This document shows, piece by piece, positions 1 to 56,709 of a stretch of 56,709 bases of DNA. The notes under the pieces were generated by a model, which saw only the letters and a list, made by a program, of their open reading frames with translations, searched no databases and had not been told where the DNA came from. Source of the DNA: Ruminiclostridium sp. (lineage in GTDB: Bacteria > Bacillota > Clostridia > Oscillospirales > Ruminococcaceae); contig JAFPUE010000093.1 of the NCBI GenBank assembly GCA_017395555.1, forward strand, positions 1 through 56,709. The letters run 5' to 3'. The stretch's first letter is position 1, and each line of letters begins with the position of its first letter. Made by a program: the position numbers and the translations under genes.

Positions 1-1
1 T

Positions 2-1735
2 AATCATAACACCTTCGGCTGGCTATGGGAGTTTACGAAAGGAAAGCGAGGAACATATCTTCTGAGTATCATTCTGGCACTGCTCGGAGTCGCGTGTATG
101 CTACTTGCGTATATATGTATCGCCGCACTTATCCGCGAGCTTGTCGCGGGCGGACACGAAATGGACTTCTATATCATCAGAGGTGTGCAGATCGGTATTC
201 TGTGGCTGCTGAGGTACGCATTCCACGGCTTTTCCACATATTCGTCCCATGGGGCTACATTCGGACTTATCGGCAACGCAAGGAAACGGTTGCTGAAAAA
301 GTTGAATACAATGCCGCTCGGTGCGGTACAGACACGCTCGTCCGGCGAATACAAGAATATTATATGCGACAGAGCGGATCAGGTGGAACCGACGCTTGCT
401 CATGTTACGCCCGAGTTTACAGCGAATATTGTCGGCGCAATAGCAATGTTCGTGTATATGATGTCGATCGACTGGAGAGTCGGACTGTGGCAGCTGATAT
501 GTATTCCCGCAGGCTTTATCGCGTTCGGGATAATGATGTCGTCATCGCCGAAATACTATCCGAATACGATAAAGAAAACAAAGGCTCTGAATTCTGCGGC
601 AGTCGAATATATCGGCGGTATCGAGGTCATCAAGGCTTTCGGACAGAGCAAGACATCCTACGGTAAGTTCGTGAAAGCTGCAAAAGAGGGTGCGGACTGC
701 TTTATCGACTGGATGAAAAGCCAGAATTTCTGGCAGAACTTCGGTATGGCGTGCTTCCCCGCAACTATGCTGGGACTGCTCCCGGCAGGTGTGTTCAGTT
801 GTCTTGACGGAAGTCTCGCGCCGGCGGATCTGATAATGCTGATAATTCTGTCGTTCGGTACGGTCGCGCCGCTCGTTACGGTATTCGGTTACGTTGATGA
901 CATTTCAAAGGTCGGTGAGATCATAAGCGATATGGCGGATATCATGGACGAAAAAGATATGGTACGTCCAACGCAGAGTAAAGCGTTCCCGAACGGCCAC
1001 GGTATCACGCTGAATGATGTGCATTTCACCTACAAGGACACCGAGGTACTGCACGGGATAAATATGGAGATCGCAGACGGCACGGTCAACGCGCTTGTCG
1101 GACCGTCGGGCTCCGGTAAATCCACAATCGCAAGACTTATCGCTTCGCTGTGGGATGTGGATTCCGGTGAAATAAAGATCGGCGGAGCGAATATAAAGGA
1201 TATGTCGCTTAAAGACTATAACAAGCATATTGCGTATGTATCACAGGAAAACTATCTTTTCGATCAGACGGTAATGGATAATATACGCATGGGACGTGAG
1301 GGCGCGACTGATGAAGAGGTTATCGAAGCGGCAAAGAAATGCGGCTGTCACGACTTTATAATGTCGCTTGAAAACGGATATCAGACGATCTGCGGCGGTT
1401 CCGGAGGACATCTTTCCGGCGGTGAGCGCCAGCGTATCTCGATAGCGCGTGCAATGCTGAAAGACGCTCCCGTAGTTATCCTCGACGAAGCGACAAGCTA
1501 TACCGACCCCGAAAGCGAGGCTGTGATACAGAGCGCTATATCCCGACTGACCGCAGGCAAGACACTGATCGTGATCGCGCACAGGCTCTCCACTATCGCG
1601 GACGCAGACAGGATATTCCTGATACGCGACGGAATGGTGGAAGCTTCCGGTACGCAGGACGAGCTTCTGAATAAAAGTGAACTGTACAGAAGTATGTGGG
1701 AAAATCACATCGCGGTAAAAAAGGAGGAAGCGTGA
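2..1735 (+). CDS. ABC half-transporter (permease + ATPase), 5' end outside window
   Basis: The open frame enters from the left edge without a start codon, so the N terminus is missing; 577 residues are visible, close to full family length. An exporter-fold membrane domain with several hydrophobic segments is followed by a nucleotide-binding domain with Walker [10 protein letters not shown], signature LSGGERQR, Walker B VVILDEAT and the IAHR switch histidine. Its stop is one base before the ATG of the next ABC gene, so the two most likely form a heterodimer. The family (YbtP/YbtQ, IrtAB-like) is often linked to siderophores in iron loci. Substrate and direction cannot be read from sequence. 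Any operator would lie upstream of the window. Confidence 0.9.
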   Translation, partial: NHNTFGWLWEFTKGKRGTYLLSIILALLGVACMLLAYICIAALIRELVAGGHEMDFYIIRGVQIGILWLLRYAFHGFSTYSSHGATFGLIGNARKRLLKKLNTMPLGAVQTRSSGEYKNIICDRADQVEPTLAHVTPEFTANIVGAIAMFVYMMSIDWRVGLWQLICIPAGFIAFGIMMSSSPKYYPNTIKKTKALNSAAVEYIGGIEVIKAFGQSKTSYGKFVKAAKEGADCFIDWMKSQNFWQNFGMACFPATMLGLLPAGVFSCLDGSLAPADLIMLIILSFGTVAPLVTVFGYVDDISKVGEIISDMADIMDEKDMVRPTQSKAFPNGHGITLNDVHFTYKDTEVLHGINMEIADGTVNALVGPSGSGKSTIARLIASLWDVDSGEIKIGGANIKDMSLKDYNKHIAYVSQENYLFDQTVMDNIRMGREGATDEEVIEAAKKCGCHDFIMSLENGYQTICGGSGGHLSGGERQRISIARAMLKDAPVVILDEATSYTDPESEAVIQSAISRLTAGKTLIVIAHRLSTIADADRIFLIRDGMVEASGTQDELLNKSELYRSMWENHIAVKKEEA

Positions 1736-1736
1736 T

Positions 1737-3485
1737 ATGTTCAGGACTTTGAAAAAATTCTTTGATTTCTGCGGCGAAAAGGAAAGAAAGCAGTTTTACC
1801 TTTCGATCATTCTCGGCGTGTTCAACGCGCTGTTTGTCGCTATGAGAATACCGGCTGTTTTCGTTGTGATACAAGCACTGCTGGAAGGCAGACTTTCTGA
1901 AAACGATGCCTGGATCGCGGGCGGCATCATACTTGCATCTATTGTGCTGCAAACGATCGTGTCTATGAAAACCACGATGCTGCAAACAAGGGGCGGCTAT
2001 AACACGACCTCATACAAGCGCATGGAGATAGCGGAGCACCTGCGTTATGTGCCTATGGGATATTTCAACAGCGAGGGGCTCGGAAAGGTCACGTCCATTG
2101 CCACAAACACAATGGAAAACCTTTCGGGTATCGCGACAAGATGTGTCATGGTGGTCACGAAAGGCATCATCACAACTCTTGTTATCATCGCGTCCATGTT
2201 CTTTTTCAATGTATGGATAGCCCTTGTTGCGCTTGCCGCCATGATAATTTATCTTATCGGAACAGAGCTTATGATCCGCGCGGAGAGCTCCGATTCGGAC
2301 AACGCTGTCAAATCACAGGATACCATGGTATCAAGGATACTTGAGTATGTGAGAGGTATCGCGGAGGTCAGAAATTTTGATCTCTTCGGAAAGAGCATCA
2401 CAAATGTTGATGATTCCATAGACAGCTTCACGAAATACAGCACACGGCTTGAAACTGTATATGAAGTCGCGATGTTCCTTTTAAGCAGTCTGAACAAGAT
2501 CGTGGGCGTTGTAATGATGCTTATGAGTGTCGCTTTTTATCTTAACGGCTCGATGAGTCTTGTTTATGCCGTGATGATGATGATCTGCTCGTTCATGATA
2601 TTTGAATCTCTCGATCAGGTCGGCGCGTTCAACGGTCTCACAAGAACTATAGAAAACTGCGTTGACAAGGCGAATGAGGCTCTTTCCTCCCCGACAATGG
2701 ATATTGACGGAAAAGAGATAGCTCCCGAAAGCATGACGCTGACTGTCAGAAACGTGGATTTTTCTTACGATACAAAAAAGATCATCGACGGTGTCTCGTT
2801 TGAGATACCCGAAAGGACAACAGCAGCGTTCGTCGGTCCCTCCGGCGGAGGAAAAACAACGATCACGCAGCTGCTCGCAAGATTCTGGGACGTTGACAAG
2901 GGTCAGATCCTTCTCGGAGGAACGGATGTAAGAGAGTACAGCTATGACAGCCTGATGCGCAATTTCGCATTCGTATTCCAGAATGTATATCTTTTCAGTG
3001 ATACGATAGAGAACAATATCCGTTTCGGTAAGCCGGACGCAAGCAGAGATGAAGTTATCAGAGCCGCAAAGGCTGCATGCTGTCACGACTTTATAATGGG
3101 ACTCCCCGACGGTTACGATACTGTCATCGGCGAGGGCGGAGTAAGTCTTTCCGGCGGCGAGCGTCAGCGTATCTCAATTGCGAGAGCAATTATGAAGGAC
3201 GCTCCGATAATCATTCTTGACGAAGCAACCGCAAACGTTGACCCCGAGAACGAGAACCTGCTGATGAAGGCGGTGGAGTCGCTCACGAAGGAAAAGACTG
3301 TCATAATGATCGCACACAGGCTGAAAACCGTCGAAAATGCGGATCAGATTTTTGTGATCGACCACGGAAAGATAGTTCAGCACGGCAGGCACAACGAACT
3401 TATGAACGAGGACGGCATTTACAGACGGTTTATCGGCGAGAGAAAGGAAGCCGCAGGCTGGAAACTCGGGAAACACTCGGCGTAA
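1737..3485 (+). CDS. ABC half-transporter (permease + ATPase), partner of preceding gene
   Basis: This 582-residue protein has the same layout: six-helix exporter-fold membrane domain, then an ATPase domain with Walker A GPSGGGKTT, signature LSGGERQR, Walker B IIILDEAT and IAHR. The ATG lies one base after the upstream stop and has an AAGGAGG ribosome site inside the previous gene, so translation is probably coupled. All catalytic residues look intact in both partners. It is followed by a bidirectional terminator and then the convergent feo genes. One of three such pairs in the window. YbtQ-like siderophore transport is a plausible role but is inference. Confidence 0.92.
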   Translation: MFRTLKKFFDFCGEKERKQFYLSIILGVFNALFVAMRIPAVFVVIQALLEGRLSENDAWIAGGIILASIVLQTIVSMKTTMLQTRGGYNTTSYKRMEIAEHLRYVPMGYFNSEGLGKVTSIATNTMENLSGIATRCVMVVTKGIITTLVIIASMFFFNVWIALVALAAMIIYLIGTELMIRAESSDSDNAVKSQDTMVSRILEYVRGIAEVRNFDLFGKSITNVDDSIDSFTKYSTRLETVYEVAMFLLSSLNKIVGVVMMLMSVAFYLNGSMSLVYAVMMMICSFMIFESLDQVGAFNGLTRTIENCVDKANEALSSPTMDIDGKEIAPESMTLTVRNVDFSYDTKKIIDGVSFEIPERTTAAFVGPSGGGKTTITQLLARFWDVDKGQILLGGTDVREYSYDSLMRNFAFVFQNVYLFSDTIENNIRFGKPDASRDEVIRAAKAACCHDFIMGLPDGYDTVIGEGGVSLSGGERQRISIARAIMKDAPIIILDEATANVDPENENLLMKAVESLTKEKTVIMIAHRLKTVENADQIFVIDHGKIVQHGRHNELMNEDGIYRRFIGERKEAAGWKLGKHSA

Positions 3486-3587
3486 CAACAGGATATATTT
3501 GAATACAATATAAATTGTTGACAAATGAAAAACAACTGATACAAAGACATAAGACAAAAGGTATATATCAGATTATTATCATGAAAA

Positions 3588-3635
3588 AATCAGCTCCGGA
3601 CTTAAGCAATCCGGAACTGATTGTTTTATTTTATT
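3588..3635. terminator. Bidirectional intrinsic terminator
   Basis: A 13-bp stem (AATCAGCTCCGGA / TCCGGAACTGATT, one wobble pair) with a 9-nt loop is followed by a T-rich tract on the plus strand and preceded by an A-run that gives a T-run on the minus strand. It sits between the convergent ABC pair and feoC and fits termination of both. Confidence 0.85.
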
Positions 3636-3640
3636 GTAGT

Positions 3641-3898
3641 TCAGACGACTTCCCACATCTCGCCCATATTCACAGCGGCATTTTGGGGCATACAGCCCTT
3701 ACATTCCGCTGCGTTACAGCCGTTGCAACTGCCGCCGCAGGACTTGCACGCCGAGAACGAGACCCTTCGTATCACCCCGATATGTTCGAGGTATTCAATC
3801 TGTCTGTCGATGTCCGCGGGCGTGGTATCGAGCTCGGCGGCAAGCACTTCGACCGTGCGGGAATTACCGTCTTTCAAAAGCTGCAAAAGTTTCTGCAT
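3641..3898 (-). CDS. feoC: FeoC-like iron-sulfur winged-helix protein
   Basis: This 85-residue protein follows feoB by 12 bp with its own GGAGG site. The N-terminal ~45 residues look like the small winged helix of FeoC (MQKLLQLLKDGNSRTVEVLA...). The middle holds a cysteine cluster, C-x2-C-x3-C-x2-C-x4-C-x2-C, fitting an Fe-S or metal-binding wing. FeoC family proteins bind the cytoplasmic part of FeoB and influence its stability or activity; the cluster here is richer in cysteine than the enterobacterial form. Assignment rests on size, cysteine pattern and position. Confidence 0.8.
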   Translation of the reverse strand: MQKLLQLLKDGNSRTVEVLAAELDTTPADIDRQIEYLEHIGVIRRVSFSACKSCGGSCNGCNAAECKGCMPQNAAVNMGEMWEVV

Positions 3899-3910
3899 AA
3901 CGCGCCTCCG

Positions 3911-5914
3911 TCAGAATATGAGCAGCCCGATGTGGTATGCAGCAAACGCGAGTATCAGCGAGGTCGCGATATAATACAGCGCGATCCTTGTCGTCCATTT
4001 TACCGAGTGTATCTCCTGATACGTCGCCGCGAGGGCAACTATGCATGGCAGGTTGAAGGTTATGGCGAAGATGAACGCGAGAGCCTCAGGCTGTGTGACA
4101 TTCGCGGTGAGTATCTCGCCTATGTTTGCCGCGACCGCACCGCCGCCGACTGCCGCGTATATAGAGCCGCCGGTATAGAGTGCGCTGATGACTCCGATCG
4201 CGCCCTCCTTACCGACCATTGATGCGATAAACGCGAGGAATAAAGGCCAGGTCAGACCAAAGAATTTCGTCACCGGCTCGATAGCAACACCGACCTTGTA
4301 GAGTATCGTATCTTCAACGGAGCCCGTTGTGAAGCTGAGCAGCCAGAATATCGCGCATACGATAAGAACTACCTTTGTGACACGGAAGAAGGTGTCCTTA
4401 GTCCTGCCGAGAACATACCTGAACAGTGCGCCCCATTTCGGCTTGTGATACGGCGGGAGCTCCATTACCATTCCGTACTTGTCCTCTGTTTTCACAAGTC
4501 CGCGGCTGAATATTTTTGCAGTCACCCACATATGCAGTATCATCACGAGCAGTATCGCTATGATGACAAGCGGAGCGCCCGCGCCGAAGAACACGGTGGA
4601 GAGCATCGGAACTATAGACCAGGCAGCACCGCAGGGAACTGCCCAGGCAAGTGCAATGGTCAGCACCTTCTGTCCCCAGTTATCAATAACTCTTGCGCCC
4701 GCAGCGCCTCCCATAGTACAGCCAAAGCTGACAAGGAACGGCATTACCGACTTACCCTGAAGTCCGAGCTTGCCCATAGTGTTGTCGAAAACGTAGGAAA
4801 TACGTGCCATTACGCCCACCTCTTCGAGCAGTCCGAACACGAGCGTTACGCCGAATACAAATCCCAGCATATTTATGATGTAGAAAAGGGATTGTATTAT
4901 AACATCGCATATTATCCCGGTCAGAAGATCGGGGCTTCCCGCAGCGATCATCGTTTCCTTTAATAATCCGCCCAGAGCGCTCACGCCCATACCTACGCCC
5001 ATTATCGGCACTGCCGGAATGAACGATGCGATCAGCCCGAGAATAACGGTCAGCACCACCGCAGGCTTGCCCCAGAATTTATGCGTGTAGATACGGTCGA
5101 GCTTCCCGAGCTTTGCGGCGGTTTTGGTCTCATTTACCGCGCCGTCAAGTATCCCGTCTATCCAAGCGAACTTGCATTCTCCCGTTGCAATAGCGCCATC
5201 GGAGCTTTTCGCAGCATTTTCTATCTCCTGCATTTTATCATCGGGCAGCGTATTTTTGAGCTTCGCCGACACCACCTTATCGTTTTCGAGCACCTTTACC
5301 GTGAGCCACATCGGAGTATATCCCGAAATGGTATCATCCACGAGCTGTTCCTTTATTTCGCTGTAGCCGCCGATCTTTTCGTACTCCTTTTCGAGTGCGG
5401 AAACGTCGATTTGTGATTTATTTCTGAGCGCGCGTTCGAGAGTCGCGTAGAACTTGTCATACGCCTTTGTGTCCGTCGCCGAGAACATCATCACGGGAAT
5501 GCCGATCTTCTTTTCTATCGCCTGCGGGTCGATGGTCTTTCCTTGTTCTTTTGCAACGTCCTCCATATTGAGAACAAGGAAGCACGGCGCGGAAAGTCCT
5601 GCGTAATCCGCGAGCATAAACAGGCTCCGTTCGAGCTGTGAGCTGTCTGCGAGGATGCAGACGACATCGGCTTTTCCCGACGCGATAAAGTCCCGGGTTA
5701 TGACCTCCTCGTCCGAGTTTGCAGACATACTGTATGAACCCGGAAGATCAGCTACCGAATATGTATCGCTACCGTGAGTGAATGTACCTTCCTTCTTTTC
5801 TACGGTCTTGCCCGGCCAGTTGCCGACGTGCTGGCGTAGTCCGGTAAGCGCGTTGAAAAGCGTTGATTTGCCGGAATTAGGCTGTCCGAGAAGTGCTATG
5901 GTCGCCGCGCTCAT
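3911..5914 (-). CDS. feoB: Ferrous iron transporter FeoB
   Basis: This 667-residue protein starts at the ATG giving MSAATIALLG; a longer open frame upstream has no support, and this ATG overlaps the feoA stop as ATGA. The N-terminal G domain shows G1 GQPNSGKST (residues 10-18), G3 DLPGSYS, G4 NMED and G5 SATD. A helical spacer follows, then the membrane part with Gate and core regions, including the conserved segment GCTMGGAAGARVID. FeoB imports Fe2+ across the cytoplasmic membrane with a GTPase switch. It is in an operon with an HMA/Cys-rich protein, feoA and feoC behind an iron-type operator. Confidence 0.97.
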   Translation of the reverse strand: MSAATIALLGQPNSGKSTLFNALTGLRQHVGNWPGKTVEKKEGTFTHGSDTYSVADLPGSYSMSANSDEEVITRDFIASGKADVVCILADSSQLERSLFMLADYAGLSAPCFLVLNMEDVAKEQGKTIDPQAIEKKIGIPVMMFSATDTKAYDKFYATLERALRNKSQIDVSALEKEYEKIGGYSEIKEQLVDDTISGYTPMWLTVKVLENDKVVSAKLKNTLPDDKMQEIENAAKSSDGAIATGECKFAWIDGILDGAVNETKTAAKLGKLDRIYTHKFWGKPAVVLTVILGLIASFIPAVPIMGVGMGVSALGGLLKETMIAAGSPDLLTGIICDVIIQSLFYIINMLGFVFGVTLVFGLLEEVGVMARISYVFDNTMGKLGLQGKSVMPFLVSFGCTMGGAAGARVIDNWGQKVLTIALAWAVPCGAAWSIVPMLSTVFFGAGAPLVIIAILLVMILHMWVTAKIFSRGLVKTEDKYGMVMELPPYHKPKWGALFRYVLGRTKDTFFRVTKVVLIVCAIFWLLSFTTGSVEDTILYKVGVAIEPVTKFFGLTWPLFLAFIASMVGKEGAIGVISALYTGGSIYAAVGGGAVAANIGEILTANVTQPEALAFIFAITFNLPCIVALAATYQEIHSVKWTTRIALYYIATSLILAFAAYHIGLLIF

Positions 5915-6138
5915 GCCCTCACCTCCGTGACTTCGATGCCCTCGCATTCCCTGCGGTTGACCGCGATCATCGTGTCTCTCGAATAGAGCAGAACGGGACG
6001 GTTTTTGTCGTTCTTCACAACGCTGATACGACAGCCCGGGGTAAGCCCTATCGAGGTTATCCTGCCGATAAAGCGTTGGTCGCCCGAGATGCCGCTGACG
6101 ACGGCTTCGGTGTTTTCTTTCAGTTCGCCGAGTTTCAT
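5911..6138 (-). CDS. feoA: Ferrous iron transport protein FeoA
   Basis: This 75-residue protein has the SH3-like FeoA fold pattern: hydrophobic strands around RFIGRITSIGLTPGCRISVV and a C-terminal strand with the regular FeoA spacing. FeoA binds the cytoplasmic face of FeoB and supports Fe2+ uptake. Its ATG overlaps the stop of the upstream HMA gene and its stop overlaps the start of feoB (both ATGA), so the three are translated as a coupled unit. Confidence 0.95.
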   Translation of the reverse strand: MKLGELKENTEAVVSGISGDQRFIGRITSIGLTPGCRISVVKNDKNRPVLLYSRDTMIAVNRRECEGIEVTEVRA

Positions 6139-6518
6139 AATGCTTCCTCCTTAAGTTCCATAACGGTGTAGGATGTGCCTTCAAGTATTGCGGCGGCTGC
6201 GCGGCGGTCAAGCCTATGCTTGGAATATACCGTTGCTGTTTTTGATGCAAGATCGACAGTTGCAAAAATGCCTTCCGCGGAATTGAACGTGTTTTCGACA
6301 TTCCTGACGCAATGCGAACACACCATACCTTCTATCCCGACAGTATATCGGAAGGGATAATGCGATATGTCAGTATCAGTCGCCTTTACCTTGCGCGCAG
6401 CCGCTTCGTGTCCGCCGCAGCAACCACCGCCGTGTTTTATCCTGCGGACGGTATAAACTACAGCAAGCGCTATCCACGCGGCTGTTATAACTGCTATAAC
6501 TATTGACACTATCCTCAC
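6135..6518 (-). CDS. Membrane-anchored Cys-rich / heavy-metal-associated (HMA) domain protein
   Basis: First gene of the feo operon, 127 residues. Residues 1-25 form one membrane helix, followed by a short basic stretch and GGGCCGGH, which resembles the FeoB-associated Cys-rich membrane protein family. From about residue 58 there is an HMA domain with the metal-binding loop MVCSHC and the usual beta-alpha-beta length. In effect it joins the small FeoB-associated Cys-rich protein to a metallochaperone-like domain. It could hand metal to or from FeoB or sense it; that role is inferred from position. The gene lies directly downstream of a promoter/operator at 6524-6582. Confidence 0.8.
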   Translation of the reverse strand: MRIVSIVIAVITAAWIALAVVYTVRRIKHGGGCCGGHEAAARKVKATDTDISHYPFRYTVGIEGMVCSHCVRNVENTFNSAEGIFATVDLASKTATVYSKHRLDRRAAAAILEGTSYTVMELKEEAL

Positions 6519-6523
6519 CTCAT

Positions 6524-6582
6524 GGGTTAGCGGGCGCTAACCCGTTTTGAGATATTATAGCACAACGTATTTCAAAATGCAA
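6524..6582 (-). promoter_or_regulatory. feo promoter with DtxR-type operator
   Basis: Reading the minus strand, -35 TTGCAT (6582-6577), a 17-bp spacer and -10 TATAAT (6559-6554) are followed by a 20-bp inverted repeat at 6524-6543 with perfect 9-bp arms GGGTTAGCG / CGCTAACCC. A bound repressor would cover the transcription start. The core 16-mer GTTAGCGGGCGCTAAC recurs with small changes before other operons in the window. Confidence 0.85.
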
Positions 6583-6651
6583 TAGAGATAAGAAACTTTA
6601 TTATATTTTTTGTTGATTCTGCTTTGTTTTTTAAGGAGGACATATCATTGA

Positions 6652-6667
6652 GTTAGCGGATTCTAAC
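6652..6667. promoter_or_regulatory. Imperfect copy of the operator
   Basis: GTTAGCGGATTCTAAC matches the 16-bp operator except in the right arm. It sits between the end of the 6695-7393 gene and the feo promoter, about 70 bp upstream of the feo -35 box. It may be an auxiliary site for feo. No promoter could be assigned to it. Confidence 0.4.
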
Positions 6668-6694
6668 TAAAATGCAAAACGATATCTTTGTGTC

Positions 6695-7393
6695 TCAGCG
6701 ACTGTCTTTTGCAAAGCATACCGCGATAAACATCAGCCCGATTCCGAGGGAAGCACCAAGACCCGCGAGCTGCAAGAATATCCCGTTTCCCGTTGCGCCG
6801 GTGAGTGCGCATCCGGCAAGGTGAAAGATGATGTAAGCGCCGACAGTGTTCATAACGCACGTTACCTTCGGAACCGCAATAATTCCTTCGAACACGAAAT
6901 AGATGAAAGCGACAGAAAGCATCGTCTCCGTGATCGTTACCCACACATTTGCGGCTGCAAAGGAGAGGAGAAAAGATGTGTCATAGACTGCATCTATCCG
7001 TTCGGGTGTGACACCGCATTCCAGCGCGTTCTTTACAGACATCATCAGCACTGCGCACACCGAATGTGCCGCGAAGAATGTCAGGCTTCCGGTCACTGCC
7101 GCAATATCGTAGCAAGTGAGCATTTTCGACTTATTGCCGTTAAGACGATCTTTTATGTGCGAATGCATGGCACTCAGTCCCAACCACATAAACGGGGTAG
7201 CAATCGCGCCCGTGAGCAGCACGAAGTACAGCTGCCACATCGGCTGATCGGCTATTGTCGGTTTTATCATATATAGGAATGTCTCACCGCTGTTCTCAAA
7301 GTTTTGCAGCAGCACATCGCCGACCGCAAACAGCGCAGTTCCGATAAAGCCGAGCAACAGACACAGCTTTCGGAGTTTTTCTTTTATATACAT
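6695..7393 (-). CDS. Polytopic membrane protein of unknown function (family A, copy 1)
   Basis: This 232-residue, very hydrophobic protein has six to seven likely membrane helices and a GD pair at the end of the first helix (AVGDVLL). The same layout is seen in the genes at 9704 and 13013, so the three look like one paralogous family; it resembles what databases call DUF6796, but I am not certain. The ribosome site is AAAGGA seven bases before ATG. It is last in the minus-strand run starting at 12793, about 100 bp after its neighbour. Function unknown. Confidence 0.75.
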   Translation of the reverse strand: MYIKEKLRKLCLLLGFIGTALFAVGDVLLQNFENSGETFLYMIKPTIADQPMWQLYFVLLTGAIATPFMWLGLSAMHSHIKDRLNGNKSKMLTCYDIAAVTGSLTFFAAHSVCAVLMMSVKNALECGVTPERIDAVYDTSFLLSFAAANVWVTITETMLSVAFIYFVFEGIIAVPKVTCVMNTVGAYIIFHLAGCALTGATGNGIFLQLAGLGASLGIGLMFIAVCFAKDSR

Positions 7394-7490
7394 TTTTTGT
7401 TCCTTTAAGTCCGGTTAGAGTAAGAAAAAGGTCGACCTACGATCAAATATCTTGTTATCTACCTTCATTTTTCTTCGCTATATAGTTATT

Positions 7491-8387
7491 TCACCAGATT
7501 TCAAGCTCATCAAGTATATCCCGCGTGCTTTTCTTTCTAGCCTCTTTGCAGATCTTCGGGTTTTCTCTGTCGCGCGGGCAGGCGTACCGGAGAAGGAATT
7601 TATGCGACAGCGGCATATTCTCCCACGAGCCGAGAGCGTGGCTCGCGCCGGGATATTCTATCGACTTTACGGTGTGAGGAAATCCGCTTTCTTCAAGCAC
7701 CTTTTTCATTCGCTCAACAGCAGTCTCCGACGGCCAGCTATCGTCCCAGTCCGGGTGAATGAACAGTATATCGCCGTTGATGTTTTCGACCTTAATGCGG
7801 GAATCGGGGTTTAAAACTGCTGTATCATAAGCCGCACGCATAAAATATTTAAGTCCGTACCCGGGCATTTTTCGTACCTCGCGCAAAGCACCGCGAAGCC
7901 CGTCCTTGTCTGCAAGCGGGTATGTCGAATATGGCATATCCTTACCGTGATACTCGTAAACGCTCGTTCCTGTATGGTGAACCATTTTCTTCATTGATTC
8001 CATAACATAGTCGAACGGAACGACTGCGATCACTTTTGTTATCGCGGGAATTAGCGACGCGCAGAGAAGAATATACCCTGCGCCCGTGGATGTCCCCATA
8101 ATGCATATCTCAGTATAGCCATGCTCATTCAGCCATTTTGCGGCTCGTTCAGTATAATCCACCGGAATGCGGTGTAGCTCCTTCGGAAGACCCTTCCATA
8201 GATAAAACCCGAGTATCATAACCGAATATCCTTCACGGACAAGGAACTGACCGGCACGTACACACACCTTTTCGTTGCATCCCGCGCCGCCTGTGTAGAT
8301 TATCGCCTTGCCGGGCTTTTTCGTACCCGGATAGAAATGCGCGGAGAAGCCGTCTTTTTCAACATTGAAGTCAATTCTTTCAGACAT
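7491..8387 (-). CDS. Alpha/beta hydrolase, acyl-CoA thioester hydrolase / BAAT C-terminal type
   Basis: This 298-residue protein starts at MSERIDF, with GGAGAGAGCAGTA before the ATG; a longer frame upstream has no site. The oxyanion region GGAGCNE, nucleophile elbow MGTSTGAG with serine in G-T-S-T-G, an aspartate in the IHPDWDDSWP segment and histidine in GASHALG form a normal triad. The pattern is closest to the BAAT C-terminal / dienelactone-hydrolase-like group. The gene overlaps the upstream hydrolase gene by 8 bp. The substrate is an ester or thioester that cannot be named; the neighbours suggest a small-molecule pathway. Confidence 0.8.
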   Translation of the reverse strand: MSERIDFNVEKDGFSAHFYPGTKKPGKAIIYTGGAGCNEKVCVRAGQFLVREGYSVMILGFYLWKGLPKELHRIPVDYTERAAKWLNEHGYTEICIMGTSTGAGYILLCASLIPAITKVIAVVPFDYVMESMKKMVHHTGTSVYEYHGKDMPYSTYPLADKDGLRGALREVRKMPGYGLKYFMRAAYDTAVLNPDSRIKVENINGDILFIHPDWDDSWPSETAVERMKKVLEESGFPHTVKSIEYPGASHALGSWENMPLSHKFLLRYACPRDRENPKICKEARKKSTRDILDELEIW

Positions 8388-9159
8388 TACTGCTCTCTCC
8401 AACACACTTTTCAAATTCTTCAAACCATTTCTCCGGATAGAAAAACAGCAGCTCCTCGTGTCCGTAATCCTGCTCCCTGATGTCGGGAAAAGCGAAATGC
8501 TTCAGATAGCGTTCGCGGTATTTCTCGCCCATCTGCAGCGCATAGAAGATATGTACCGTCGTACCCGGCGAAGAAATGTGTTCGGCGAGCGGAGTTACAA
8601 GGTCCGAATAAAACTGATTCTTCATGCTTGTTTTTGACACGTTTTTCGCGGAGTCGGACATACCGCCGATAACATTCAGCAGCTTTTCCGTCACTTCATC
8701 GCCCATTTTCCTTCGTGCGAACTGTTCAGCCCACTTCGGCATACTGCCGGTACAAAGCATTTTGTACAGCATATTTCCAATAAGCGCAGTCTGTATCTTC
8801 GCAGATACTTTCCCGCTCTGGTCGAGGTCGGAGCTACCGATGATCGCGTGACTTATATGGACATTACCGCGCTGAACGAGCAGTCCCACAAAGCTTCCGC
8901 CGAGCGAGGAACCATAAGCCGCGAAGATCTCTCCGTCGCAGCGTTTATTGATATAGTTTTCGATCTTTCGCGTTACAGCGGTCATTGTCGTGAACTCGCC
9001 GCCATTGCCGTCAAAGCCGTCATAATCGACGCAGATCACCCTGTACTTCGCAGCAAGAAGCGGTACAACTCCGCCGAAGTTGAAACGCGCAGTGCAGCAC
9101 GTCCCGGGCAGGAGCAGGACTGTTTTTTCGTTGTCTTTTCCGGCAATAGAGTATCTCAT
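8380..9159 (-). CDS. Alpha/beta hydrolase
   Basis: This 259-residue protein has the hydrolase-fold pattern: LLPGTCCT for the oxyanion loop, VICVDYDGF strand and nucleophile elbow GSSLGG. The C-terminal histidine is probably in the YGHEELLF segment. It carries no signal peptide, so it is cytoplasmic. It overlaps the next hydrolase by 8 bp and is preceded at 33 bp by a membrane-protein gene. Substrate unknown. Confidence 0.78.
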   Translation of the reverse strand: MRYSIAGKDNEKTVLLLPGTCCTARFNFGGVVPLLAAKYRVICVDYDGFDGNGGEFTTMTAVTRKIENYINKRCDGEIFAAYGSSLGGSFVGLLVQRGNVHISHAIIGSSDLDQSGKVSAKIQTALIGNMLYKMLCTGSMPKWAEQFARRKMGDEVTEKLLNVIGGMSDSAKNVSKTSMKNQFYSDLVTPLAEHISSPGTTVHIFYALQMGEKYRERYLKHFAFPDIREQDYGHEELLFFYPEKWFEEFEKCVGESSNV

Positions 9160-9192
9160 TTTATCACTCCAGTTATTTTATCAGTCACAATA

Positions 9193-9702
9193 TTATTTTA
9201 CACCTGTGATAAGGCTGAAAACAAGTGCCAGCAGCAGCGAAATAATACCCATTGAAATTATCTGTCTGAGCTGTTGTTTTCTGTTATAGCCAAACTGCTT
9301 CCAGCCGGCACATCCTTCCGTTTCGGGAAAATAATGCTGAAAAAAATGCGTTTTTGTAAGCAGGATATAGTCAAGACATATTATATCGAACGCTTTCACC
9401 CCATAGCTTATTATCAGAAATCTGAAAAGGTAATTGAGGTATGTGAAATTGTTGTTCATTCCGTCGATGCCGCCGATAACGAATATGGCGCAGAATGCGA
9501 GTATAAGCACGATCAGAATTATCATTCCGAGAACTCGCTTGCCGCTAATCGGCAATGAATCCATCCTCGGTTTAAGCGCTTCCTGTACATCCTGCGGGAA
9601 GTTCTTTGCCAGCAGCTTTGTCGGCATTGTAAGTGTCGCTGACCATATCATAAGGCACAGCAGCACTATTCCAACAAGCGTAAGAACGATCGTGACAATC
9701 AT
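9193..9702 (-). CDS. Four-helix membrane protein of unknown function (family B, copy 1)
   Basis: This 169-residue protein has about four membrane helices and a conserved-looking C-terminal half (YDI..D-type segment, FFQHYFPETEG, then FGYN). The gene at 47808-48305 encodes a clear homolog with the same order (FFPHYYPEVKG, LFGYNWKTH). Both copies lie in operons behind the same type of operator, which hints at a role in the metal-limitation response. The start is one base after the upstream stop. No known function recognised. Confidence 0.75.
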   Translation of the reverse strand: MIVTIVLTLVGIVLLCLMIWSATLTMPTKLLAKNFPQDVQEALKPRMDSLPISGKRVLGMIILIVLILAFCAIFVIGGIDGMNNNFTYLNYLFRFLIISYGVKAFDIICLDYILLTKTHFFQHYFPETEGCAGWKQFGYNRKQQLRQIISMGIISLLLALVFSLITGVK

Positions 9703-9703
9703 A

Positions 9704-10387
9704 TTATCTGTCAGCCTTTCTTATATTCAACTCATATACAACCATTATCGCAAACCAGATGATCATGCTCTCGCTCATAAGTCCGTTTCGGAAAGCGAGG
9801 CTGAACGCCGCGTCGGTAATGAACATACTCACGCCTTTGAGCACAGCGAAGATAAGCAGAACATTTGTAAAAGCGAATGCCCGTGGGAACACGGTCTTTT
9901 TTGTTATCTGCAGCCAGAACCAGTACGCGAAAACAGGCAGCATAAGCGCTTCACTTGCTATCACGACCCACGAAAGAGAGTTATATAGTTCCGTGCATAT
10001 CGTCTGTGCTTCTGCAATATCATGACCGCCGGCGCAAAGCTGACCGAACAGAGCAAGTATCATAATGTAGAAAAGGTGCAGCGCCAGCCACGGTGTAAGT
10101 CCGAATGCGTTGAGGTAATGGTAAATTTTTCTGTGCTTCTCGTCTGTTATGAAATTCTGTACCGAAAACAGCGCGATCCCATAGAGAATAATTCCCGGGA
10201 ATGCGACTGCCATAGCAAGATTCTGCCGCCACATTTCTATATCAGCCGCACCATTGGTGAGCATAACAAATGCGTTTTCCGCGCCGCTCGCATCACCATA
10301 GGCCATCAGCCAGTCGCCGCTTCCGAAACATAGACACCCGAGCATACCGCATACGAGAGCAGCAATCATTTTTCCTTTACTTGTCAT
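9704..10387 (-). CDS. Polytopic membrane protein of unknown function (family A, copy 2)
   Basis: This 227-residue protein with about seven helices matches the 6695 protein in layout: the first helix ends in SGDWLM, followed by a short loop and a MWRQNL segment comparable to MWQLYF in copy 1. It overlaps the upstream reductase gene by 11 bp, so translation is probably coupled. Likely paralog of the proteins at 6695 and 13013; possibly DUF6796. Function unknown. Confidence 0.75.
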   Translation of the reverse strand: MTSKGKMIAALVCGMLGCLCFGSGDWLMAYGDASGAENAFVMLTNGAADIEMWRQNLAMAVAFPGIILYGIALFSVQNFITDEKHRKIYHYLNAFGLTPWLALHLFYIMILALFGQLCAGGHDIAEAQTICTELYNSLSWVVIASEALMLPVFAYWFWLQITKKTVFPRAFAFTNVLLIFAVLKGVSMFITDAAFSLAFRNGLMSESMIIWFAIMVVYELNIRKADR

Positions 10388-11351
10388 AGATACTGTGCAC
10401 CTCGTCCCACGACGGCATAGCGGTTCTCAGCCTGTCCCACACCGGCATCTTAAAGCCTGGAACACGGTCGCGTAGCTTCATGAATTCACGGTCGATGTAC
10501 TCCATTTCCGCGACTGCGTTTCTGCAATGATCGGTCGCTGCAAGATCGCCGATAAAGGTTTTTGCCATTATCCGGAGCGCGATATTTGTAGCAGTCATTT
10601 TGAGCTTGCTGTCGAAGTATTTTTCGTCACCCGCAGGACGTATTTCTATTCCGGCTTTTGCGATAAGATCATACGCCTCTTTTGCCGCGGCGGTTATAGC
10701 GTTAACCTCCTGTTTTGTCGCAGTCCGCAGGTTGCAGCCCCGCTTGTAGCTGAGATAGACTATCGGAAGGATAAACGCGGCGTGACAATACAGCCAGCCC
10801 TCCATATCGTCCATGAAAACAAGCCCGTATTTCGTGCCCATAAATGCGGTCTTGATAACGGCTCTTTCATGCGCGGTAGGCTCGCAATGCAGTCCACCGA
10901 CAACAAGCCTGCTCGCACCCATTCTGACACATATCGTATGGTTGCCCTCGCGGACACCGCCGGTACCCTGAAATCCGAACAGAAGCGTTTTGTCGTCACC
11001 CGCGAGCCTATGGAATTCCCGCTCGGTCTCGGCTGCGCAGAGATTGTTTCCCACAAGCACGAAGATCGGTGCGTTTACCTTTGCGATGACCGGCAAAAGA
11101 GCGGTCTGCTGCTGTCCCTGCATTATCGAGAACACGATGTCATATCTCTCGTTTTCATCGGCTTTTCCGATGATGCGGGGACGGTCTATCGTCCGTTTTT
11201 TCTGCAATTTATGTTTTATCCGAAGTCCGTATTTTTCGAGCATCTTCTTCGTTCTCCCGCGTGCGCAGACAGTCACATCGTTTCCTGCTCTGCACAAAAC
11301 GTGCGTGAGATATGAGCCGATAACTCCGCATCCGTAAACTAAAACTTTCAT
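10377..11351 (-). CDS. Ketopantoate reductase-like (PanE/ApbA family) oxidoreductase
   Basis: This 324-residue protein has an N-terminal Rossmann fold with the NAD(P) loop YGCGVIGSYL at residues 6-15 (MKVLV...), as in 2-dehydropantoate 2-reductases, and a helical C-terminal domain. The start chosen is the ATG at 11351. A ribosome site (AAAGGAG) lies unusually far upstream with a GCACCC-TTC-GGGTGC hairpin between it and the ATG, which could bring the two together. Family members reduce 2-oxo acids, but the context (methyltransferases, hydrolases) argues for another substrate than ketopantoate, so no panE symbol is given. Confidence 0.75.
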   Translation of the reverse strand: MKVLVYGCGVIGSYLTHVLCRAGNDVTVCARGRTKKMLEKYGLRIKHKLQKKRTIDRPRIIGKADENERYDIVFSIMQGQQQTALLPVIAKVNAPIFVLVGNNLCAAETEREFHRLAGDDKTLLFGFQGTGGVREGNHTICVRMGASRLVVGGLHCEPTAHERAVIKTAFMGTKYGLVFMDDMEGWLYCHAAFILPIVYLSYKRGCNLRTATKQEVNAITAAAKEAYDLIAKAGIEIRPAGDEKYFDSKLKMTATNIALRIMAKTFIGDLAATDHCRNAVAEMEYIDREFMKLRDRVPGFKMPVWDRLRTAMPSWDEVHSIYDK

Positions 11352-11354
11352 ATT

Positions 11355-11470
11355 ATAAACCGCACCCGAAGGGTGCAACTCCTTTCACTTTGATGCGGTT
11401 TTGCGCAGCAAAACACGTTCGCTCCGGACGGGAGCAGCAAAGTGATAGTTTGAAAATTTATTTTCAAACT
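11355..11470 (-). other. Hairpin-rich intergenic segment
   Basis: The 123-bp gap between the methyltransferase and the reductase holds several inverted repeats on the minus strand: AGTTTGAAAA/TTTTCAAACT, an outer pair TCACTTTG/CAAAGTGA enclosing GCTCC/GGAGC and GTTTTGC/GCAAAAC, and then GCACCC/GGGTGC. No run of T follows any of them, so a simple terminator is not supported. It could be a processing or stability element within the operon, or a small interspersed repeat. Confidence 0.5.
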
Positions 11471-11474
11471 TAAC

Positions 11475-12137
11475 TCACTTCCTGATCGCTTTGAAATACA
11501 CCATAGAGCCTCTGATGTGCCAGTTTGTGACCTCGTAAGCTCGTTCGAGACGCTTCATCAGCTCGCCCGATGTATCGAACGGCGGAGTGAACCAACCCTT
11601 TTTCGCGAGCACATTTTTCACAAGAGCGTCGGTAACTTTCGAGCGCCCTCTGATATAGAAACAAGCTACAAGCTTTCCGCCTTTTTTCAGCACACGTGTC
11701 ATTTCCGAGAATGCCCTGTTCTTATCGGGAAATGCGTGAAATCCGTTCATCGAAAGCAGAACATCAAACTCACCGTCCTCGAACGGGAGCGCGCCGACAT
11801 CACCCTGAACGAGCGTCACATTCCCGATGTCGTTCGCCAGAAAACGGGTCCTCGCCTGAACAAGCATATCCTCGGAATAATCGAGGCAGGTTATGTCAGC
11901 TTTTGTCATCCGTTTGTATTTTTCACAGGTGAACACGCCCGTCCCGACCGGAACATCGAGCAGTTTTCCGCGGAATTTGTCGGGAATGTATTTTAGCAGC
12001 TCCTCCGCAATTTTATTATCATCAACATCCTGCCAGAACAGCTTCATATACAGCTTTGCGAATATATTTTTTCGCGTCAGAATGTCATCATAGATGTTCT
12101 TCGACGCCTTGTAGGAATCCTTTATCCTGTCACTCAT
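11475..12137 (-). CDS. Class I SAM-dependent methyltransferase
   Basis: This 220-residue protein starts at MSDRIKDS, which has GGAGAG six bases upstream; an ATG 21 bp earlier overlaps the previous stop and is an alternative. Motif I is LLDVPVGTG, followed by CLDYSEDMLVQAR (motif II), an acidic GDVGALPF segment and VLKKGGKL (post-III), all in the right order for a UbiE/Methyltransf_11-type enzyme. It is second in the operon starting at 12793. The substrate is unknown. Confidence 0.85.
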   Translation of the reverse strand: MSDRIKDSYKASKNIYDDILTRKNIFAKLYMKLFWQDVDDNKIAEELLKYIPDKFRGKLLDVPVGTGVFTCEKYKRMTKADITCLDYSEDMLVQARTRFLANDIGNVTLVQGDVGALPFEDGEFDVLLSMNGFHAFPDKNRAFSEMTRVLKKGGKLVACFYIRGRSKVTDALVKNVLAKKGWFTPPFDTSGELMKRLERAYEVTNWHIRGSMVYFKAIRK

Positions 12138-12154
12138 CGGTTTCTCTCCATATC

Positions 12155-12793
12155 TCATTTTCTTGCAACACAGTGAAGTCTGAAGAACCCGCGTTTTTCT
12201 CCGGTTTCAAGTTTAAGTCCCGCTTTACGGCAAAGCTCCCGCACTTCATCGACTCCGTAAACATGAACATCTCCGTGTCCGATCAGATTAATGATCGGGA
12301 GCTCGATATAATTGAAGAACCAGCGCCCGAGCGCCGTTTTTGCAGTCATATCACGCAGTATCAGTCTTCCGCCGGGACGAAGAACGCGGTACAAGCTGTT
12401 GAAGAAATTCTGCACATTCGGGTAATGATGAAAGCTCTGACAGCAGATCACAACATCGAATGACTGATCGGCGAAAGGAAGATTTTCGCAGTCTCCGACT
12501 ACCAGCTCCACACCTTCCATATTCTTTGACTTTGCGACTTCGATCATTTCGGGCGTGAGATCAATGCCGATATAGTGCTTTTCCGGATATTTTTCGTGCA
12601 GCAGCGTAAGCATCGGCGCCGGTCCGCAGCCACAGTCGAGAAGATCGGTGAAGGGCTCCTTTTCAAGCTCTTTAAGCACATCGGGGTAATCCTTTTTGCA
12701 CATTTTGTAAACGCCGCCCTTATCTGTCTCATAGACTTTTGCGGCTTTTGCGAACTCCTTTTTCGAAAGCTGCTTATATTCTGTATCTGTCAT
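12155..12793 (-). CDS. Class I SAM-dependent methyltransferase
   Basis: This 212-residue protein has motif I LLDCGCGPAP, motif II GIDLTPEMIEVAK, the acidic GDCENLPF segment and VLRPGGRLIL, typical of Methyltransf_11. It is the first gene of the minus-strand run behind the operator at 12858, with an AAAGG site before ATG. Two different methyltransferases in a row, then a reductase and two hydrolases, look like tailoring enzymes for one small molecule; that is inference. Confidence 0.87.
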   Translation of the reverse strand: MTDTEYKQLSKKEFAKAAKVYETDKGGVYKMCKKDYPDVLKELEKEPFTDLLDCGCGPAPMLTLLHEKYPEKHYIGIDLTPEMIEVAKSKNMEGVELVVGDCENLPFADQSFDVVICCQSFHHYPNVQNFFNSLYRVLRPGGRLILRDMTAKTALGRWFFNYIELPIINLIGHGDVHVYGVDEVRELCRKAGLKLETGEKRGFFRLHCVARK

Positions 12794-12857
12794 TTGTCTT
12801 ACCTTTCTTTGTGTTGCCGGATAGGATCAAGAGGATCCGGAAATAAAAGCAAACTCA

Positions 12858-12908
12858 GTAAGCGCCTGCTAACCTCATTATATTATCACATTTAATAAGA
12901 AATGTCAA
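12858..12908 (-). promoter_or_regulatory. Promoter with DtxR-type operator for the methyltransferase operon
   Basis: On the minus strand TTGACA (12908-12903), a 17-bp spacer and TAATAT (12885-12880) are followed by the operator GTTAGCAGGCGCTTAC at 12873-12858, with two deviations from the palindrome. The -35 box is only 23 bp from the -35 of the divergent promoter. Confidence 0.8.
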
Positions 12909-12931
12909 TACTTTTTTTAGCAATAAAATGC

Positions 12932-12982
12932 TTGACAGATCGAATTAAAAGTGATATAATAATTCAGTTAGCGGGCGCTAAT
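12932..12982 (+). promoter_or_regulatory. Promoter with DtxR-type operator for the 13013 gene
   Basis: A consensus promoter TTGACA (12932-12937), 17 bp, TATAAT (12955-12960) is followed by GTTAGCGGGCGCTAAT at 12967-12982, a near-perfect operator copy overlapping the expected start of transcription. Confidence 0.85.
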
Positions 12983-13012
12983 TATTGCGTTACACGAAAG
13001 CAGGTCACGGTC

Positions 13013-13738
13013 ATGACAACATACAACGACATCGGAATAAGCGGAGTTCCCGACCGGAAGCGAATACGGAAGCTGTTTATTATAGGCTTGCTTGCAGGGA
13101 TAACCGTGTTTATCGGGGATTTTATTCTTGGATTCCGCACAGGAGACGAGAATCTGACCGGGCTTGAACAGAAGCTGTCGTCATATCTGTCGATGAGCGA
13201 TACCGAGATATTTATATCTGCGTTTCTCGGATTTATCGGAATACCGCTCGAAGGATTGTGCTATTTCGGGATTTACAGGCTTATAGCGCCGAATTCGATC
13301 AAATGGGCTCACGTTTACCGTTCGGGCGTGATCGGTTATCTGATATTTGGGGCGTGCGGTGTACATGTTCCGTGCCTTACCTGTGTTTACTTCTATAAAT
13401 ACTCAGTCGCGGTAAGCCCGGCTACCGCATTTGATGATGCGATAAAATTCGGGATGTACTTTCTGCTTCCCGGAATGATCGCGTTTCTTATATTTTTCAT
13501 CGTGCAGTCTGCCGCGCACATCTTTGCTTTCGCCAAAGGGCTTACGCCGTACCCGAAATGGTGCTGGATATTCTGCATGCCTGTGGGAATGGCTGTGACG
13601 ATGCTGCTGAAATTTGCAGGTAACAACGCTCTTGCAAGCGCGCTTACCGCGGCGTGGATAAGCATAGGAAATATATGGATGTTCGGCGGATTGCTTGTGA
13701 TGATGAGAAAAACGAAAGCAACATTGCAGAAGAAGTAA
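13013..13738 (+). CDS. Polytopic membrane protein of unknown function (family A, copy 3)
   Basis: This 241-residue protein is mostly membrane helices; the first ends in IGDFILGF, as in the GD signature of the two related proteins at 6695 and 9704. The ATG at 13013 was chosen because the longer frame would begin upstream of the promoter. It is a single-gene unit behind its own promoter and operator, divergent from the methyltransferase operon. Function unknown; its control suggests it is made under metal limitation. Confidence 0.75.
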   Translation: MTTYNDIGISGVPDRKRIRKLFIIGLLAGITVFIGDFILGFRTGDENLTGLEQKLSSYLSMSDTEIFISAFLGFIGIPLEGLCYFGIYRLIAPNSIKWAHVYRSGVIGYLIFGACGVHVPCLTCVYFYKYSVAVSPATAFDDAIKFGMYFLLPGMIAFLIFFIVQSAAHIFAFAKGLTPYPKWCWIFCMPVGMAVTMLLKFAGNNALASALTAAWISIGNIWMFGGLLVMMRKTKATLQKK

Positions 13739-13834
13739 TAACCCAAAACGAGCGTTTTCATGTGAATATATACAACGAGGTTACTTTGTGCTAACTGCAA
13801 TTTTATCAAAACTCACAATTTAAAAAATGTACTA

Positions 13835-13890
13835 TTGACAACGACATTGATTTGTGATATATTGTTTTCGTTAAATTAGCGCACGCTAAC
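13835..13890 (+). promoter_or_regulatory. Promoter with DtxR-type operator for the FTR1-P19 operon
   Basis: TTGACA (13835-13840), a 17-bp spacer and TATATT (13858-13863) are followed by the operator ATTAGCGCACGCTAAC at 13875-13890. Two further sites lie downstream: a weak copy GTTACCTGTCGCTAAT at 13968-13983 and a better one at 14034-14049 inside the start of the FTR1 gene. Confidence 0.85.
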
Positions 13891-14019
13891 CGTTTAGCGC
13901 ATTTAAGTTGTTTGACGCCAACCAAGATGTCTGATTGCTTTTATACAGCGGCTTGACATTACACAAAGTTACCTGTCGCTAATTATTTGGAACATAAAAG
14001 GAGAATTCACAGAAAGAAT

Positions 14020-15687
14020 ATGTATAGCACAAGGTTAGCCTCCGCTAAGCGTTTTGCAGCTGTATTAGCTGTTTTCATAGCATTTATGGCATTTTCGGGA
14101 TTTCTGTGCATCAAAGCGGGAGCCGAGAATATAACATACATATCGACTTGGGAAGAATACAAGGCCGCGAACAATATCACTGACAGAACATGGAACACTG
14201 TGGCCGGGGCTATCGACGACTGCATCGAAGCTTCGATCAAGCTGTATAAAGCCGGTGATAAGGATGCTGCATACACTCCTGCTCTTAACATCTACAATTA
14301 CTACTATGAGACCTCCGGCTTTGAACGTTATGTGAACGGCTACTCCGGTTCGGAAGTAAGTAAGGCAGAGCTGCAGTTCAAAACCGCGCGAAAGGCTGTT
14401 AAAAAGGATCTTGGTGTTGAAACTGTAGTTGCGGAGTTTGTAAAGCTGAGTGAGATACTGCACATTCAGGCAAATCACCTTGACGGTCTCGGGGATTTCG
14501 GTGAAAGCGCTTTTGATTCAGACGGTACCCGCAAGACAACAAGCACATCGGTTACCGTTGCCCCCTCTGAGGAAACTTCTGATAATACTGAAAATACTGC
14601 GGAAACAGTCGTGACTGAACAACAGTCCTCTGTAGTAAGCGGAGCCGCAACATTCGGTGCTTGTTTTGTAATAATACTTCGCGAAGGGCTTGAAGCGATA
14701 CTTGTCGTAGGTGCGATAATCGCTTATCTCGTAAAGAGCGGCAACAGAAGCAAATTGAAACACGTTTATTTCGGATGCGTTGCTGCTATTGCAGCGAGCT
14801 TCCTCTGCGCATGGCTGTTAAGTCTGTGGAAGCTTGCAAACACCGCAAATCAGGAAGTCATCGAAGGCGTTACCGCTCTTATCGCCGTAGTTGTTCTGTT
14901 CTATGTAAGCAACTGGATGATCTCCAAAGCAGAAGCTGATACATGGAACAAATACATAGACGGTCAGATAAAAACATCTGCCGAAACAGGAAGTGTTTTC
15001 ACTCTTGCGTTCACAGCCTTCCTTGCGGTATTCCGTGAGGGCGCAGAGGTCATACTGTTCTATCAGCAGTATCTCAGCGATCCGACTGAAACAGGATATG
15101 TCTGGGGCGGTTTCGGAGCCGGCTGTGTAGTGCTCGTGGTTGTATTCATCGCTATACGCTTCTTCAGCGTAAAGCTCCCGATACGTCCGTTCTTCCTCGG
15201 AACGAGCATTCTGATGTTCATAATGTCGGTATCGTTCCTCGGCGCAGGCATAAAGGAGCTCATTGAAGGCGACGTGATAGATATGACCTCCCCCGAGTGG
15301 TTACAGGCGATAATACCTTACAACGATGTACTTCAGGTGCTCGGAATTTATCCCGTTTATGAAACTCTGATACCGCAGCTTATACTTATTCTGATAACAT
15401 TCCTCATCTTTGTGATGATGAAATGGGACAGAAACAACCGCAAGGAAGCCGGTATAGTTGCAATTGTTTTCGGCGGACTCGGAATACACAAGTTCTATAT
15501 AGGCAAATATGGTCAGGGCATTCTCTATGCTGTTTTCTGCTGGACATTCATTCCGTTTTTCCTCGGTATAGCGGACGGTATCCATTATCTCACCGAGACC
15601 GATGAACAGTTTACCGCGGAGCTTGCTCCAAAGCCGAAAAAGACAAAAGCCGCAAAGAAGACCAAACCTGCGGCTGTAAAGAATTAA
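14020..15687 (+). CDS. FTR1-family iron permease with N-terminal extracellular domain and C-terminal TM2 domain
   Basis: This 555-residue protein starts at the ATG at 14020; an in-frame TTG at 13987 is less likely. A signal peptide ends near AGAE (residue 36). An extracytoplasmic helical domain follows to about 165, then a Ser/Thr-rich linker. The FTR1 membrane core holds the two iron-binding motifs REGLE (221-225) and REGAE (339-343). A second domain at about 476-525 has the glycine-rich FGGLGIHKFYIGK pattern of TM2 proteins, then a Lys/Ala-rich tail. FTR1 permeases import iron; with P19, DUF2318 and FtsX/ATPase genes next to it this is the C. jejuni p19-type system. The TM2 fusion is unusual. 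Confidence 0.95.
   Translation: MYSTRLASAKRFAAVLAVFIAFMAFSGFLCIKAGAENITYISTWEEYKAANNITDRTWNTVAGAIDDCIEASIKLYKAGDKDAAYTPALNIYNYYYETSGFERYVNGYSGSEVSKAELQFKTARKAVKKDLGVETVVAEFVKLSEILHIQANHLDGLGDFGESAFDSDGTRKTTSTSVTVAPSEETSDNTENTAETVVTEQQSSVVSGAATFGACFVIILREGLEAILVVGAIIAYLVKSGNRSKLKHVYFGCVAAIAASFLCAWLLSLWKLANTANQEVIEGVTALIAVVVLFYVSNWMISKAEADTWNKYIDGQIKTSAETGSVFTLAFTAFLAVFREGAEVILFYQQYLSDPTETGYVWGGFGAGCVVLVVVFIAIRFFSVKLPIRPFFLGTSILMFIMSVSFLGAGIKELIEGDVIDMTSPEWLQAIIPYNDVLQVLGIYPVYETLIPQLILILITFLIFVMMKWDRNNRKEAGIVAIVFGGLGIHKFYIGKYGQGILYAVFCWTFIPFFLGIADGIHYLTETDEQFTAELAPKPKKTKAAKKTKPAAVKN
14034..14049. promoter_or_regulatory. Operator copy inside the FTR1 coding start
   Basis: GTTAGCCTCCGCTAAG lies within codons 5-10 of the FTR1 gene. 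It keeps both TTAGC and CGCTAA half-sites with the right spacing. It could act as a second repressor site or block elongation, as intragenic operators do; function unproven. Confidence 0.5.
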
Positions 15688-15763
15688 GGTTTCAATAATG
15701 CAGTTCAACTGCTTTTGGAAATAAACGGTCAATACCGCAAATCAATAAAATTTGGAGGTTTTT

Positions 15764-16456
15764 ATGAAAAACACAAGAAAAGCTGCTCTCGCAGCAGTGA
15801 TCTCCGTTGCAGCTCTTGCTCTCGCAGGCTGCGGCAACAACAATCAGCCCGCTGCTATAACAGCGGCTCAGAACACAACAACAGCAGCTCAGGCGACAAC
15901 AACAGAGGCTGCCGCAACAACTGCAAAAGCTGCGGAGGCCGAAGTCAAGACTGATCCTGCTGCGGATGCGGGCGAGGACGCAGGATTTACCGAGTATCCG
16001 ATCTTTGAGGACGAAGAAGTTGGTTTCCTTAATGTGTCGGCTGTTTACTTCCAGCCTGTTCCGATGTCCGGTGGAAATGGCAACACAGAGGATTTCAACA
16101 TTCATCTTGAAGCCGATGTTTCCGCACTTGAGAACAAGTTAGGCTTCGGTGTCGGCGACTGGGTACCGTACCTCACGGTAGACTACGAGGTAACAGGCTC
16201 TGACGGAAATGTAGCCGCATCCGGTACATTCATGGAAATGAGCGCTTCTGACGGTCCGCACTACGGAGCAAACGTAAAGCTCCCGAATGCCGATACATAC
16301 AAGCTGAAGTTCACGATCCACAGCCCCGAGGAAAACGGATACCTTCTCCATACAGATGCTGAGACAGGCCCCGGCGGCTCATTTGACGACTACTTCGGAA
16401 ACGGCAACCTGATCGTTGAACACGAGGGTTGGGAGTACATTCCGCAGGAGTGGTAA
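15764..16456 (+). CDS. P19/Tpd-type iron-binding lipoprotein
   Basis: This 230-residue protein starts at the ATG after GGAGGT. The signal sequence ends in the lipobox LAGC (Cys23), so it is anchored outside the membrane. A low-complexity Ala/Thr/Gln linker (~residues 24-70) precedes the P19 domain, which shows NVSAVYFQPVPMSGG, the HLEADVSAL strand, MEMSASDGPHYGANV and LHTDAETGPGG. These contain the Met, His and Glu residues that bind copper and iron in P19/Tp34 proteins. It is thought to deliver iron to FTR1; the gene is 76 bp downstream. Confidence 0.93.
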   Translation: MKNTRKAALAAVISVAALALAGCGNNNQPAAITAAQNTTTAAQATTTEAAATTAKAAEAEVKTDPAADAGEDAGFTEYPIFEDEEVGFLNVSAVYFQPVPMSGGNGNTEDFNIHLEADVSALENKLGFGVGDWVPYLTVDYEVTGSDGNVAASGTFMEMSASDGPHYGANVKLPNADTYKLKFTIHSPEENGYLLHTDAETGPGGSFDDYFGNGNLIVEHEGWEYIPQEW

Positions 16457-16469
16457 TACCGGTTTAAGC

Positions 16470-16606
16470 AAAGAATAACGGCTGCGAGGCAGGAGCCCGA
16501 CGGTTTATCGGATTAACATACGGATCCGGGGGCGCCGTTGCGCTATTCTTTTCTTCATTACGATCGCGCTATGCTGAAAAATCGCATAGCGCTTTCGCGC
16601 GTTTTT
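16470..16606 (+). promoter_or_regulatory. Intercistronic hairpins, possible attenuator
   Basis: The 187-bp gap after the P19 gene holds an outer pair (AAAGAATA...TATTCTTT with ACGGC/GCCGT inside) and then a perfect 9-bp hairpin GCGCTATGC/GCATAGCGC at 16566-16592 followed by TTTCGCGCGTTTTT. The second looks like a weak terminator, which could raise the amount of FTR1 and P19 relative to the downstream genes. Confidence 0.5.
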
Positions 16607-16643
16607 ACAGGCTTAAAAAATCATACTTTTGGGAGGGTCCTCC

Positions 16644-17900
16644 TTGCTTAAATACATAATTTCGACAATTGAGTTGCTTATTACGGCGGCTGTAAATATA
16701 GCGCTGATTCTGGCGTACATAAAAATCTCATACACAAGCAAAGCGAAAATTGCTGTTTATATAGGACTCGGAGCCGGAGCTGTCAGCGCGGGAGTCATGG
16801 GCTGCCTCAAAAACTTCACAAAGCTGGTAGATACGATGCTGTGCAATTTCTTTATCTTCGGCATATCACTCGCTATGCTCGTTATTTTCTTTGTTTTCGC
16901 GGCACTTCGGAAAAAGCTCCCACGGGTCGGCGCGGCGGTATCGCTTTGTGCGCTGACGACGGTTCTTGTTGGAATAATGCTTTATGCGCTCCCTGACTAT
17001 TTCGGATATCCGATAACAATCTGGCTTAACGAAAACTCAGTTTTCTCGACTAATGTTCTGTTCAAGAACATCGGAGCGATAATTGGTTTCCTGTTGATAC
17101 TTCTTACATGTGCTGCAATAAACCGTGGCGCAGTAAGACTTCCGAAAGCGGCAGTGTTTGTCATTATGACTCTCGTACTTGTCACAAATGCGGCAAGGCA
17201 GATAACGGTCATAATAAACGTACTTATATCAAAGCGCTGGATAAAGTCAAATTCGTTTCTGTTCGGCATCGTAAAATTCTCGACAAACCATTCCGATGTA
17301 TTCATATATGTTTCAATGGTCATTACGCTGCTGATCCCTATCATTCTGCTGATCCGCAGCGCAAGGTCAAACGAGCCGTATGACAATCCCGCGCAGAAAC
17401 GTAAGATAAAGAAAAAACGAATTCTGATACGGCGCTGGTCGGCGACAGTAGTATCGTGTCTCGCTGTATCTGTGCTGAGTATGACAGTCGTAAAAGCTTA
17501 TGTCAACAAACCGGTGGAGCTTTCTCCTGTCGAAAAAGCTCCTGAGATCGATGGAAATATCTGCGTATCTTTTGAAATGGTTGATGACGGGCATCTTCAT
17601 CGCTTTGCCTATTATACCGAAAGTGGGAAGGAAATACGTTTCATAGTCATTAAGAAGCCGAATTCATCATCTTACGGCGTAGGGCTTGATGCGTGCGATA
17701 TTTGCGGCGAAACAGGCTACTACGAAAAAGACGGTCAGGTAGTATGCAAACTGTGTGATGTCGTAATGAACATCAACACTATCGGATTCAAGGGCGGCTG
17801 TAACCCGATAGTCATTGATTACAGAATAGAGAACGGACAGATACTTGTTCCTATAGCGGGACTTCTCGAACACGAGAGTGAGTTCAAAGGAAGGATGTGA
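16644..17900 (+). CDS. DUF2318 membrane protein (Fe-S-containing-like)
   Basis: About 418 residues. The start chosen is the TTG at 16644, seven bases after GGGAGGG; an earlier TTG at 16629 is possible. Eight or so membrane helices fill residues 1-245, and the C-terminal ~125 residues form the DUF2318 domain, with HLHRFAYY, the motif CDICGETGYYEKDGQVVCKLC (CxxC twice) and GGCNPI. This family accompanies FTR1/P19 in Campylobacter, Bifidobacterium and others, where it is proposed to move electrons or metal across the membrane for ferric iron handling. The cysteine pairs are intact. Confidence 0.88.
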   Translation: MLKYIISTIELLITAAVNIALILAYIKISYTSKAKIAVYIGLGAGAVSAGVMGCLKNFTKLVDTMLCNFFIFGISLAMLVIFFVFAALRKKLPRVGAAVSLCALTTVLVGIMLYALPDYFGYPITIWLNENSVFSTNVLFKNIGAIIGFLLILLTCAAINRGAVRLPKAAVFVIMTLVLVTNAARQITVIINVLISKRWIKSNSFLFGIVKFSTNHSDVFIYVSMVITLLIPIILLIRSARSNEPYDNPAQKRKIKKKRILIRRWSATVVSCLAVSVLSMTVVKAYVNKPVELSPVEKAPEIDGNICVSFEMVDDGHLHRFAYYTESGKEIRFIVIKKPNSSSYGVGLDACDICGETGYYEKDGQVVCKLCDVVMNINTIGFKGGCNPIVIDYRIENGQILVPIAGLLEHESEFKGRM

Positions 17901-17906
17901 CGAGCC

Positions 17907-19196
17907 GTGTTTTTCAGAATGATTTTCGGAACGCTGATAAGACAGTGGAAAAAGATGCTGATGATAGCGTTCACAATAGCGCTCGGTGCGTCACTTGCGA
18001 CCGCGATGCTTTCAGTGATGCTCGATGTCGGTGACAAAGTCAATCAGGAATTAAAGACATACGGAGCAAACATAACCGTTGTACCGAAGGAAAATTCAGT
18101 GCTGAATTCACTGTATGAGGTCGAGGACGGAGGAAGCACAGGCGCATATCTGCGGGAGGACGAACTCGGCAAAATAAAAACTATTTTCTGGGCATTCAAC
18201 ATCGTCGATTATGCGCCGTTCGTAAACACAAAGGCAAAGCTCGACGACGGAACGGAAATTACTGCCGTAGGAACATGGTTCAATCATCACATGGAACTTC
18301 CTACGGGTGAACAGCTTGACGCAGGCATTACCAGTCTGCGAAGCTGGTGGGAAGTCACTGACGGAAAATGGATCGATGAGCAGAGCATTGAAAACAGAAA
18401 TGTAGCAATGGTCGGCTCCGCTCTTGCCGAAAAGCTCGGAGTCAGGATGTGCGATGAGATACATCTTACCGGAAGCGTCTCGGATCTGACTGTGAAGGTC
18501 GCCGGTATCATTGATGCGGGCGGCGACGAGGATAACAAGATCTTTATGCCGCTTGACACGGCTCAAACTCTTAGCGGACTTGACGGAAAAGTTGACAGTG
18601 TTGAAGTCAGTGCTCTTACAACTCCTGACAATGAGCTCGCGGTCAAAGCCGCTAAGGATCCGAAATCGCTCACGATAGCGCAGTATGAACTATGGTACTG
18701 CACAGCATACGCAAGTTCGATATGCTATCAGATACAGGAAGTAATGACTGATGCTGTAGCCTCTCCTGTTCGTCAGGTAGCTGATTCCGAAGGCGCTATA
18801 CTCGAAAAGACGCAGCTTCTTATGGTGTTGATAACGATACTCAGTCTGATCGGTGCGGCACTCGGTATCTGCAATCTCGTTACCGCCAGCGTAATGGAGC
18901 GCAGCGCGGAAATGGGACTTATGAAAGCGATAGGAGCTCAGAACTCGTCAGTGTCGGGGCTTGTGCTCACTGAGATAATAATTACCGCCGTATTCGGCGG
19001 TATCGCGGGATTTTTTGCGGGTTACGGCTTCGCACAGATCATCGGTCATACGGTATTCGGCTCCGCTATCAATATGCGGCCAGCAGTAATCCCGATAGTG
19101 GCTGTTCTTGTACTTATTGTAACACTTGCAGGCTGTATCCCCGCAATAAGAATGTTGTTAAGACTCAGTCCGTGCGAAGTTCTTCACGGAAAGTAA
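17907..19196 (+). CDS. FtsX-like ABC permease (iron import cluster)
   Basis: This 429-residue protein begins with GTG. It has a first membrane helix (WKKMLMIAFTIALG), a large extracytoplasmic MacB-type domain of about 230 residues, and three C-terminal helices ending in IRMLLRLSPCEVLHGK, the FtsX/MacB arrangement. It pairs with the next permease and ATPase. In P19 clusters these ABC genes are required for full iron uptake, though they look like a mechanotransmission or export type and their exact role is unclear. Confidence 0.9.
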   Translation: MFFRMIFGTLIRQWKKMLMIAFTIALGASLATAMLSVMLDVGDKVNQELKTYGANITVVPKENSVLNSLYEVEDGGSTGAYLREDELGKIKTIFWAFNIVDYAPFVNTKAKLDDGTEITAVGTWFNHHMELPTGEQLDAGITSLRSWWEVTDGKWIDEQSIENRNVAMVGSALAEKLGVRMCDEIHLTGSVSDLTVKVAGIIDAGGDEDNKIFMPLDTAQTLSGLDGKVDSVEVSALTTPDNELAVKAAKDPKSLTIAQYELWYCTAYASSICYQIQEVMTDAVASPVRQVADSEGAILEKTQLLMVLITILSLIGAALGICNLVTASVMERSAEMGLMKAIGAQNSSVSGLVLTEIIITAVFGGIAGFFAGYGFAQIIGHTVFGSAINMRPAVIPIVAVLVLIVTLAGCIPAIRMLLRLSPCEVLHGK

Positions 19197-19208
19197 GGGG
19201 GAGCGACC

Positions 19209-20357
19209 ATGAACAAAAGAAAAATGTTTTTCCGCATGATAACCGCTTCCCTGCTTCGACGACGTTCGAGAATGATAGTTGCTCTTTTGTCGATCGCAAT
19301 AGGTGCGACTATACTTTCAGGACTTGTGACGATCTACTATGATGTTCCGAGACAAATGGGCGCACAGTTCAGAAACTACGGAGCAAATATGATATTTACG
19401 CCGACAGACGGCAGTTTCACAAGTGCGGATATATCACAGGGAAAGAATTGTATTGATCAGAAGGATATTATCGGTGTCACCCCGTACAGATATGAATCAC
19501 TGCGTATGCGTGAGCAGCCGGTAATGGCGGCGGGAACCGATATGGCTGAGGCTAAACTCACAAGTCCGTACTGGTCGGTTGAAGGAGAATACCCGTCAGC
19601 GGAAGGTCAGATACTTCTCGGAGCAACACTTTCAGAACAGTTCCGGCTGGGCACGGGCGACAAGGTAGAGATCGGATTCACTCCTTCCGCAGACGACAAT
19701 GACGAAACGGTCGTTGACAGCACAAAGGAATTCACGGTGTCCGGTATTCTTGAAACGGGCGGTCCCGAAGAGGATTATGTTTATATGATATTGTCGGATC
19801 TGGAAGAGCTGACGGGCGTTTCCGGAAAGATAGACCTCGCTGAGCTGAGCATATCGGCAAAATCTGACAAGCTGAAGACCTATGCGGATAAGATAAACTC
19901 GAGCGTACCAACAATAAGAGCGAGCCTTGTGAAACGTGTTACCGAATCCGAGACCACTGTGCTTACGAAATTACAGGCGCTTGTGCTGCTCGTGACAGTA
20001 GTTGTTCTTGCACTTACAATGATATGCGTGGCAACTACAATGACTGCGGTTGTTGCGGAACGTCGGCGCGAGATCGGACTTCGCAAAGCGATAGGCGCAT
20101 CAAACAGCAGTATTATAAAGGAATTCATGGGCGAAGGAATGCTGCTCGGCGCGGTAGGCGGTATAATAGGATCTGTGCTCGGTTACATATTTGCTCAGCA
20201 GGTAAGCATAAATGTGTTCAGCAGTTCGATCTCGTTCATGCCGTTGCTGGTTCCGATAACTATACTTGTATCCGTGGCTGTTACGGGAATTTCCTGCTTG
20301 CTGCCGATAAGAAGCGCCGCAAGCATTGAGCCTGCGCTTGTACTGAAAGGAGAATAA
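19209..20357 (+). CDS. FtsX-like ABC permease (iron import cluster)
   Basis: This 382-residue protein has the same topology as its upstream neighbour: N-terminal helix with RSRMIVALLSIAIGATI, an extracytoplasmic domain, three C-terminal helices with RRREIGLRKAIGAS before the second (typical of MacB/FtsX). The two permeases probably form a heterodimer served by the ATPase at 20361. The ribosome site GGGGAG is well placed. Confidence 0.9.
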   Translation: MNKRKMFFRMITASLLRRRSRMIVALLSIAIGATILSGLVTIYYDVPRQMGAQFRNYGANMIFTPTDGSFTSADISQGKNCIDQKDIIGVTPYRYESLRMREQPVMAAGTDMAEAKLTSPYWSVEGEYPSAEGQILLGATLSEQFRLGTGDKVEIGFTPSADDNDETVVDSTKEFTVSGILETGGPEEDYVYMILSDLEELTGVSGKIDLAELSISAKSDKLKTYADKINSSVPTIRASLVKRVTESETTVLTKLQALVLLVTVVVLALTMICVATTMTAVVAERRREIGLRKAIGASNSSIIKEFMGEGMLLGAVGGIIGSVLGYIFAQQVSINVFSSSISFMPLLVPITILVSVAVTGISCLLPIRSAASIEPALVLKGE

Positions 20358-20360
20358 GCA

Positions 20361-21065
20361 ATGAGCCTGCTTGAACTTAAAAATATTTACAAGATATACG
20401 GCGATCTTCACGCTCTAGATGATGTAAACCTTAAGGTCGAAAAGGGCGAATGGCTCTCAATAATGGGACCGTCCGGCTCAGGAAAGAGCACGATGATGAA
20501 CATTATCGGATGTATGGATAAGCCTTCAAAGGGCGAAGTCCTTCTCGACGGCGTGGATATCGCAAAGGAAAGTGCTAAAAACCTGACAATGATACGCCGG
20601 GATAAGATAGGACTGATATTCCAGCAGTTCCACCTAGTAAGCTATCTGACAGCTATCGAAAATGTTATGCTCGCACAGTATTACCACAGCGTTCCGGATG
20701 AAAAGGAAGCTCTCGAGGCGCTCGACCGAGTGGGTCTCGCGGACAGAGCAAAGCATCTTCCGAGCCAGCTTTCCGGCGGTGAGCAGCAGAGAGTGTGCGT
20801 AGCCCGCGCTCTTATAAACTACCCCGAGATCATTCTCGCTGACGAGCCTACCGGAAATCTCGATGATGCAAACGAAAAGATCGTCGTCGATCTGTTCCAT
20901 AAGCTGCACAATGAGGGTACGACGCTTATAGTCGTCACTCATGACCCGGAGGTCGCGGAAGTCGCGCAGAGAACAGTTTATCTGCGAAACGGCAGGCTGC
21001 ATAAGGAAACAATAAATCAGCATTTCACCGGAGAGATCAAATTCGATAATGAGGTGAGCGTATGA
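20361..21065 (+). CDS. ABC ATPase, MacB/LolD type (iron import cluster)
   Basis: This 234-residue ATPase has Walker [11 protein letters not shown]-loop FQQF, signature LSGGEQQR, Walker [13 protein letters not shown] and switch VTHD, the pattern of MacB/LolD ATPases that drive FtsX-like permeases. It starts three bases after the second permease and overlaps the FMN lipoprotein gene by ATGA. It completes the ABC part of the FTR1-P19 system. Confidence 0.94.
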
Positions 21066-21508
21066 AAAGAAAATATACATTAGTCGCGGCAATTGCCGGT
21101 CTTGCACTTCTCGGTGGCTGCGGAGGTTCGTCCGTGACATATAACGACGGAACTTACGAAGCCAGAAGTGCCGAGTATGTCAACGATGACGGTTCAGATG
21201 CCGGTAACGGTTACGGTATCGTCACCGTAACGATCAAGGACGGCACTATATCAGACTGTGCTTTTAAGACCTATGAGCTTGACGGGACTCTTAAAGGTGA
21301 GGACTACGGCAAAAAAGAAGGCAGTGTTGCGAACAAGGATTTTTATAACAAGGCACAGAAGGCTGTGGCGGCGTGTGATAAATATGCCGAAGCGCTCGTT
21401 CTTTCAGGAAACGTAAATGATGTCGATGCAATAAGCGGCGCGACAATAAACTATCGCCAGTTTGTTGAAGCTGCAGATGCCGCACTCTCACAGGCGGAAC
21501 AAAAGTGA
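21062..21508 (+). CDS. FMN-binding domain lipoprotein, predicted flavinylated
   Basis: This 148-residue protein has a lipobox LGGC (Cys20) and one FMN_bind domain (YEARS... GIVTVTIKDGTI). The motif DAISGAT at residues 122-128 is the acceptor for ApbE, which links FMN to the final threonine. It should be a membrane-anchored outside electron carrier. No apbE gene is seen in the window, so the transferase must be elsewhere. Directly between an iron-transport ATPase and a cytochrome b/fumarate-reductase-like set, it may carry electrons to ferric iron or another outside acceptor. Confidence 0.9.
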   Translation: MKRKYTLVAAIAGLALLGGCGGSSVTYNDGTYEARSAEYVNDDGSDAGNGYGIVTVTIKDGTISDCAFKTYELDGTLKGEDYGKKEGSVANKDFYNKAQKAVAACDKYAEALVLSGNVNDVDAISGATINYRQFVEAADAALSQAEQK

Positions 21509-22005
21509 AAGTGCTCCGCCATATCGCAGTCTGTACTGCCGGGATAGCACTGCTCGTTGTTCTTCCTTTTGCACTAGCGGGAGGGTTTTCGATGTTTTCA
21601 GGGGGCGCAGACGCTGTATCGAGCGCTTCTGTCGTGATCGAAAAGCCATCCGGCAATTATATCGTGCTGATAAACCGCGATCGTCACAGCGAAAGCGATA
21701 TGTCTGCCTGGCGGGAGTTCTTCTCCGGCGGTGATTTTTCGATAATCTTCGACGATATAACCTGTGTAACGCTTGACGGCGATGCCGGGGCTCTGACCCT
21801 TGCACGGAGTTTTATGTCGCGCCTTCCGGAAAACCAGATGACCGTGAAAAGCGGAGAGGCTGTGCTTACGCTGTCGAAAGCGGATAACGGGAGATTCGAT
21901 GCGCTGATCGTTTCTGATGAAGCCGCCGAAAAATTCGGCATATCGTCTGTTTATTGCGATAAGAATGTTGAGATCATACGGGTGAACGACGGAGGTGCCG
22001 AGTGA
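21505..22005 (+). CDS. Exported or membrane-anchored protein of unknown function
   Basis: This 166-residue protein starts with a GTG overlapping the FMN lipoprotein stop and ends overlapping the cytochrome gene start, so it belongs to the same translational unit. Residues 8-28 form one hydrophobic helix; the rest is soluble and probably outside. I do not recognise a domain: there are no cysteines except near the start and one near residue 150, and no repeats. Its place suggests an accessory subunit of the electron-transfer module. Confidence 0.7.
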   Translation: MKVLRHIAVCTAGIALLVVLPFALAGGFSMFSGGADAVSSASVVIEKPSGNYIVLINRDRHSESDMSAWREFFSGGDFSIIFDDITCVTLDGDAGALTLARSFMSRLPENQMTVKSGEAVLTLSKADNGRFDALIVSDEAAEKFGISSVYCDKNVEIIRVNDGGAE

Positions 22006-22550
22006 GAAAGATAAACGCTGTTCTGAGTATTGTGATGCTCGCACTGTTTCTGCTGCACATCATAGTCGGAAGTCTGCAGCTTTTCGGGCTTATGCCGGGC
22101 GGCAATGCGGTAATGCAGGTGCTTGCATGGGTGCTTGTATCGACTGTCGCAGCCCATATCGTTATCGGTATAAAGCTAACATTTGATACGCTTTCGGCAA
22201 TGAAAAAATCGGGAACCGGATATTTCAGTGAGAACAAACTTTTCTGGGCCAGACGAATGAGCGGATTTGCCGTCATGTTGTTTATGGTTTCTCACATTTT
22301 CATGTTTATGGGAAGCAGTACGGGCGGCGCTTTCAGACTTAACCTGTTCGATGTGCCGCAGCTCTTCTGTTCGGTACTTCTCGTGCTTTCGCTGCTCGTG
22401 CATATCGTGAGCAATATCCGACCGCTTCTGCTCGGCTTCGGCGCGGGAAAACCCCGTGAGCTCATCGGGGACTCGGCGTTTGTGATCTCAATATTGCTGC
22501 TTATTTCGGGTGCGGGTTTTGTTGTTTATTTCGTGAGGTGGCTCGTATAA
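22002..22550 (+). CDS. Succinate dehydrogenase/fumarate reductase-type cytochrome b subunit
   Basis: This 182-residue membrane protein has about five helices, several carrying a histidine at a buried position (LLHIIVG, AAHIVIG, VSHIFMF, LVHIVSN), consistent with one or two b-type haems as in FrdC/SdhC proteins. It lies before the flavoprotein and iron-sulfur subunit genes and would anchor them and link them to the quinone pool or to the outside FMN lipoprotein. The number of haems is inferred from histidine count only. Confidence 0.78.
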   Translation: MRKINAVLSIVMLALFLLHIIVGSLQLFGLMPGGNAVMQVLAWVLVSTVAAHIVIGIKLTFDTLSAMKKSGTGYFSENKLFWARRMSGFAVMLFMVSHIFMFMGSSTGGAFRLNLFDVPQLFCSVLLVLSLLVHIVSNIRPLLLGFGAGKPRELIGDSAFVISILLLISGAGFVVYFVRWLV

Positions 22551-22622
22551 TGACCTTCGGTCATATACTGCGCTTTGCCGCTGACGTATGAGCGGCAAAG
22601 CAAAGAGGTAGAGGTTATTCAA

Positions 22623-24182
22623 ATGATAAATATTATCGGCGCAGGTCTTGCCGGGCTTTCCGCCGCGCTCACACTTGCGGAGAACGGGATAAAATGCCGT
22701 CTGATCTCCGCACAGCAGTCCGAACGCGCCCAATCGGTTCTTGCCGAGGGCGGAATAAACGCAGCGCTTAACACTATGGGCGAAAATGACACGCCTGAAC
22801 TGCATTTTGAAGAAACCATGAAAGGCGGATGTTATCTTGCTGATCCCAATTCTGTAGAAGCACTAACGCAAAGCGCTCCCGCAGTTGTAAAAAAACTCGC
22901 TTTTCTTGGAGTACCTTTCAATCGGAACGCCAACGGAAGTATAATGCTCCGAAGCTTCGGAGGTCAGAAGAAAAAGCGTACAGCCTTTGCGCAAAGCAGC
23001 ACCGGAAAGATGATAATGACCGCGCTTATCGACGAGGTCAGGAAGTACGAGGCACAGGGTCTTGTTGATCGTTTTCCGCACCACACCTTCGTGAGAATAA
23101 TCATTGAAAACGGGAAATGCAACGGTGTATGCGTGCGTGACGATAGCGATAAAAAACTGTATGATATTTACGGAAGCGTGATAATGTGCAGCGGCGGACT
23201 GAACGGTTTCTTCCCCGGAACGACGACCGGGACTGTGACCAACAGCGGAAATGCCGCATCGGTGCTTTTCGCGCAGGGCGTAAAATTCGCAAACCTTGAA
23301 ATGATACAGTATCACCCCACGACCTTCGCAATACCGGGAAAACGTTGTCTTGTCAGCGAAGCCGCGCGTGGTGAAGGAGGAAGGTTGTTTTCGGAAAGGG
23401 GCGGAAAACGCTGTTACTTCATGGAGGAACGATACCCCGAGCTTGGCAATTTAATGCCCCGTGATGTTGTTTCAAGGGAGATGTTCCGCGAGCTGCAAAG
23501 CAGCGCAGATACATTCCTCGATATGACGGGAATAAATGCGGCTGTATGGCGCGGGAAGCTGTCCGATCTGCGGAGCGAGATAATGCACTATCTCGCGATC
23601 GACCCTGCGAAAAAGCCTGTTCCCGTGCAGCCCGCAATACACTATTTTATGGGCGGGATCTATGTGAACGAACGCCAAGAATCAAGCATCAAGGGATTGT
23701 ACGCCGCCGGCGAATGTGCGTGTCAGTATCACGGTGCGAACCGTCTTGGAGGAAACTCACTGCTTGGTGCGATATGCGGCGGTATTACCGCAGCAAGGAA
23801 TGTTACATCGGACAATAGCGATGTTACTGAGGCTTATAACAGCAGCGAGCCGTTTGCAAGTGTGCCTTCTCCGATGTTCGTGAAGGAAACGGGTGCAGTG
23901 CTTACACGCGGTCTCGGAATCATACGAAATGCAAGTGAATTGCAAAAAGCGCTTAATGAGCTGAACGCTGTAAAATGCGAAAACGCAGTCGAGCTTGCTC
24001 GCAGAGAGCTTGCGGCAGCAATGTTGATGTCGGCGCTCGAACGAAAAGAAAGCCGCGGTGCGCATTACCGCGAGGATTTTCCGGAAACGAAAGAGAAATA
24101 CCGCAGAACGACCGTTTCGGTATATGAGAACGACAGGGTCAATATCTCGTTTGAGGACATACCCGAAAGGCGAAACGAATGA
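22623..24182 (+). CDS. Fumarate reductase/succinate dehydrogenase-like flavoprotein subunit
   Basis: This 519-residue protein starts at MINIIGAGLAG, where the FAD-binding loop GAGLAGLSAAL begins at residue 5; the longer frame has no ribosome site. Family motifs: LAEGGINAAL, MIQYHPTTF, EAARGEGGRLF, HYFMGGIYV, and GLYAAGECACQYHGANRLGGNSLL. The histidine that binds FAD covalently in E. coli FrdA (RSHTVAAEGG) is glutamine here (RAQSVLAEGG), so FAD is probably not covalent. No signal peptide: a cytoplasmic subunit. It overlaps the Fe-S subunit gene by 4 bp. Fumarate is the likely acceptor, but another is possible. Confidence 0.88.
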   Translation: MINIIGAGLAGLSAALTLAENGIKCRLISAQQSERAQSVLAEGGINAALNTMGENDTPELHFEETMKGGCYLADPNSVEALTQSAPAVVKKLAFLGVPFNRNANGSIMLRSFGGQKKKRTAFAQSSTGKMIMTALIDEVRKYEAQGLVDRFPHHTFVRIIIENGKCNGVCVRDDSDKKLYDIYGSVIMCSGGLNGFFPGTTTGTVTNSGNAASVLFAQGVKFANLEMIQYHPTTFAIPGKRCLVSEAARGEGGRLFSERGGKRCYFMEERYPELGNLMPRDVVSREMFRELQSSADTFLDMTGINAAVWRGKLSDLRSEIMHYLAIDPAKKPVPVQPAIHYFMGGIYVNERQESSIKGLYAAGECACQYHGANRLGGNSLLGAICGGITAARNVTSDNSDVTEAYNSSEPFASVPSPMFVKETGAVLTRGLGIIRNASELQKALNELNAVKCENAVELARRELAAAMLMSALERKESRGAHYREDFPETKEKYRRTTVSVYENDRVNISFEDIPERRNE

Positions 24183-24859
24183 CAATTACCTTTGAAATAC
24201 AGCGCAGGAAAAGCGCGCAGGATAGACCTTACATACAGAGGATCACGCTTGAAACCGAAGACACTACTGTCGCGGAGGCGCTCGATATCATGAATGACGG
24301 TGAGCTTGCGGATGATCCGATACAGTGGGAATGTTCCTGCAAACAGAAAAAGTGCGGTGCCTGCGCGATGCTGATAAACGGTAAGCCGCGGCTCGCCTGT
24401 GACGCAAGGTTGTCGGAGTTTCCGAAAGGCGTTGTTGAACTCGCGCCGCTGAAAAAATTCCCGACTGTGTGTGATCTTGTCGTTGACAGGAGCATGATGT
24501 ACGATGATCTGAAAACGCTCGGTGCTTGGCTCGAAGATGAAGCCGTCTGCAACGGTACGGGTATTGCATACGATGCCTCGCGCTGTCTGCAATGCGGCTG
24601 CTGCCTTGAGGTCTGTCCGAACTTTTACGCAGGCGGTGAATTTTTTGGCGCAGCTGCGCTCGCTCCCGCATCAAGACTGATAAGTGAAGCGGATAAAACC
24701 GACGGCAAGCGCCTGCAAACTGCTTATAACGAACATTTTTATAACGGCTGCGGGAAGTCACTTTCCTGCAAAAACATATGCCCCGCGGGGATAGATACCG
24801 AACGGCTCCTTGTGAGGTCGAACGCGGTCGCGGTATGGAAACGGGAGAAGAGAAAATGA
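24179..24859 (+). CDS. Fumarate reductase-like iron-sulfur subunit
   Basis: This 226-residue protein has an N-terminal ferredoxin-like domain with the [2Fe-2S] cysteines C52, C54 (CSCKQKKCGAC), C59, C62 and C74. The C-terminal part has C136-x2-C-x-CC-x3-CP and a later CGKSLSCKNICP group, fitting the [4Fe-4S] and [3Fe-4S] clusters of FrdB/SdhB. It transfers electrons between the cytochrome b and the flavoprotein. It overlaps the flavoprotein and lipoprotein genes by ATGA on both sides. Confidence 0.88.
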   Translation: MTITFEIQRRKSAQDRPYIQRITLETEDTTVAEALDIMNDGELADDPIQWECSCKQKKCGACAMLINGKPRLACDARLSEFPKGVVELAPLKKFPTVCDLVVDRSMMYDDLKTLGAWLEDEAVCNGTGIAYDASRCLQCGCCLEVCPNFYAGGEFFGAAALAPASRLISEADKTDGKRLQTAYNEHFYNGCGKSLSCKNICPAGIDTERLLVRSNAVAVWKREKRK

Positions 24860-25725
24860 AAAAGACTGCGCTGCTTGCGGCGATCTGCCTGATCTTGTTA
24901 TTCTGCTCCTGCGGTTCACCGAAGCGCCACTATGAGGTGCGGCGTGATCTCGGCGTTTATTTCACGAACGCGGACAGCGTGATCGAGACAGTCCGTTCGG
25001 CGCTCGTTTCAAATTCACAAAAAATAACGCTGACATTCCGGCTCGATATCGAATGTATGAGTGACATTTCCGCGATAGTCCGCGAACTTATGACATTTGC
25101 GATGTCCGAGACCGATGACCCGCGCGAGGGTGACTATCTGTATCATCGCTGCGGCGGATATGAGCTTGAATATTCTCTTGACGGCGATGAGTACACGATC
25201 TGCATTATGCCGATATATTACACCGACCCAAAACAGGAGGAATATGTAAGCAAGCGCGTCGGCGAAATACTCCGCGGGCTGTCGGTAAGTGATATGTCCG
25301 ATGCGGATAAAATACGCGCAGTGTATGACTATGTTTACGAAAATGTGAACTACGATGTCGTGCATAAGAAAAACGAGCATTATCATCTGAAAACGACAGC
25401 ATATGCGGCTTTGAAAAACGGATGCGCTGTATGCGGAGGGTATGCCGGACTTGTGTACAGGCTGCTTCGTGAAGCCGGGATAAGCGCTCGTATCATCACG
25501 GGTTATGCAGACGGAGAGTATCACGCGTGGAATATCGCGGAGCTTGACGGACTATGGTATAACATAGATGTGACGTGGGATAAGCTCACCGGGACGCATG
25601 AAAACTATATGAAAAGCGATGTGACATTTTCGGAATCACATATACGCGACGAAATATTCTGTGATGCTGAGTTTTATGCAGGGTATCCCATGTCGCAGAC
25701 AGATGCTGAATATGAAAGGAAATAG
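24856..25725 (+). CDS. Lipoprotein with transglutaminase-like domain
   Basis: This 289-residue protein has a lipobox in LLFCSCG (Cys18 or nearby). The C-terminal half is a transglutaminase-like (cysteine-protease-fold) domain: KIRAVYDYVYENVNYD, then NGCAVCGGYAGLVYRLLREAG with the candidate catalytic cysteine, YHAWNIAEL with the histidine and NIDVTWDK with the aspartate. Such proteins act at the cell surface as peptidases or cross-linking enzymes. Its role in this operon is unknown. Confidence 0.85.
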   Translation: MKKTALLAAICLILLFCSCGSPKRHYEVRRDLGVYFTNADSVIETVRSALVSNSQKITLTFRLDIECMSDISAIVRELMTFAMSETDDPREGDYLYHRCGGYELEYSLDGDEYTICIMPIYYTDPKQEEYVSKRVGEILRGLSVSDMSDADKIRAVYDYVYENVNYDVVHKKNEHYHLKTTAYAALKNGCAVCGGYAGLVYRLLREAGISARIITGYADGEYHAWNIAELDGLWYNIDVTWDKLTGTHENYMKSDVTFSESHIRDEIFCDAEFYAGYPMSQTDAEYERK

Positions 25726-25727
25726 CT

Positions 25728-26132
25728 ATGAAAAAACGGATTTCGGGAGTAATTATGACAGCCTTATCCTTGCTGCTCACTATCGGGATAATTATAATAT
25801 TCCCCGCATGCGGACCGAAGGAAGACGGTTCATGGATGATGTGTCACTGGGCAGGCAGGGCCGTATTCGGAATGGGTATTGCGCTTACAGTAATATCTTT
25901 GATTGCGCTTATTTTCGGCGGCGGTAAGCCAGCGGCGGGAGCATCGCTTTCTGCCATGGTGCTGGCTGTATTGACAGCTCTTACGCCGGAAATACTGATA
26001 CCCCTTTGCAAAATGCCGACCATGCAGTGCCATGCGATGATGCGTCCCGCTATCATCGTGATATCTGTGCTTATTGCCTTGACGGCGGCCGTAAATGCCG
26101 TAATGATTCTGAAAAGGAAAGATGAAAGATGA
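25728..26132 (+). CDS. DUF4418 family membrane protein
   Basis: This 134-residue protein has four helices and the DUF4418 hallmarks MMCHWAGRA near the start of the second helix and MQCHAMMRPA before the last. The paired Cys-His motifs on the outer side suggest metal or redox binding. It starts two bases after the lipoprotein gene and overlaps the following FtsX permease by ATGA. DUF4418 genes are commonly next to such an ABC exporter; function is not established. Confidence 0.85.
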   Translation: MKKRISGVIMTALSLLLTIGIIIIFPACGPKEDGSWMMCHWAGRAVFGMGIALTVISLIALIFGGGKPAAGASLSAMVLAVLTALTPEILIPLCKMPTMQCHAMMRPAIIVISVLIALTAAVNAVMILKRKDER

Positions 26133-27334
26133 AACTGACCGAATGCCTTTCATTTCGCAATGTAAAAGGGCGACCGGTGCGTACTGTGATACTTGTCATA
26201 CTTACTGCGATAATGGCGTTTACCGCAGTCGGCGGAACTTTGACGGTCGTGAGCCTGCAAAACGGACTCGGGGCTCTTGAAGCAAGGCTCGGCGCAGATA
26301 TTATGACTGTGCCTGCATCTGCTGTCTCGAAACAAAACTTTGAGAACATAGTTCTTCAGGGTAGTAAAGGCTATTTCTATATGGATAAGTCGTACTATGA
26401 CAAAATCGCCGATCGTGAGGGTATAGACAAGATCTCATATCAGCTTTTTCTCGCCTCCGCAAGCGCAGGCTGCTGCTCTGTTCCTTTGCAGATAATCGGC
26501 TACGACCCGGATACGGATTTCACAGTTTCACCGTGGATAAGAAAAAGTACAGGAGGAGAGCTCCGCGAGCTTGATGTGGTAGTTGGCAACGATCTTTCCG
26601 TGTTTGTCGGAGAAACTATAAAATTCTACGGCGTGACCTGCAATGTAACCGCTAAGCTCGATAAGACGGGCACCGATCTTGATACTGCTGTATATACGAA
26701 CATTGCAACGATAAAAAGACTGATAGCCGCATCGATCGAACTCGGAATGAACGATTTCAAGGATATCGATCCCGAAAAGGTAGTTTCATGCGTGCTTGTA
26801 AAAGTCGCTGACGGATATTCTATTGACGAAGTGCTGAACGATCTTAACATTCATGTTCGCAGGACAAAATCGTTCAAAACAAAAGATATGATCTCAGGCG
26901 TGTCGGAAAGCCTGGCCGGAGTTTCCGGTATCATCGGGATCCTTATGGCAGCAGTATGGCTGCTGGTGCTTGTTATTCTTTTCCTCGCCGTTTATATGAG
27001 TGTGAATGAGCGTAAAAAGGAGTTTGCAGTCCTGCGTGTAGCAGGTGCGTCAAGAAGCAGACTTGCCGGTATTGTTATGTCCGAGGCACTTATAATAACG
27101 CTCACCGGTGCGGTTATAGGTATCTCTCTGGGACTGCTGGTAATTCTTCCGTTCAACGGACTTATCGAGGAAAGTACAGGTCTTCCGTTCCTGCTGCCGG
27201 ATATGCTTCATATCGTTATATGCGCGTTTGTGGCTCTTGCCGTTTCGGTCATTTCAGGACTGATTTCGTCCCTCGGCTCCGCAAAGCGAATAAGCTGTAT
27301 AGATACGGGCGTTATACTTAGGGGTGATAATTGA
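26129..27334 (+). CDS. FtsX-like ABC permease
   Basis: This 401-residue protein has one N-terminal helix (TVILVILTAIMAFTAVGG), an extracytoplasmic domain of about 240 residues, and three C-terminal helices with RKKEFAVLRVAGAS between, the usual FtsX/MacB pattern. It works with the ATPase at 27334. It is distinct from the pair at 17907 and 19209 and comes with DUF4418, so this is a second transporter in the same run. Confidence 0.9.
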   Translation: MKLTECLSFRNVKGRPVRTVILVILTAIMAFTAVGGTLTVVSLQNGLGALEARLGADIMTVPASAVSKQNFENIVLQGSKGYFYMDKSYYDKIADREGIDKISYQLFLASASAGCCSVPLQIIGYDPDTDFTVSPWIRKSTGGELRELDVVVGNDLSVFVGETIKFYGVTCNVTAKLDKTGTDLDTAVYTNIATIKRLIAASIELGMNDFKDIDPEKVVSCVLVKVADGYSIDEVLNDLNIHVRRTKSFKTKDMISGVSESLAGVSGIIGILMAAVWLLVLVILFLAVYMSVNERKKEFAVLRVAGASRSRLAGIVMSEALIITLTGAVIGISLGLLVILPFNGLIEESTGLPFLLPDMLHIVICAFVALAVSVISGLISSLGSAKRISCIDTGVILRGDN

Positions 27335-28017
27335 TGACGATTAAAGCAACGGGCATCTGCAAGGAATTTATACGACAAGGTAAAAACACCAACAGGTTTA
27401 CAGCGGTCAGTCCGACCGATATTACGATAGAGCCCGGAAAAATGTATGTGCTTATGGGACGTTCGGGAAGCGGCAAAACCACACTTCTCAATATTCTTGC
27501 GGGCCTTCTGACACCGACCTCGGGCAAGGTGCTGTATGACAGCGAGGATATCTATGCGCTTGACGACGATAAGCTCTCGCGGTTCAGGTGTGAGCATATA
27601 GGAGTTATCCCGCAGGGACAGACCGCGATACATAGTCTTAATGTCATCGAAAATATCTGTCTGTCATATATGCTGTATGGCTCGTTTACAGAACGCGAAG
27701 CCGCTTACCCCGCGGCAAGAGAGCTTATGCAAAGGCTCGGTATTGCTGAGCTTGAAAAAGAGATGCCGTCCGCGCTTTCGGGCGGTGAGCTCCGACGAAT
27801 GGCAATAGCCCGTGCAATGCTCCGTAAACCGGACGTTATATTTGCAGATGAGCCTACCTGCGATCTTGATGACGAGAACACTGAACTTATGTTAAAAACG
27901 CTTAAAGAGACAGCAAAAAGCGGGACGGCAGTATTCGTTGTTACGCACGAAAAGGACGCTGTCGGTTATGCGGATATAAATCTGAATATGTCCGGCGGAG
28001 TGCTGACAATACAGTAA
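27334..28017 (+). CDS. ABC ATPase, MacB/LolD type
   Basis: This 227-residue ATPase starts at the ATG within TGATG, with AGGGGTG seven bases before; a TTG one codon earlier is the alternative. Walker A is GRSGSGKTT, the Q-loop PQGQ, the signature LSGGELRR, Walker B VIFADEPTCDLDD and the switch VTHE. It powers the FtsX-like permease directly upstream. Confidence 0.92.
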   Translation: MTIKATGICKEFIRQGKNTNRFTAVSPTDITIEPGKMYVLMGRSGSGKTTLLNILAGLLTPTSGKVLYDSEDIYALDDDKLSRFRCEHIGVIPQGQTAIHSLNVIENICLSYMLYGSFTEREAAYPAARELMQRLGIAELEKEMPSALSGGELRRMAIARAMLRKPDVIFADEPTCDLDDENTELMLKTLKETAKSGTAVFVVTHEKDAVGYADINLNMSGGVLTIQ

Positions 28018-28064
28018 ACTACGGCTATATGCCGTAAAAATAAATCTGAAAGGAAGAATTAAAA

Positions 28065-28355
28065 ATGAGTGCTTGGAAAAACATTGCATTACTTGCGGGA
28101 GGCTTTCTTATCGGAACAGCGGGAGTAAAAATTCTCGGCTCGAAGGAAGCAAGAAAGGTGTATGCTCACACGACCGCCGCGGTGATACGCGCGAAGGACT
28201 GCGTTATGACAAAGGCAGACGAGATACGCGAAGGCTGCGGTGATATTCTCGCGGAAGCGCGTGACATCAACGAAAAGAAGGAGAAAGAATGTCCTGATAT
28301 TATCGAAGACGAAAGCGAAAATTCTGCCGAAGAAACGGAGACGAAAGAGGAATGA
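28065..28355 (+). CDS. DUF6110 family small membrane protein
   Basis: This 96-residue protein has one N-terminal glycine-rich helix (ALLAGGFLIGTAGVKILGS) and a charged cytoplasmic tail rich in Glu and Lys from about residue 55. It matches the DUF6110 family as I know it, which accompanies a particular P-type ATPase in gut Firmicutes. It overlaps the ATPase gene by ATGA, which argues for a working complex, perhaps a regulator or metal chaperone. Confidence 0.8.
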   Translation: MSAWKNIALLAGGFLIGTAGVKILGSKEARKVYAHTTAAVIRAKDCVMTKADEIREGCGDILAEARDINEKKEKECPDIIEDESENSAEETETKEE

Positions 28356-30451
28356 AATGCGCCATTCTTCATGAATCAAACGGGCGGATGAGGGTACATA
28401 TCGGACGCGGCAGAATGTCGCTGAAACAGGCGGATATTCTCGAATACTATCTGCGTTCGAAGCCCTTCGTCCGCGACGTAAAGGTGTTTGACCGCACCGG
28501 AGATGCCGTGATATTCTATCGCGGCGGCAGGTGTGATGTTGTTACTGCGCTGTCGAGATTCACCTACACCGACGAGAAAATATGCGCTCTCGTACCGGAG
28601 CACACAGGCAGAGAGCTTGACCGTCAGTTCGAGGACAGGCTGATATTCATGCTTGCCAAAAAGGCGTTTTCGATGCTATTTCTGCCCGATAAAATACGCT
28701 TTGCGATCGCGGTGATAAAGTCTCTAAAATACATCGGAGAGGCGCTTAAATGTATCGCGAAACGTGAAATACGTGTTGAGATACTTGACGCTACAGCGAT
28801 AGTCGTTTCGCTGCTTCGCGGTGACAGAAAAACCGCAGCATCGGTGATGTTCCTGCTGGGTCTCGGCGAGCTCCTCGAAGACTGGACGCACAAGCGTTCG
28901 GTGGATGACCTCGCGCGGACAATGTCGCTTGGTGTCGATAAAGTCTGGATGATAAGCGGCGGTTCGGAAGTTCTCGTTCCGATAAACACTGTCGAAGCGG
29001 GAGCGGAAATATCCGTCCGCACGGGCAGTATGATACCGCTCGACGGAGTTGTTACCACGGGTGAGGCCGAGGTAAATCAGGCGTCGATGACAGGTGAGTC
29101 CATGCCCGTTCACAAGAAGCCCGGAAGCTACGTTTACGCGGGTACTGTCGTCGAGGACGGAAGCGTTATCGTGCGCGTTGACAAGACCTCGGGAAGCGGC
29201 AAATATGACCGCATTGTCAAGATGATCGAGGAGTCGGAAAAGCTGAAATCCAATGCCGAAAGCAAGGCTTCGCGGCTCGCCGATAAACTTGTTCCGTACA
29301 GCCTCGGCGGCACGCTTCTGACGTATCTTCTGACGCGCAACACGACAAAGGCGCTGTCCATTCTTATGGTGGATTTTTCGTGCGCATTAAAGCTTGCCAT
29401 GCCGATCTCGGTTATAGCTGCTATGCGTGAGTGCGGCAGTTACGGCATCACAGTCAAGGGTGGAAAATTTCTCGAAGCTGTCGCGGAAGCGGACACTATC
29501 GTGTTCGACAAGACCGGTACGCTCACTTACGCAGAGCCGAGAGTAGCGAAGATCGTGACCTTCGGAAATAACGATGAGGCCGAATGTCTGCGGCTCGCGG
29601 CATGTCTCGAAGAGCATTACCCACACTCGATTGCTAACGCAGTTGTGAACGAGGCCGAACGGCGCGGACTGTTACACGAGGAAAAACACTCGGCTGTGCA
29701 GTACGTTGTCGCACACGGCATTTCAAGCTCGATAGACGGTGAGAAAGCCGTTATCGGAAGCTATCATTTCGTGTTCGAAGACGAGTGCGCAACAATTCCC
29801 GACGGCGAGGAAACAAAGCTGGACAAACTCCCGAGCGAGTATTCGCACCTTTATCTCACGGTCGGCGGAGTCCTCGCGGCTGTTATCTGTATCGAAGATC
29901 CGCTGCGTGATGAGGCTGCCGACATTGTCACGAAGCTGAAAGAGCTCGGCATAAAAAAGACCGTGATGATGACCGGAGACAGCAAGCGCACTACCGAAGC
30001 TGTGGCAGCAGCGGTCGGCGTTGATGAGTATTATTACGAGGTGTTGCCCGAAGACAAGGCGGAGTTCATCAGGCGTGAACACGCGGCCGGGCGCAGAGTG
30101 ATAATGATAGGCGACGGCGTGAACGATTCCCCTGCCCTGTCCGAAGCCGATGCGGGAATTGCCATAAGCACGGGCGCTGCGATAGCCCGTGAGATCGCCG
30201 ACATAACCATTTCCGCCGATGACCTGTACTGTCTGCTGACTCTGCGTAAGATAAGCACGGCGCTGATGAAGCGTATAGGCTTCAACTACCGCTCGATAAT
30301 CGGATTCAATCTCGCGCTTATCGTGCTCGGTGTCGCGGGTGTGATACCGCCGACGACATCCGCACTGCTGCACAATTCTTCGACGGTGCTGATAGGGACA
30401 GCAAGCATGAGAAATTATCTCGGAAAGGAAGATGCAAATGAAACAGCATAA
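28352..30451 (+). CDS. Heavy-metal P1B-type ATPase
   Basis: This 699-residue ATPase has a degenerate N-terminal HMA-like region without CxxC, then TGES at 247-250, the metal-site helix DFSCALKLAMP (SCALK at 343-347 in place of CPC), the phosphorylated aspartate in DKTGT (386) and GDGVNDSPALSEAD near the end. It moves a transition metal out of the cell. The SC motif is closer to CtpC-like ATPases than to copper or zinc pumps, so Fe, Mn or a related metal is plausible. Its neighbours, DUF6110 and the 26-residue protein, probably form one unit with it. Confidence 0.92.
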   Translation: MKCAILHESNGRMRVHIGRGRMSLKQADILEYYLRSKPFVRDVKVFDRTGDAVIFYRGGRCDVVTALSRFTYTDEKICALVPEHTGRELDRQFEDRLIFMLAKKAFSMLFLPDKIRFAIAVIKSLKYIGEALKCIAKREIRVEILDATAIVVSLLRGDRKTAASVMFLLGLGELLEDWTHKRSVDDLARTMSLGVDKVWMISGGSEVLVPINTVEAGAEISVRTGSMIPLDGVVTTGEAEVNQASMTGESMPVHKKPGSYVYAGTVVEDGSVIVRVDKTSGSGKYDRIVKMIEESEKLKSNAESKASRLADKLVPYSLGGTLLTYLLTRNTTKALSILMVDFSCALKLAMPISVIAAMRECGSYGITVKGGKFLEAVAEADTIVFDKTGTLTYAEPRVAKIVTFGNNDEAECLRLAACLEEHYPHSIANAVVNEAERRGLLHEEKHSAVQYVVAHGISSSIDGEKAVIGSYHFVFEDECATIPDGEETKLDKLPSEYSHLYLTVGGVLAAVICIEDPLRDEAADIVTKLKELGIKKTVMMTGDSKRTTEAVAAAVGVDEYYYEVLPEDKAEFIRREHAAGRRVIMIGDGVNDSPALSEADAGIAISTGAAIAREIADITISADDLYCLLTLRKISTALMKRIGFNYRSIIGFNLALIVLGVAGVIPPTTSALLHNSSTVLIGTASMRNYLGKEDANETA

Positions 30452-30518
30452 ATTTTGGGCATGGGCAATGATATTCTGCCTTTTTATGGTAATGGTTACA
30501 GGCTATAGGCATAAATGA
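30438..30518 (+). CDS. 26-residue membrane peptide (DUF6219-like)
   Basis: A short frame, MKQHKFWAWAMIFC followed by LFMVMVTGYRHK, overlaps the end of the ATPase gene by 14 bp. It is a single hydrophobic helix flanked by Lys/His on both sides. I recall similar very short proteins (annotated DUF6219) behind the same ATPase in related genomes. The overlap suggests translational coupling, and the peptide may be a small subunit of the pump. Confidence 0.6.
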   Translation: MKQHKFWAWAMIFCLFMVMVTGYRHK

Positions 30519-30536
30519 TGAGAGGCAAGTGTTGAT

Positions 30537-31175
30537 ATGAAATATTCCGGAGCGCCCGCAGGTATGTGGATGCTGTTTCACGGATCGTTCGGGAAAGCGC
30601 TTACTACTGTGCTGAACTACGATCACAAGACAGCAAAAAGCATTACCGCGAATGCAAAACAAAGGTTCAAAACGATCATCGGAAAGCTGCCCGAATTTGA
30701 AAAAGGCGACAGGTTCAGATCAAATATAATAAGCTGTGCTATGCTATCGGCATTCATTCTGAATCTGCCGAAGAAGCCAACTGTTGAACAGATCACGGAA
30801 TACTACAAAACCGGCATGGCGACCGGTGCAATGAAGTGGTTCTGCAAAAAAGGTGCTAAGAAAAAATTCGGCCCCGAAGATATTTCGAGAATGAAAAGGA
30901 CTGCTGATTTTAAAGCTGCGGACAGAAATCAGTACTCGTGGAATATGGACTTCCGCGAATACGAGGACGGCAGCGGATACGAGGCGAAATTCTACAAATG
31001 CGGCATCTGCACGCTGATGAAGGAGCTCGGAATTTATGAGTATGTCCCCGCGATGTGCGCGCTCGACTACACCATGGCGGAACTCGGCGGAGTAAGTGAT
31101 TTTGTGCGGGAATACACTCTCGCGTCGGGCGGACCGTACTGTGACTGCGGGTACAAAAAGAAGAGAGGAGTATAA
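30537..31175 (+). CDS. L-2-amino-thiazoline-4-carboxylate hydrolase-like protein
   Basis: This 212-residue protein matches the ATC hydrolase family by its helical N-terminal half, the ATGAMKWF region, the KFYKCGICTLMKELG segment and the CALDYTMAEL helix near the C terminus; it ends in a cysteine pair (YCDCG). The founding enzyme opens the thiazoline ring of ATC on the way to cysteine, but many homologs in gut Firmicutes are uncharacterised. A second copy is at 46339. Their position beside siderophore-type transporters invites a role on thiazoline-containing molecules, which is speculative. Confidence 0.75.
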   Translation: MKYSGAPAGMWMLFHGSFGKALTTVLNYDHKTAKSITANAKQRFKTIIGKLPEFEKGDRFRSNIISCAMLSAFILNLPKKPTVEQITEYYKTGMATGAMKWFCKKGAKKKFGPEDISRMKRTADFKAADRNQYSWNMDFREYEDGSGYEAKFYKCGICTLMKELGIYEYVPAMCALDYTMAELGGVSDFVREYTLASGGPYCDCGYKKKRGV

Positions 31176-31179
31176 AGCT

Positions 31180-32613
31180 GTGAAAAACAAAGAATCTGTG
31201 TGGAATCATTTTGCTCCGGTCTATGACCTTTTTATGTGTGTTAATCGTCCCGCGTACCGCGAAATGTACGCAATGATACGCAGAGCGATCGCCGGAAAGA
31301 CGGTGCTGGAGCTCGCAACCGGCACGGGACTTATCGCGAAGAATGTCGCAGATGCGGCGGAAAACATGATAGCAACAGATTTTGCCGGGAAAATGCTCAC
31401 GCAGGCAAGAAAAGGATATGTGCCGTCAAACCTTGATTTTCAGCTTGCGGATGCTTCGTTCCTGCCTTTCGATGATGACAGCTTCGATGTTGTTATCATC
31501 TCGAATGCATTGCACATAATACCCTCTCCCGAAAAGGTGCTTGCTGAAATAAGACGCGTTCTGCGTCCGGGCGGGAGGCTTATCGCACCTAATTTCATTC
31601 ACGCGGACGGAAATACAGTGAGCAATATAATGTCAAAGCTGCTGTCCGCCGCCGGCGTTACATTCGAAGCGAGCTGGGACGAGGAAGAATATGAAAACTT
31701 CATCGTAAACAACGGGTTCAACATGATAAGCCACACTGTCCTTAACGCAGTTATTCCGCTGATGTACACGGAATGTGAGCTGAAGGACGCGCCGCTGAAA
31801 AAGACATACTCGCTGTTTGACCGATTACCCGACGAACCCGATTACAAGAATTGGGTACCGAACGGAATGATTGCGGGATTCTGCGCGGGAGCAGGCGCAC
31901 TTGCGATCGGATCGGTAATTGCAAAAAAGAGCAGGTGTTCATTCGGCAAAGCGGCTTCGTTCCTGCTGGGCGCAGGGGCTGTTGGCTGCGGTATAGCATC
32001 GGCATGGCTTATCTGGTCGCACGAAAAGTATTCCTACAAAGGCGAGCGGAAGCTCTCAAAGCAGATCGTCGAGGGAACGGCAAAGTTTGTCACTATACCC
32101 GACGGGGGCATCGGACTCGATGTCGGCTGCGGAAGCGGTGCGCTGACTATCGCGTGTGCAAAGAAAAATCCCGGCGCTAAGATGATCGGAATTGATCGCT
32201 GGGGAGCCGAATATGCTTCGTTCAACAAGGAACTCTGCGAAAGGAACGCACGCTCCGAAGGCGTAAGTGAACGCACGGAATTTATGCCCGGGAACGCTCT
32301 GAAACTCGATTTTGCTGACGAGACCTTTGACGCTGTAACGAGCAACTATGTTTATCACAACATTTCCGGAGCCGACAAGCAGGAACTGCTTCTCGAAACA
32401 CTCCGTGTGCTGAAAAAAGGCGGTACGTTCGCCATACACGACATTATGTCTGAACGCAGATACGGAGATATGCGTGCATTTGCCGATCGTCTACGCGATA
32501 TGGGCTATGAGAAAGTCGAACTTATCGACACAACAAACGGGCTGTTTATGACAAAGGCTGAGGCGGCTCTGCTTGCGCTCAAAGGCTCGACGGTGCTTTA
32601 CGGTGTGAAATGA
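31180..32613 (+). CDS. Double SAM methyltransferase with a membrane hairpin between the domains
   Basis: 477 residues from GTG at 31180, nine bases after GAGAGGAG. The first methyltransferase domain has motif I VLELATGTG (42-50), DASFLPFDDDSFD and VLRPGGRL. Two hydrophobic helices at about 229-247 and 259-280 follow. The second domain has motif I IGLDVGCGSG (311-320), GNALKLDFADETFD and VLKKGGTF. Both look catalytically complete. The second half, with its helices and the DRLPDEPDYKNWVP lead-in, occurs as a separate protein in related bacteria, so this is probably a gene fusion. Last gene of the long plus-strand run. Substrate unknown. Confidence 0.82.
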   Translation: MKNKESVWNHFAPVYDLFMCVNRPAYREMYAMIRRAIAGKTVLELATGTGLIAKNVADAAENMIATDFAGKMLTQARKGYVPSNLDFQLADASFLPFDDDSFDVVIISNALHIIPSPEKVLAEIRRVLRPGGRLIAPNFIHADGNTVSNIMSKLLSAAGVTFEASWDEEEYENFIVNNGFNMISHTVLNAVIPLMYTECELKDAPLKKTYSLFDRLPDEPDYKNWVPNGMIAGFCAGAGALAIGSVIAKKSRCSFGKAASFLLGAGAVGCGIASAWLIWSHEKYSYKGERKLSKQIVEGTAKFVTIPDGGIGLDVGCGSGALTIACAKKNPGAKMIGIDRWGAEYASFNKELCERNARSEGVSERTEFMPGNALKLDFADETFDAVTSNYVYHNISGADKQELLLETLRVLKKGGTFAIHDIMSERRYGDMRAFADRLRDMGYEKVELIDTTNGLFMTKAEAALLALKGSTVLYGVK

Positions 32614-32623
32614 AGAAAAGATA

Positions 32624-33538
32624 TTATATCTGCATTTTTCTTTTCATAATGCTTATCATCTCGTCCCAGCCCTGACGCGCTTCTTTAACAACGGGAAACG
32701 CCGGATAGCAATGGAACATTCCTTTGCCCACTATCATTTCGTATTTAACGCCGTACTTTTTCATTGCTTCTTCAAAAGACGGCGCAAAAGCGTACAGAAC
32801 CTCGTCACTGCCATAAACGAAGGTCACCTCGGGACAGCAAGTAAAGTCACCGAGCTGGAGATATATCATATAATCCGGAACGCTTTCGCTGCTGTGCCGC
32901 ATTATCTCTTCCGCGGTCTTAACGTAGTCCGCCGAAATGATGATGTCCTTTTTGTCGAGTTCTTTCAGCCTTTCTCGTTCCTTATCGTTTACCGCGCAGC
33001 AGCCCGGAGAAAGAACCATGATATAACGCGGACGCGGAAGGGTTATGCACTCCGCGTTCATATACGCAATAAGTCCGAGCGCGAGATTTCCGCCGGACGA
33101 AAACCCGATAACGGAGATATTTTCCGGGCTGTGATCTTCAAGCATTTTTCTGTATGTCTCACATATCATCTCATACGCTTTGTTCAGAGGATAGTCTGTA
33201 CACAACGGATAATAAGGTATGTACAGATCAAGTCCCGTTTCCTTGCTGAAATGCAACGCCTTCTTTATCATAGACGGATGAGGTTTTCCCACCATGCCTC
33301 CGCCTATGATGAAAAGATTTGCTTTTTCGGTAAATTCTTTATGCGTCATTTTCAGCACCGGAAAACCCATTACGGAATCCTTTGATACTGTTATTTCCTT
33401 GTCCTTGATCTCGGGAATTCCGATTTTTGCGTTCTGCTTCTTCTTGAATTCTATAATCTCGTCGGCAGACATTTTTCCTCTGTTTTTCAATCGGGAGGCT
33501 TTGACTGCGCATTTCAGTATTTTGTATTTAAGTGACAT
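32624..33538 (-). CDS. Alpha/beta hydrolase, acetyl-esterase (HSL-like) type
   Basis: This 304-residue protein has FIIGGGMVGKPH where HGGG would form the oxyanion hole, DLYIPYYPL, and the nucleophile elbow GFSSGGNLA, with histidine in KGMFHCYPAFP near the C terminus. These fit hydrolase_3/esterase-lipase family enzymes. The gene converges on the double methyltransferase with 10 bp between stops and no terminator. Ribosome site AAAAAGGAGAAGAA. Substrate unknown. Confidence 0.83.
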   Translation of the reverse strand: MSLKYKILKCAVKASRLKNRGKMSADEIIEFKKKQNAKIGIPEIKDKEITVSKDSVMGFPVLKMTHKEFTEKANLFIIGGGMVGKPHPSMIKKALHFSKETGLDLYIPYYPLCTDYPLNKAYEMICETYRKMLEDHSPENISVIGFSSGGNLALGLIAYMNAECITLPRPRYIMVLSPGCCAVNDKERERLKELDKKDIIISADYVKTAEEIMRHSSESVPDYMIYLQLGDFTCCPEVTFVYGSDEVLYAFAPSFEEAMKKYGVKYEMIVGKGMFHCYPAFPVVKEARQGWDEMISIMKRKMQI

Positions 33539-33598
33539 TTCTTCTCCTTTTTATATGCGGCTTTGCTTGTAATTAACGGCTCGTATCTGTAAAACAAG

Positions 33599-33633
33599 TA
33601 TCCACGCTAAACAGGATCTGCTTAACGTGGATA
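33599..33633 (-). terminator. Probable terminator of the DUF3793-flavodoxin-DUF2325 operon
   Basis: A 16-bp stem with two wobble pairs and a 3-nt loop (arms TATCCACGTTAAGCAG and CTGTTTAGCGTGGATA on the minus strand) is followed by CTTGTTTT. A second hairpin, GAAGGTTTC/GAAACCTTC, lies between it and the DUF2325 stop. Both are placed as expected for the end of that operon. Confidence 0.65.
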
Positions 33634-33684
33634 AATGAAAATGGAGAGGATCGAAGGTTTCTTTATGAAACCTTCCGGTAACTG

Positions 33685-33969
33685 CTAACTAATACAGAAC
33701 TGCTCAAGCACAGTCTTCAATGCGTTCGCGCTGGCATTGTGTATCTTGGCGACCCGAAAGCTCTGTTTCTGCGCCTTCTGATCGACCTTGTGTGCCATTT
33801 TATGTGAGCAGGTATTCGTGAATAAGACGACAAGATCGGGACTTCCGAGCTTGTTCTCGAAATCCGCGGGCATTTGTGTGAACACCTTTGATTTGCAGTT
33901 ATAGCTGCTGCAGATCTCCTTGTATTTTGTCGCCATGCGGTCGTTGCCGCCTACAACTACTACGCTCAT
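33685..33969 (-). CDS. DUF2325 domain protein
   Basis: This 94-residue protein is one DUF2325 domain: it opens with VVVVGGNDRMATKYKEI, contains a VVLFTNTCSHKMAH segment and ends in ALKTVLEQF. The domain looks like a small Rossmann-like fold, with a cysteine and histidine (CSH) in a spot that could bind metal. It follows the flavodoxin gene by 3 bp. DUF2325 genes often sit in iron-starvation operons of Clostridia; function not established. Confidence 0.85.
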   Translation of the reverse strand: MSVVVVGGNDRMATKYKEICSSYNCKSKVFTQMPADFENKLGSPDLVVLFTNTCSHKMAHKVDQKAQKQSFRVAKIHNASANALKTVLEQFCIS

Positions 33970-33972
33970 AAT

Positions 33973-34380
33973 TCAGCTTGCGAGTTCTTCGCCAAGCTTT
34001 CGAAGCTCGGCGAGCTCGGTATCATTCGGTTCGAGATTTACGGTATATCCCGCGTCGTTCACGATCGTTGCACCTGCGGCTCTGACGCGGTCTTCCCACG
34101 TTCTCATGAACTGTCCGTCGCCCCAGTCATACGAGCCGAAAAGCACGATCTTCTTGCCGCTTATTTTATCCTCGATACCCGCGAAGAACGGCTCGAACTC
34201 CGATTCTTCGAGGACTTCGTCACCCATTGCGGGGCTTCCCAGACCGAGCGCGTCATAATCCGCGATGTTGCCGTTAAAATCCGTAACGCTTATAGCCTCG
34301 ACTCCTGCGCCCTGAGCGACCGCCTTTGCCATAGCCTCGGTATTGCCCGTGCCGCTCCAATAAATAACTGCTGCTGCCAT
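33973..34380 (-). CDS. Flavodoxin
   Basis: This 135-residue protein has the FMN phosphate-binding loop YWSGTGNTEAMAK at residues 6-18, followed by ALGSPAMGDE and FGSYDWGDGQ for the isoalloxazine loops, at normal short-chain flavodoxin length. Flavodoxin replaces ferredoxin in electron transfer when iron is scarce, which fits control by the operator upstream of this operon. Confidence 0.95.
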   Translation of the reverse strand: MAAAVIYWSGTGNTEAMAKAVAQGAGVEAISVTDFNGNIADYDALGLGSPAMGDEVLEESEFEPFFAGIEDKISGKKIVLFGSYDWGDGQFMRTWEDRVRAAGATIVNDAGYTVNLEPNDTELAELRKLGEELAS

Positions 34381-34396
34381 AAAATGACCTCCTGTT

Positions 34397-34966
34397 TTAT
34401 GAAATTCTGAGAGCGCGGTAAATATCGCAGCCCTCGTTTAGTTTATTGCACAGAAATTTTCTGCACTTTTCGTAGTTTGCAAATGTCCGCTTCGCGTGCT
34501 CCTCGGAGCCGTAAACTTTCCAGCACCCGCAGAGTTTGTAGTTGCACCCGTTGTTCGCGATAAAGCCCTTAACATCCTCGGCGGGGTAGTCGAGAAACAG
34601 CCCGATCTCGTGCGGAAATTCACATTCGCACATACGTTCGGACAGTCGTGTGAGCATAGCTTCGAGCCCGCTGTTCACATCATATCCTTCGGCGTTCAGC
34701 ATCGCCGCAGTCTCGGCTTCTCGCAGTCTCGCATACAGCTTCTTCTCGTTGTAAACAAGCAGTACACAGCGCGTTTCACACAGGTGCATTATGCGTATTT
34801 TCAGGCCTCTCTCGGCTGCGCGGCGGTTGAAGATACGTAGATGAATGTCGATGTCAAACTCCGAGCAGGACAGCGCGATAAGGCTTGCGCACTTGATGCC
34901 CATAAGTGTAGGAGCCGTATGGAATGCGAGTTTTCGATTAAAGCTGAAATATTCTTCTTTGGACAT
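34397..34966 (-). CDS. DUF3793 family protein
   Basis: This 189-residue protein starts at MSKEEYF after GGTGGTG; a GTG ten codons upstream is less likely. It shows DUF3793 features: AFHTAPTLMGIKCASLI near the N terminus, an ETRCVLLVYN strand, EFPHEIGLFLDYPAEDVKGF and CGCWKVYGS. It starts the operon with flavodoxin and DUF2325. The family is common next to flavodoxin in anaerobic Firmicutes; function is unknown, and the conserved cysteines suggest metal or redox contact. Confidence 0.88.
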   Translation of the reverse strand: MSKEEYFSFNRKLAFHTAPTLMGIKCASLIALSCSEFDIDIHLRIFNRRAAERGLKIRIMHLCETRCVLLVYNEKKLYARLREAETAAMLNAEGYDVNSGLEAMLTRLSERMCECEFPHEIGLFLDYPAEDVKGFIANNGCNYKLCGCWKVYGSEEHAKRTFANYEKCRKFLCNKLNEGCDIYRALRIS

Positions 34967-35002
34967 TATTTCACCACCAATATAGTTTGCGACCACTAAC
35001 TG

Positions 35003-35066
35003 TTGTAAACAAGTTAGCGCGCGCTAACTTGTTTACAAGTATAGCATAGATTCTAAGATTTGTCAA
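35003..35066 (-). promoter_or_regulatory. Promoter with 36-bp perfect palindromic operator
   Basis: On the minus strand TTGACA (35066-35061), 17 bp, TATACT (35043-35038) lead into a 36-bp perfect palindrome at 35003-35038. Its central 16 bp are GTTAGCGCGCGCTAAC, the best match in the window to the shared operator, and the outer arms read TTGTAAACAA. It controls DUF3793-flavodoxin-DUF2325. Confidence 0.88.
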
Positions 35067-35142
35067 GTGTTTTTTCTTATTTATGTCAAATATTTCATCA
35101 CGACAGCCGCCGACCGAAAGATCGGAGTGCATTACATACTTA

Positions 35143-35508
35143 TTATGTTAATTTACTGAAGTGTTTTTTTAATGCTCTGTATGTCTCGTTTGAAATACAG
35201 CATTCTATCTTGTGTGCATCATCCAAAGCCGTTTTCAGTTTAACTCCCAATGCTATGAGCTTATCTGAAAGATAATCACAGCGTTTGATCGCCTCTCTGG
35301 CTTCATCGTTTCCTTTACTTGTCAGAAATACGCTTCTGTCTTCACAAAATTCAATATATTTCATTTCTTCAAGTTTTTTTAATGTATTACATACTGTTGC
35401 TCTTGAGATATTAAGATATTCTGCGAGCTCGATCCCTCTTACATTTTTATATTTCTTTTCAAGAGAGTATATCGCCTTTATATATGTCCTTATTGTCTCA
35501 GTTCTCAT
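35143..35508 (-). CDS. DtxR/MntR-family metal-dependent repressor
   Basis: This 121-residue protein starts at the ATG at 35508 (GGAGG five bases upstream). Residues 1-60 form the winged helix (IKAIYSLEKKY, VRGIELAEYLNISRATVCNTLKKLEEMKYIEF) and the rest the dimerisation helices, with candidate metal ligands in DDAHKIECCISNETY; the usual C..IEH of the family reads H..IEC here. It lacks the C-terminal SH3 domain of long DtxR forms. The palindromes with TTAGC/GCTAA halves across the window resemble DtxR-type sites, and one lies before this gene, so it is the best candidate for the regulator of all of them and probably regulates itself. Confidence 0.88.
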   Translation of the reverse strand: MRTETIRTYIKAIYSLEKKYKNVRGIELAEYLNISRATVCNTLKKLEEMKYIEFCEDRSVFLTSKGNDEAREAIKRCDYLSDKLIALGVKLKTALDDAHKIECCISNETYRALKKHFSKLT

Positions 35509-35642
35509 TTTTCCCTCCACATATCATGTTTAATTGATTCCGTTCTCTTGCAGATGCTGCCGCGCTTAATCATTTCTTTTTCCAACTCGACAAACGGCTG
35601 TACATCGACGCGTGACCCTATTGCAAGTACTGAAATTATCAT
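35505..35642 (-). pseudogene. N-terminal remnant of a GT1-type glycosyltransferase, translationally coupled to the repressor
   Basis: A 45-codon frame with its own GGAGAAG site encodes MIISVLAIGSRVDVQPFVEL then EKEMIKRGS, which looks like the first strand and loop of MGT/GT1 glycosyltransferases (IGSRGDVQPFVAL type). After about 29 residues similarity stops and an unrelated tail runs into the repressor start (ATGA overlap). It looks like a gene whose body was deleted, leaving promoter, operator and start. It may now serve as a leader that couples translation to the repressor. Confidence 0.6.
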
Positions 35643-35655
35643 AGTATCTTCTCCG

Positions 35656-35700
35656 GTTAGGCCGCGCTAACAGTATAACATATTTGTAAATAAAATGCAA
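35656..35700 (-). promoter_or_regulatory. Promoter with operator for the repressor gene
   Basis: On the minus strand TTGCAT (35700-35695), 17 bp, TATACT (35677-35672) are followed by GTTAGCGCGGCCTAAC at 35671-35656, an operator copy with one altered half-site. It implies autoregulation of the DtxR-type gene, and being about 110 bp from the AraC start it may affect that gene too. Confidence 0.82.
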
Positions 35701-35781
35701 TACCTATTATGAAAAATCGTTGATTTTTTCTGTTTATTTATTTCAGCAAAAGTGATAAAATGAATATATGGAGGCGAAAAA

Positions 35782-36522
35782 ATGACCGATCTGTTGTTTG
35801 AATACGACCACATTCTTATCCGTTCAGAGTACAAGACTCCGGAGCTTCATAGCCACCTCGCGTCTCATCTCATTATCGGATTAAACAGGAATATTACCTG
35901 CGATATATGCGGTGACAGTTTTGAGACTAACGGCGTTTGCATAGCTTCCAATATTCCGCATACCGTTCATGCGGAAAACGGAGAGCTTCTGCTGTATCTG
36001 TACGATACTGCCAGCTATTATTCCGAGGAAATAACCGAAAAATATCTTATACATAAACCGTACATCATACTTGATGATAATCTCGTGAGCAGAATACAAG
36101 ATGCTTGGGCAAGCAGCGACGGTGATCTGCAAATAGCGGACAGTAAAATAATGGCTGTGTGTGATCTGAACAGAAACGCAGCGTCGCAGAAGGACAAAAG
36201 GATAACGGAAACTCTTGAATATCTTAAACAGCTTGACACTATCCCTGATGACATTATGGAGCAGCTTTGCAGTAATGTTTGCTTGTCGCAGAGCCGCTTT
36301 TCACATCTTTTCAAAGAACAGGTAGGTATTTCTCTTCACCGCTACCTCGCGCTCGATAAAATGAAAAAGGGATACCTCAGTTTTATAAAGACGGGTAGCA
36401 TTACCGATGCAGCAATGTACGCAGGTTTTGATTCTCCTTCGCATTTCGCAGCGACCTGTAAACGAATGTTCGGCATATCGTTCTCCGAATTTGCAGGAAG
36501 TATGAGAATAGCATCTAATTGA
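35782..36522 (+). CDS. AraC-family transcriptional regulator
   Basis: This 246-residue protein has an N-terminal cupin-like sensing domain (HSHLASHLIIGLN, NIPHTVHAENGE) and a C-terminal AraC double helix-turn-helix: LCSNVCLSQSRFSHLFKEQVGISLHRYL and ITDAAMYAGFDSPSHFAATCKRMFGISFSEF. The ribosome site is GGAGG. It lies 58 bp before the hydrolase gene in the same direction and is its likely regulator. The ligand is unknown. Confidence 0.92.
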   Translation: MTDLLFEYDHILIRSEYKTPELHSHLASHLIIGLNRNITCDICGDSFETNGVCIASNIPHTVHAENGELLLYLYDTASYYSEEITEKYLIHKPYIILDDNLVSRIQDAWASSDGDLQIADSKIMAVCDLNRNAASQKDKRITETLEYLKQLDTIPDDIMEQLCSNVCLSQSRFSHLFKEQVGISLHRYLALDKMKKGYLSFIKTGSITDAAMYAGFDSPSHFAATCKRMFGISFSEFAGSMRIASN

Positions 36523-36580
36523 AAGAAATTCACGGCGATCTCCTGTATAATGTGATCAGAACATAAAGGAGGTATTCACC

Positions 36581-37765
36581 GTGAAAAAATATGATATAAC
36601 ACAGCCGATAGTGCTTAAAACAGGCGTTTATAAACTGAGCGACGACAGAAACTTCGACTATCAGCTCAACCGTGTCATCAACTGGGACGGCGGAAGACTC
36701 GAAGATGTGGAGCCTGTCGCATCGAGAATAAAAACGAGTGCGGACTGGAAACGCGAGCTGATACAGCTCGGTGACACTGCGATGATCGAGGAACGCACCG
36801 GAAACGCTATCGCTTACTACCGCATGAGCGAGTTTTTCATGTACGACGGCGACCCCGATAAGCGCAAATACTACGAGCTTGCAACGAAGCTGTTTTACGA
36901 GTATTACGCAGACTATTTCGAGGGCGATGATCCTCGCATAGAGCGATTCGATGTACCGTATGAGAATGTGAAGCTGCCCGTGATGCACGTAAAGCCGTCC
37001 GGTGAAAGCAAAGGAAAAATATTGATACACGGCGGAAACGACAGCTACTTCGAGGAATTCCTGTTCTCGCTGCTGTACCTGCAGGAAAAGGGCTTTGAGG
37101 TGTATCTTTTCGAAGGTCCCGGACAGGGCGGCGTGATGCGCACACAGGGTATGCACTTCACACACGAGTGGGAAAAGCCGGTCAAGGCTGTGCTTGATTT
37201 CTTTGACTTGCCGGATATAACGATAGTCGGAATCTCCCTCGGCGGGTATCTCGCTCCGAGAGCCGCGGCGTTCGACAAGCGCATCACGAAAGTCGTTGCG
37301 TGGTCGGTGTTCCCGTGCTTTCAGGACATTCTTGTGAGCATGCAGCCGCAGTCAACACAACGCGCATTCCACACTCTGATGAAGCTCCACGCCCGCCCTC
37401 TGCTAAACCTCGTTTTCGGCAAGAAAGCAAAAAAATCCCCTATCATCGACTGGGGCATAAAGCACGGCTGTTACGCTTATGAAGCCAGGGACGCGTACAG
37501 CTATGCGAAGAAACTGAAACTCTACGATCTCGAACCTGTCGCGGACAGGATAACGCAGGACGTACTTATCCTCGGCGCAAACGGCGATCATTTCATAGAT
37601 TATAAGCTCATCGGGCGCGAGATTAATATGCTCACTAACGTGAAGAGTCTCACATTCCGGCTTTTCACCGACAAGGAAAATGCGCAGAATCACTGCAACG
37701 TCGGCAACGGGAAGCTCGCGCTCGATACTATTTGCGGTTGGATAGAACAGACAAATGCAAAATAA
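36581..37765 (+). CDS. Alpha/beta hydrolase, FrsA/EstB-like, with N-terminal helical cap
   Basis: 394 residues from GTG behind AAAGGAGGT. An all-helical N-terminal part of about 115 residues precedes the hydrolase core: LIHGGNDSYFEEF (oxyanion), FEGPGQGG, nucleophile elbow VGISLGGYLAPR and a histidine in NAQNHCNVGN, with an aspartate in GANGDHFID. The layout is that of FrsA or 2,6-dihydroxypseudooxynicotine hydrolase-like enzymes, some of which cut C-C bonds or esters. The TATAAT at 36546-36551 has no good -35, as expected for activation by the adjacent AraC protein. Confidence 0.85.
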   Translation: MKKYDITQPIVLKTGVYKLSDDRNFDYQLNRVINWDGGRLEDVEPVASRIKTSADWKRELIQLGDTAMIEERTGNAIAYYRMSEFFMYDGDPDKRKYYELATKLFYEYYADYFEGDDPRIERFDVPYENVKLPVMHVKPSGESKGKILIHGGNDSYFEEFLFSLLYLQEKGFEVYLFEGPGQGGVMRTQGMHFTHEWEKPVKAVLDFFDLPDITIVGISLGGYLAPRAAAFDKRITKVVAWSVFPCFQDILVSMQPQSTQRAFHTLMKLHARPLLNLVFGKKAKKSPIIDWGIKHGCYAYEARDAYSYAKKLKLYDLEPVADRITQDVLILGANGDHFIDYKLIGREINMLTNVKSLTFRLFTDKENAQNHCNVGNGKLALDTICGWIEQTNAK

Positions 37766-37800
37766 ATGATTTGTTAAGTCATTAAACCGTTAGCCATGAT

Positions 37801-39144
37801 TTACTGATTTTTTATGAATTCCTTATGGTATGCTTTTACATAAAACAGCACCGACATTACTGTTGCGGTCGCCCAACCTATCGGCCATGAGATCCATATT
37901 CCGGTAGATCCGAACGACTGTGAAAGAATGAACGAAAGCGTTACACGAAGAATAAGGTCTGTAAACGTTGCGATCATAAATCTGCCCATAAGTCCCGATC
38001 CTCGCAGTATTCCGTCAGAAACGAGCTTGGCGGATATTACAGCATAAAAAGGTGAAACTATCCGTAAAAACATAAGCCCCGTGCATACCGCGGTATCTGT
38101 CGGAGTGTCAATAAACAGTCTGACTAGCGGTTCTCCTAAGAAGAAATAAACCAGTGACAGCGGGATAACTATAAAGAGCACAAGACGAAAAGCGGCTCCG
38201 AAGCCTTTTTGTATGCGCTCTTTTTTTCCTGCACCAAGGTTCTGAGCGGTATAGTTTGATACACCGTTGCCGAGTGTGGTCAAAGAAGTTATAACCAGAT
38301 TGTTTAGCTTTACTGCTGCGGCATATCCGGCGATAACACCTGATCCAAAGCTGTTTATAACACTTTGTATCATTATATTGCCGACAGATATTGACCCTTG
38401 TTGGAATATGCTCGGAATTGCTATCAATAAGATCTTTTTCAATATAGCAAATGAAAACAGTCCGGATCTTCCTCCGGTTTTTATTTTCAGAAGGCGGCGC
38501 ACGACGAAGAACATTGCCAGTATGCAGCTCACACCCTGACATATAAGCGTTGCCCATGCTACACCTGCGACCCCCATACCAAATACAGCCACGAAAAGAA
38601 TGTCAACAGCCACATTAGTTGTTGAAGAGATCGCCAGAAATATAAACGGAGTTTTAGAATCGCCCAGAGCAGCAAAAATACCGGTAGAGATATTATAGAA
38701 AAACACAAACGGCAGGCTGAGTATGTAGATATTCAGATAAAGAAGTGATTCATGAAAAATGTTATCGGGTGTTTGTATAAGCGACAGCAGCAACGAACCG
38801 GATAGAAACCCTGCGATCATCAAAACGGCACACACTATTCCGCTGGATATGAACGACGTATATACCGCTGTTTTCATATCTGTTAGTTTTTTGGCTCCGA
38901 AGAGCTGGGAAACAATAACCGAGCATCCGATGTTACATCCGAAAGCAAATGCAATAAAAATCAGCGTTATTTCATAGCTGTTGCCGACCGCTGCGAGAGC
39001 GTCCTCACCAATAAGCTTGCCCGCGACAAAACTATCCGCAATATTGTAAAGCTGCTGAAAAATTACACTGCCGAACATCGGTAAACAGAAGCTGCGCAAA
39101 ACGTGGGAAGGTTCACCGACTGTAAGGTCTTTATTATGTGACAT
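37801..39144 (-). CDS. MATE-family multidrug/metabolite exporter
   Basis: This 447-residue protein starts at MSHNKDL after AAAGGTG. It has 12 helices and the MATE pattern: FCLPMFGSVIFQQLYNIADSFVAGKLIGEDALAAVGNS at the start, repeated in the second half around GNGVSNYTAQNLGAGKKERI. Family members export organic molecules using Na+ or H+. It is next to ECF and ABC transporter genes and could export a metabolite made or processed by the locus. It has its own promoter. Confidence 0.93.
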   Translation of the reverse strand: MSHNKDLTVGEPSHVLRSFCLPMFGSVIFQQLYNIADSFVAGKLIGEDALAAVGNSYEITLIFIAFAFGCNIGCSVIVSQLFGAKKLTDMKTAVYTSFISSGIVCAVLMIAGFLSGSLLLSLIQTPDNIFHESLLYLNIYILSLPFVFFYNISTGIFAALGDSKTPFIFLAISSTTNVAVDILFVAVFGMGVAGVAWATLICQGVSCILAMFFVVRRLLKIKTGGRSGLFSFAILKKILLIAIPSIFQQGSISVGNIMIQSVINSFGSGVIAGYAAAVKLNNLVITSLTTLGNGVSNYTAQNLGAGKKERIQKGFGAAFRLVLFIVIPLSLVYFFLGEPLVRLFIDTPTDTAVCTGLMFLRIVSPFYAVISAKLVSDGILRGSGLMGRFMIATFTDLILRVTLSFILSQSFGSTGIWISWPIGWATATVMSVLFYVKAYHKEFIKNQ

Positions 39145-39179
39145 AGTTTTCACCTTTGGTATCATTCTGGGATATAGTT

Positions 39180-39208
39180 ATTTTATCACCTTGATGTAAT
39201 TTTGTCAA
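39180..39208 (-). promoter_or_regulatory. Promoter of the MATE gene
   Basis: On the minus strand TTGACA (39208-39203), 17 bp, TAAAAT (39185-39180). No copy of the shared operator is near it, so the MATE gene may be outside the regulon or read from upstream. Confidence 0.7.
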
Positions 39209-39292
39209 ACATTGGATTTACAACAAAAACAGAGGTTGCTATATGACCGTACACGTATTCGGACAGTAAAACCAAAAGACGGTAGTGCTTTC

Positions 39293-40690
39293 CTATTGTT
39301 TTTCGAGCCTGAATATTCTTCCGCAAACGCTTTCGATAAACTCGGTGTCGTGCGTAACAACGATCGAAATAACCCCTTTTTCCGACAGCTTTTTCAGCAG
39401 TTTCCCGACAAGCAGCATACTTCTGTAATCGAGCCCGCTCGTAGGTTCATCGAGCAGCAGGATCTTTCTGCCGGAGGTATACGCTGCCGCAATCGCGAGC
39501 CTTTGCTTCTGTCCGTCCGAAAGACTTTGCGGATGTCTGTCCTCAAGCCCGGAAAGACCTGTCTCACAGAGTATCGAAGGCAGTGTTTGCTCGTCCATGC
39601 CGCTGTTTTCGAGCAGTATTTCATTTCTGACAGAGTCCGAGAAAAGCTGATAATTCACGTCCTGCATAACAAGCCCGCAAAGCCTTCTGAGCTGCCTTGC
39701 GGAGAGCGCTTTGCCGTTGTATTTTATAACACCTTTTTTCGGCTTACAAAGCCCGGCGAGAGCACGGAGAAGAGTAGTTTTTCCCGCACCGTTACTGCCG
39801 ACTATCCCGATAATCTCTCCGTGATATGCTTCAAATCCGAGATTGTTCTGTACGATATGTTTCTTGTAAGCAAGCGTTATCCCGTTCATTGTGAGAATGG
39901 GCTTTTCTGTGTGTAACGGTAGTTCTGTCGTTATCTTAATATCATTTTTGTGCAGCTTACGAAGTCCGAGCTCTTTGCGCTCGTCATCTGTCATCGAAAA
40001 GAAATCAACGGCATCATAACGCTTTCTGATCTCCCCGCCGGCAATGTACAGCACCGCATCGGCTACGCCTTCGAGATAATAAAGCCTGTGCTCGGCTATG
40101 ATGATCGTCCTGCCGTTTTCTTTCATTTTAGCTACCACAGCCCATATCTCGTCTATTGCTTCGGGATCGAGATTCGCGGACGGTTCATCGAGCACGATGA
40201 TGTCATTGTCTGAAATGTATGCGCTCGCAAAGGCGATGCGCTGTTTTTCTCCTCCCGACATTTCGAACATACTTTTGTATCGCAGGCTTTCGATCTTCAG
40301 CTCCGAAACTGTCATTTCGAGCCGTTCGTTTATTACATCGACCGGCATACCACGGTTTTCGAGCCCATAAGTAATCTCGCTTTCGGCATCGGTATTGAAA
40401 AACTGTGTTTTCGGGTTCTGAAAAACGCTTGAAACCTTTGCGGCGAGCTCGTACATCGGGACATTGTCGGTGCTTTTCCCGTCAATAAAAACACTCCCGT
40501 CAAGCCTTCCCGAAATAAGATTCGGGATAATGCCGTTTATGGTTTTCAGTATCGTCGATTTTCCGCAGCCGGAAGTCCCGCAGAGCAGAATACATTCGCC
40601 TTTCTTCACGCTCATGTCAATGCCGCGTATTTCCGGGGCTTTTTCCATATCTTCGCCGTAACCGAAGCTGACACTTTGCAGTTCAAGCAT
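39293..40690 (-). CDS. ECF transporter duplicated ATPase (EcfA1-EcfA2 fusion)
   Basis: This 465-residue protein contains two ATPase domains. First: Walker A GTSGCGKST, signature MSGGEKQR, Walker B IIVLDEPSANLD, switch AEHR. Second: Walker A GSNGAGKTT, signature LSDGQKQR, Walker B ILLLDEPTSGLD, switch VTHD. This is the double EcfA type that energises energy-coupling-factor importers. Its ATG overlaps the stop of the T component. ECF transporters import vitamins or metals; the S component at 41385 defines the substrate. Confidence 0.93.
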   Translation of the reverse strand: MLELQSVSFGYGEDMEKAPEIRGIDMSVKKGECILLCGTSGCGKSTILKTINGIIPNLISGRLDGSVFIDGKSTDNVPMYELAAKVSSVFQNPKTQFFNTDAESEITYGLENRGMPVDVINERLEMTVSELKIESLRYKSMFEMSGGEKQRIAFASAYISDNDIIVLDEPSANLDPEAIDEIWAVVAKMKENGRTIIIAEHRLYYLEGVADAVLYIAGGEIRKRYDAVDFFSMTDDERKELGLRKLHKNDIKITTELPLHTEKPILTMNGITLAYKKHIVQNNLGFEAYHGEIIGIVGSNGAGKTTLLRALAGLCKPKKGVIKYNGKALSARQLRRLCGLVMQDVNYQLFSDSVRNEILLENSGMDEQTLPSILCETGLSGLEDRHPQSLSDGQKQRLAIAAAYTSGRKILLLDEPTSGLDYRSMLLVGKLLKKLSEKGVISIVVTHDTEFIESVCGRIFRLEKQ

Positions 40691-41388
40691 TATGCAGCAC
40701 CTCCGTATTCCCGCCAAACACAGAAAGCTGTGACTATGGCTGTGATGAACAGCACGGTATAGTCACGGAGCCCGAGTGGTTTGTAATTGCGGCACGTCGG
40801 TGCTGTAGGATCGTCAATGCCTCTCGTAACAGCAGCGGCGGACAGCTCATCGGATGTGTTTATCGCCGAAACGAACAGCGGCACAAGCTGACATTCCAGT
40901 CTGCGACACATCCGCCTGAACGGGTCTCTGACACCTGCCGAAACGGTTCTCATTTTCATAGCTTCGCGTATGTGGAGCCATTCCTCTTTAAGCGCGGGTA
41001 TGTATCTTACAGCAACTGCGAGAGTGATCGTGACACCTTTCGGAACGTGCATTCTGGTGAACGTCGCCGTCATCTGGCTTACCTTGGTGTTGCGGTACAG
41101 CAGAACTATACACATTATGGTCGGAAAGAAGCTGCGTATGTTCACGACCGGAAGGGACAGCAGCGACACCACAGTCTGCGGCATTACAGGAAAAAGCACG
41201 AACTGCGTTAAAAGCATCAGCACGTAGCATATCAGCAGTTTCGGCATGAAAGATCCCTTTGCCGAGATAAGCTGCAGCAGTGTTATCGCCGTCATTATCC
41301 CTATCTCGACAAGAATGTCCGTGTTAAGACTCGAACAGGCAGCCGACAGCACGATCATGACAATGTATGTCCGTACATCGAGAGTCAT
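40690..41388 (-). CDS. ECF transporter transmembrane T component
   Basis: This 232-residue protein starts at MTLDVRTY, its ATG overlapping the S-component stop. It has four to five helices and the EcfT coupling region with charged motifs (VRYIPALKEEWLHIREAMKMR and AAAVTRGIDD), where the Ala-Arg-Gly motif appears as TRG. It connects the ATPase pair to the S component. Confidence 0.9.
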   Translation of the reverse strand: MTLDVRTYIVMIVLSAACSSLNTDILVEIGIMTAITLLQLISAKGSFMPKLLICYVLMLLTQFVLFPVMPQTVVSLLSLPVVNIRSFFPTIMCIVLLYRNTKVSQMTATFTRMHVPKGVTITLAVAVRYIPALKEEWLHIREAMKMRTVSAGVRDPFRRMCRRLECQLVPLFVSAINTSDELSAAAVTRGIDDPTAPTCRNYKPLGLRDYTVLFITAIVTAFCVWREYGGAA

Positions 41389-41918
41389 ACAAGACCCGCT
41401 TTTCTGAGGTGCTTTTTCATTATCGCCTTGCCAATAGCGATACCGATAAATGTGCAAAGAGCGGTAGCTGCGATAACAACAGCCCACAGCCACTTCATTC
41501 CGTACATCTGACGCATCTGCTCAACAATAGTTCCGTCGATTCCGTGAGCAAGAGCGTCATTGCAGTATTTGTCCGTGAATAAGAAGTTTTCCGCCATGCC
41601 GATGATCGACATATAAAGCGTGTACACAAGCCCGGAGACTGTTATTTTCGCTGCGTCGGGACGTTCCTTGCCGAGTATTGCTTCCGCGATAAATGACAGC
41701 AGGATAACGCCTATCGAACCTATAACACCCTCGATAAGACCACTCGCAAAGAAGTAAGCGCACGGTACTATTCCGAATATCAGTACCGCAAAGCGTTTAG
41801 GCACCTTGCAGCTGACGATGACGTAAAGTATCCCTATGAAGAACGAAGCGACCGCAGGATAGAAGATCGCTGTATATCCCGAAATGTTCATCACCGCCGC
41901 AAGCACCATACCGACCAT
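41385..41918 (-). CDS. ECF transporter S component (MptD-like), N terminus interrupted by a stop
   Basis: The frame from the first ATG after the stop gives 177 residues with five or so helices, a charged loop KERPDAAKIT and a C-terminal IGKAIMKKHLRKAG; the type matches MptD/TrpP-like S components. The natural start is probably at 41990, where GGAGG is well placed, but codon 10 of that frame (41963-41961) is TAG. The region between encodes part of the first helix (FITCGIFSLLG), so a protein begun at 41918 would lack it. Either the gene is newly broken or it uses suppression or the internal start. Confidence 0.75.
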   Translation of the reverse strand: MVGMVLAAVMNISGYTAIFYPAVASFFIGILYVIVSCKVPKRFAVLIFGIVPCAYFFASGLIEGVIGSIGVILLSFIAEAILGKERPDAAKITVSGLVYTLYMSIIGMAENFLFTDKYCNDALAHGIDGTIVEQMRQMYGMKWLWAVVIAATALCTFIGIAIGKAIMKKHLRKAGLV

Positions 41919-41990
41919 TCCGAGAAGGCTGAAAATGCCGCAGGTAATAAAATCTTTTCCCTAAAGTTTATTGTTATTTGCTCTGTTCAT
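41919..41990 (-). pseudogene. Cut-off head of the ECF S-component gene (in-frame TAG)
   Basis: ATG at 41990 follows GGAGG by 10 bases and one base after the stop of the ABC gene. It encodes MNRANNNKL, then TAG, then GKDFITCGIFSLLG, which continues without shift into the S component. The head, ribosome site and coupling look authentic, so the TAG is a nonsense change or a sequencing error. Confidence 0.65.
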
Positions 41991-41991
41991 A

Positions 41992-43746
41992 TTACTTTAT
42001 CCTCCAGCATCCCGCGTGCTCCTGTTCATTCCACAGAGCCGCGTACATACCTTTGTTTTTCAGAAGTTCCTCGTGTGTGCCGCATTCCGCGATCCTACCG
42101 CTATCGAGGACTGCTATCCTGTCGACGTTGCAGACAGACTGCAAACGGTGTGCGATCACTATAACTGTCTTATCCTTGACAAGCGCGGAGATCGCCTGCT
42201 GAATGAATACCTCATTCTCGGGATCGAGTGATGAGGTCGCTTCGTCAAGCAGGACCACAGGCGCGTCTTTGAGAAGTGCGCGTGCGATCGAGATGCGCTG
42301 TTTCTCGCCGCCCGACAGCGTAGAGCCGCCTTCTCCGACCATAGTGTCATAGCCATTTGGGAGAGCCGTTATAAAATCGTGGCATGCAGCTTTCTTCGCG
42401 GCTTCGACTATTTCGTCATGTGTCGCGTCGGGCTTTCCCATGCGGATATTCTCCTCGATTGTATCGTGAAACAGGTAAACGTCCTGAAAAACAACGCTTA
42501 TCTTTGATACAAGCTCCTCCGTGGGTACATCCTTTATCGGTATTCCGCCAATTCGTATCTCTCCGCCGGACGCGTCCCAGAATCTTGCGATAAGCCGGGT
42601 GATCGTGGATTTTCCCGAACCCGACGGTCCCACAAGCGCGGTAACACTTTTCGACGGGAACGAAAGGTCGATGCCGTGAAGCACCTCTGTGCTGCCGTAA
42701 CCGAAGCTGACATTCCTGAATTCGATATCCTCGCTTGCGGGGAGCTTCGGGTCTGTAGTTTCCGGGAGAGGCTTCTCCTCAAAAAGTTTTCTTATCCGGT
42801 CGCCGCAGCGCTTTGATCTTGCAAAATCCGCGATAAATGTGAACAGTATCAGAAACGGATCATATACCGTAAGCGACAGCAGCAGGAATGCTATGTAGTA
42901 AAACGGCGACAGTTCCCCGCCAGTGAGAAGAAGCGCGCCGACGAGCATCACTATGCCAATGCCGCAGTTGAGGATGAACCGTCCGATCATGCTTATCGGC
43001 GCGGCGGCGTGAGTTTCAAGTGCGATCGCCGAATGTCGCTGTTCGTTCAGCGATCTTTTAAGCGTTTCAAAATGCTCGCCTGCCATTCCGAAAGCTTTTA
43101 GCGTCTGTATGCCGCCGACATATTCAAGTATGCCCGAAGCCGCTTCCTGCTGCGATGTCTGTAAGTTCTCGCTCTCATGCCGCATATGTTTCATAGAAAT
43201 GAACGCAAAGGGTATCGAAAGCGGTATTACCGAGAACACCGCAAGCATCATTCTCACATCAAAAGCCGACAGGAATATTATCGCAAGCAGGAATCTTGTA
43301 AGTATCGTTGCTACCTGCGGGAGAAGCTGCTGTGTGAAGTTTTCGATCTCGGAGTAATCACGAAGCAGCACCGTTGACAGGTCTCCCGCATCGCGCTCGC
43401 TGTAGAAGCCCATACTCAGCTTGTGGAGATGCTCGCCCATTTCGATACGGGAAGTCTTTGTGGTTCCGATAAAGCCGATACAGAAATCGAGGTAGGATTT
43501 TTTACGGACGAAGAAGTATGCGATAAACTGTGCCAGAAGCACACCGGTAAGTATCCATATCCTGTCGGTCGGGAGAGGCGTTCCGGGGCTTGCCACCGGT
43601 ATCAGCAGAACATAAGCGGCAAGCAGCATTACCGCATAAGGTATCGAGACGACAAAGCTGTCAAACATACACCACGCAAACAGCTTCAGGTATTTCTTCG
43701 TCTGTCCGAGCGTCATCGTCCGGAACCATTCTTTAAAGCTGTTCAT
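41992..43746 (-). CDS. ABC half-transporter (permease + ATPase), second pair, distal member
   Basis: This 584-residue protein starts at MNSFKEWF with GGAAAGGAG upstream; its ATG overlaps the stop of the proximal member. It has an exporter-fold membrane domain, then Walker [10 protein letters not shown], signature LSGGEKQR, Walker B VVLLDEAT and IAHR. Directly followed by the ECF S, T and A genes, so ABC pair and ECF importer form one operon, an arrangement known from YbtPQ-like siderophore loci such as the streptococcal equibactin locus. Confidence 0.92.
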   Translation of the reverse strand: MNSFKEWFRTMTLGQTKKYLKLFAWCMFDSFVVSIPYAVMLLAAYVLLIPVASPGTPLPTDRIWILTGVLLAQFIAYFFVRKKSYLDFCIGFIGTTKTSRIEMGEHLHKLSMGFYSERDAGDLSTVLLRDYSEIENFTQQLLPQVATILTRFLLAIIFLSAFDVRMMLAVFSVIPLSIPFAFISMKHMRHESENLQTSQQEAASGILEYVGGIQTLKAFGMAGEHFETLKRSLNEQRHSAIALETHAAAPISMIGRFILNCGIGIVMLVGALLLTGGELSPFYYIAFLLLSLTVYDPFLILFTFIADFARSKRCGDRIRKLFEEKPLPETTDPKLPASEDIEFRNVSFGYGSTEVLHGIDLSFPSKSVTALVGPSGSGKSTITRLIARFWDASGGEIRIGGIPIKDVPTEELVSKISVVFQDVYLFHDTIEENIRMGKPDATHDEIVEAAKKAACHDFITALPNGYDTMVGEGGSTLSGGEKQRISIARALLKDAPVVLLDEATSSLDPENEVFIQQAISALVKDKTVIVIAHRLQSVCNVDRIAVLDSGRIAECGTHEELLKNKGMYAALWNEQEHAGCWRIK

Positions 43747-45545
43747 GCCGTTCTCTCCTTTCCGTCGGATTTGACGGTCCACCTGTCGCGCCGTTCGTTT
43801 GCAGCTACCATATCCGCATATTCCGGACAGCTTTCAAGCAGCTCGGAATGTGTGCCGTTTCCGATAAGCCTGCCGTTTTTCATAACGAGTATGCGGTCAG
43901 CTTTTTCGACAGTCTTAAGTCTGTGTGCGATTATCAGAACGGTCTTGTCCTTTGCGAGCCGTGCGAAAGCTTCCTGTATCTTCGCTTCGTTCTCCGCGTC
44001 GGCATACGCCGTTGCCTCATCGAGCACAACTATAGGCGTGTTACGCAGGAAAACTCTCGCTATCGCAAGACGCTGTTTCTCGCCGCCCGACAGGAACGCG
44101 TCTTTTTCTCCAATAACGGTTTTATAACCGTTCGGGAGGTTCATTATAACATCGTCGATACCCGCGTTTCTTGCGGCCTCACGCACCTGCTCGAAGGACG
44201 CTTCGATGTTGCCCATTCTGATGTTGTTTTCGGCGGTGTCGTGAAAAACGAAGCTGTCCTGGAACACATAAGAAACGAGATGTGTGAGCTCGTTATACGG
44301 TATGTTGCGAATGTCAGTCCCGCCTATCCGCACCGTCCCGCTGCCGGTTTCGCAGAAACGCAGAAGCAGCTGCACAAGCGTTGATTTACCGCCGCCGGAA
44401 GGGCCGACTATGCCGGTGATGCTGCCCTGCGGGAGCCTGCACGAAACATCGTTTACAGCAAGTATCCCGTCGCCGTATGAGAACGAAACATTCTCGTATT
44501 CTACATCATACTTTGTCGGGACAGCTCCGCTGCCTTCGTTTATCTCTTCGGCACAGAGTATGTTGTCCATGCGGTTCACGCCCTCGATTATCCTGTTCGA
44601 GGTAATGACCATCTGCATCATTGTTTCAAGCGGTTCTTTAAGCCCGCCGCCTACAAGCAGAAACAGAAATACCACCGGAAGAAAGTCGGGATAACTTTCC
44701 GCATTCATAAGCAGCAGAACGCTTGACGGAAGCAGGAACAGCAGCTGCGCTCCGAAGAACGCGTAATATGCAGCCATTGGGTTCGCGTTGGCTTTCGCGG
44801 TCTTTGTGACTGCGCCGACGAAGCCGTCAAGGTCGTTTTCGTAACGCCGGAATGCGCTTAAATTCCGGTTGAATATCTTGATGACGGGCATGCCGTGTAT
44901 GTACTCAACGATCGTGCCCTGCATCTTCTCCTGTGCGTCGTGCATTTGAGTCTGTAAAGCCGCTTTGTCGGGCTTGTTCAGACACATTCCGAGCAGCATC
45001 AGTGAAATGATTATTGGGACAAAAGCGGCAAGTGCGAGCCGCCAGTCCATAAAGAACAGGTAAATGAGCGTGAAAACGGGAGTTGCCACAGCCGCGGAAA
45101 TATCACAGATATGGTGAGCTATGAATATCTCGATCTGTTCGGTGTCGTCCGACAGTATCTTTTTCAGACCGCCCTGCGTCGATGATGTGAAGAATCCGGA
45201 CGGCAGTTTTGCCAGCTTTTCCATTAGTTTTATGCGAAGCTCATAGATTATGTCATAGGCGGCTGTGTGCGCAAGCGCCGACGAGAAATACGCGCAGATA
45301 CCGTATATCAGCGCAGCCCCGAACGTTATCCCCACAAGAAGCCATATCCTGCCTGCGTCTATGTTCTCCGGCGAGTTGTAGGACGAAAACAGCAGCACGA
45401 TCACGCCGTATATCGTAAAGAACGGCACGAGTCTTGCCGCAGACGACATGACCGAAAGCGCACAAGCTGCGGTGAGCTTTCCTTTCCGCTCTCCTGCAAG
45501 CTCCATAAGTCTTGCGAATCCTGTCTTTTTCTTCTGTTCTTTCAT
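43743..45545 (-). CDS. ABC half-transporter (permease + ATPase), second pair, proximal member
   Basis: This 600-residue protein starts at MKEQKKK after AAGGAGAG. Membrane domain of six helices, then Walker A GPSGGGKST, signature LSGGEKQR, Walker B IVVLDEAT and IAHR. It is the first gene of the operon that runs through the ECF genes. An operator copy (45558-45573) lies just before its ribosome site, and a TetR gene is divergent. Confidence 0.92.
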   Translation of the reverse strand: MKEQKKKTGFARLMELAGERKGKLTAACALSVMSSAARLVPFFTIYGVIVLLFSSYNSPENIDAGRIWLLVGITFGAALIYGICAYFSSALAHTAAYDIIYELRIKLMEKLAKLPSGFFTSSTQGGLKKILSDDTEQIEIFIAHHICDISAAVATPVFTLIYLFFMDWRLALAAFVPIIISLMLLGMCLNKPDKAALQTQMHDAQEKMQGTIVEYIHGMPVIKIFNRNLSAFRRYENDLDGFVGAVTKTAKANANPMAAYYAFFGAQLLFLLPSSVLLLMNAESYPDFLPVVFLFLLVGGGLKEPLETMMQMVITSNRIIEGVNRMDNILCAEEINEGSGAVPTKYDVEYENVSFSYGDGILAVNDVSCRLPQGSITGIVGPSGGGKSTLVQLLLRFCETGSGTVRIGGTDIRNIPYNELTHLVSYVFQDSFVFHDTAENNIRMGNIEASFEQVREAARNAGIDDVIMNLPNGYKTVIGEKDAFLSGGEKQRLAIARVFLRNTPIVVLDEATAYADAENEAKIQEAFARLAKDKTVLIIAHRLKTVEKADRILVMKNGRLIGNGTHSELLESCPEYADMVAANERRDRWTVKSDGKERTA

Positions 45546-45557
45546 ATACTCTCCTTG

Positions 45558-45573
45558 GTAAGCATTCGCTAAC
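45558..45573 (-). promoter_or_regulatory. DtxR-type operator in the leader of the second ABC operon
   Basis: On the minus strand GTTAGCGAATGCTTAC, two deviations from the consensus, 12 bp before the ABC ATG and overlapping no promoter. The nearest good promoter is about 110 bp upstream (45716-45688), so a bound repressor would act as a roadblock, or a weaker unseen promoter is used. Confidence 0.6.
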
Positions 45574-45592
45574 CGCGCAGCAAAAAAATTAA

Positions 45593-45758
45593 ATGTCACA
45601 CTTTCGAAATTTCTTTCTGACGCTGCATCGTGCAGCGTTTTGGGGAAATTTCTAAGGGCATCGTGCCCTTGTGCATTTACGAAATATATGATATACTATA
45701 ACTCGAAGTTTGTCAACCGTTTCACGAAAAGTGCTACAAAACAACAAAAGTGTGACAT
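45593..45758. promoter_or_regulatory. Hairpin leader and inverted 12-mers between the ABC operon and the TetR gene
   Basis: A promoter for the minus strand, TTGACA (45716-45711), 17 bp, TATCAT (45693-45688), leads into a leader with hairpins AAGGGCA/TGCCCTT, ACGCTGCA/TGCAGCGT and flanking GAAATTTC copies. The 12-mer ATGTCACACTTT at 45593-45604 is repeated in inverted form (AAAGTGTGACAT) at 45747-45758, just before the TetR start, and may be the TetR operator. Confidence 0.5.
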
Positions 45759-45775
45759 CAGAAAGGTGCATAAAA

Positions 45776-46333
45776 ATGAATAAAACATTAAACAGATCAC
45801 AGAAAGCGTTCATTGACGCTTTGCTCGCGCTGATGAAAGAGAAGGCGTATTCCGATATAACCATCACCGAGCTATCCGAACGTGCGCAATACGATCGCAG
45901 AACATATTACAGATATTTTGACAACAAGGACGAGGGGCTTTATCTGTACTGCGCCGCGCTTCTGTCGGATATGGCAGAAATAATGACCGATAAGGGCGAA
46001 TATACGCCAAAGGCAGGTTTTCTCGCTTTCTTCGAGTTCTGGGAGCAGCATAAGGATCTTCTGGCGATGCTTGAAAAGCAGGGTCTTCTGTACTTCCTCG
46101 GTGAGAAGCTCGGCGATCTGCTTTATGATAATGTCGGGCAGACCGTACACGACGACCTGCCCGAAAAGTTTGGTGACAACAGCGCGTTTTCGCAGTATGC
46201 TTATTACTTCACGCTCGGCGGACTGTGGACTTCTCTGACGTTATGGATAAAAAGCGGTATGAAACAGACCGCATCCGAGCTTACAGATTACGTTCTTCGC
46301 AGCTTTACAGAAATGAACCGCCTTATCGGCTGA
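45776..46333 (+). CDS. TetR-family transcriptional regulator
   Basis: This 185-residue protein starts at MNKTLNRSQ after GAAAGGTG. The N-terminal helix-turn-helix reads FIDALLALMKEKAYSDITITELSERAQYDRRTYYRYFDNKDEGL, typical of TetR, and the C-terminal part is an all-helical ligand domain similar to the TetR_C regulators of the DhaS/Clostridial type. Divergent from the ABC/ECF operon, it probably controls it in response to a small ligand. Confidence 0.9.
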   Translation: MNKTLNRSQKAFIDALLALMKEKAYSDITITELSERAQYDRRTYYRYFDNKDEGLYLYCAALLSDMAEIMTDKGEYTPKAGFLAFFEFWEQHKDLLAMLEKQGLLYFLGEKLGDLLYDNVGQTVHDDLPEKFGDNSAFSQYAYYFTLGGLWTSLTLWIKSGMKQTASELTDYVLRSFTEMNRLIG

Positions 46334-46338
46334 CAGTC

Positions 46339-46995
46339 TCAGATCGTCTTTCCTGTATAGTTTTTCGCTGTCTCGCTCTTGTCAGGAACATACCGGTAAT
46401 CGCAGGAATCCGCGCCGGTAGCGACCGTGTGAGTTCTTATAAGCCTTGTGTGCATCAGCTTAGCGTATGCGTGGTCAAGCCCGCACATATGCGGCATAAG
46501 CTCCATATATCCGTATTTCTTAGCATATTCAACGAGCGGGCAGCCCACAAGTGTAAAGCTGAACGACTCGCTGTCATTGTTCGGATCAACGATCATACCC
46601 CATGTCTCGCGCCATTCTCCGTGAGCCTGTTTTTCTTTTACAAGAGCGGCGTATTCGCGGTACTTCCTGTACAGCTTCTTTTTGAAGAAAGAAAATAACC
46701 GTTTGTGATTAGCGTTCAGGAACACGCCGAGAAATTTATGGTGCCGGTAAAGATCGTCGATTATCTCATCGATCGCGTCGCCGTTCATCCTGCGGTCGGA
46801 AGCCTCATAATACGCTATGAAAAGAATGAACATATCAATATTGTCCGCAAGGATGTTCTCTTTGCCGCCTATATCCGGAGCCTTTGCCGCGAGTCCGGGC
46901 CGAAGCTCCTTCATACGCTTTATTATCGCTTTCCATTCATTCGGGAAGTGCTTTTTTAAGTAGCGGATGATCGCCTTGTTTACTGTCTTTTCCAT
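46339..46995 (-). CDS. L-2-amino-thiazoline-4-carboxylate hydrolase-like protein, second copy
   Basis: This 218-residue protein starts at MEKTVNKAIIR (GGAG upstream). It shares with the 30537 protein the helical N-terminal half, the WGMIVDPNNDSESFSFTLVGCPL strand region corresponding to the KCGICTL segment, and the HMCGLDHAYAKLM helix. It is the last gene of the operon after a ZIP transporter and converges on TetR with 5 bp between stops. The cysteines in GCPL and HMCGLD align with the family. Function as ATC hydrolase is unproven. Confidence 0.72.
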   Translation of the reverse strand: MEKTVNKAIIRYLKKHFPNEWKAIIKRMKELRPGLAAKAPDIGGKENILADNIDMFILFIAYYEASDRRMNGDAIDEIIDDLYRHHKFLGVFLNANHKRLFSFFKKKLYRKYREYAALVKEKQAHGEWRETWGMIVDPNNDSESFSFTLVGCPLVEYAKKYGYMELMPHMCGLDHAYAKLMHTRLIRTHTVATGADSCDYRYVPDKSETAKNYTGKTI

Positions 46996-47008
46996 ATCTG
47001 TGACTCCT

Positions 47009-47788
47009 TCACCCCAGCGCCACGTCAAGTATCATCATTGCAGCAAATCCCGCCGCGAACGATACTGTGCCGATGTTGGAATGCTCACCCGCGGACATCT
47101 CGGGGATAAGCTCCTCGACCACGACATAGATCATAGCACCCGCCGCGAAGCTCAGCAGATACGGCATTGCGGGGATTATGAATCCTGCCGCCGCAATAGT
47201 CACAAGCGCGGCTATCGGCTCGACAGCGCCGGAGATAACACCCGCTATAAACGCCTTGGGCTTGCTCATTCCCTCGGCCTTGAGGGGCATGGAGATTATC
47301 GCGCCCTCGGGGAAATTCTGTATCGCGATACCGAGCGCGAGAGCGAGAGCTCCCGACGCGGACATCCCGCCGCCGTAGAGAAATCCCGCGTACACCACTC
47401 CTACCGCCATTCCCTCGGGAATGTTGTGAAGCGTCACCGCGAGCAGCATCATGATGTTTTTCGGTAGTTTAGACTTTAGCCCCTCGGCCTTGTCGCTGTT
47501 CATGTGCAGGTGAGGTATCAGCTTATCGAGCAGAAGCAGAAACGCGATACCGAGCAGAAATCCTATCGTTGCCGGCAGAAATGCAAGCCTGCCCATATCG
47601 GTCTCGCTCTGTTCTATCGCAGGGATTAGAAGGCTCCACACGCTCGCCGCGGTCATAACGCCCGCAGCAAAGCCTGTGAGTATGCGCTGTACCGATACTC
47701 CGAGCTGTTTTTTCATAAGGAACACGCACGCAGCGCCAAGCGATGTTCCGAGGAAAGGGATAAGTACGCCCTGTAATATCTCGTTCAT
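47009..47788 (-). CDS. ZIP-family divalent metal transporter
   Basis: This 259-residue protein has eight helices and both ZIP metal-site motifs: HNIPEGMAVG in helix 4 and QNFPEGAIIS in helix 5, followed by SGAVEPIAAL. It is of the ZupT/GufA type, importing Zn, Fe or Mn. It is second in an operon behind an iron-type operator and 13 bp before the ATC-hydrolase-like gene, so iron or manganese uptake under starvation is a reasonable guess. Confidence 0.93.
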   Translation of the reverse strand: MNEILQGVLIPFLGTSLGAACVFLMKKQLGVSVQRILTGFAAGVMTAASVWSLLIPAIEQSETDMGRLAFLPATIGFLLGIAFLLLLDKLIPHLHMNSDKAEGLKSKLPKNIMMLLAVTLHNIPEGMAVGVVYAGFLYGGGMSASGALALALGIAIQNFPEGAIISMPLKAEGMSKPKAFIAGVISGAVEPIAALVTIAAAGFIIPAMPYLLSFAAGAMIYVVVEELIPEMSAGEHSNIGTVSFAAGFAAMMILDVALG

Positions 47789-47807
47789 AAATACTCATCT
47801 CCGTTCT

Positions 47808-48305
47808 TTACGTTACGAACAACCCGCATAAAAGCGCGAGTCCCGCCGATAACGCGATAAATACGATTATGTGAATAAGGTGTGTTTTCCAGTTGTAGCC
47901 GAACAGGTGCGGACCGACTATACCCTTAACTTCCGGGTAATAGTGCGGGAAGAATCCCGAATGACAAAGCAGGAACAGGTCGAAAAACAGGATGTCGTAT
48001 AGCTTCAGACCGAGCAGCATTATCAGAAAACGTATGAAGAACCGCAAGAAATCATATCTGCTCGCAATGCCCTCGATACAGCCAATAACTACCGGCGCGA
48101 TCATCAGAATGAACGCGCAGCCGACAAGGAAAAATCCGAGCACGTGTGCGTGCGGGAAACGTTCGGGGCGCGGCTGAACGGCATCCTGTATCTCTTTCGG
48201 TGCCGATGTGAAATATCGTTTGTCCTGTATCAGCGCGATCCCTGACCACAGCAGCAGGAAAAGCCCCGCCATCATAATTACCGCAAGAATTATTGTTATC
48301 AGCAT
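47808..48305 (-). CDS. Four-helix membrane protein of unknown function (family B, copy 2)
   Basis: This 165-residue protein is a homolog of the 9193 protein, with four helices, a charged loop after helix 1 (PKEIQDAVQPRPERF), the YDILFFD helix, FFPHYYPEVKG and LFGYN. It is the first gene behind the operator at 48329 and precedes a ZIP transporter. Function unknown. Confidence 0.75.
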   Translation of the reverse strand: MLITIILAVIMMAGLFLLLWSGIALIQDKRYFTSAPKEIQDAVQPRPERFPHAHVLGFFLVGCAFILMIAPVVIGCIEGIASRYDFLRFFIRFLIMLLGLKLYDILFFDLFLLCHSGFFPHYYPEVKGIVGPHLFGYNWKTHLIHIIVFIALSAGLALLCGLFVT

Positions 48306-48328
48306 TTCTTCACCTTCTATTTAATACA

Positions 48329-48376
48329 GTTATCCTCTGCTAACTGTATTATAGCACAGTGCGCCCTGCAAGTCAA
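48329..48376 (-). promoter_or_regulatory. Promoter with operator for the ZIP operon
   Basis: On the minus strand TTGACT (48376-48371), 17 bp, TATAAT (48353-48348) are followed by GTTAGCAGAGGATAAC at 48344-48329, an imperfect operator inside a wider ATACAGTTA/TAACTGTAT pair. Confidence 0.78.
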
Positions 48377-48399
48377 GTGTTTTTCTTTGAAGAAAGGTC

Positions 48400-48450
48400 T
48401 TGACATTTGAAATGAAACGTGATATTATAAAACAGTTAGCGCTAGCTTAC
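48400..48450 (+). promoter_or_regulatory. Promoter with operator for the third ABC pair
   Basis: TTGACA (48400-48405), 17 bp, TATTAT (48423-48428), then GTTAGCGCTAGCTTAC at 48435-48450, an operator copy with a changed right half. It is divergent from the ZIP promoter, with 23 bp between the -35 boxes. Confidence 0.82.
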
Positions 48451-48490
48451 TATTCTTAAATAATGATCATATCAAAAACAACGTGAAGAT

Positions 48491-48549
48491 GTATCTCTCC
48501 CATCCTTCGGCGTGGAGAGATACGAATGACAGGCTTTTCTGAAAGTCAT
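48491..48549 (+). promoter_or_regulatory. Two hairpins in the leader of the third ABC pair
   Basis: A perfect 10-bp stem GTATCTCTCC/GGAGAGATAC (48491-48523) with an inner CCTTCGG tip is followed by a smaller ATGAC/GTCAT hairpin at about 48526-48549. Neither is followed by a T-run, so they may stabilise the leader or regulate translation. Confidence 0.45.
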
Positions 48550-48595
48550 CCGAATATAGTGACATATCCTATATGAAAGATAAAAGGTGAGGAAA

Positions 48596-50338
48596 ATGTT
48601 TCGTAAGATCAGGCCCTATATGGGCGGGTATATCAGGTACACTTACGCGGCGCTTGTGACGATGTTCGTGGGTCTTATCGCGTCTGCGGTGCCGTTTTTC
48701 ATTGTTTACCGCATAATAAAGCCGCTTCTTGACGGTGAGACCCTCGACTCGGGATACTACATCACACACATCGCGATTATTTTTGCCTGCGAGTTAGCCT
48801 ATGCTATCTTGTATGTACTCGGACTGAAATTCTCACACATCACAGCGTACAATACGCTGAAAAACATCCGCATATCACTGCAGAAAAAGCTGGAGCGCCA
48901 GCCTCTCGGAACGATACAGGACATGGGTAACGGCAGGATAAAAAAGCTGTTCACGGACGACATAGATCAGGTCGAGCTCCTGCTCGCGCACGCTATCCCC
49001 GAGGGCATCTCGAACCTTGCAATGGCGCTTATCGCGATAGTATGTATGTTCTTCGCGGACTGGAAGCTCGCGCTGCTGTCGCTGTGTTCGCTGCCGCTCG
49101 GAATGCTCGCAATGGGCATGATGTTCAAAGCCGGAATGGCGCGCATGAACGCATACTATGCGGCATCCGCGAAAATGAACGCGACGGTAATCGAGTATGT
49201 CAACGGCATGGAAGTTGTGAAGGTGTTCGGGCGAGACGGCGAATCATACCGGAGATACGAAAAGGACATAAAGGATTACCGCGACTTTACCCTCGCGTGG
49301 TACAAGGTCTGCTGGCCGTGGATGGCGCTGTACAGCGCTATACTGCCCTGCGTCGCGCTTGTGATGCTGCCCGTGGGAACGCTGTTTGTGCTGAACGGGG
49401 CATCGACGCTCGCTGACCTCGTGCTCGTGTTCTGCCTGTCGCTCTCGATCGGTGTACCTCTTCTGAAAGCGCTCGCATTCGCGGGAAAAATACCGCAGCT
49501 CGGCTACAAGATCGACGAGATAGAAAAGGCTATGGACAACGAACCGTTAAAGACCAGTGACAACGCATTCACGGGTGATTCGCATGCCGTAAAATTCGAG
49601 AATGTTCGCTTTGCGTACAAAGAAAAAGAAGTCCTGCACAGCGTTTCTCTCGAACTAAAAGAGGGTACTCTCACCGCGCTTGTGGGCGAATCCGGGAGCG
49701 GCAAATCCACGCTCGCAAAGCTGCTCGTGCATTACTACGACCTTGACGGCGGACGTATCACTCTCGGCGGTCAGGATATAACCGATATGAGCATCGAGGC
49801 TCTGAACGACAACATTTCCTACGTTTCGCAGGAGCAGTTCCTGTTCAATACCACGCTGTACGAAAATATACTGATCGGAAAGCCGGATGCAAGCCGTGAG
49901 GAAGTCCTCGCGGCGGCTGAAAAAGCGCAATGCTCGGAGTTTCTCGAACGCTTGCCCGACGGAATCGACACAATGGCGGGCGACGGCGGCAAGCAGCTCT
50001 CGGGCGGCGAACGGCAGAGAATTTCACTGGCAAGGGCGATACTCAAAAACGCACCAGTGATCGTGCTTGACGAGGCGACTGCATTCATCGACCCGGAGAA
50101 CGAGGAGAAGATGAACTCGGCTATCGCGGAGATAATCAAAGGGAAGACCGTGCTTGTCATAGCGCACCGTTTACAAACTATTGTCAATGCAGATAAGATA
50201 TGCGTCATGAACGACGGAAATATCATCGCCGTCGACACCCACGAAAACCTGCTGCAAAGCTGCGGTGAATACCGGAAACTCTGGAGCTCCAGTGAGGCAA
50301 GAGCAAACTGGAGAATCGGAAACGAGGTGAGAGCATGA
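48596..50338 (+). CDS. ABC half-transporter (permease + ATPase), third pair, proximal member
   Basis: 580 residues. The ATG at 48596 is preferred over a GTG three codons upstream because AAAAGGTGAGG then sits at the right distance. Six-helix membrane domain, then Walker A GESGSGKST, signature LSGGERQR, Walker B VIVLDEAT and IAHR. It overlaps the next gene by ATGA. Its promoter carries an operator, so the pair is probably made under iron limitation. Confidence 0.92.
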   Translation: MFRKIRPYMGGYIRYTYAALVTMFVGLIASAVPFFIVYRIIKPLLDGETLDSGYYITHIAIIFACELAYAILYVLGLKFSHITAYNTLKNIRISLQKKLERQPLGTIQDMGNGRIKKLFTDDIDQVELLLAHAIPEGISNLAMALIAIVCMFFADWKLALLSLCSLPLGMLAMGMMFKAGMARMNAYYAASAKMNATVIEYVNGMEVVKVFGRDGESYRRYEKDIKDYRDFTLAWYKVCWPWMALYSAILPCVALVMLPVGTLFVLNGASTLADLVLVFCLSLSIGVPLLKALAFAGKIPQLGYKIDEIEKAMDNEPLKTSDNAFTGDSHAVKFENVRFAYKEKEVLHSVSLELKEGTLTALVGESGSGKSTLAKLLVHYYDLDGGRITLGGQDITDMSIEALNDNISYVSQEQFLFNTTLYENILIGKPDASREEVLAAAEKAQCSEFLERLPDGIDTMAGDGGKQLSGGERQRISLARAILKNAPVIVLDEATAFIDPENEEKMNSAIAEIIKGKTVLVIAHRLQTIVNADKICVMNDGNIIAVDTHENLLQSCGEYRKLWSSSEARANWRIGNEVRA

Positions 50339-52071
50339 TCGGCATGATAAAGCGCATCCTCGCGGTCACGGGAAAATACAGAGGGAGAATATACGGCGCG
50401 ATGTTCCTTTCGTTTCTGAAAGGCGTGCTGATGAAGGTACCGATAATTCTCACATATTTCATCGTTACCTCGTTCATCGGCGGCACGCTCACGGAAATGA
50501 CGGCGCTGTACGGTGCTGTCGCATTGGTGGCGAGCGTGATTTTTCAGGCGCTTTTTCAGTACCTCGCAGACAGGCTGCAGAGCGCGGCGGGATATATGAT
50601 CTTCGCAGATATGCGAATGAAGCTCGGCGAACACCTCCGCCGTCTGCCTATGGGATATTTCACCGAGGGCAACATCGGAAAGATAAGCTCGGTGCTCTCG
50701 ACGGATATGGTGTTCATCGAGGAAAACTGTATGTCGGTGCTTGCGGACATGATGAGCTATCTGTTCTCGCAGGCAATAATGATCGTGTTCATGTTCATTT
50801 TCGACTGGCGGCTCGGTATCGCGTCGCTTGTTGTCACGGGCGCTATGGTGCTGCTGGGCAGAGGTATGATGAAAAGCGACCTTGTGCATTCCGAAGAGCG
50901 TCAGAAAGCTTCGGAAACGCAGACACAGGCGGTGCTGGATTTCACCGAGGGCATCGGGATAATCAAGACCTACAACCTGCTCGGTGACAAGTCGAAGGAG
51001 CTCACCGACAGCTTTGAAACGAACTGCCGTGTGAACCTTGATTTCGAGTTTTCACATCACCCGTTCAAGTGCGGAGTGTTTCTTATCTACGGCATCGGCA
51101 CCGTCGCTGTGCTCTCGCTTTCGGCGTTCCTTTTTGCGACAGGAGCAATGGAGCTTAACTTCTTCCTCGGAATGCTGCTCTGTCTGTTTGACCTGTTTGT
51201 CCCCGTAAAATCATTCTATGAGCAGGAATCGCGTCTCACGGTCATGAGCGCATGCATGGACAGGATAGAGGCACTGTTCGCGGAGAAGGAGCTTGGCGAC
51301 AGCGGTTCACAGGCGCTTTCCGGAAACGGAGCTCCCGAGATACAATACAGAAATGTCACGTTCGCCTACGACAAAAAGGATGTGCTGAAAAACGTCTCGT
51401 TCGCTGCGAAAAAAGGTACCATGACAGCGCTTGTGGGACCGTCGGGCGGCGGCAAATCAACGATTGCAAGCATGCTCACAAGGTTCTGGGATGTGAAGGC
51501 CGGCGAGATACTTCTGCGGGGTACGGATATACGCAAGATACCGCTGTCGGTGCTTATGGATAACATCAGTATGGTGTTCCAGCGAGTGTATCTGTTCCGC
51601 GACACGGTCTATAACAACATCGCACTCGGCAGACCCGACGCGACCCGCGAGGAAGTCATCGAGGCTGCGAAAAAGGCGCGCTGCTATGACTTTATTATGG
51701 AGCTTCCCGACGGCTTTGAGACTGTCATCGGCGAGGGCGGTGCGAGCCTTTCGGGCGGTCAGGCACAGCGTCTTTCTATCGCGCGGTGCATACTGAAGGA
51801 TTCGCCTATCGTCATTCTCGACGAAGCGACTGCGAGCGTTGACGCGGACAACGAAAGCTATATCCAGCAGGCGATCTCCGAGCTGTGCAGGGGTAAAACT
51901 CTGCTTGTTATCGCTCACCGACTGAACACGATAGCCGATGCTGACAACATCATGGTGATAAAGGACGGACAGATCGCCGAAAGCGGAGACCATGAAAGTC
52001 TCATGCAAAAAGGTGGCATTTATCACGGAATGGTGACGAAACGTTCGGTCGGAACGGGCTGGAAGAACTGA
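50335..52071 (+). CDS. ABC half-transporter (permease + ATPase), third pair, distal member
   Basis: 578 residues. Membrane domain with PMGYFTEGNIGKISSVLSTD (coupling region), then Walker A GPSGGGKST, signature LSGGQAQR, Walker B IVILDEAT and IAHR. Strongly similar in layout to the 1737 protein. No gene follows closely; the 230 bp after it hold only the promoter and riboswitch of the antiporter. Confidence 0.92.
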   Translation: MIGMIKRILAVTGKYRGRIYGAMFLSFLKGVLMKVPIILTYFIVTSFIGGTLTEMTALYGAVALVASVIFQALFQYLADRLQSAAGYMIFADMRMKLGEHLRRLPMGYFTEGNIGKISSVLSTDMVFIEENCMSVLADMMSYLFSQAIMIVFMFIFDWRLGIASLVVTGAMVLLGRGMMKSDLVHSEERQKASETQTQAVLDFTEGIGIIKTYNLLGDKSKELTDSFETNCRVNLDFEFSHHPFKCGVFLIYGIGTVAVLSLSAFLFATGAMELNFFLGMLLCLFDLFVPVKSFYEQESRLTVMSACMDRIEALFAEKELGDSGSQALSGNGAPEIQYRNVTFAYDKKDVLKNVSFAAKKGTMTALVGPSGGGKSTIASMLTRFWDVKAGEILLRGTDIRKIPLSVLMDNISMVFQRVYLFRDTVYNNIALGRPDATREEVIEAAKKARCYDFIMELPDGFETVIGEGGASLSGGQAQRLSIARCILKDSPIVILDEATASVDADNESYIQQAISELCRGKTLLVIAHRLNTIADADNIMVIKDGQIAESGDHESLMQKGGIYHGMVTKRSVGTGWKN

Positions 52072-52155
52072 GACTGTAAAAAATAAGCGAAAGCTGATAA
52101 AATTAGATATGCGAAATATACAAACCGGTCATAGATTTTAGTGTTTAATGAAAAC

Positions 52156-52282
52156 TTGACATTATCGCTCTTTTGTGATATAATATAGCCAATAAAGGGA
52201 ATGACGTCCTCCCATGGGAAACCTAAACCGCTTTTTCAGGCTGATGGCATCTGTGTTTTTACGCAGATACTGTCGGCTTTTT
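52156..52282 (+). promoter_or_regulatory. Promoter and fluoride (crcB-type) riboswitch with intrinsic terminator
   Basis: TTGACA (52156-52161), 17 bp, TATAAT (52179-52184) precede a leader from about 52191 with the fluoride riboswitch features: AAAGGGAATGACGTCCTCCC, then CCTAAACCGC and, after a T-rich loop, GGCTGATGGCATCTG. The last part also forms a hairpin, GCTGATGGCATCTG paired with CAGATACTGTCGGC (one mismatch, several G-T pairs, 52240-52277), followed by TTTTT. Aptamer and terminator therefore exclude each other: fluoride binding should allow read-through into the antiporter gene. Confidence 0.82.
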
Positions 52283-52301
52283 CAATTGTCAGGAGACTTT
52301 T

Positions 52302-53501
52302 ATGTTACTTTCACTTGCGATCATTTTTCTTGTAGGGTTGTCGGCAGCCGCGATATTCAATGCAATAAAGCTCCCGCGTATCATCGGTATGCTCGCTTCG
52401 GGTATCATTATCGGACCATATGTGCTTGACTTGCTTGATCCGTCGATACTCGGAATTTCAAGCGAGCTACGGCGTATCGCACTTATCATCATACTGATAA
52501 AAGCGGGGCTTTCGCTGGATCTGTCCGACCTGAAAAAAGTTGGCAGGCCCGCCGCGCTTATGGCGTTCCTTCCAGCTTGCTTCGAGATAGCCGGGTATGT
52601 GTGCTTTGCGCCGATGTTCTTCGGACTTACGCTCACTGAAGCAGCGGTAATGGGCGCTGTGCTTGCGGCTGTATCTCCCGCGGTTGTGGTACCAAGAATG
52701 GTGAAGATGATCGAAGAAAAACAAGGAACGGACAAAAGCATACCGCAGATGATACTCGCAGGAGCTTCCTGTGACGATATTTTTGTTATCGTTCTGTTCT
52801 CGACATTCGTGACAATGGCACAGGGCGGAACAGTCAGCGCACTTGACTTCGCAAATATTCCGATCTCGATACTTCTTGGTGTTCTGCTCGGTATTTCGGT
52901 GGGATCGGCTCTGTTTCTGCTGTTTGAGCTCGCATATAAAAAAGGCCGCAAGATCCGGAACACTACAAAAGTGGTCGTGATCCTTGCGTCGGCGTTTCTG
53001 CTGATGTCGGTCGAGACTATGCTCACAGGTATTGTGGCGGTATCCGGGCTTCTCGCGGTGACTGCCATGGCTTGTGTGATAAAGATAAAAAGTGACAAGG
53101 CCGTTTTGGTGCGCCTCTCAGAGAAATACGGGAAGCTATGGACAGCCGCCGAGGTCTTGCTCTTCGTACTTGTCGGAGCCGCGGTAGATATCCGCTATAC
53201 ACTCTCGGCAGGAATATCTGCTGTGGCCATGATATTCATCGCTCTCGCTTTCCGTGCAGTCGGAGTGTTGATATGCCTTATTGGAACCGAGCTCAACGTG
53301 AAAGAACGGCTGTTCTGTGTTATCGCTTATCTTCCGAAAGCCACGGTACAGGCGGCTATCGGCTCAGTGCCTCTTGCGCTCGGGCTGCCTTGCGGGAATG
53401 CGATACTGTCGGTAGCTGTGCTTGCAATAATCATAACCGCCCCGCTCGGCGCGATAGGTATAGACTCGTCCTGCAAAAGACTGCTGAAATCGGATATATA
53501 G
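52302..53501 (+). CDS. CPA-family cation/proton (Na+/H+) antiporter, fluoride-riboswitch controlled
   Basis: This 399-residue protein has about twelve helices and the CPA1/CPA2 pattern, with an early LPRIIGMLASGIIIGPY and the ion-site region GASCDDIFVIVLFSTF where paired aspartates sit, then ALDFANIPISILLGVLLGI. It ends soon after the last helix, without a long cytoplasmic domain. Antiporters of this kind are among genes known to follow fluoride riboswitches, so it probably helps resist fluoride or restore ion balance. RBS AGGAG. Confidence 0.92.
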   Translation: MLLSLAIIFLVGLSAAAIFNAIKLPRIIGMLASGIIIGPYVLDLLDPSILGISSELRRIALIIILIKAGLSLDLSDLKKVGRPAALMAFLPACFEIAGYVCFAPMFFGLTLTEAAVMGAVLAAVSPAVVVPRMVKMIEEKQGTDKSIPQMILAGASCDDIFVIVLFSTFVTMAQGGTVSALDFANIPISILLGVLLGISVGSALFLLFELAYKKGRKIRNTTKVVVILASAFLLMSVETMLTGIVAVSGLLAVTAMACVIKIKSDKAVLVRLSEKYGKLWTAAEVLLFVLVGAAVDIRYTLSAGISAVAMIFIALAFRAVGVLICLIGTELNVKERLFCVIAYLPKATVQAAIGSVPLALGLPCGNAILSVAVLAIIITAPLGAIGIDSSCKRLLKSDI

Positions 53502-54571
53502 TTATTGCAAAACAATGGCGAAAAGCAGAAGATAGCCTGTGCCTCTGTCTCCGCGCTGCTGCCGGAAATAATGATACTTGACGAACCGTCGTCTAACCTT
53601 GACTGGAAAGCAATATCGGAGCTGAAAAACATCATCTCGCTCTGGAAGTCGCAGGGCAGGACCGTTATCATCTCCGAGCACAGACTGTGGTATCTTGCTG
53701 GACTTGTTGACTGCGTACTGTTCATGCGAAACGGTATTATCGTGCATGAGTGGAACAGCCGTGAGTTTGCGGGTCTTGACACCGACGAGCTGAAAAGACT
53801 CGGATTGCGCCCGACCAAGCTTGAGGAGCGGTACATCAGAGAATTCGGCGAGGGCATATTCGGGAGCAGTACGGAACAAATGCGCTCATATCAAGGCAAA
53901 GACGGCGATATCCGGATACGGGATATGTACTTTTCATACGAAAAACGCAGAAAAAAAGAGCTTGCCGCAGACCCGGACAAATGCACATTACGGATACCGG
54001 AGCTTGACATTAAGCGCGGCTCCGTCACCGCACTTACCGGAAAGAACGGCGCGAGAAAATCCACATTCCTGCGCTGCCTCTGCGGTCTCGAAAAAAGCTG
54101 CACAGTTAAGCTCGATATCGGCGGAAGTGTGTATTCCGGAAGAAAACTCCTGAAGATCTGCTATATGGTCATGCAGAACGTCGATCATCAGCTCTTCACC
54201 GACAGCGTGACCGCCGAGGTGTGCCTGTCGATGAAAGATGAAGACACGGCGAAATGTGACGGGATACTTGAAAGTCTCGGTCTGCTCGCATTCAGTGACA
54301 AGCACCCTATGGCGCTTTCCGGCGGACAGAAACAGCGTGTCGCGATAGCATCGGCACTTGCCGCGGACGCGGAGCTGCTGTTGTTCGATGAGCCTACCTC
54401 CGGCCTTGATTACGCGCACATGACCTCGGTTGCAAAGCTGCTGAAACAGCTCTCCTCACAAGGCAGAACGGTCATGTTTCGACCCATGATCCGGAGCTTA
54501 TCGCGCTGTGCTGTGACTATGTGCTTTGTCTCGAACACGGCAGAGTGAAATATTTCGGTGAAGTGTGTTGA
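53502..54571 (+). pseudogene. Decayed ECF ATPase (EcfA double ATPase), N-terminally truncated
   Basis: The frame starts three bases after the antiporter stop, inside what was the first signature motif (NNGEKQKIACASV in place of SGGEKQ...), so the first Walker A is lost. The second domain keeps LSGGQKQR and LLFDEPTSGLD but its Walker A reads GKNGARKST, with Arg for the invariant Gly. At about 54478-54484 one base is missing: the frame moves into another ending at 54548, while the original reading (HDPELIALCCDYVLCLEHG) continues in the next frame to TGA at 54571. Three lesions mean no function. It is a relative of the 39293 gene. Confidence 0.85.
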
Positions 54572-55044
54572 AACTCTGAAAAATGTTACAACGAATTGAG
54601 AATGGCGAAAAGAAATAATATAAAAAAACAAATAAGTATTGAAATATTCTGAGATCTGTGTTATATATATGGACGGTGGAATGCCGTTCGTAGAGCCGAA
54701 ACAGAGCCTCTGAACGGCGGCAACATTTTGGCAACATTATCTTCGGATAGTCTGAGATAAACGGATAATATAAAGAATGTATATACCACAGCTCATATTT
54801 TCTAAACATATTTATTAAAGCTTAGAGTCCCGGGAGCGAGTGGGAATAAGCACATATGAGAAAATAATGGCTTAACCAAGCCGTTTATGGCACTTCAACC
54901 CCTTCCGTGATACTATTTTGATACTAAAAAATGAGATCAGGATAAAAAAATCAAGTCCCCCGAACCCGCTTTATCACGGGAACGGGGGACAAATGCTCTG
55001 ATAACAAACTGATAACAGGGTGATAGCGATAGTATCACGGCTTT
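54572..55044. other. Intergenic region without a gene
   Basis: These 473 bp hold no credible open frame. Short direct repeats (GGCAACATT twice; TGATAACA twice; GATACTATTTTGATAC) are present near the end of the mobile-element remnant and may be part of an old attachment site, but no duplicated flank was found within the window. Confidence 0.5.
54955..54990 (-). terminator. Intrinsic terminator of the mobile-element remnant
   Basis: On the minus strand, outer arms GTCCCCCG/CGGGGGAC and inner CCCG/CGGG are followed by TTGATTTTTTT, placed after the ribbon-helix-helix gene. Confidence 0.75.
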
Positions 55045-55362
55045 TTATGAGTTAAAGCCGTTAACTGTGGTGTTGATCTGACTTATGATACTGAAAAGCT
55101 CGTCCTGTTCGTCACTTACGCTTTCGAGCCTTTTAAGTTCAGCAAGGACATCGGCAAGCTGATCGCGGAGCGCTTTATATGTCCTCGGATTGCCTTTGAC
55201 CACAATATCACGCTGCAACAGCCTACTTATTATATAGTCCTGCTTGGTGTAGCTCGATAGCTTGACAAATTTGGTTAACTGTTCATTCTCCTCGGGGGAC
55301 ATTCTGAATGCTACCACCTTGTTCCGCCAACGGTTTTTCTCGTCCTTTACCTTCTTCGACAT
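55045..55362 (-). CDS. Ribbon-helix-helix mobilisation (MobC-like) protein
   Basis: This 105-residue protein starts at MSKKVKDEK; AAAGGA lies nine bases upstream. The segment NKVVAFRMSPEENEQLTKFVKLSSYTKQDYIISRLLQ is the ribbon-helix-helix of plasmid or transposon mobilisation accessory proteins, and a coiled helix DQLADVLAELKRLES follows. It overlaps the end of the integrase remnant by about 80 bp. It would normally help a relaxase; no relaxase is in the window. Confidence 0.72.
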   Translation of the reverse strand: MSKKVKDEKNRWRNKVVAFRMSPEENEQLTKFVKLSSYTKQDYIISRLLQRDIVVKGNPRTYKALRDQLADVLAELKRLESVSDEQDELFSIISQINTTVNGFNS

Positions 55363-55894
55363 TCTTATCATTCCTTTCTAAAGCGAGCTTTTCTGCCATT
55401 TCTTTCTGTTTGGCCGGGAACATATGGGCATAATACAGGGTCATGTCAATGCTTTCGTGTCCCATTCGCTCGGCAATAGCAACGGGAGTGAAGCCGAGTT
55501 CGATCAAAAGAGAAACGTGGCTGTGAAGAATATCGTGTACCCGTATCCTTTTGATGCCCTTTTCCTTACTGCCCCGATCAATCTCGTGGTGAAGATAAGA
55601 CTTGGTGAAAAGGAACAGACGGTCATCTTTCTTCAACCCATACAAGGAATTGATGTATTCCTGCATTTCTTCCGAAAGAAAATCCGGCATAGTAATGACA
55701 CGCTTGCTTTTAGGAGTTTTGGGGTCGGTAATTACATCTCTCCCGTCGAGTTTTTGATAAGACTTAGTTATCGAGACCGTTGATGCCTCAAAATCGAAGT
55801 CCGACTTTGTAAGCGCAAGCAACTCACCGAGCCTTATGCCACACCAATACAGCATTTCAAAAGCGTAAAATGATATGGGCTTATTGTTCTTCAC
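55283..55894 (-). pseudogene. Truncated tyrosine recombinase (integrase) with lost catalytic arginine
   Basis: 203 residues remain, only the catalytic domain. The first catalytic arginine is in GIRLGELLAL, but the usual HDLRHSH box reads HDILHSH, so the second arginine is replaced by leucine. MGHESIDMTLYYAHMF keeps the late histidine and a tyrosine. The N-terminal DNA-binding domains are missing and the start runs into the 3' end of the DUF454 gene. It is a dead remnant of a Tn916/phage-type integrase. Confidence 0.8.
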
Positions 55895-56273
55895 GCGGCT
55901 GTATCGTCTTTACGCCGAAAATAAAGTAGATGATATGCGCGACCCACACGACCGCAAGAATGATACACGGGATCCATACTCCCTTGACCGCCATAAGAAA
56001 GAAGCCAATACCCATAAGCACCGTCACTGTCGTGATGATGCTTATTTTTGTACGAAGTAGCATTCCGCGCTTTTCGACAAACGACTGCAAGTGTTTTTTA
56101 TAAAGGGCCGTGCCGAGAAACCACGTGTGCAGCTTCTCGGAACTCTGCGAAAAGCAGAATGCCGTTGCGAGATAGAACGGCACCGTCGGCAGTATCGGCA
56201 GGAAGACTCCCACCGTTCCGAGTCCGAGGCAGATGCACCCGATAATCAGAAATATCATTCGTTTTAGTTTCAT
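55881..56273 (-). CDS. DUF454 (YbaN-like) inner-membrane protein
   Basis: This 130-residue protein has three to four helices and the DUF454 pattern GLGTVGVFLPILPTVPFYLATAFCFSQSSEKLHTWF. An unknown small membrane protein family, found in many bacteria. Its 3' end overlaps the integrase remnant start by 14 bp, a sign that the remnant was left by insertion next to it. Confidence 0.88.
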   Translation of the reverse strand: MKLKRMIFLIIGCICLGLGTVGVFLPILPTVPFYLATAFCFSQSSEKLHTWFLGTALYKKHLQSFVEKRGMLLRTKISIITTVTVLMGIGFFLMAVKGVWIPCIILAVVWVAHIIYFIFGVKTIQPREEQ

Positions 56274-56319
56274 TGTCGATTCTCCTTTACAGTTGTCTTA
56301 GGCTAACTCGCGGGTGTGA

Positions 56320-56565
56320 TGCCCCGCGGAGTAGCTTAGTGGTACCTCTAAAAACCGCTTTGAAAAGAGAAAACGAGATAAAAGTGTCGAGAGCAAGGAA
56401 AGGCTCCGAAAGCGTGCTGGCGCACGATGAGGAGACTTGACGCTCACTGTAGGATACAGTGACTTGCAGCCCAAAACGCGCATGGATGCGCGAATCAAGG
56501 CTGCAAAGATCTATACGGCGCAAGTAGCTCTTTTTCTCTCAAATGGGTTTTTAGAAGTTCCCTTA
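56320..56565. repeat. Hairpin-rich element with imperfect terminal inverted repeats (MITE-like)
   Basis: About 220 bp flanked by GGTACCTCTAAAAACCG on the left (about 56340-56357) and, in inverted form, GGAACTTCTAAAAACCC on the right (about 56545-56562). Inside are TCACTGTA-gga-TACAGTGA (56444-56462), GTGC/GCAC and a nested stem TTGCAGCC...GGCTGCAA enclosing CGCGCAT/ATGCGCG. No protein is encoded. It may be a miniature transposable element or a structured RNA; copies elsewhere would decide. Confidence 0.55.
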
Positions 56566-56567
56566 AA

Positions 56568-56709
56568 TTACATATCTATTATTTCATCCGCGATGCGCAT
56601 TGTCGAACGCCTGTGGGATACCAGCGCCACAGTCTTTCCCGTTGCTTCCTCGCGCAGAGCCTTTAGTATCACGGCTTCGTTGAGGCTGTCGAGATTGCTT
56701 GTGGGTTCA
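56568..56709 (-). CDS. ABC transporter ATPase, C-terminal end only (window edge)
   Basis: The last 46 residues of an ATPase domain, from EPTSNLDSLNEAVILKAL (after Walker B) through the switch VSHRRSTMRIADEIIDM. The gene continues past the right edge of the window. The SHRRST form suggests an exporter-type ABC protein. Confidence 0.8.
   Translation of the reverse strand, partial: EPTSNLDSLNEAVILKALREEATGKTVALVSHRRSTMRIADEIIDM

Follow-up and report, generated by a model that had tools for sequence, protein, structure and literature searches.

The stretch of DNA analysed in this work (hereafter the window) spans 56,709 nt of Ruminiclostridium sp. (GCA_017395555.1, JAFPUE010000093.1, positions 1-56,709; genome of 2.61 Mb), an uncultured gut bacterium, and harbors the genes and candidate operators listed in Table 1. 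The gene classes that an earlier, sequence-only reading had placed behind shared operators (feo, FTR1-P19, flavodoxin, ZIP, ABC, methyltransferase and repressor genes) were all found in its annotation. The HMA-domain protein encoded with FeoB shows a weak FeoB-associated likeness. FTR1 and P19 are embedded with FtsX-type ABC genes in a single cluster, as in fetMP-fetABCDEF. The clustering of FTR1, P19, an FtrD-like protein, FtsX/MacB permeases and an ABC ATPase agrees with the known FTR1-P19 iron-uptake system (cf. PMC10783030); unlike in that system, FTR1 is here TM2-fused, and co-directional FMN-binding, fumarate-reductase-like, P-type ATPase and DUF4418/DUF6110 genes come next.

Table 1. 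Genes, candidate operators and promoter-like sequences of the window (gap, bp between the -10 box and the site; promoters lie on the strand of their site).
Feature	Coordinates	Strand	Details
FeoB and HMA-domain protein	3911-6518	-	
fetMP-type cluster and genes after it	13987-32613	+	FTR1, P19, FtrD-like, FtsX/MacB permeases, ABC ATPases, FMN-binding, fumarate-reductase-like, DUF4418, DUF6110, P-type ATPase, ATC-hydrolase, methyltransferases
DUF3793 and flavodoxin operon	33973-34996	-	
Divergent DtxR/MntR-type regulator	35143-35520	-	125 aa
ABC exporter pair	41992-45599	-	
165-aa protein without known role, ZIP transporter, ATC-hydrolase-like protein	46339-48305	-	
ABC exporter pair	48587-52071	+	
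Candidate operator GTTAGCGGGCGCTAAC	6526-6541	-	0 mismatches; -10 6554-6559, -35 6577-6582, TTGCAT-17-TATAAT, gap 12
Weak site	6652-6667		2 mismatches; no adjoining promoter (p 0.30), no clearly controlled gene
Candidate operator upstream of two methyltransferase genes (11475-12793)	12858-12873	-	-10 12880-12885, TTGACA-17-TAATAT, gap 6
Candidate operator upstream of DUF6796 gene	12967-12982	+	-10 12955-12960, TTGACA-17-TATAAT, gap 6
Candidate operator of FTR1-P19 operon	13875-13890	+	-10 13858-13863, TTGACA-17-TATATT, gap 11
Second, weaker site in FTR1 leader	13968-13983	+	3 mismatches
Intragenic operator candidate, FTR1 signal-peptide codons	14034-14049	+	
Second, weaker candidate operator, DUF3793-flavodoxin leader	34985-35000	-	28 bp from the 35013 site
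Candidate operator GTTAGCGCGCGCTAAC upstream of DUF3793-flavodoxin	35013-35028	-	-10 35038-35043, TTGACA-17-TATACT, gap 9
Candidate operator upstream of the window's own DtxR-like gene	35656-35671	-	-10 35672-35677, TTGCAT-17-TATACT, gap 0
Candidate operator close 5' of likely ABC-exporter-pair start (41992-45599 ORFs)	45558-45573	-	
Candidate operator upstream of 47808 gene, ZIP, ATC-hydrolase	48329-48344	-	-10 48348-48353, TTGACT-17-TATAAT, gap 3
Candidate operator upstream of ABC exporter pair (48587-52071)	48435-48450	+	-10 48423-48428, TTGACA-17-TATTAT, gap 6

The window was searched with the pattern GTTAGCGNNCGCTAAC, allowing up to three mismatches, and 16 matches were obtained versus 2.99 expected from 100 shuffles (sd 1.74; shuffle maximum 8), which excludes chance. 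They comprise all 11 sites of the sequence-only reading (6526, 6652, 12858, 12967, 13875, 14034, 35013, 35656, 45558, 48329 and 48435) and five further ones, at 13968, 34985, 29750, 48793 and 48982, the last three being intragenic. In an unbiased count of inverted 6-mers with a 4-bp spacer, GTTAGC ranked first (12 occurrences; runners-up, three). The wider consensus is GTTAGC-N4-GCTAAC; an inner G..C at positions 7 and 10, as formerly proposed, holds for the strongest sites of the window but not for 96 sites collected order-wide, where position 7 is even and positions 8-10 merely lean towards A/T. Paired sites before DUF3793 also occur in two relatives (G039 and G024), 25 and 27 bp apart, and an intragenic site of the 14034 type in seven, where the rare TTA and GCT are invariant at the positions of the operator.

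The sites had been said to follow a -10 box directly in seven cases; this placement was confirmed, the number being eight (Table 1). Each of these sites lies 0-12 bp past the -10, and all eight promoter-like sequences combine a 17-bp spacer with an extended -10 of the TGn type; the one at 6526 reads into the genes for the HMA-domain protein and FeoB. According to an ad hoc score, compared with random window positions and with intergenic positions, the eight reach p <= 0.0082 against the former and are equalled by 0.9-3.2% of the latter. By the same scoring, no -10 lies directly beside the sites at 6652, 13968, 14034, 34985, 45558 (p 0.14) and 48793. Among distinct exact sites, 57 out of 106 directly follow a strong -10, versus 47 out of 2102 shifted controls.

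The sequence-only reading had proposed a motif search of the whole genome; sites with at most one mismatch proved to be concentrated on this contig, which holds 12 of the 18 in 56.7 kb of 2.61 Mb, and the credible ones elsewhere lie upstream of feoA-feoA-feoB (contig C34) and of an ABC-transporter gene (C130). Four outside matches (L007, L009, L010 and L011) were set aside as chance, being intragenic; another (L006, C16:8564) is intergenic and unproven. With up to two mismatches, GTTAGCN4GCTAAC gave 48 matches, barely above the control (35), so that this threshold is uninformative genome-wide. A search of the genome's contigs with P0001 as sole query yielded 48 stretches, none of them confirmed.

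Exact sites were retrieved from 69 of the 119 genomes sampled in the order, this one included (148 sites versus seven for the reversed control), and from 81 of 291 sampled across the class. They frequently adjoin feoA, feoB and DtxR-type genes: the 58 ORFs beside exact sites at 30 loci include 17 FeoA, eight with a FeoB_N domain and five DtxR-type proteins, and in relatives the operator also adjoins ZIP, FTR1, DUF3793 and regulator genes. At 149 loci chosen by their regulator, spacer 4 accounts for 44 occurrences, all distinct, and spacers 0-3 and 5-12 for none. Moreover, at 80 loci picked by the regulator alone, site density is 1.146/kb in the 500 bp preceding the regulator versus 0.027/kb elsewhere (reversed control, 0 and 0), and 22 of the 80 carry such an upstream site. 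The operator thus precedes iron genes in several lineages. This recurrence supports the existence of an iron regulon and bears out the earlier idea of a coherent one, with many uncharacterised members and tied to a DtxR/MntR-family repressor.

The regulator that accompanies the sites is a short DtxR/MntR-type protein (about 120-130 aa) that occurs across most of this clostridial order, hereafter the canonical regulator. Exact sites occur in 65 of the 92 genomes with it and in four of the 27 without it (p=3e-7). Those four are G003, G056, G068 and G088; gene absence in draft genomes may reflect incompleteness. Counting exact sites only, 27 of the 92 regulator-bearing genomes have none. The copy of this genome lies on another contig (C104, 28333-28698, 126 aa). 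No site lies in the 600 bp preceding its gene, as is the case for most regulators, 14 of 70 others having one there (<=1 mismatch).

Metal ligands were read at positions 8, 11, 77, 99, 102 and 103, with B. subtilis MntR as the ruler. The columns read xEHCEH in 66 of 71 aligned regulators, with Cys99 in all 66 and Met8 in 24; the likely canonical set is M, N or D at 8, then E11, H77, C99, E102 and H103. The C104 copy has the intact iron-type set, MEHCEH. The canonical regulator, C104 copy included, hence carries the Met/Cys sulphur ligands of DtxR/IdeR-type iron sensors; since Cys, with Met in about one third, is common to both, it is probably Fe2+-sensing.

The partial resemblance of the half-site to DtxR/IdeR boxes noticed earlier appears at a loose threshold and disappears at a strict one: at the 80 loci the 19-bp IdeR box has no match with up to three mismatches and 48 with up to five, 35 of which fall on or beside GTTAG sites, so that the partial likeness is real. 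The canonical regulator shares the fold family and the iron-gene targets of the actinobacterial DtxR/IdeR, and its Cys99 (plus Met8 in some) parallels Met10, Cys102, Glu105 and His106 (PMC10317159, PMC4805248). Unlike them, it lacks the length for a third, SH3-like domain, which is absent from both the C104 protein and the 125-aa protein encoded at 35143; furthermore, the host is a clostridium, and the operator consists of two half-sites with a 4-bp spacer rather than TTAGGTTAGSCTAACCTAA. In its geometry (two half-sites, 4-bp spacer) this operator appears closer to the E. coli MntR box. The two-domain size also recalls MntR of E. coli and B. subtilis, the best PDB match being 2h09 (E. coli MntR) and the best NCBIfam match, for the 35143 protein, PRK11050; unlike MntR, canonical regulators carry Cys at the Glu99 position, and the targets are feoAB, FTR1-P19 and flavodoxin. 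According to PMC4805248 and PMC2628430, PgMntR and T. denticola TroR are DtxR-family proteins answering to both Fe and Mn; PgMntR has a similarly mixed Asp/Cys/Glu/His primary site (PMC4805248), whereas the two proteins differ from the canonical regulator in possessing FeoA or SH3-like domains.

The 35143 protein had previously been considered the repressor of the regulon. It has the winged helix and the metal-binding/dimerisation domain of the DtxR/MntR family, scoring 46.4 bits with Fe_dep_repress (cut-off 26) and 23.4 bits, under the cut-off of 27, with Fe_dep_repr_C; its 75.4 bits with the MntR equivalog PRK11050 are below the curated cut-off (153). Its ligand columns read T K C H E C and lack the canonical ligands, with five of the six positions unlike those of MntR: E102 alone is retained, C99 is replaced by H and H103 by C, C77 is gained, and the two N-terminal ligands are lost. 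T8 is also seen in two canonical rows. Together with its nearest relatives it forms a group (K11) of five out of 71 regulators, split off in 97% of bootstraps, its own branch measuring 3.46.

Of 13 FTR1 promoters, 11 have a site within 600 bp; in G059, the 600 bp before FTR1 have none and the intragenic site stands alone. In ten island-bearing relatives the sequence ahead of FTR1 is readable and a K11 paralogue went undetected (genomes 72-98% complete, so that a missing gene may reflect incompleteness); nine of them keep the promoter sites, the tenth having just an intragenic one. This persistence, together with the canonical copy on C104 and its intact ligands, leaves an assignment of the regulon to the 35143 protein unsupported.

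Overall, it is very probable that an iron-sensing repressor docks at GTTAGC-N4-GCTAAC. We consider it likely that this is the operator of the short DtxR/MntR-type repressor; in this genome the principal role most likely falls to the C104 copy rather than to the 35143 protein. The canonical repressor would sense Fe2+: with ample iron, the metal-loaded dimer would occupy the site just past the -10 and block RNA polymerase; under iron shortage it would depart, and FTR1-P19, FeoB, DUF3793-flavodoxin, ZIP, the ABC exporters and several uncharacterised proteins would be made.

A tentative alternative is that the two paralogues share one set of operators, with the canonical regulator as the iron switch and the 35143 protein competing or adding a second signal through its Cys/His-rich site. 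The two have recognition helices of the same kind, variation at IdeR position 43 is seen also among regulators with a site in their own promoter, and the 35143 gene itself lies behind an operator; the long branch, however, may equally reflect decay. The narrower version, in which the 35143 protein reads another signal and competes with the iron-reading regulator, seems rather unlikely; it would then sense another metal, redox state or the metal-free state, and competition at shared sites would make the fetMP-type island answer to two signals.

That the 35143 protein is itself the main metal-dependent repressor is improbable. Its gene does lie inside the island, flanked by the operators at 35013 and 35656, and K11 relatives are likewise tied to such clusters, either directly upstream of FTR1-P19 (G102, where a site precedes the regulator-FTR1 cluster), after fet-type ABC genes (G011) or behind a P-type ATPase gene that GTTAGTCGCGTCTAAC precedes (G034); against this stand the rebuilt ligands, the promoter sites kept in nine relatives without a detected K11 regulator and the order-wide association, which is with the canonical regulator. 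The 35143 protein is most likely an island-linked paralogue behind its own operator, with a rebuilt metal site.

Ownership of the sites by a Fur-family repressor is very unlikely. Fur-family genes occur in 89 of the 119 genomes, this one having two weak examples, and correlate with the sites (58/89 with versus 11/30 without, p=0.0097), and the comparison of regulator-only with Fur-only genomes is borderline (9/17 versus 2/14, p=0.057); yet the E. coli Fur box GATAATGATNATCATTATC, as given in PMC545781, is unlike the motif, and G048, G063 and G024 (drafts, 72-87% complete) have six, five and three exact sites with the canonical regulator present and a Fur-family gene undetected. Finally, RNA hairpins or terminators are hardly credible, in spite of the perfect 36-bp palindrome (35003-35038) that includes the 35013 site in the DUF3793-flavodoxin leader, given the conservation of sequence beyond mere pairing, the spacer fixed at 4 and the abutment of about half of the exact sites on a -10.

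In the listed literature matches (titles and abstract beginnings, subscription papers being thinly covered), neither the motif nor a DtxR-type iron regulon was described for this group. In low-GC Gram-positives, the review PMC10317159 gives the iron role to Fur and assigns DtxR-types to Mn; our data suggest that here this iron role is filled by a protein of DtxR type bearing iron-type ligands. GTTAGC-N4-GCTAAC would offer a ready operator with which iron regulons can be read in many uncultured Clostridia of gut and rumen, and it predicts likely iron control for the DUF6796, DUF3793, ATC-hydrolase-like, methyltransferase and ABC-exporter genes. The DUF6796 gene corresponds to the ORF at 12902-13738, whose true start is likely 3' of the 12967 site.

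All 11 candidate operator copies listed by the sequence-only reading (inverted half-sites with a 4-bp spacer, here widened to the consensus GTTAGC-N4-GCTAAC) were recovered, and with up to three mismatches to the pattern of that reading the window contains 16 matches versus 2.99 expected. In a motif-free count of inverted 6-mers with a spacer of 4, GTTAGC was the commonest in the window (12 versus no more than three for any other). The window, which spans all of contig C85 in a draft genome of 2.61 Mb (137 contigs, completeness 86.7%), harbors the following iron-type genes: FeoB and an HMA-domain protein; FTR1, P19, and an FtrD-like protein with FtsX/MacB permeases and an ABC ATPase; and, furthermore, flavodoxin, DUF3793, a DtxR-like regulator, ZIP, and ABC exporters. 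In a genome-wide search with GTTAGC-N4-GCTAAC at no more than one mismatch, 12 of 18 sites fell on the window contig (one of them, 48793, being intragenic and unremarkable) and the outside ones lay partly before feoA-feoA-feoB or an ABC-transporter gene. With at most two mismatches, the 48 matches scarcely exceeded the 35 of the control.

Coordinates of candidate sites (own-genome sites outside the window at no more than one mismatch) and of associated features
Feature	Location	Remark
Outside sites (two)	C34	in cluster before feoA-feoA-feoB
Outside site	C130	behind a -10, ahead of ABC-transporter gene
Outside site	C130, 8848	
Outside site	C16	intergenic
Outside site	C64	intragenic
Small FeoA-like ORFs (two), feoB, and Fur-family gene	L095 (own genome, C34), 460-922 and 3896-4399	FeoA-like ORFs lie before feoB, the Fur-family gene after it
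35143 protein	window 35143-35520 (-)	125 aa; ligand columns T-K-C-H-E-C
Canonical regulator, own genome	C104:28333-28698	ligand columns MEHCEH
14034 site	window 14034-14049	within FTR1 signal-peptide codons
Palindrome TTGTAAACAAGTTAGCGC/GCGCTAACTTGTTTACAA	window 35003-35038	perfect, 36 bp; DUF3793-flavodoxin leader
DUF6796 genes (three)	window 6695-7393, 9704-10387, 12902-13738	within one island
ATC-hydrolase-like genes (two)	window 30537-31175, 46339-47028	in iron island
AT-centred variants GTTAGATTAAACTAAC and GTTAGTTTAATCTAAC	L082 (G102), 10299 and 10481	mutual reverse complements

Promoters were evaluated with a simple, self-devised sigma-70 score. Eight window sites lie 0-12 bp downstream of a -10 that carries a TGn extension and belongs to a promoter-like sequence whose spacer is 17 bp long (each promoter p <= 0.0082 versus random window positions); no such -10 stands directly beside the six other window sites scored (6652, 13968, 14034, 34985, 45558, and 48793). 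The arrangement described earlier, with sites directly following a -10, is retained, its count being eight instead of seven. Moreover, a score of at least 9.3 was found directly before 57 of 106 distinct exact sites versus 47 of 2102 control positions displaced by 40-200 bp, in retrieved loci (from L046 on, own-genome C130 included) that were selected partly by motif and never by promoters.

Of 119 genomes (own genome and 118 relatives), 69 carry exact sites, 148 in total, versus seven sites in six genomes for the reversed control; in a class-wide sample, 81 of 291 genomes harbor an exact site and 13 a control match. The relative G084 (2.8 Mb; loci L084-L086) carries 13, at least four on its contig C7 and some close to ABC-exporter genes, and is predicted to have an enlarged regulon. 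In 30 loci, 60 ORFs adjoining exact sites were found (L063 having none), and 58 were analysed, omitting L050:343-1356 (a shorter version of one of the analysed ORFs) and L065:1-1215; Pfam assigned FeoA to 17, FeoB_N to eight, DtxR-type domains to five, ZIP, ABC exporter, and DUF2325 to two each, and DUF3793 to one, the remainder having other domains or none.

As an independent test, 80 loci were picked solely by regulator similarity (the best 80 of at least 577, from uncultured Ruminococcaceae, Oscillospiraceae, and other Clostridia). In 22 of the 80, the 500 bp preceding the regulator contain sites with at most one mismatch (46 in total); the density in this upstream stretch is 1.146 per kb, versus 0.0265 elsewhere. 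Neither the reversed motif nor CTTAGG-N4-CCTAAG matched anywhere in these loci; the control GATTG-N6-CAATC (at most one mismatch) gave one match upstream and 23 elsewhere, and GTTAG-N6-CTAAC 52 and 25, respectively. In 149 regulator-picked loci (1.03 Mb, about 2% present twice), GTTAGC..GCTAAC was counted at spacers 0-12 and was present at spacer 4 only (44 occurrences, all distinct). For the shorter TTAGC..GCTAA, the counts were 65 at spacer 4 and one each at spacers 1 and 2.

Concerning the regulator, 74 of 96 similarity matches (the 22 omitted all being among the 25 weakest), representing 71 distinct proteins, were aligned with B. subtilis MntR as a ruler for the ligand-column positions. 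The pattern x-E-H-C-E-H is present in 66 of the 71 (x being M in 24, N in 24, D in 15, T in two, and Y in one), and MntR has D-E-H-E-E-H. According to PMC10317159 and PMC4805248, this Cys, together with Met at position 8, tells iron-selective DtxR/IdeR from MntR. Fifteen of the 71, including the 35143 protein, have a site (at most one mismatch) within 600 bp upstream of their own gene, and in seven loci (L085, L087, L088, and L090-L093) feoB lies close to a canonical regulator gene, the sites standing between the two or next to them. The canonical profile matches 92 of the 119 genomes; exact sites occur in 65 of these versus 4 of the 27 without it, seven of which were assigned by elimination (Fisher p 2.7e-7). 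The Fur family correlates more weakly (58 of 89 with Fur versus 11 of 30 without, ten of the latter likewise by elimination; p 0.0097), and the comparison of regulator-only with Fur-only genomes (sites in 9/17 versus 2/14) is borderline (p 0.057).

The sequence-only reading named the 35143 protein, the window's own DtxR/MntR-type regulator, as the repressor. Judged from its sequence, it is odd among these regulators: the most similar proteins from the other 118 genomes share at most 41% identity with it, and its first-column T is found also in two canonical proteins. K at position 11 and the absence of H77 recur in four other regulators; together, the five K11 regulators form one side of a tree branch (support 95/46, 97% of bootstraps), to be read with caution given the long branches, and are linked to fet-type clusters (G011, G102), a P-type ATPase gene (G034), and ABC genes (G032). 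In G102, the AT-centred variants stand ahead of the K11 regulator-FTR1-P19 cluster. P19 is present in 15 of the 119 genomes, and a K11 regulator was detected in just four of the 15. Among the other 11, FTR1 upstream DNA is readable in ten (G063 being cut at a contig end), and nine of these keep at least one and up to three sites in the 600 bp upstream of FTR1, so that the predicted operators seem not to need a 35143-type protein; G059 has no site in the 600 bp before FTR1 and one intragenic site instead. The claim is therefore not upheld, and the canonical C104 copy is a better candidate, with no site near its gene. The 35143 protein might act as a competitor that answers to another signal, or it might be a paralogue in decay.

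In the likeliest mechanism, the canonical regulator, as an Fe2+-loaded dimer, would occupy about +1 to +20 and block initiation, iron shortage relieving the block. Tandem sites about 25-35 bp apart suggest that several dimers could sit on some promoters. The operator would resemble the E. coli MntR box, the sequence of which was not found in the literature searched for it. In the literature searched, we found no description of the operator, of the two-domain form with iron-type ligands, or of its clostridial iron-regulon use. The DtxR/MntR family of the regulator is already known, as is the fetMP-type uptake system (PMC10783030).

Seven relatives have a site at the same place as 14034, where the peptide is Leu-Ala-x-Ala-Lys. 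In all eight genomes, which are related and hence not independent, Leu is encoded by TTA, which accounts for 24 of the 815 Leu codons (2.9%) counted in 18 window genes, and the Ala preceding Lys by GCT (21% of Ala codons). By contrast, the wobble position of the first Ala codon, which lies within the spacer, varies among all four bases. This pattern would look like that of an operator kept within codons. Site and peptide are both absent from five other relatives (G024, G043, G048, G058, and G061).

The G059 island likewise has two DUF6796 orthologues. On C34, feoB is followed by a Fur-family gene, which may be Zur, and then by an ORF resembling, by eye, a ZnuA-type lipoprotein. The 36-bp palindrome might additionally act as a leader hairpin.
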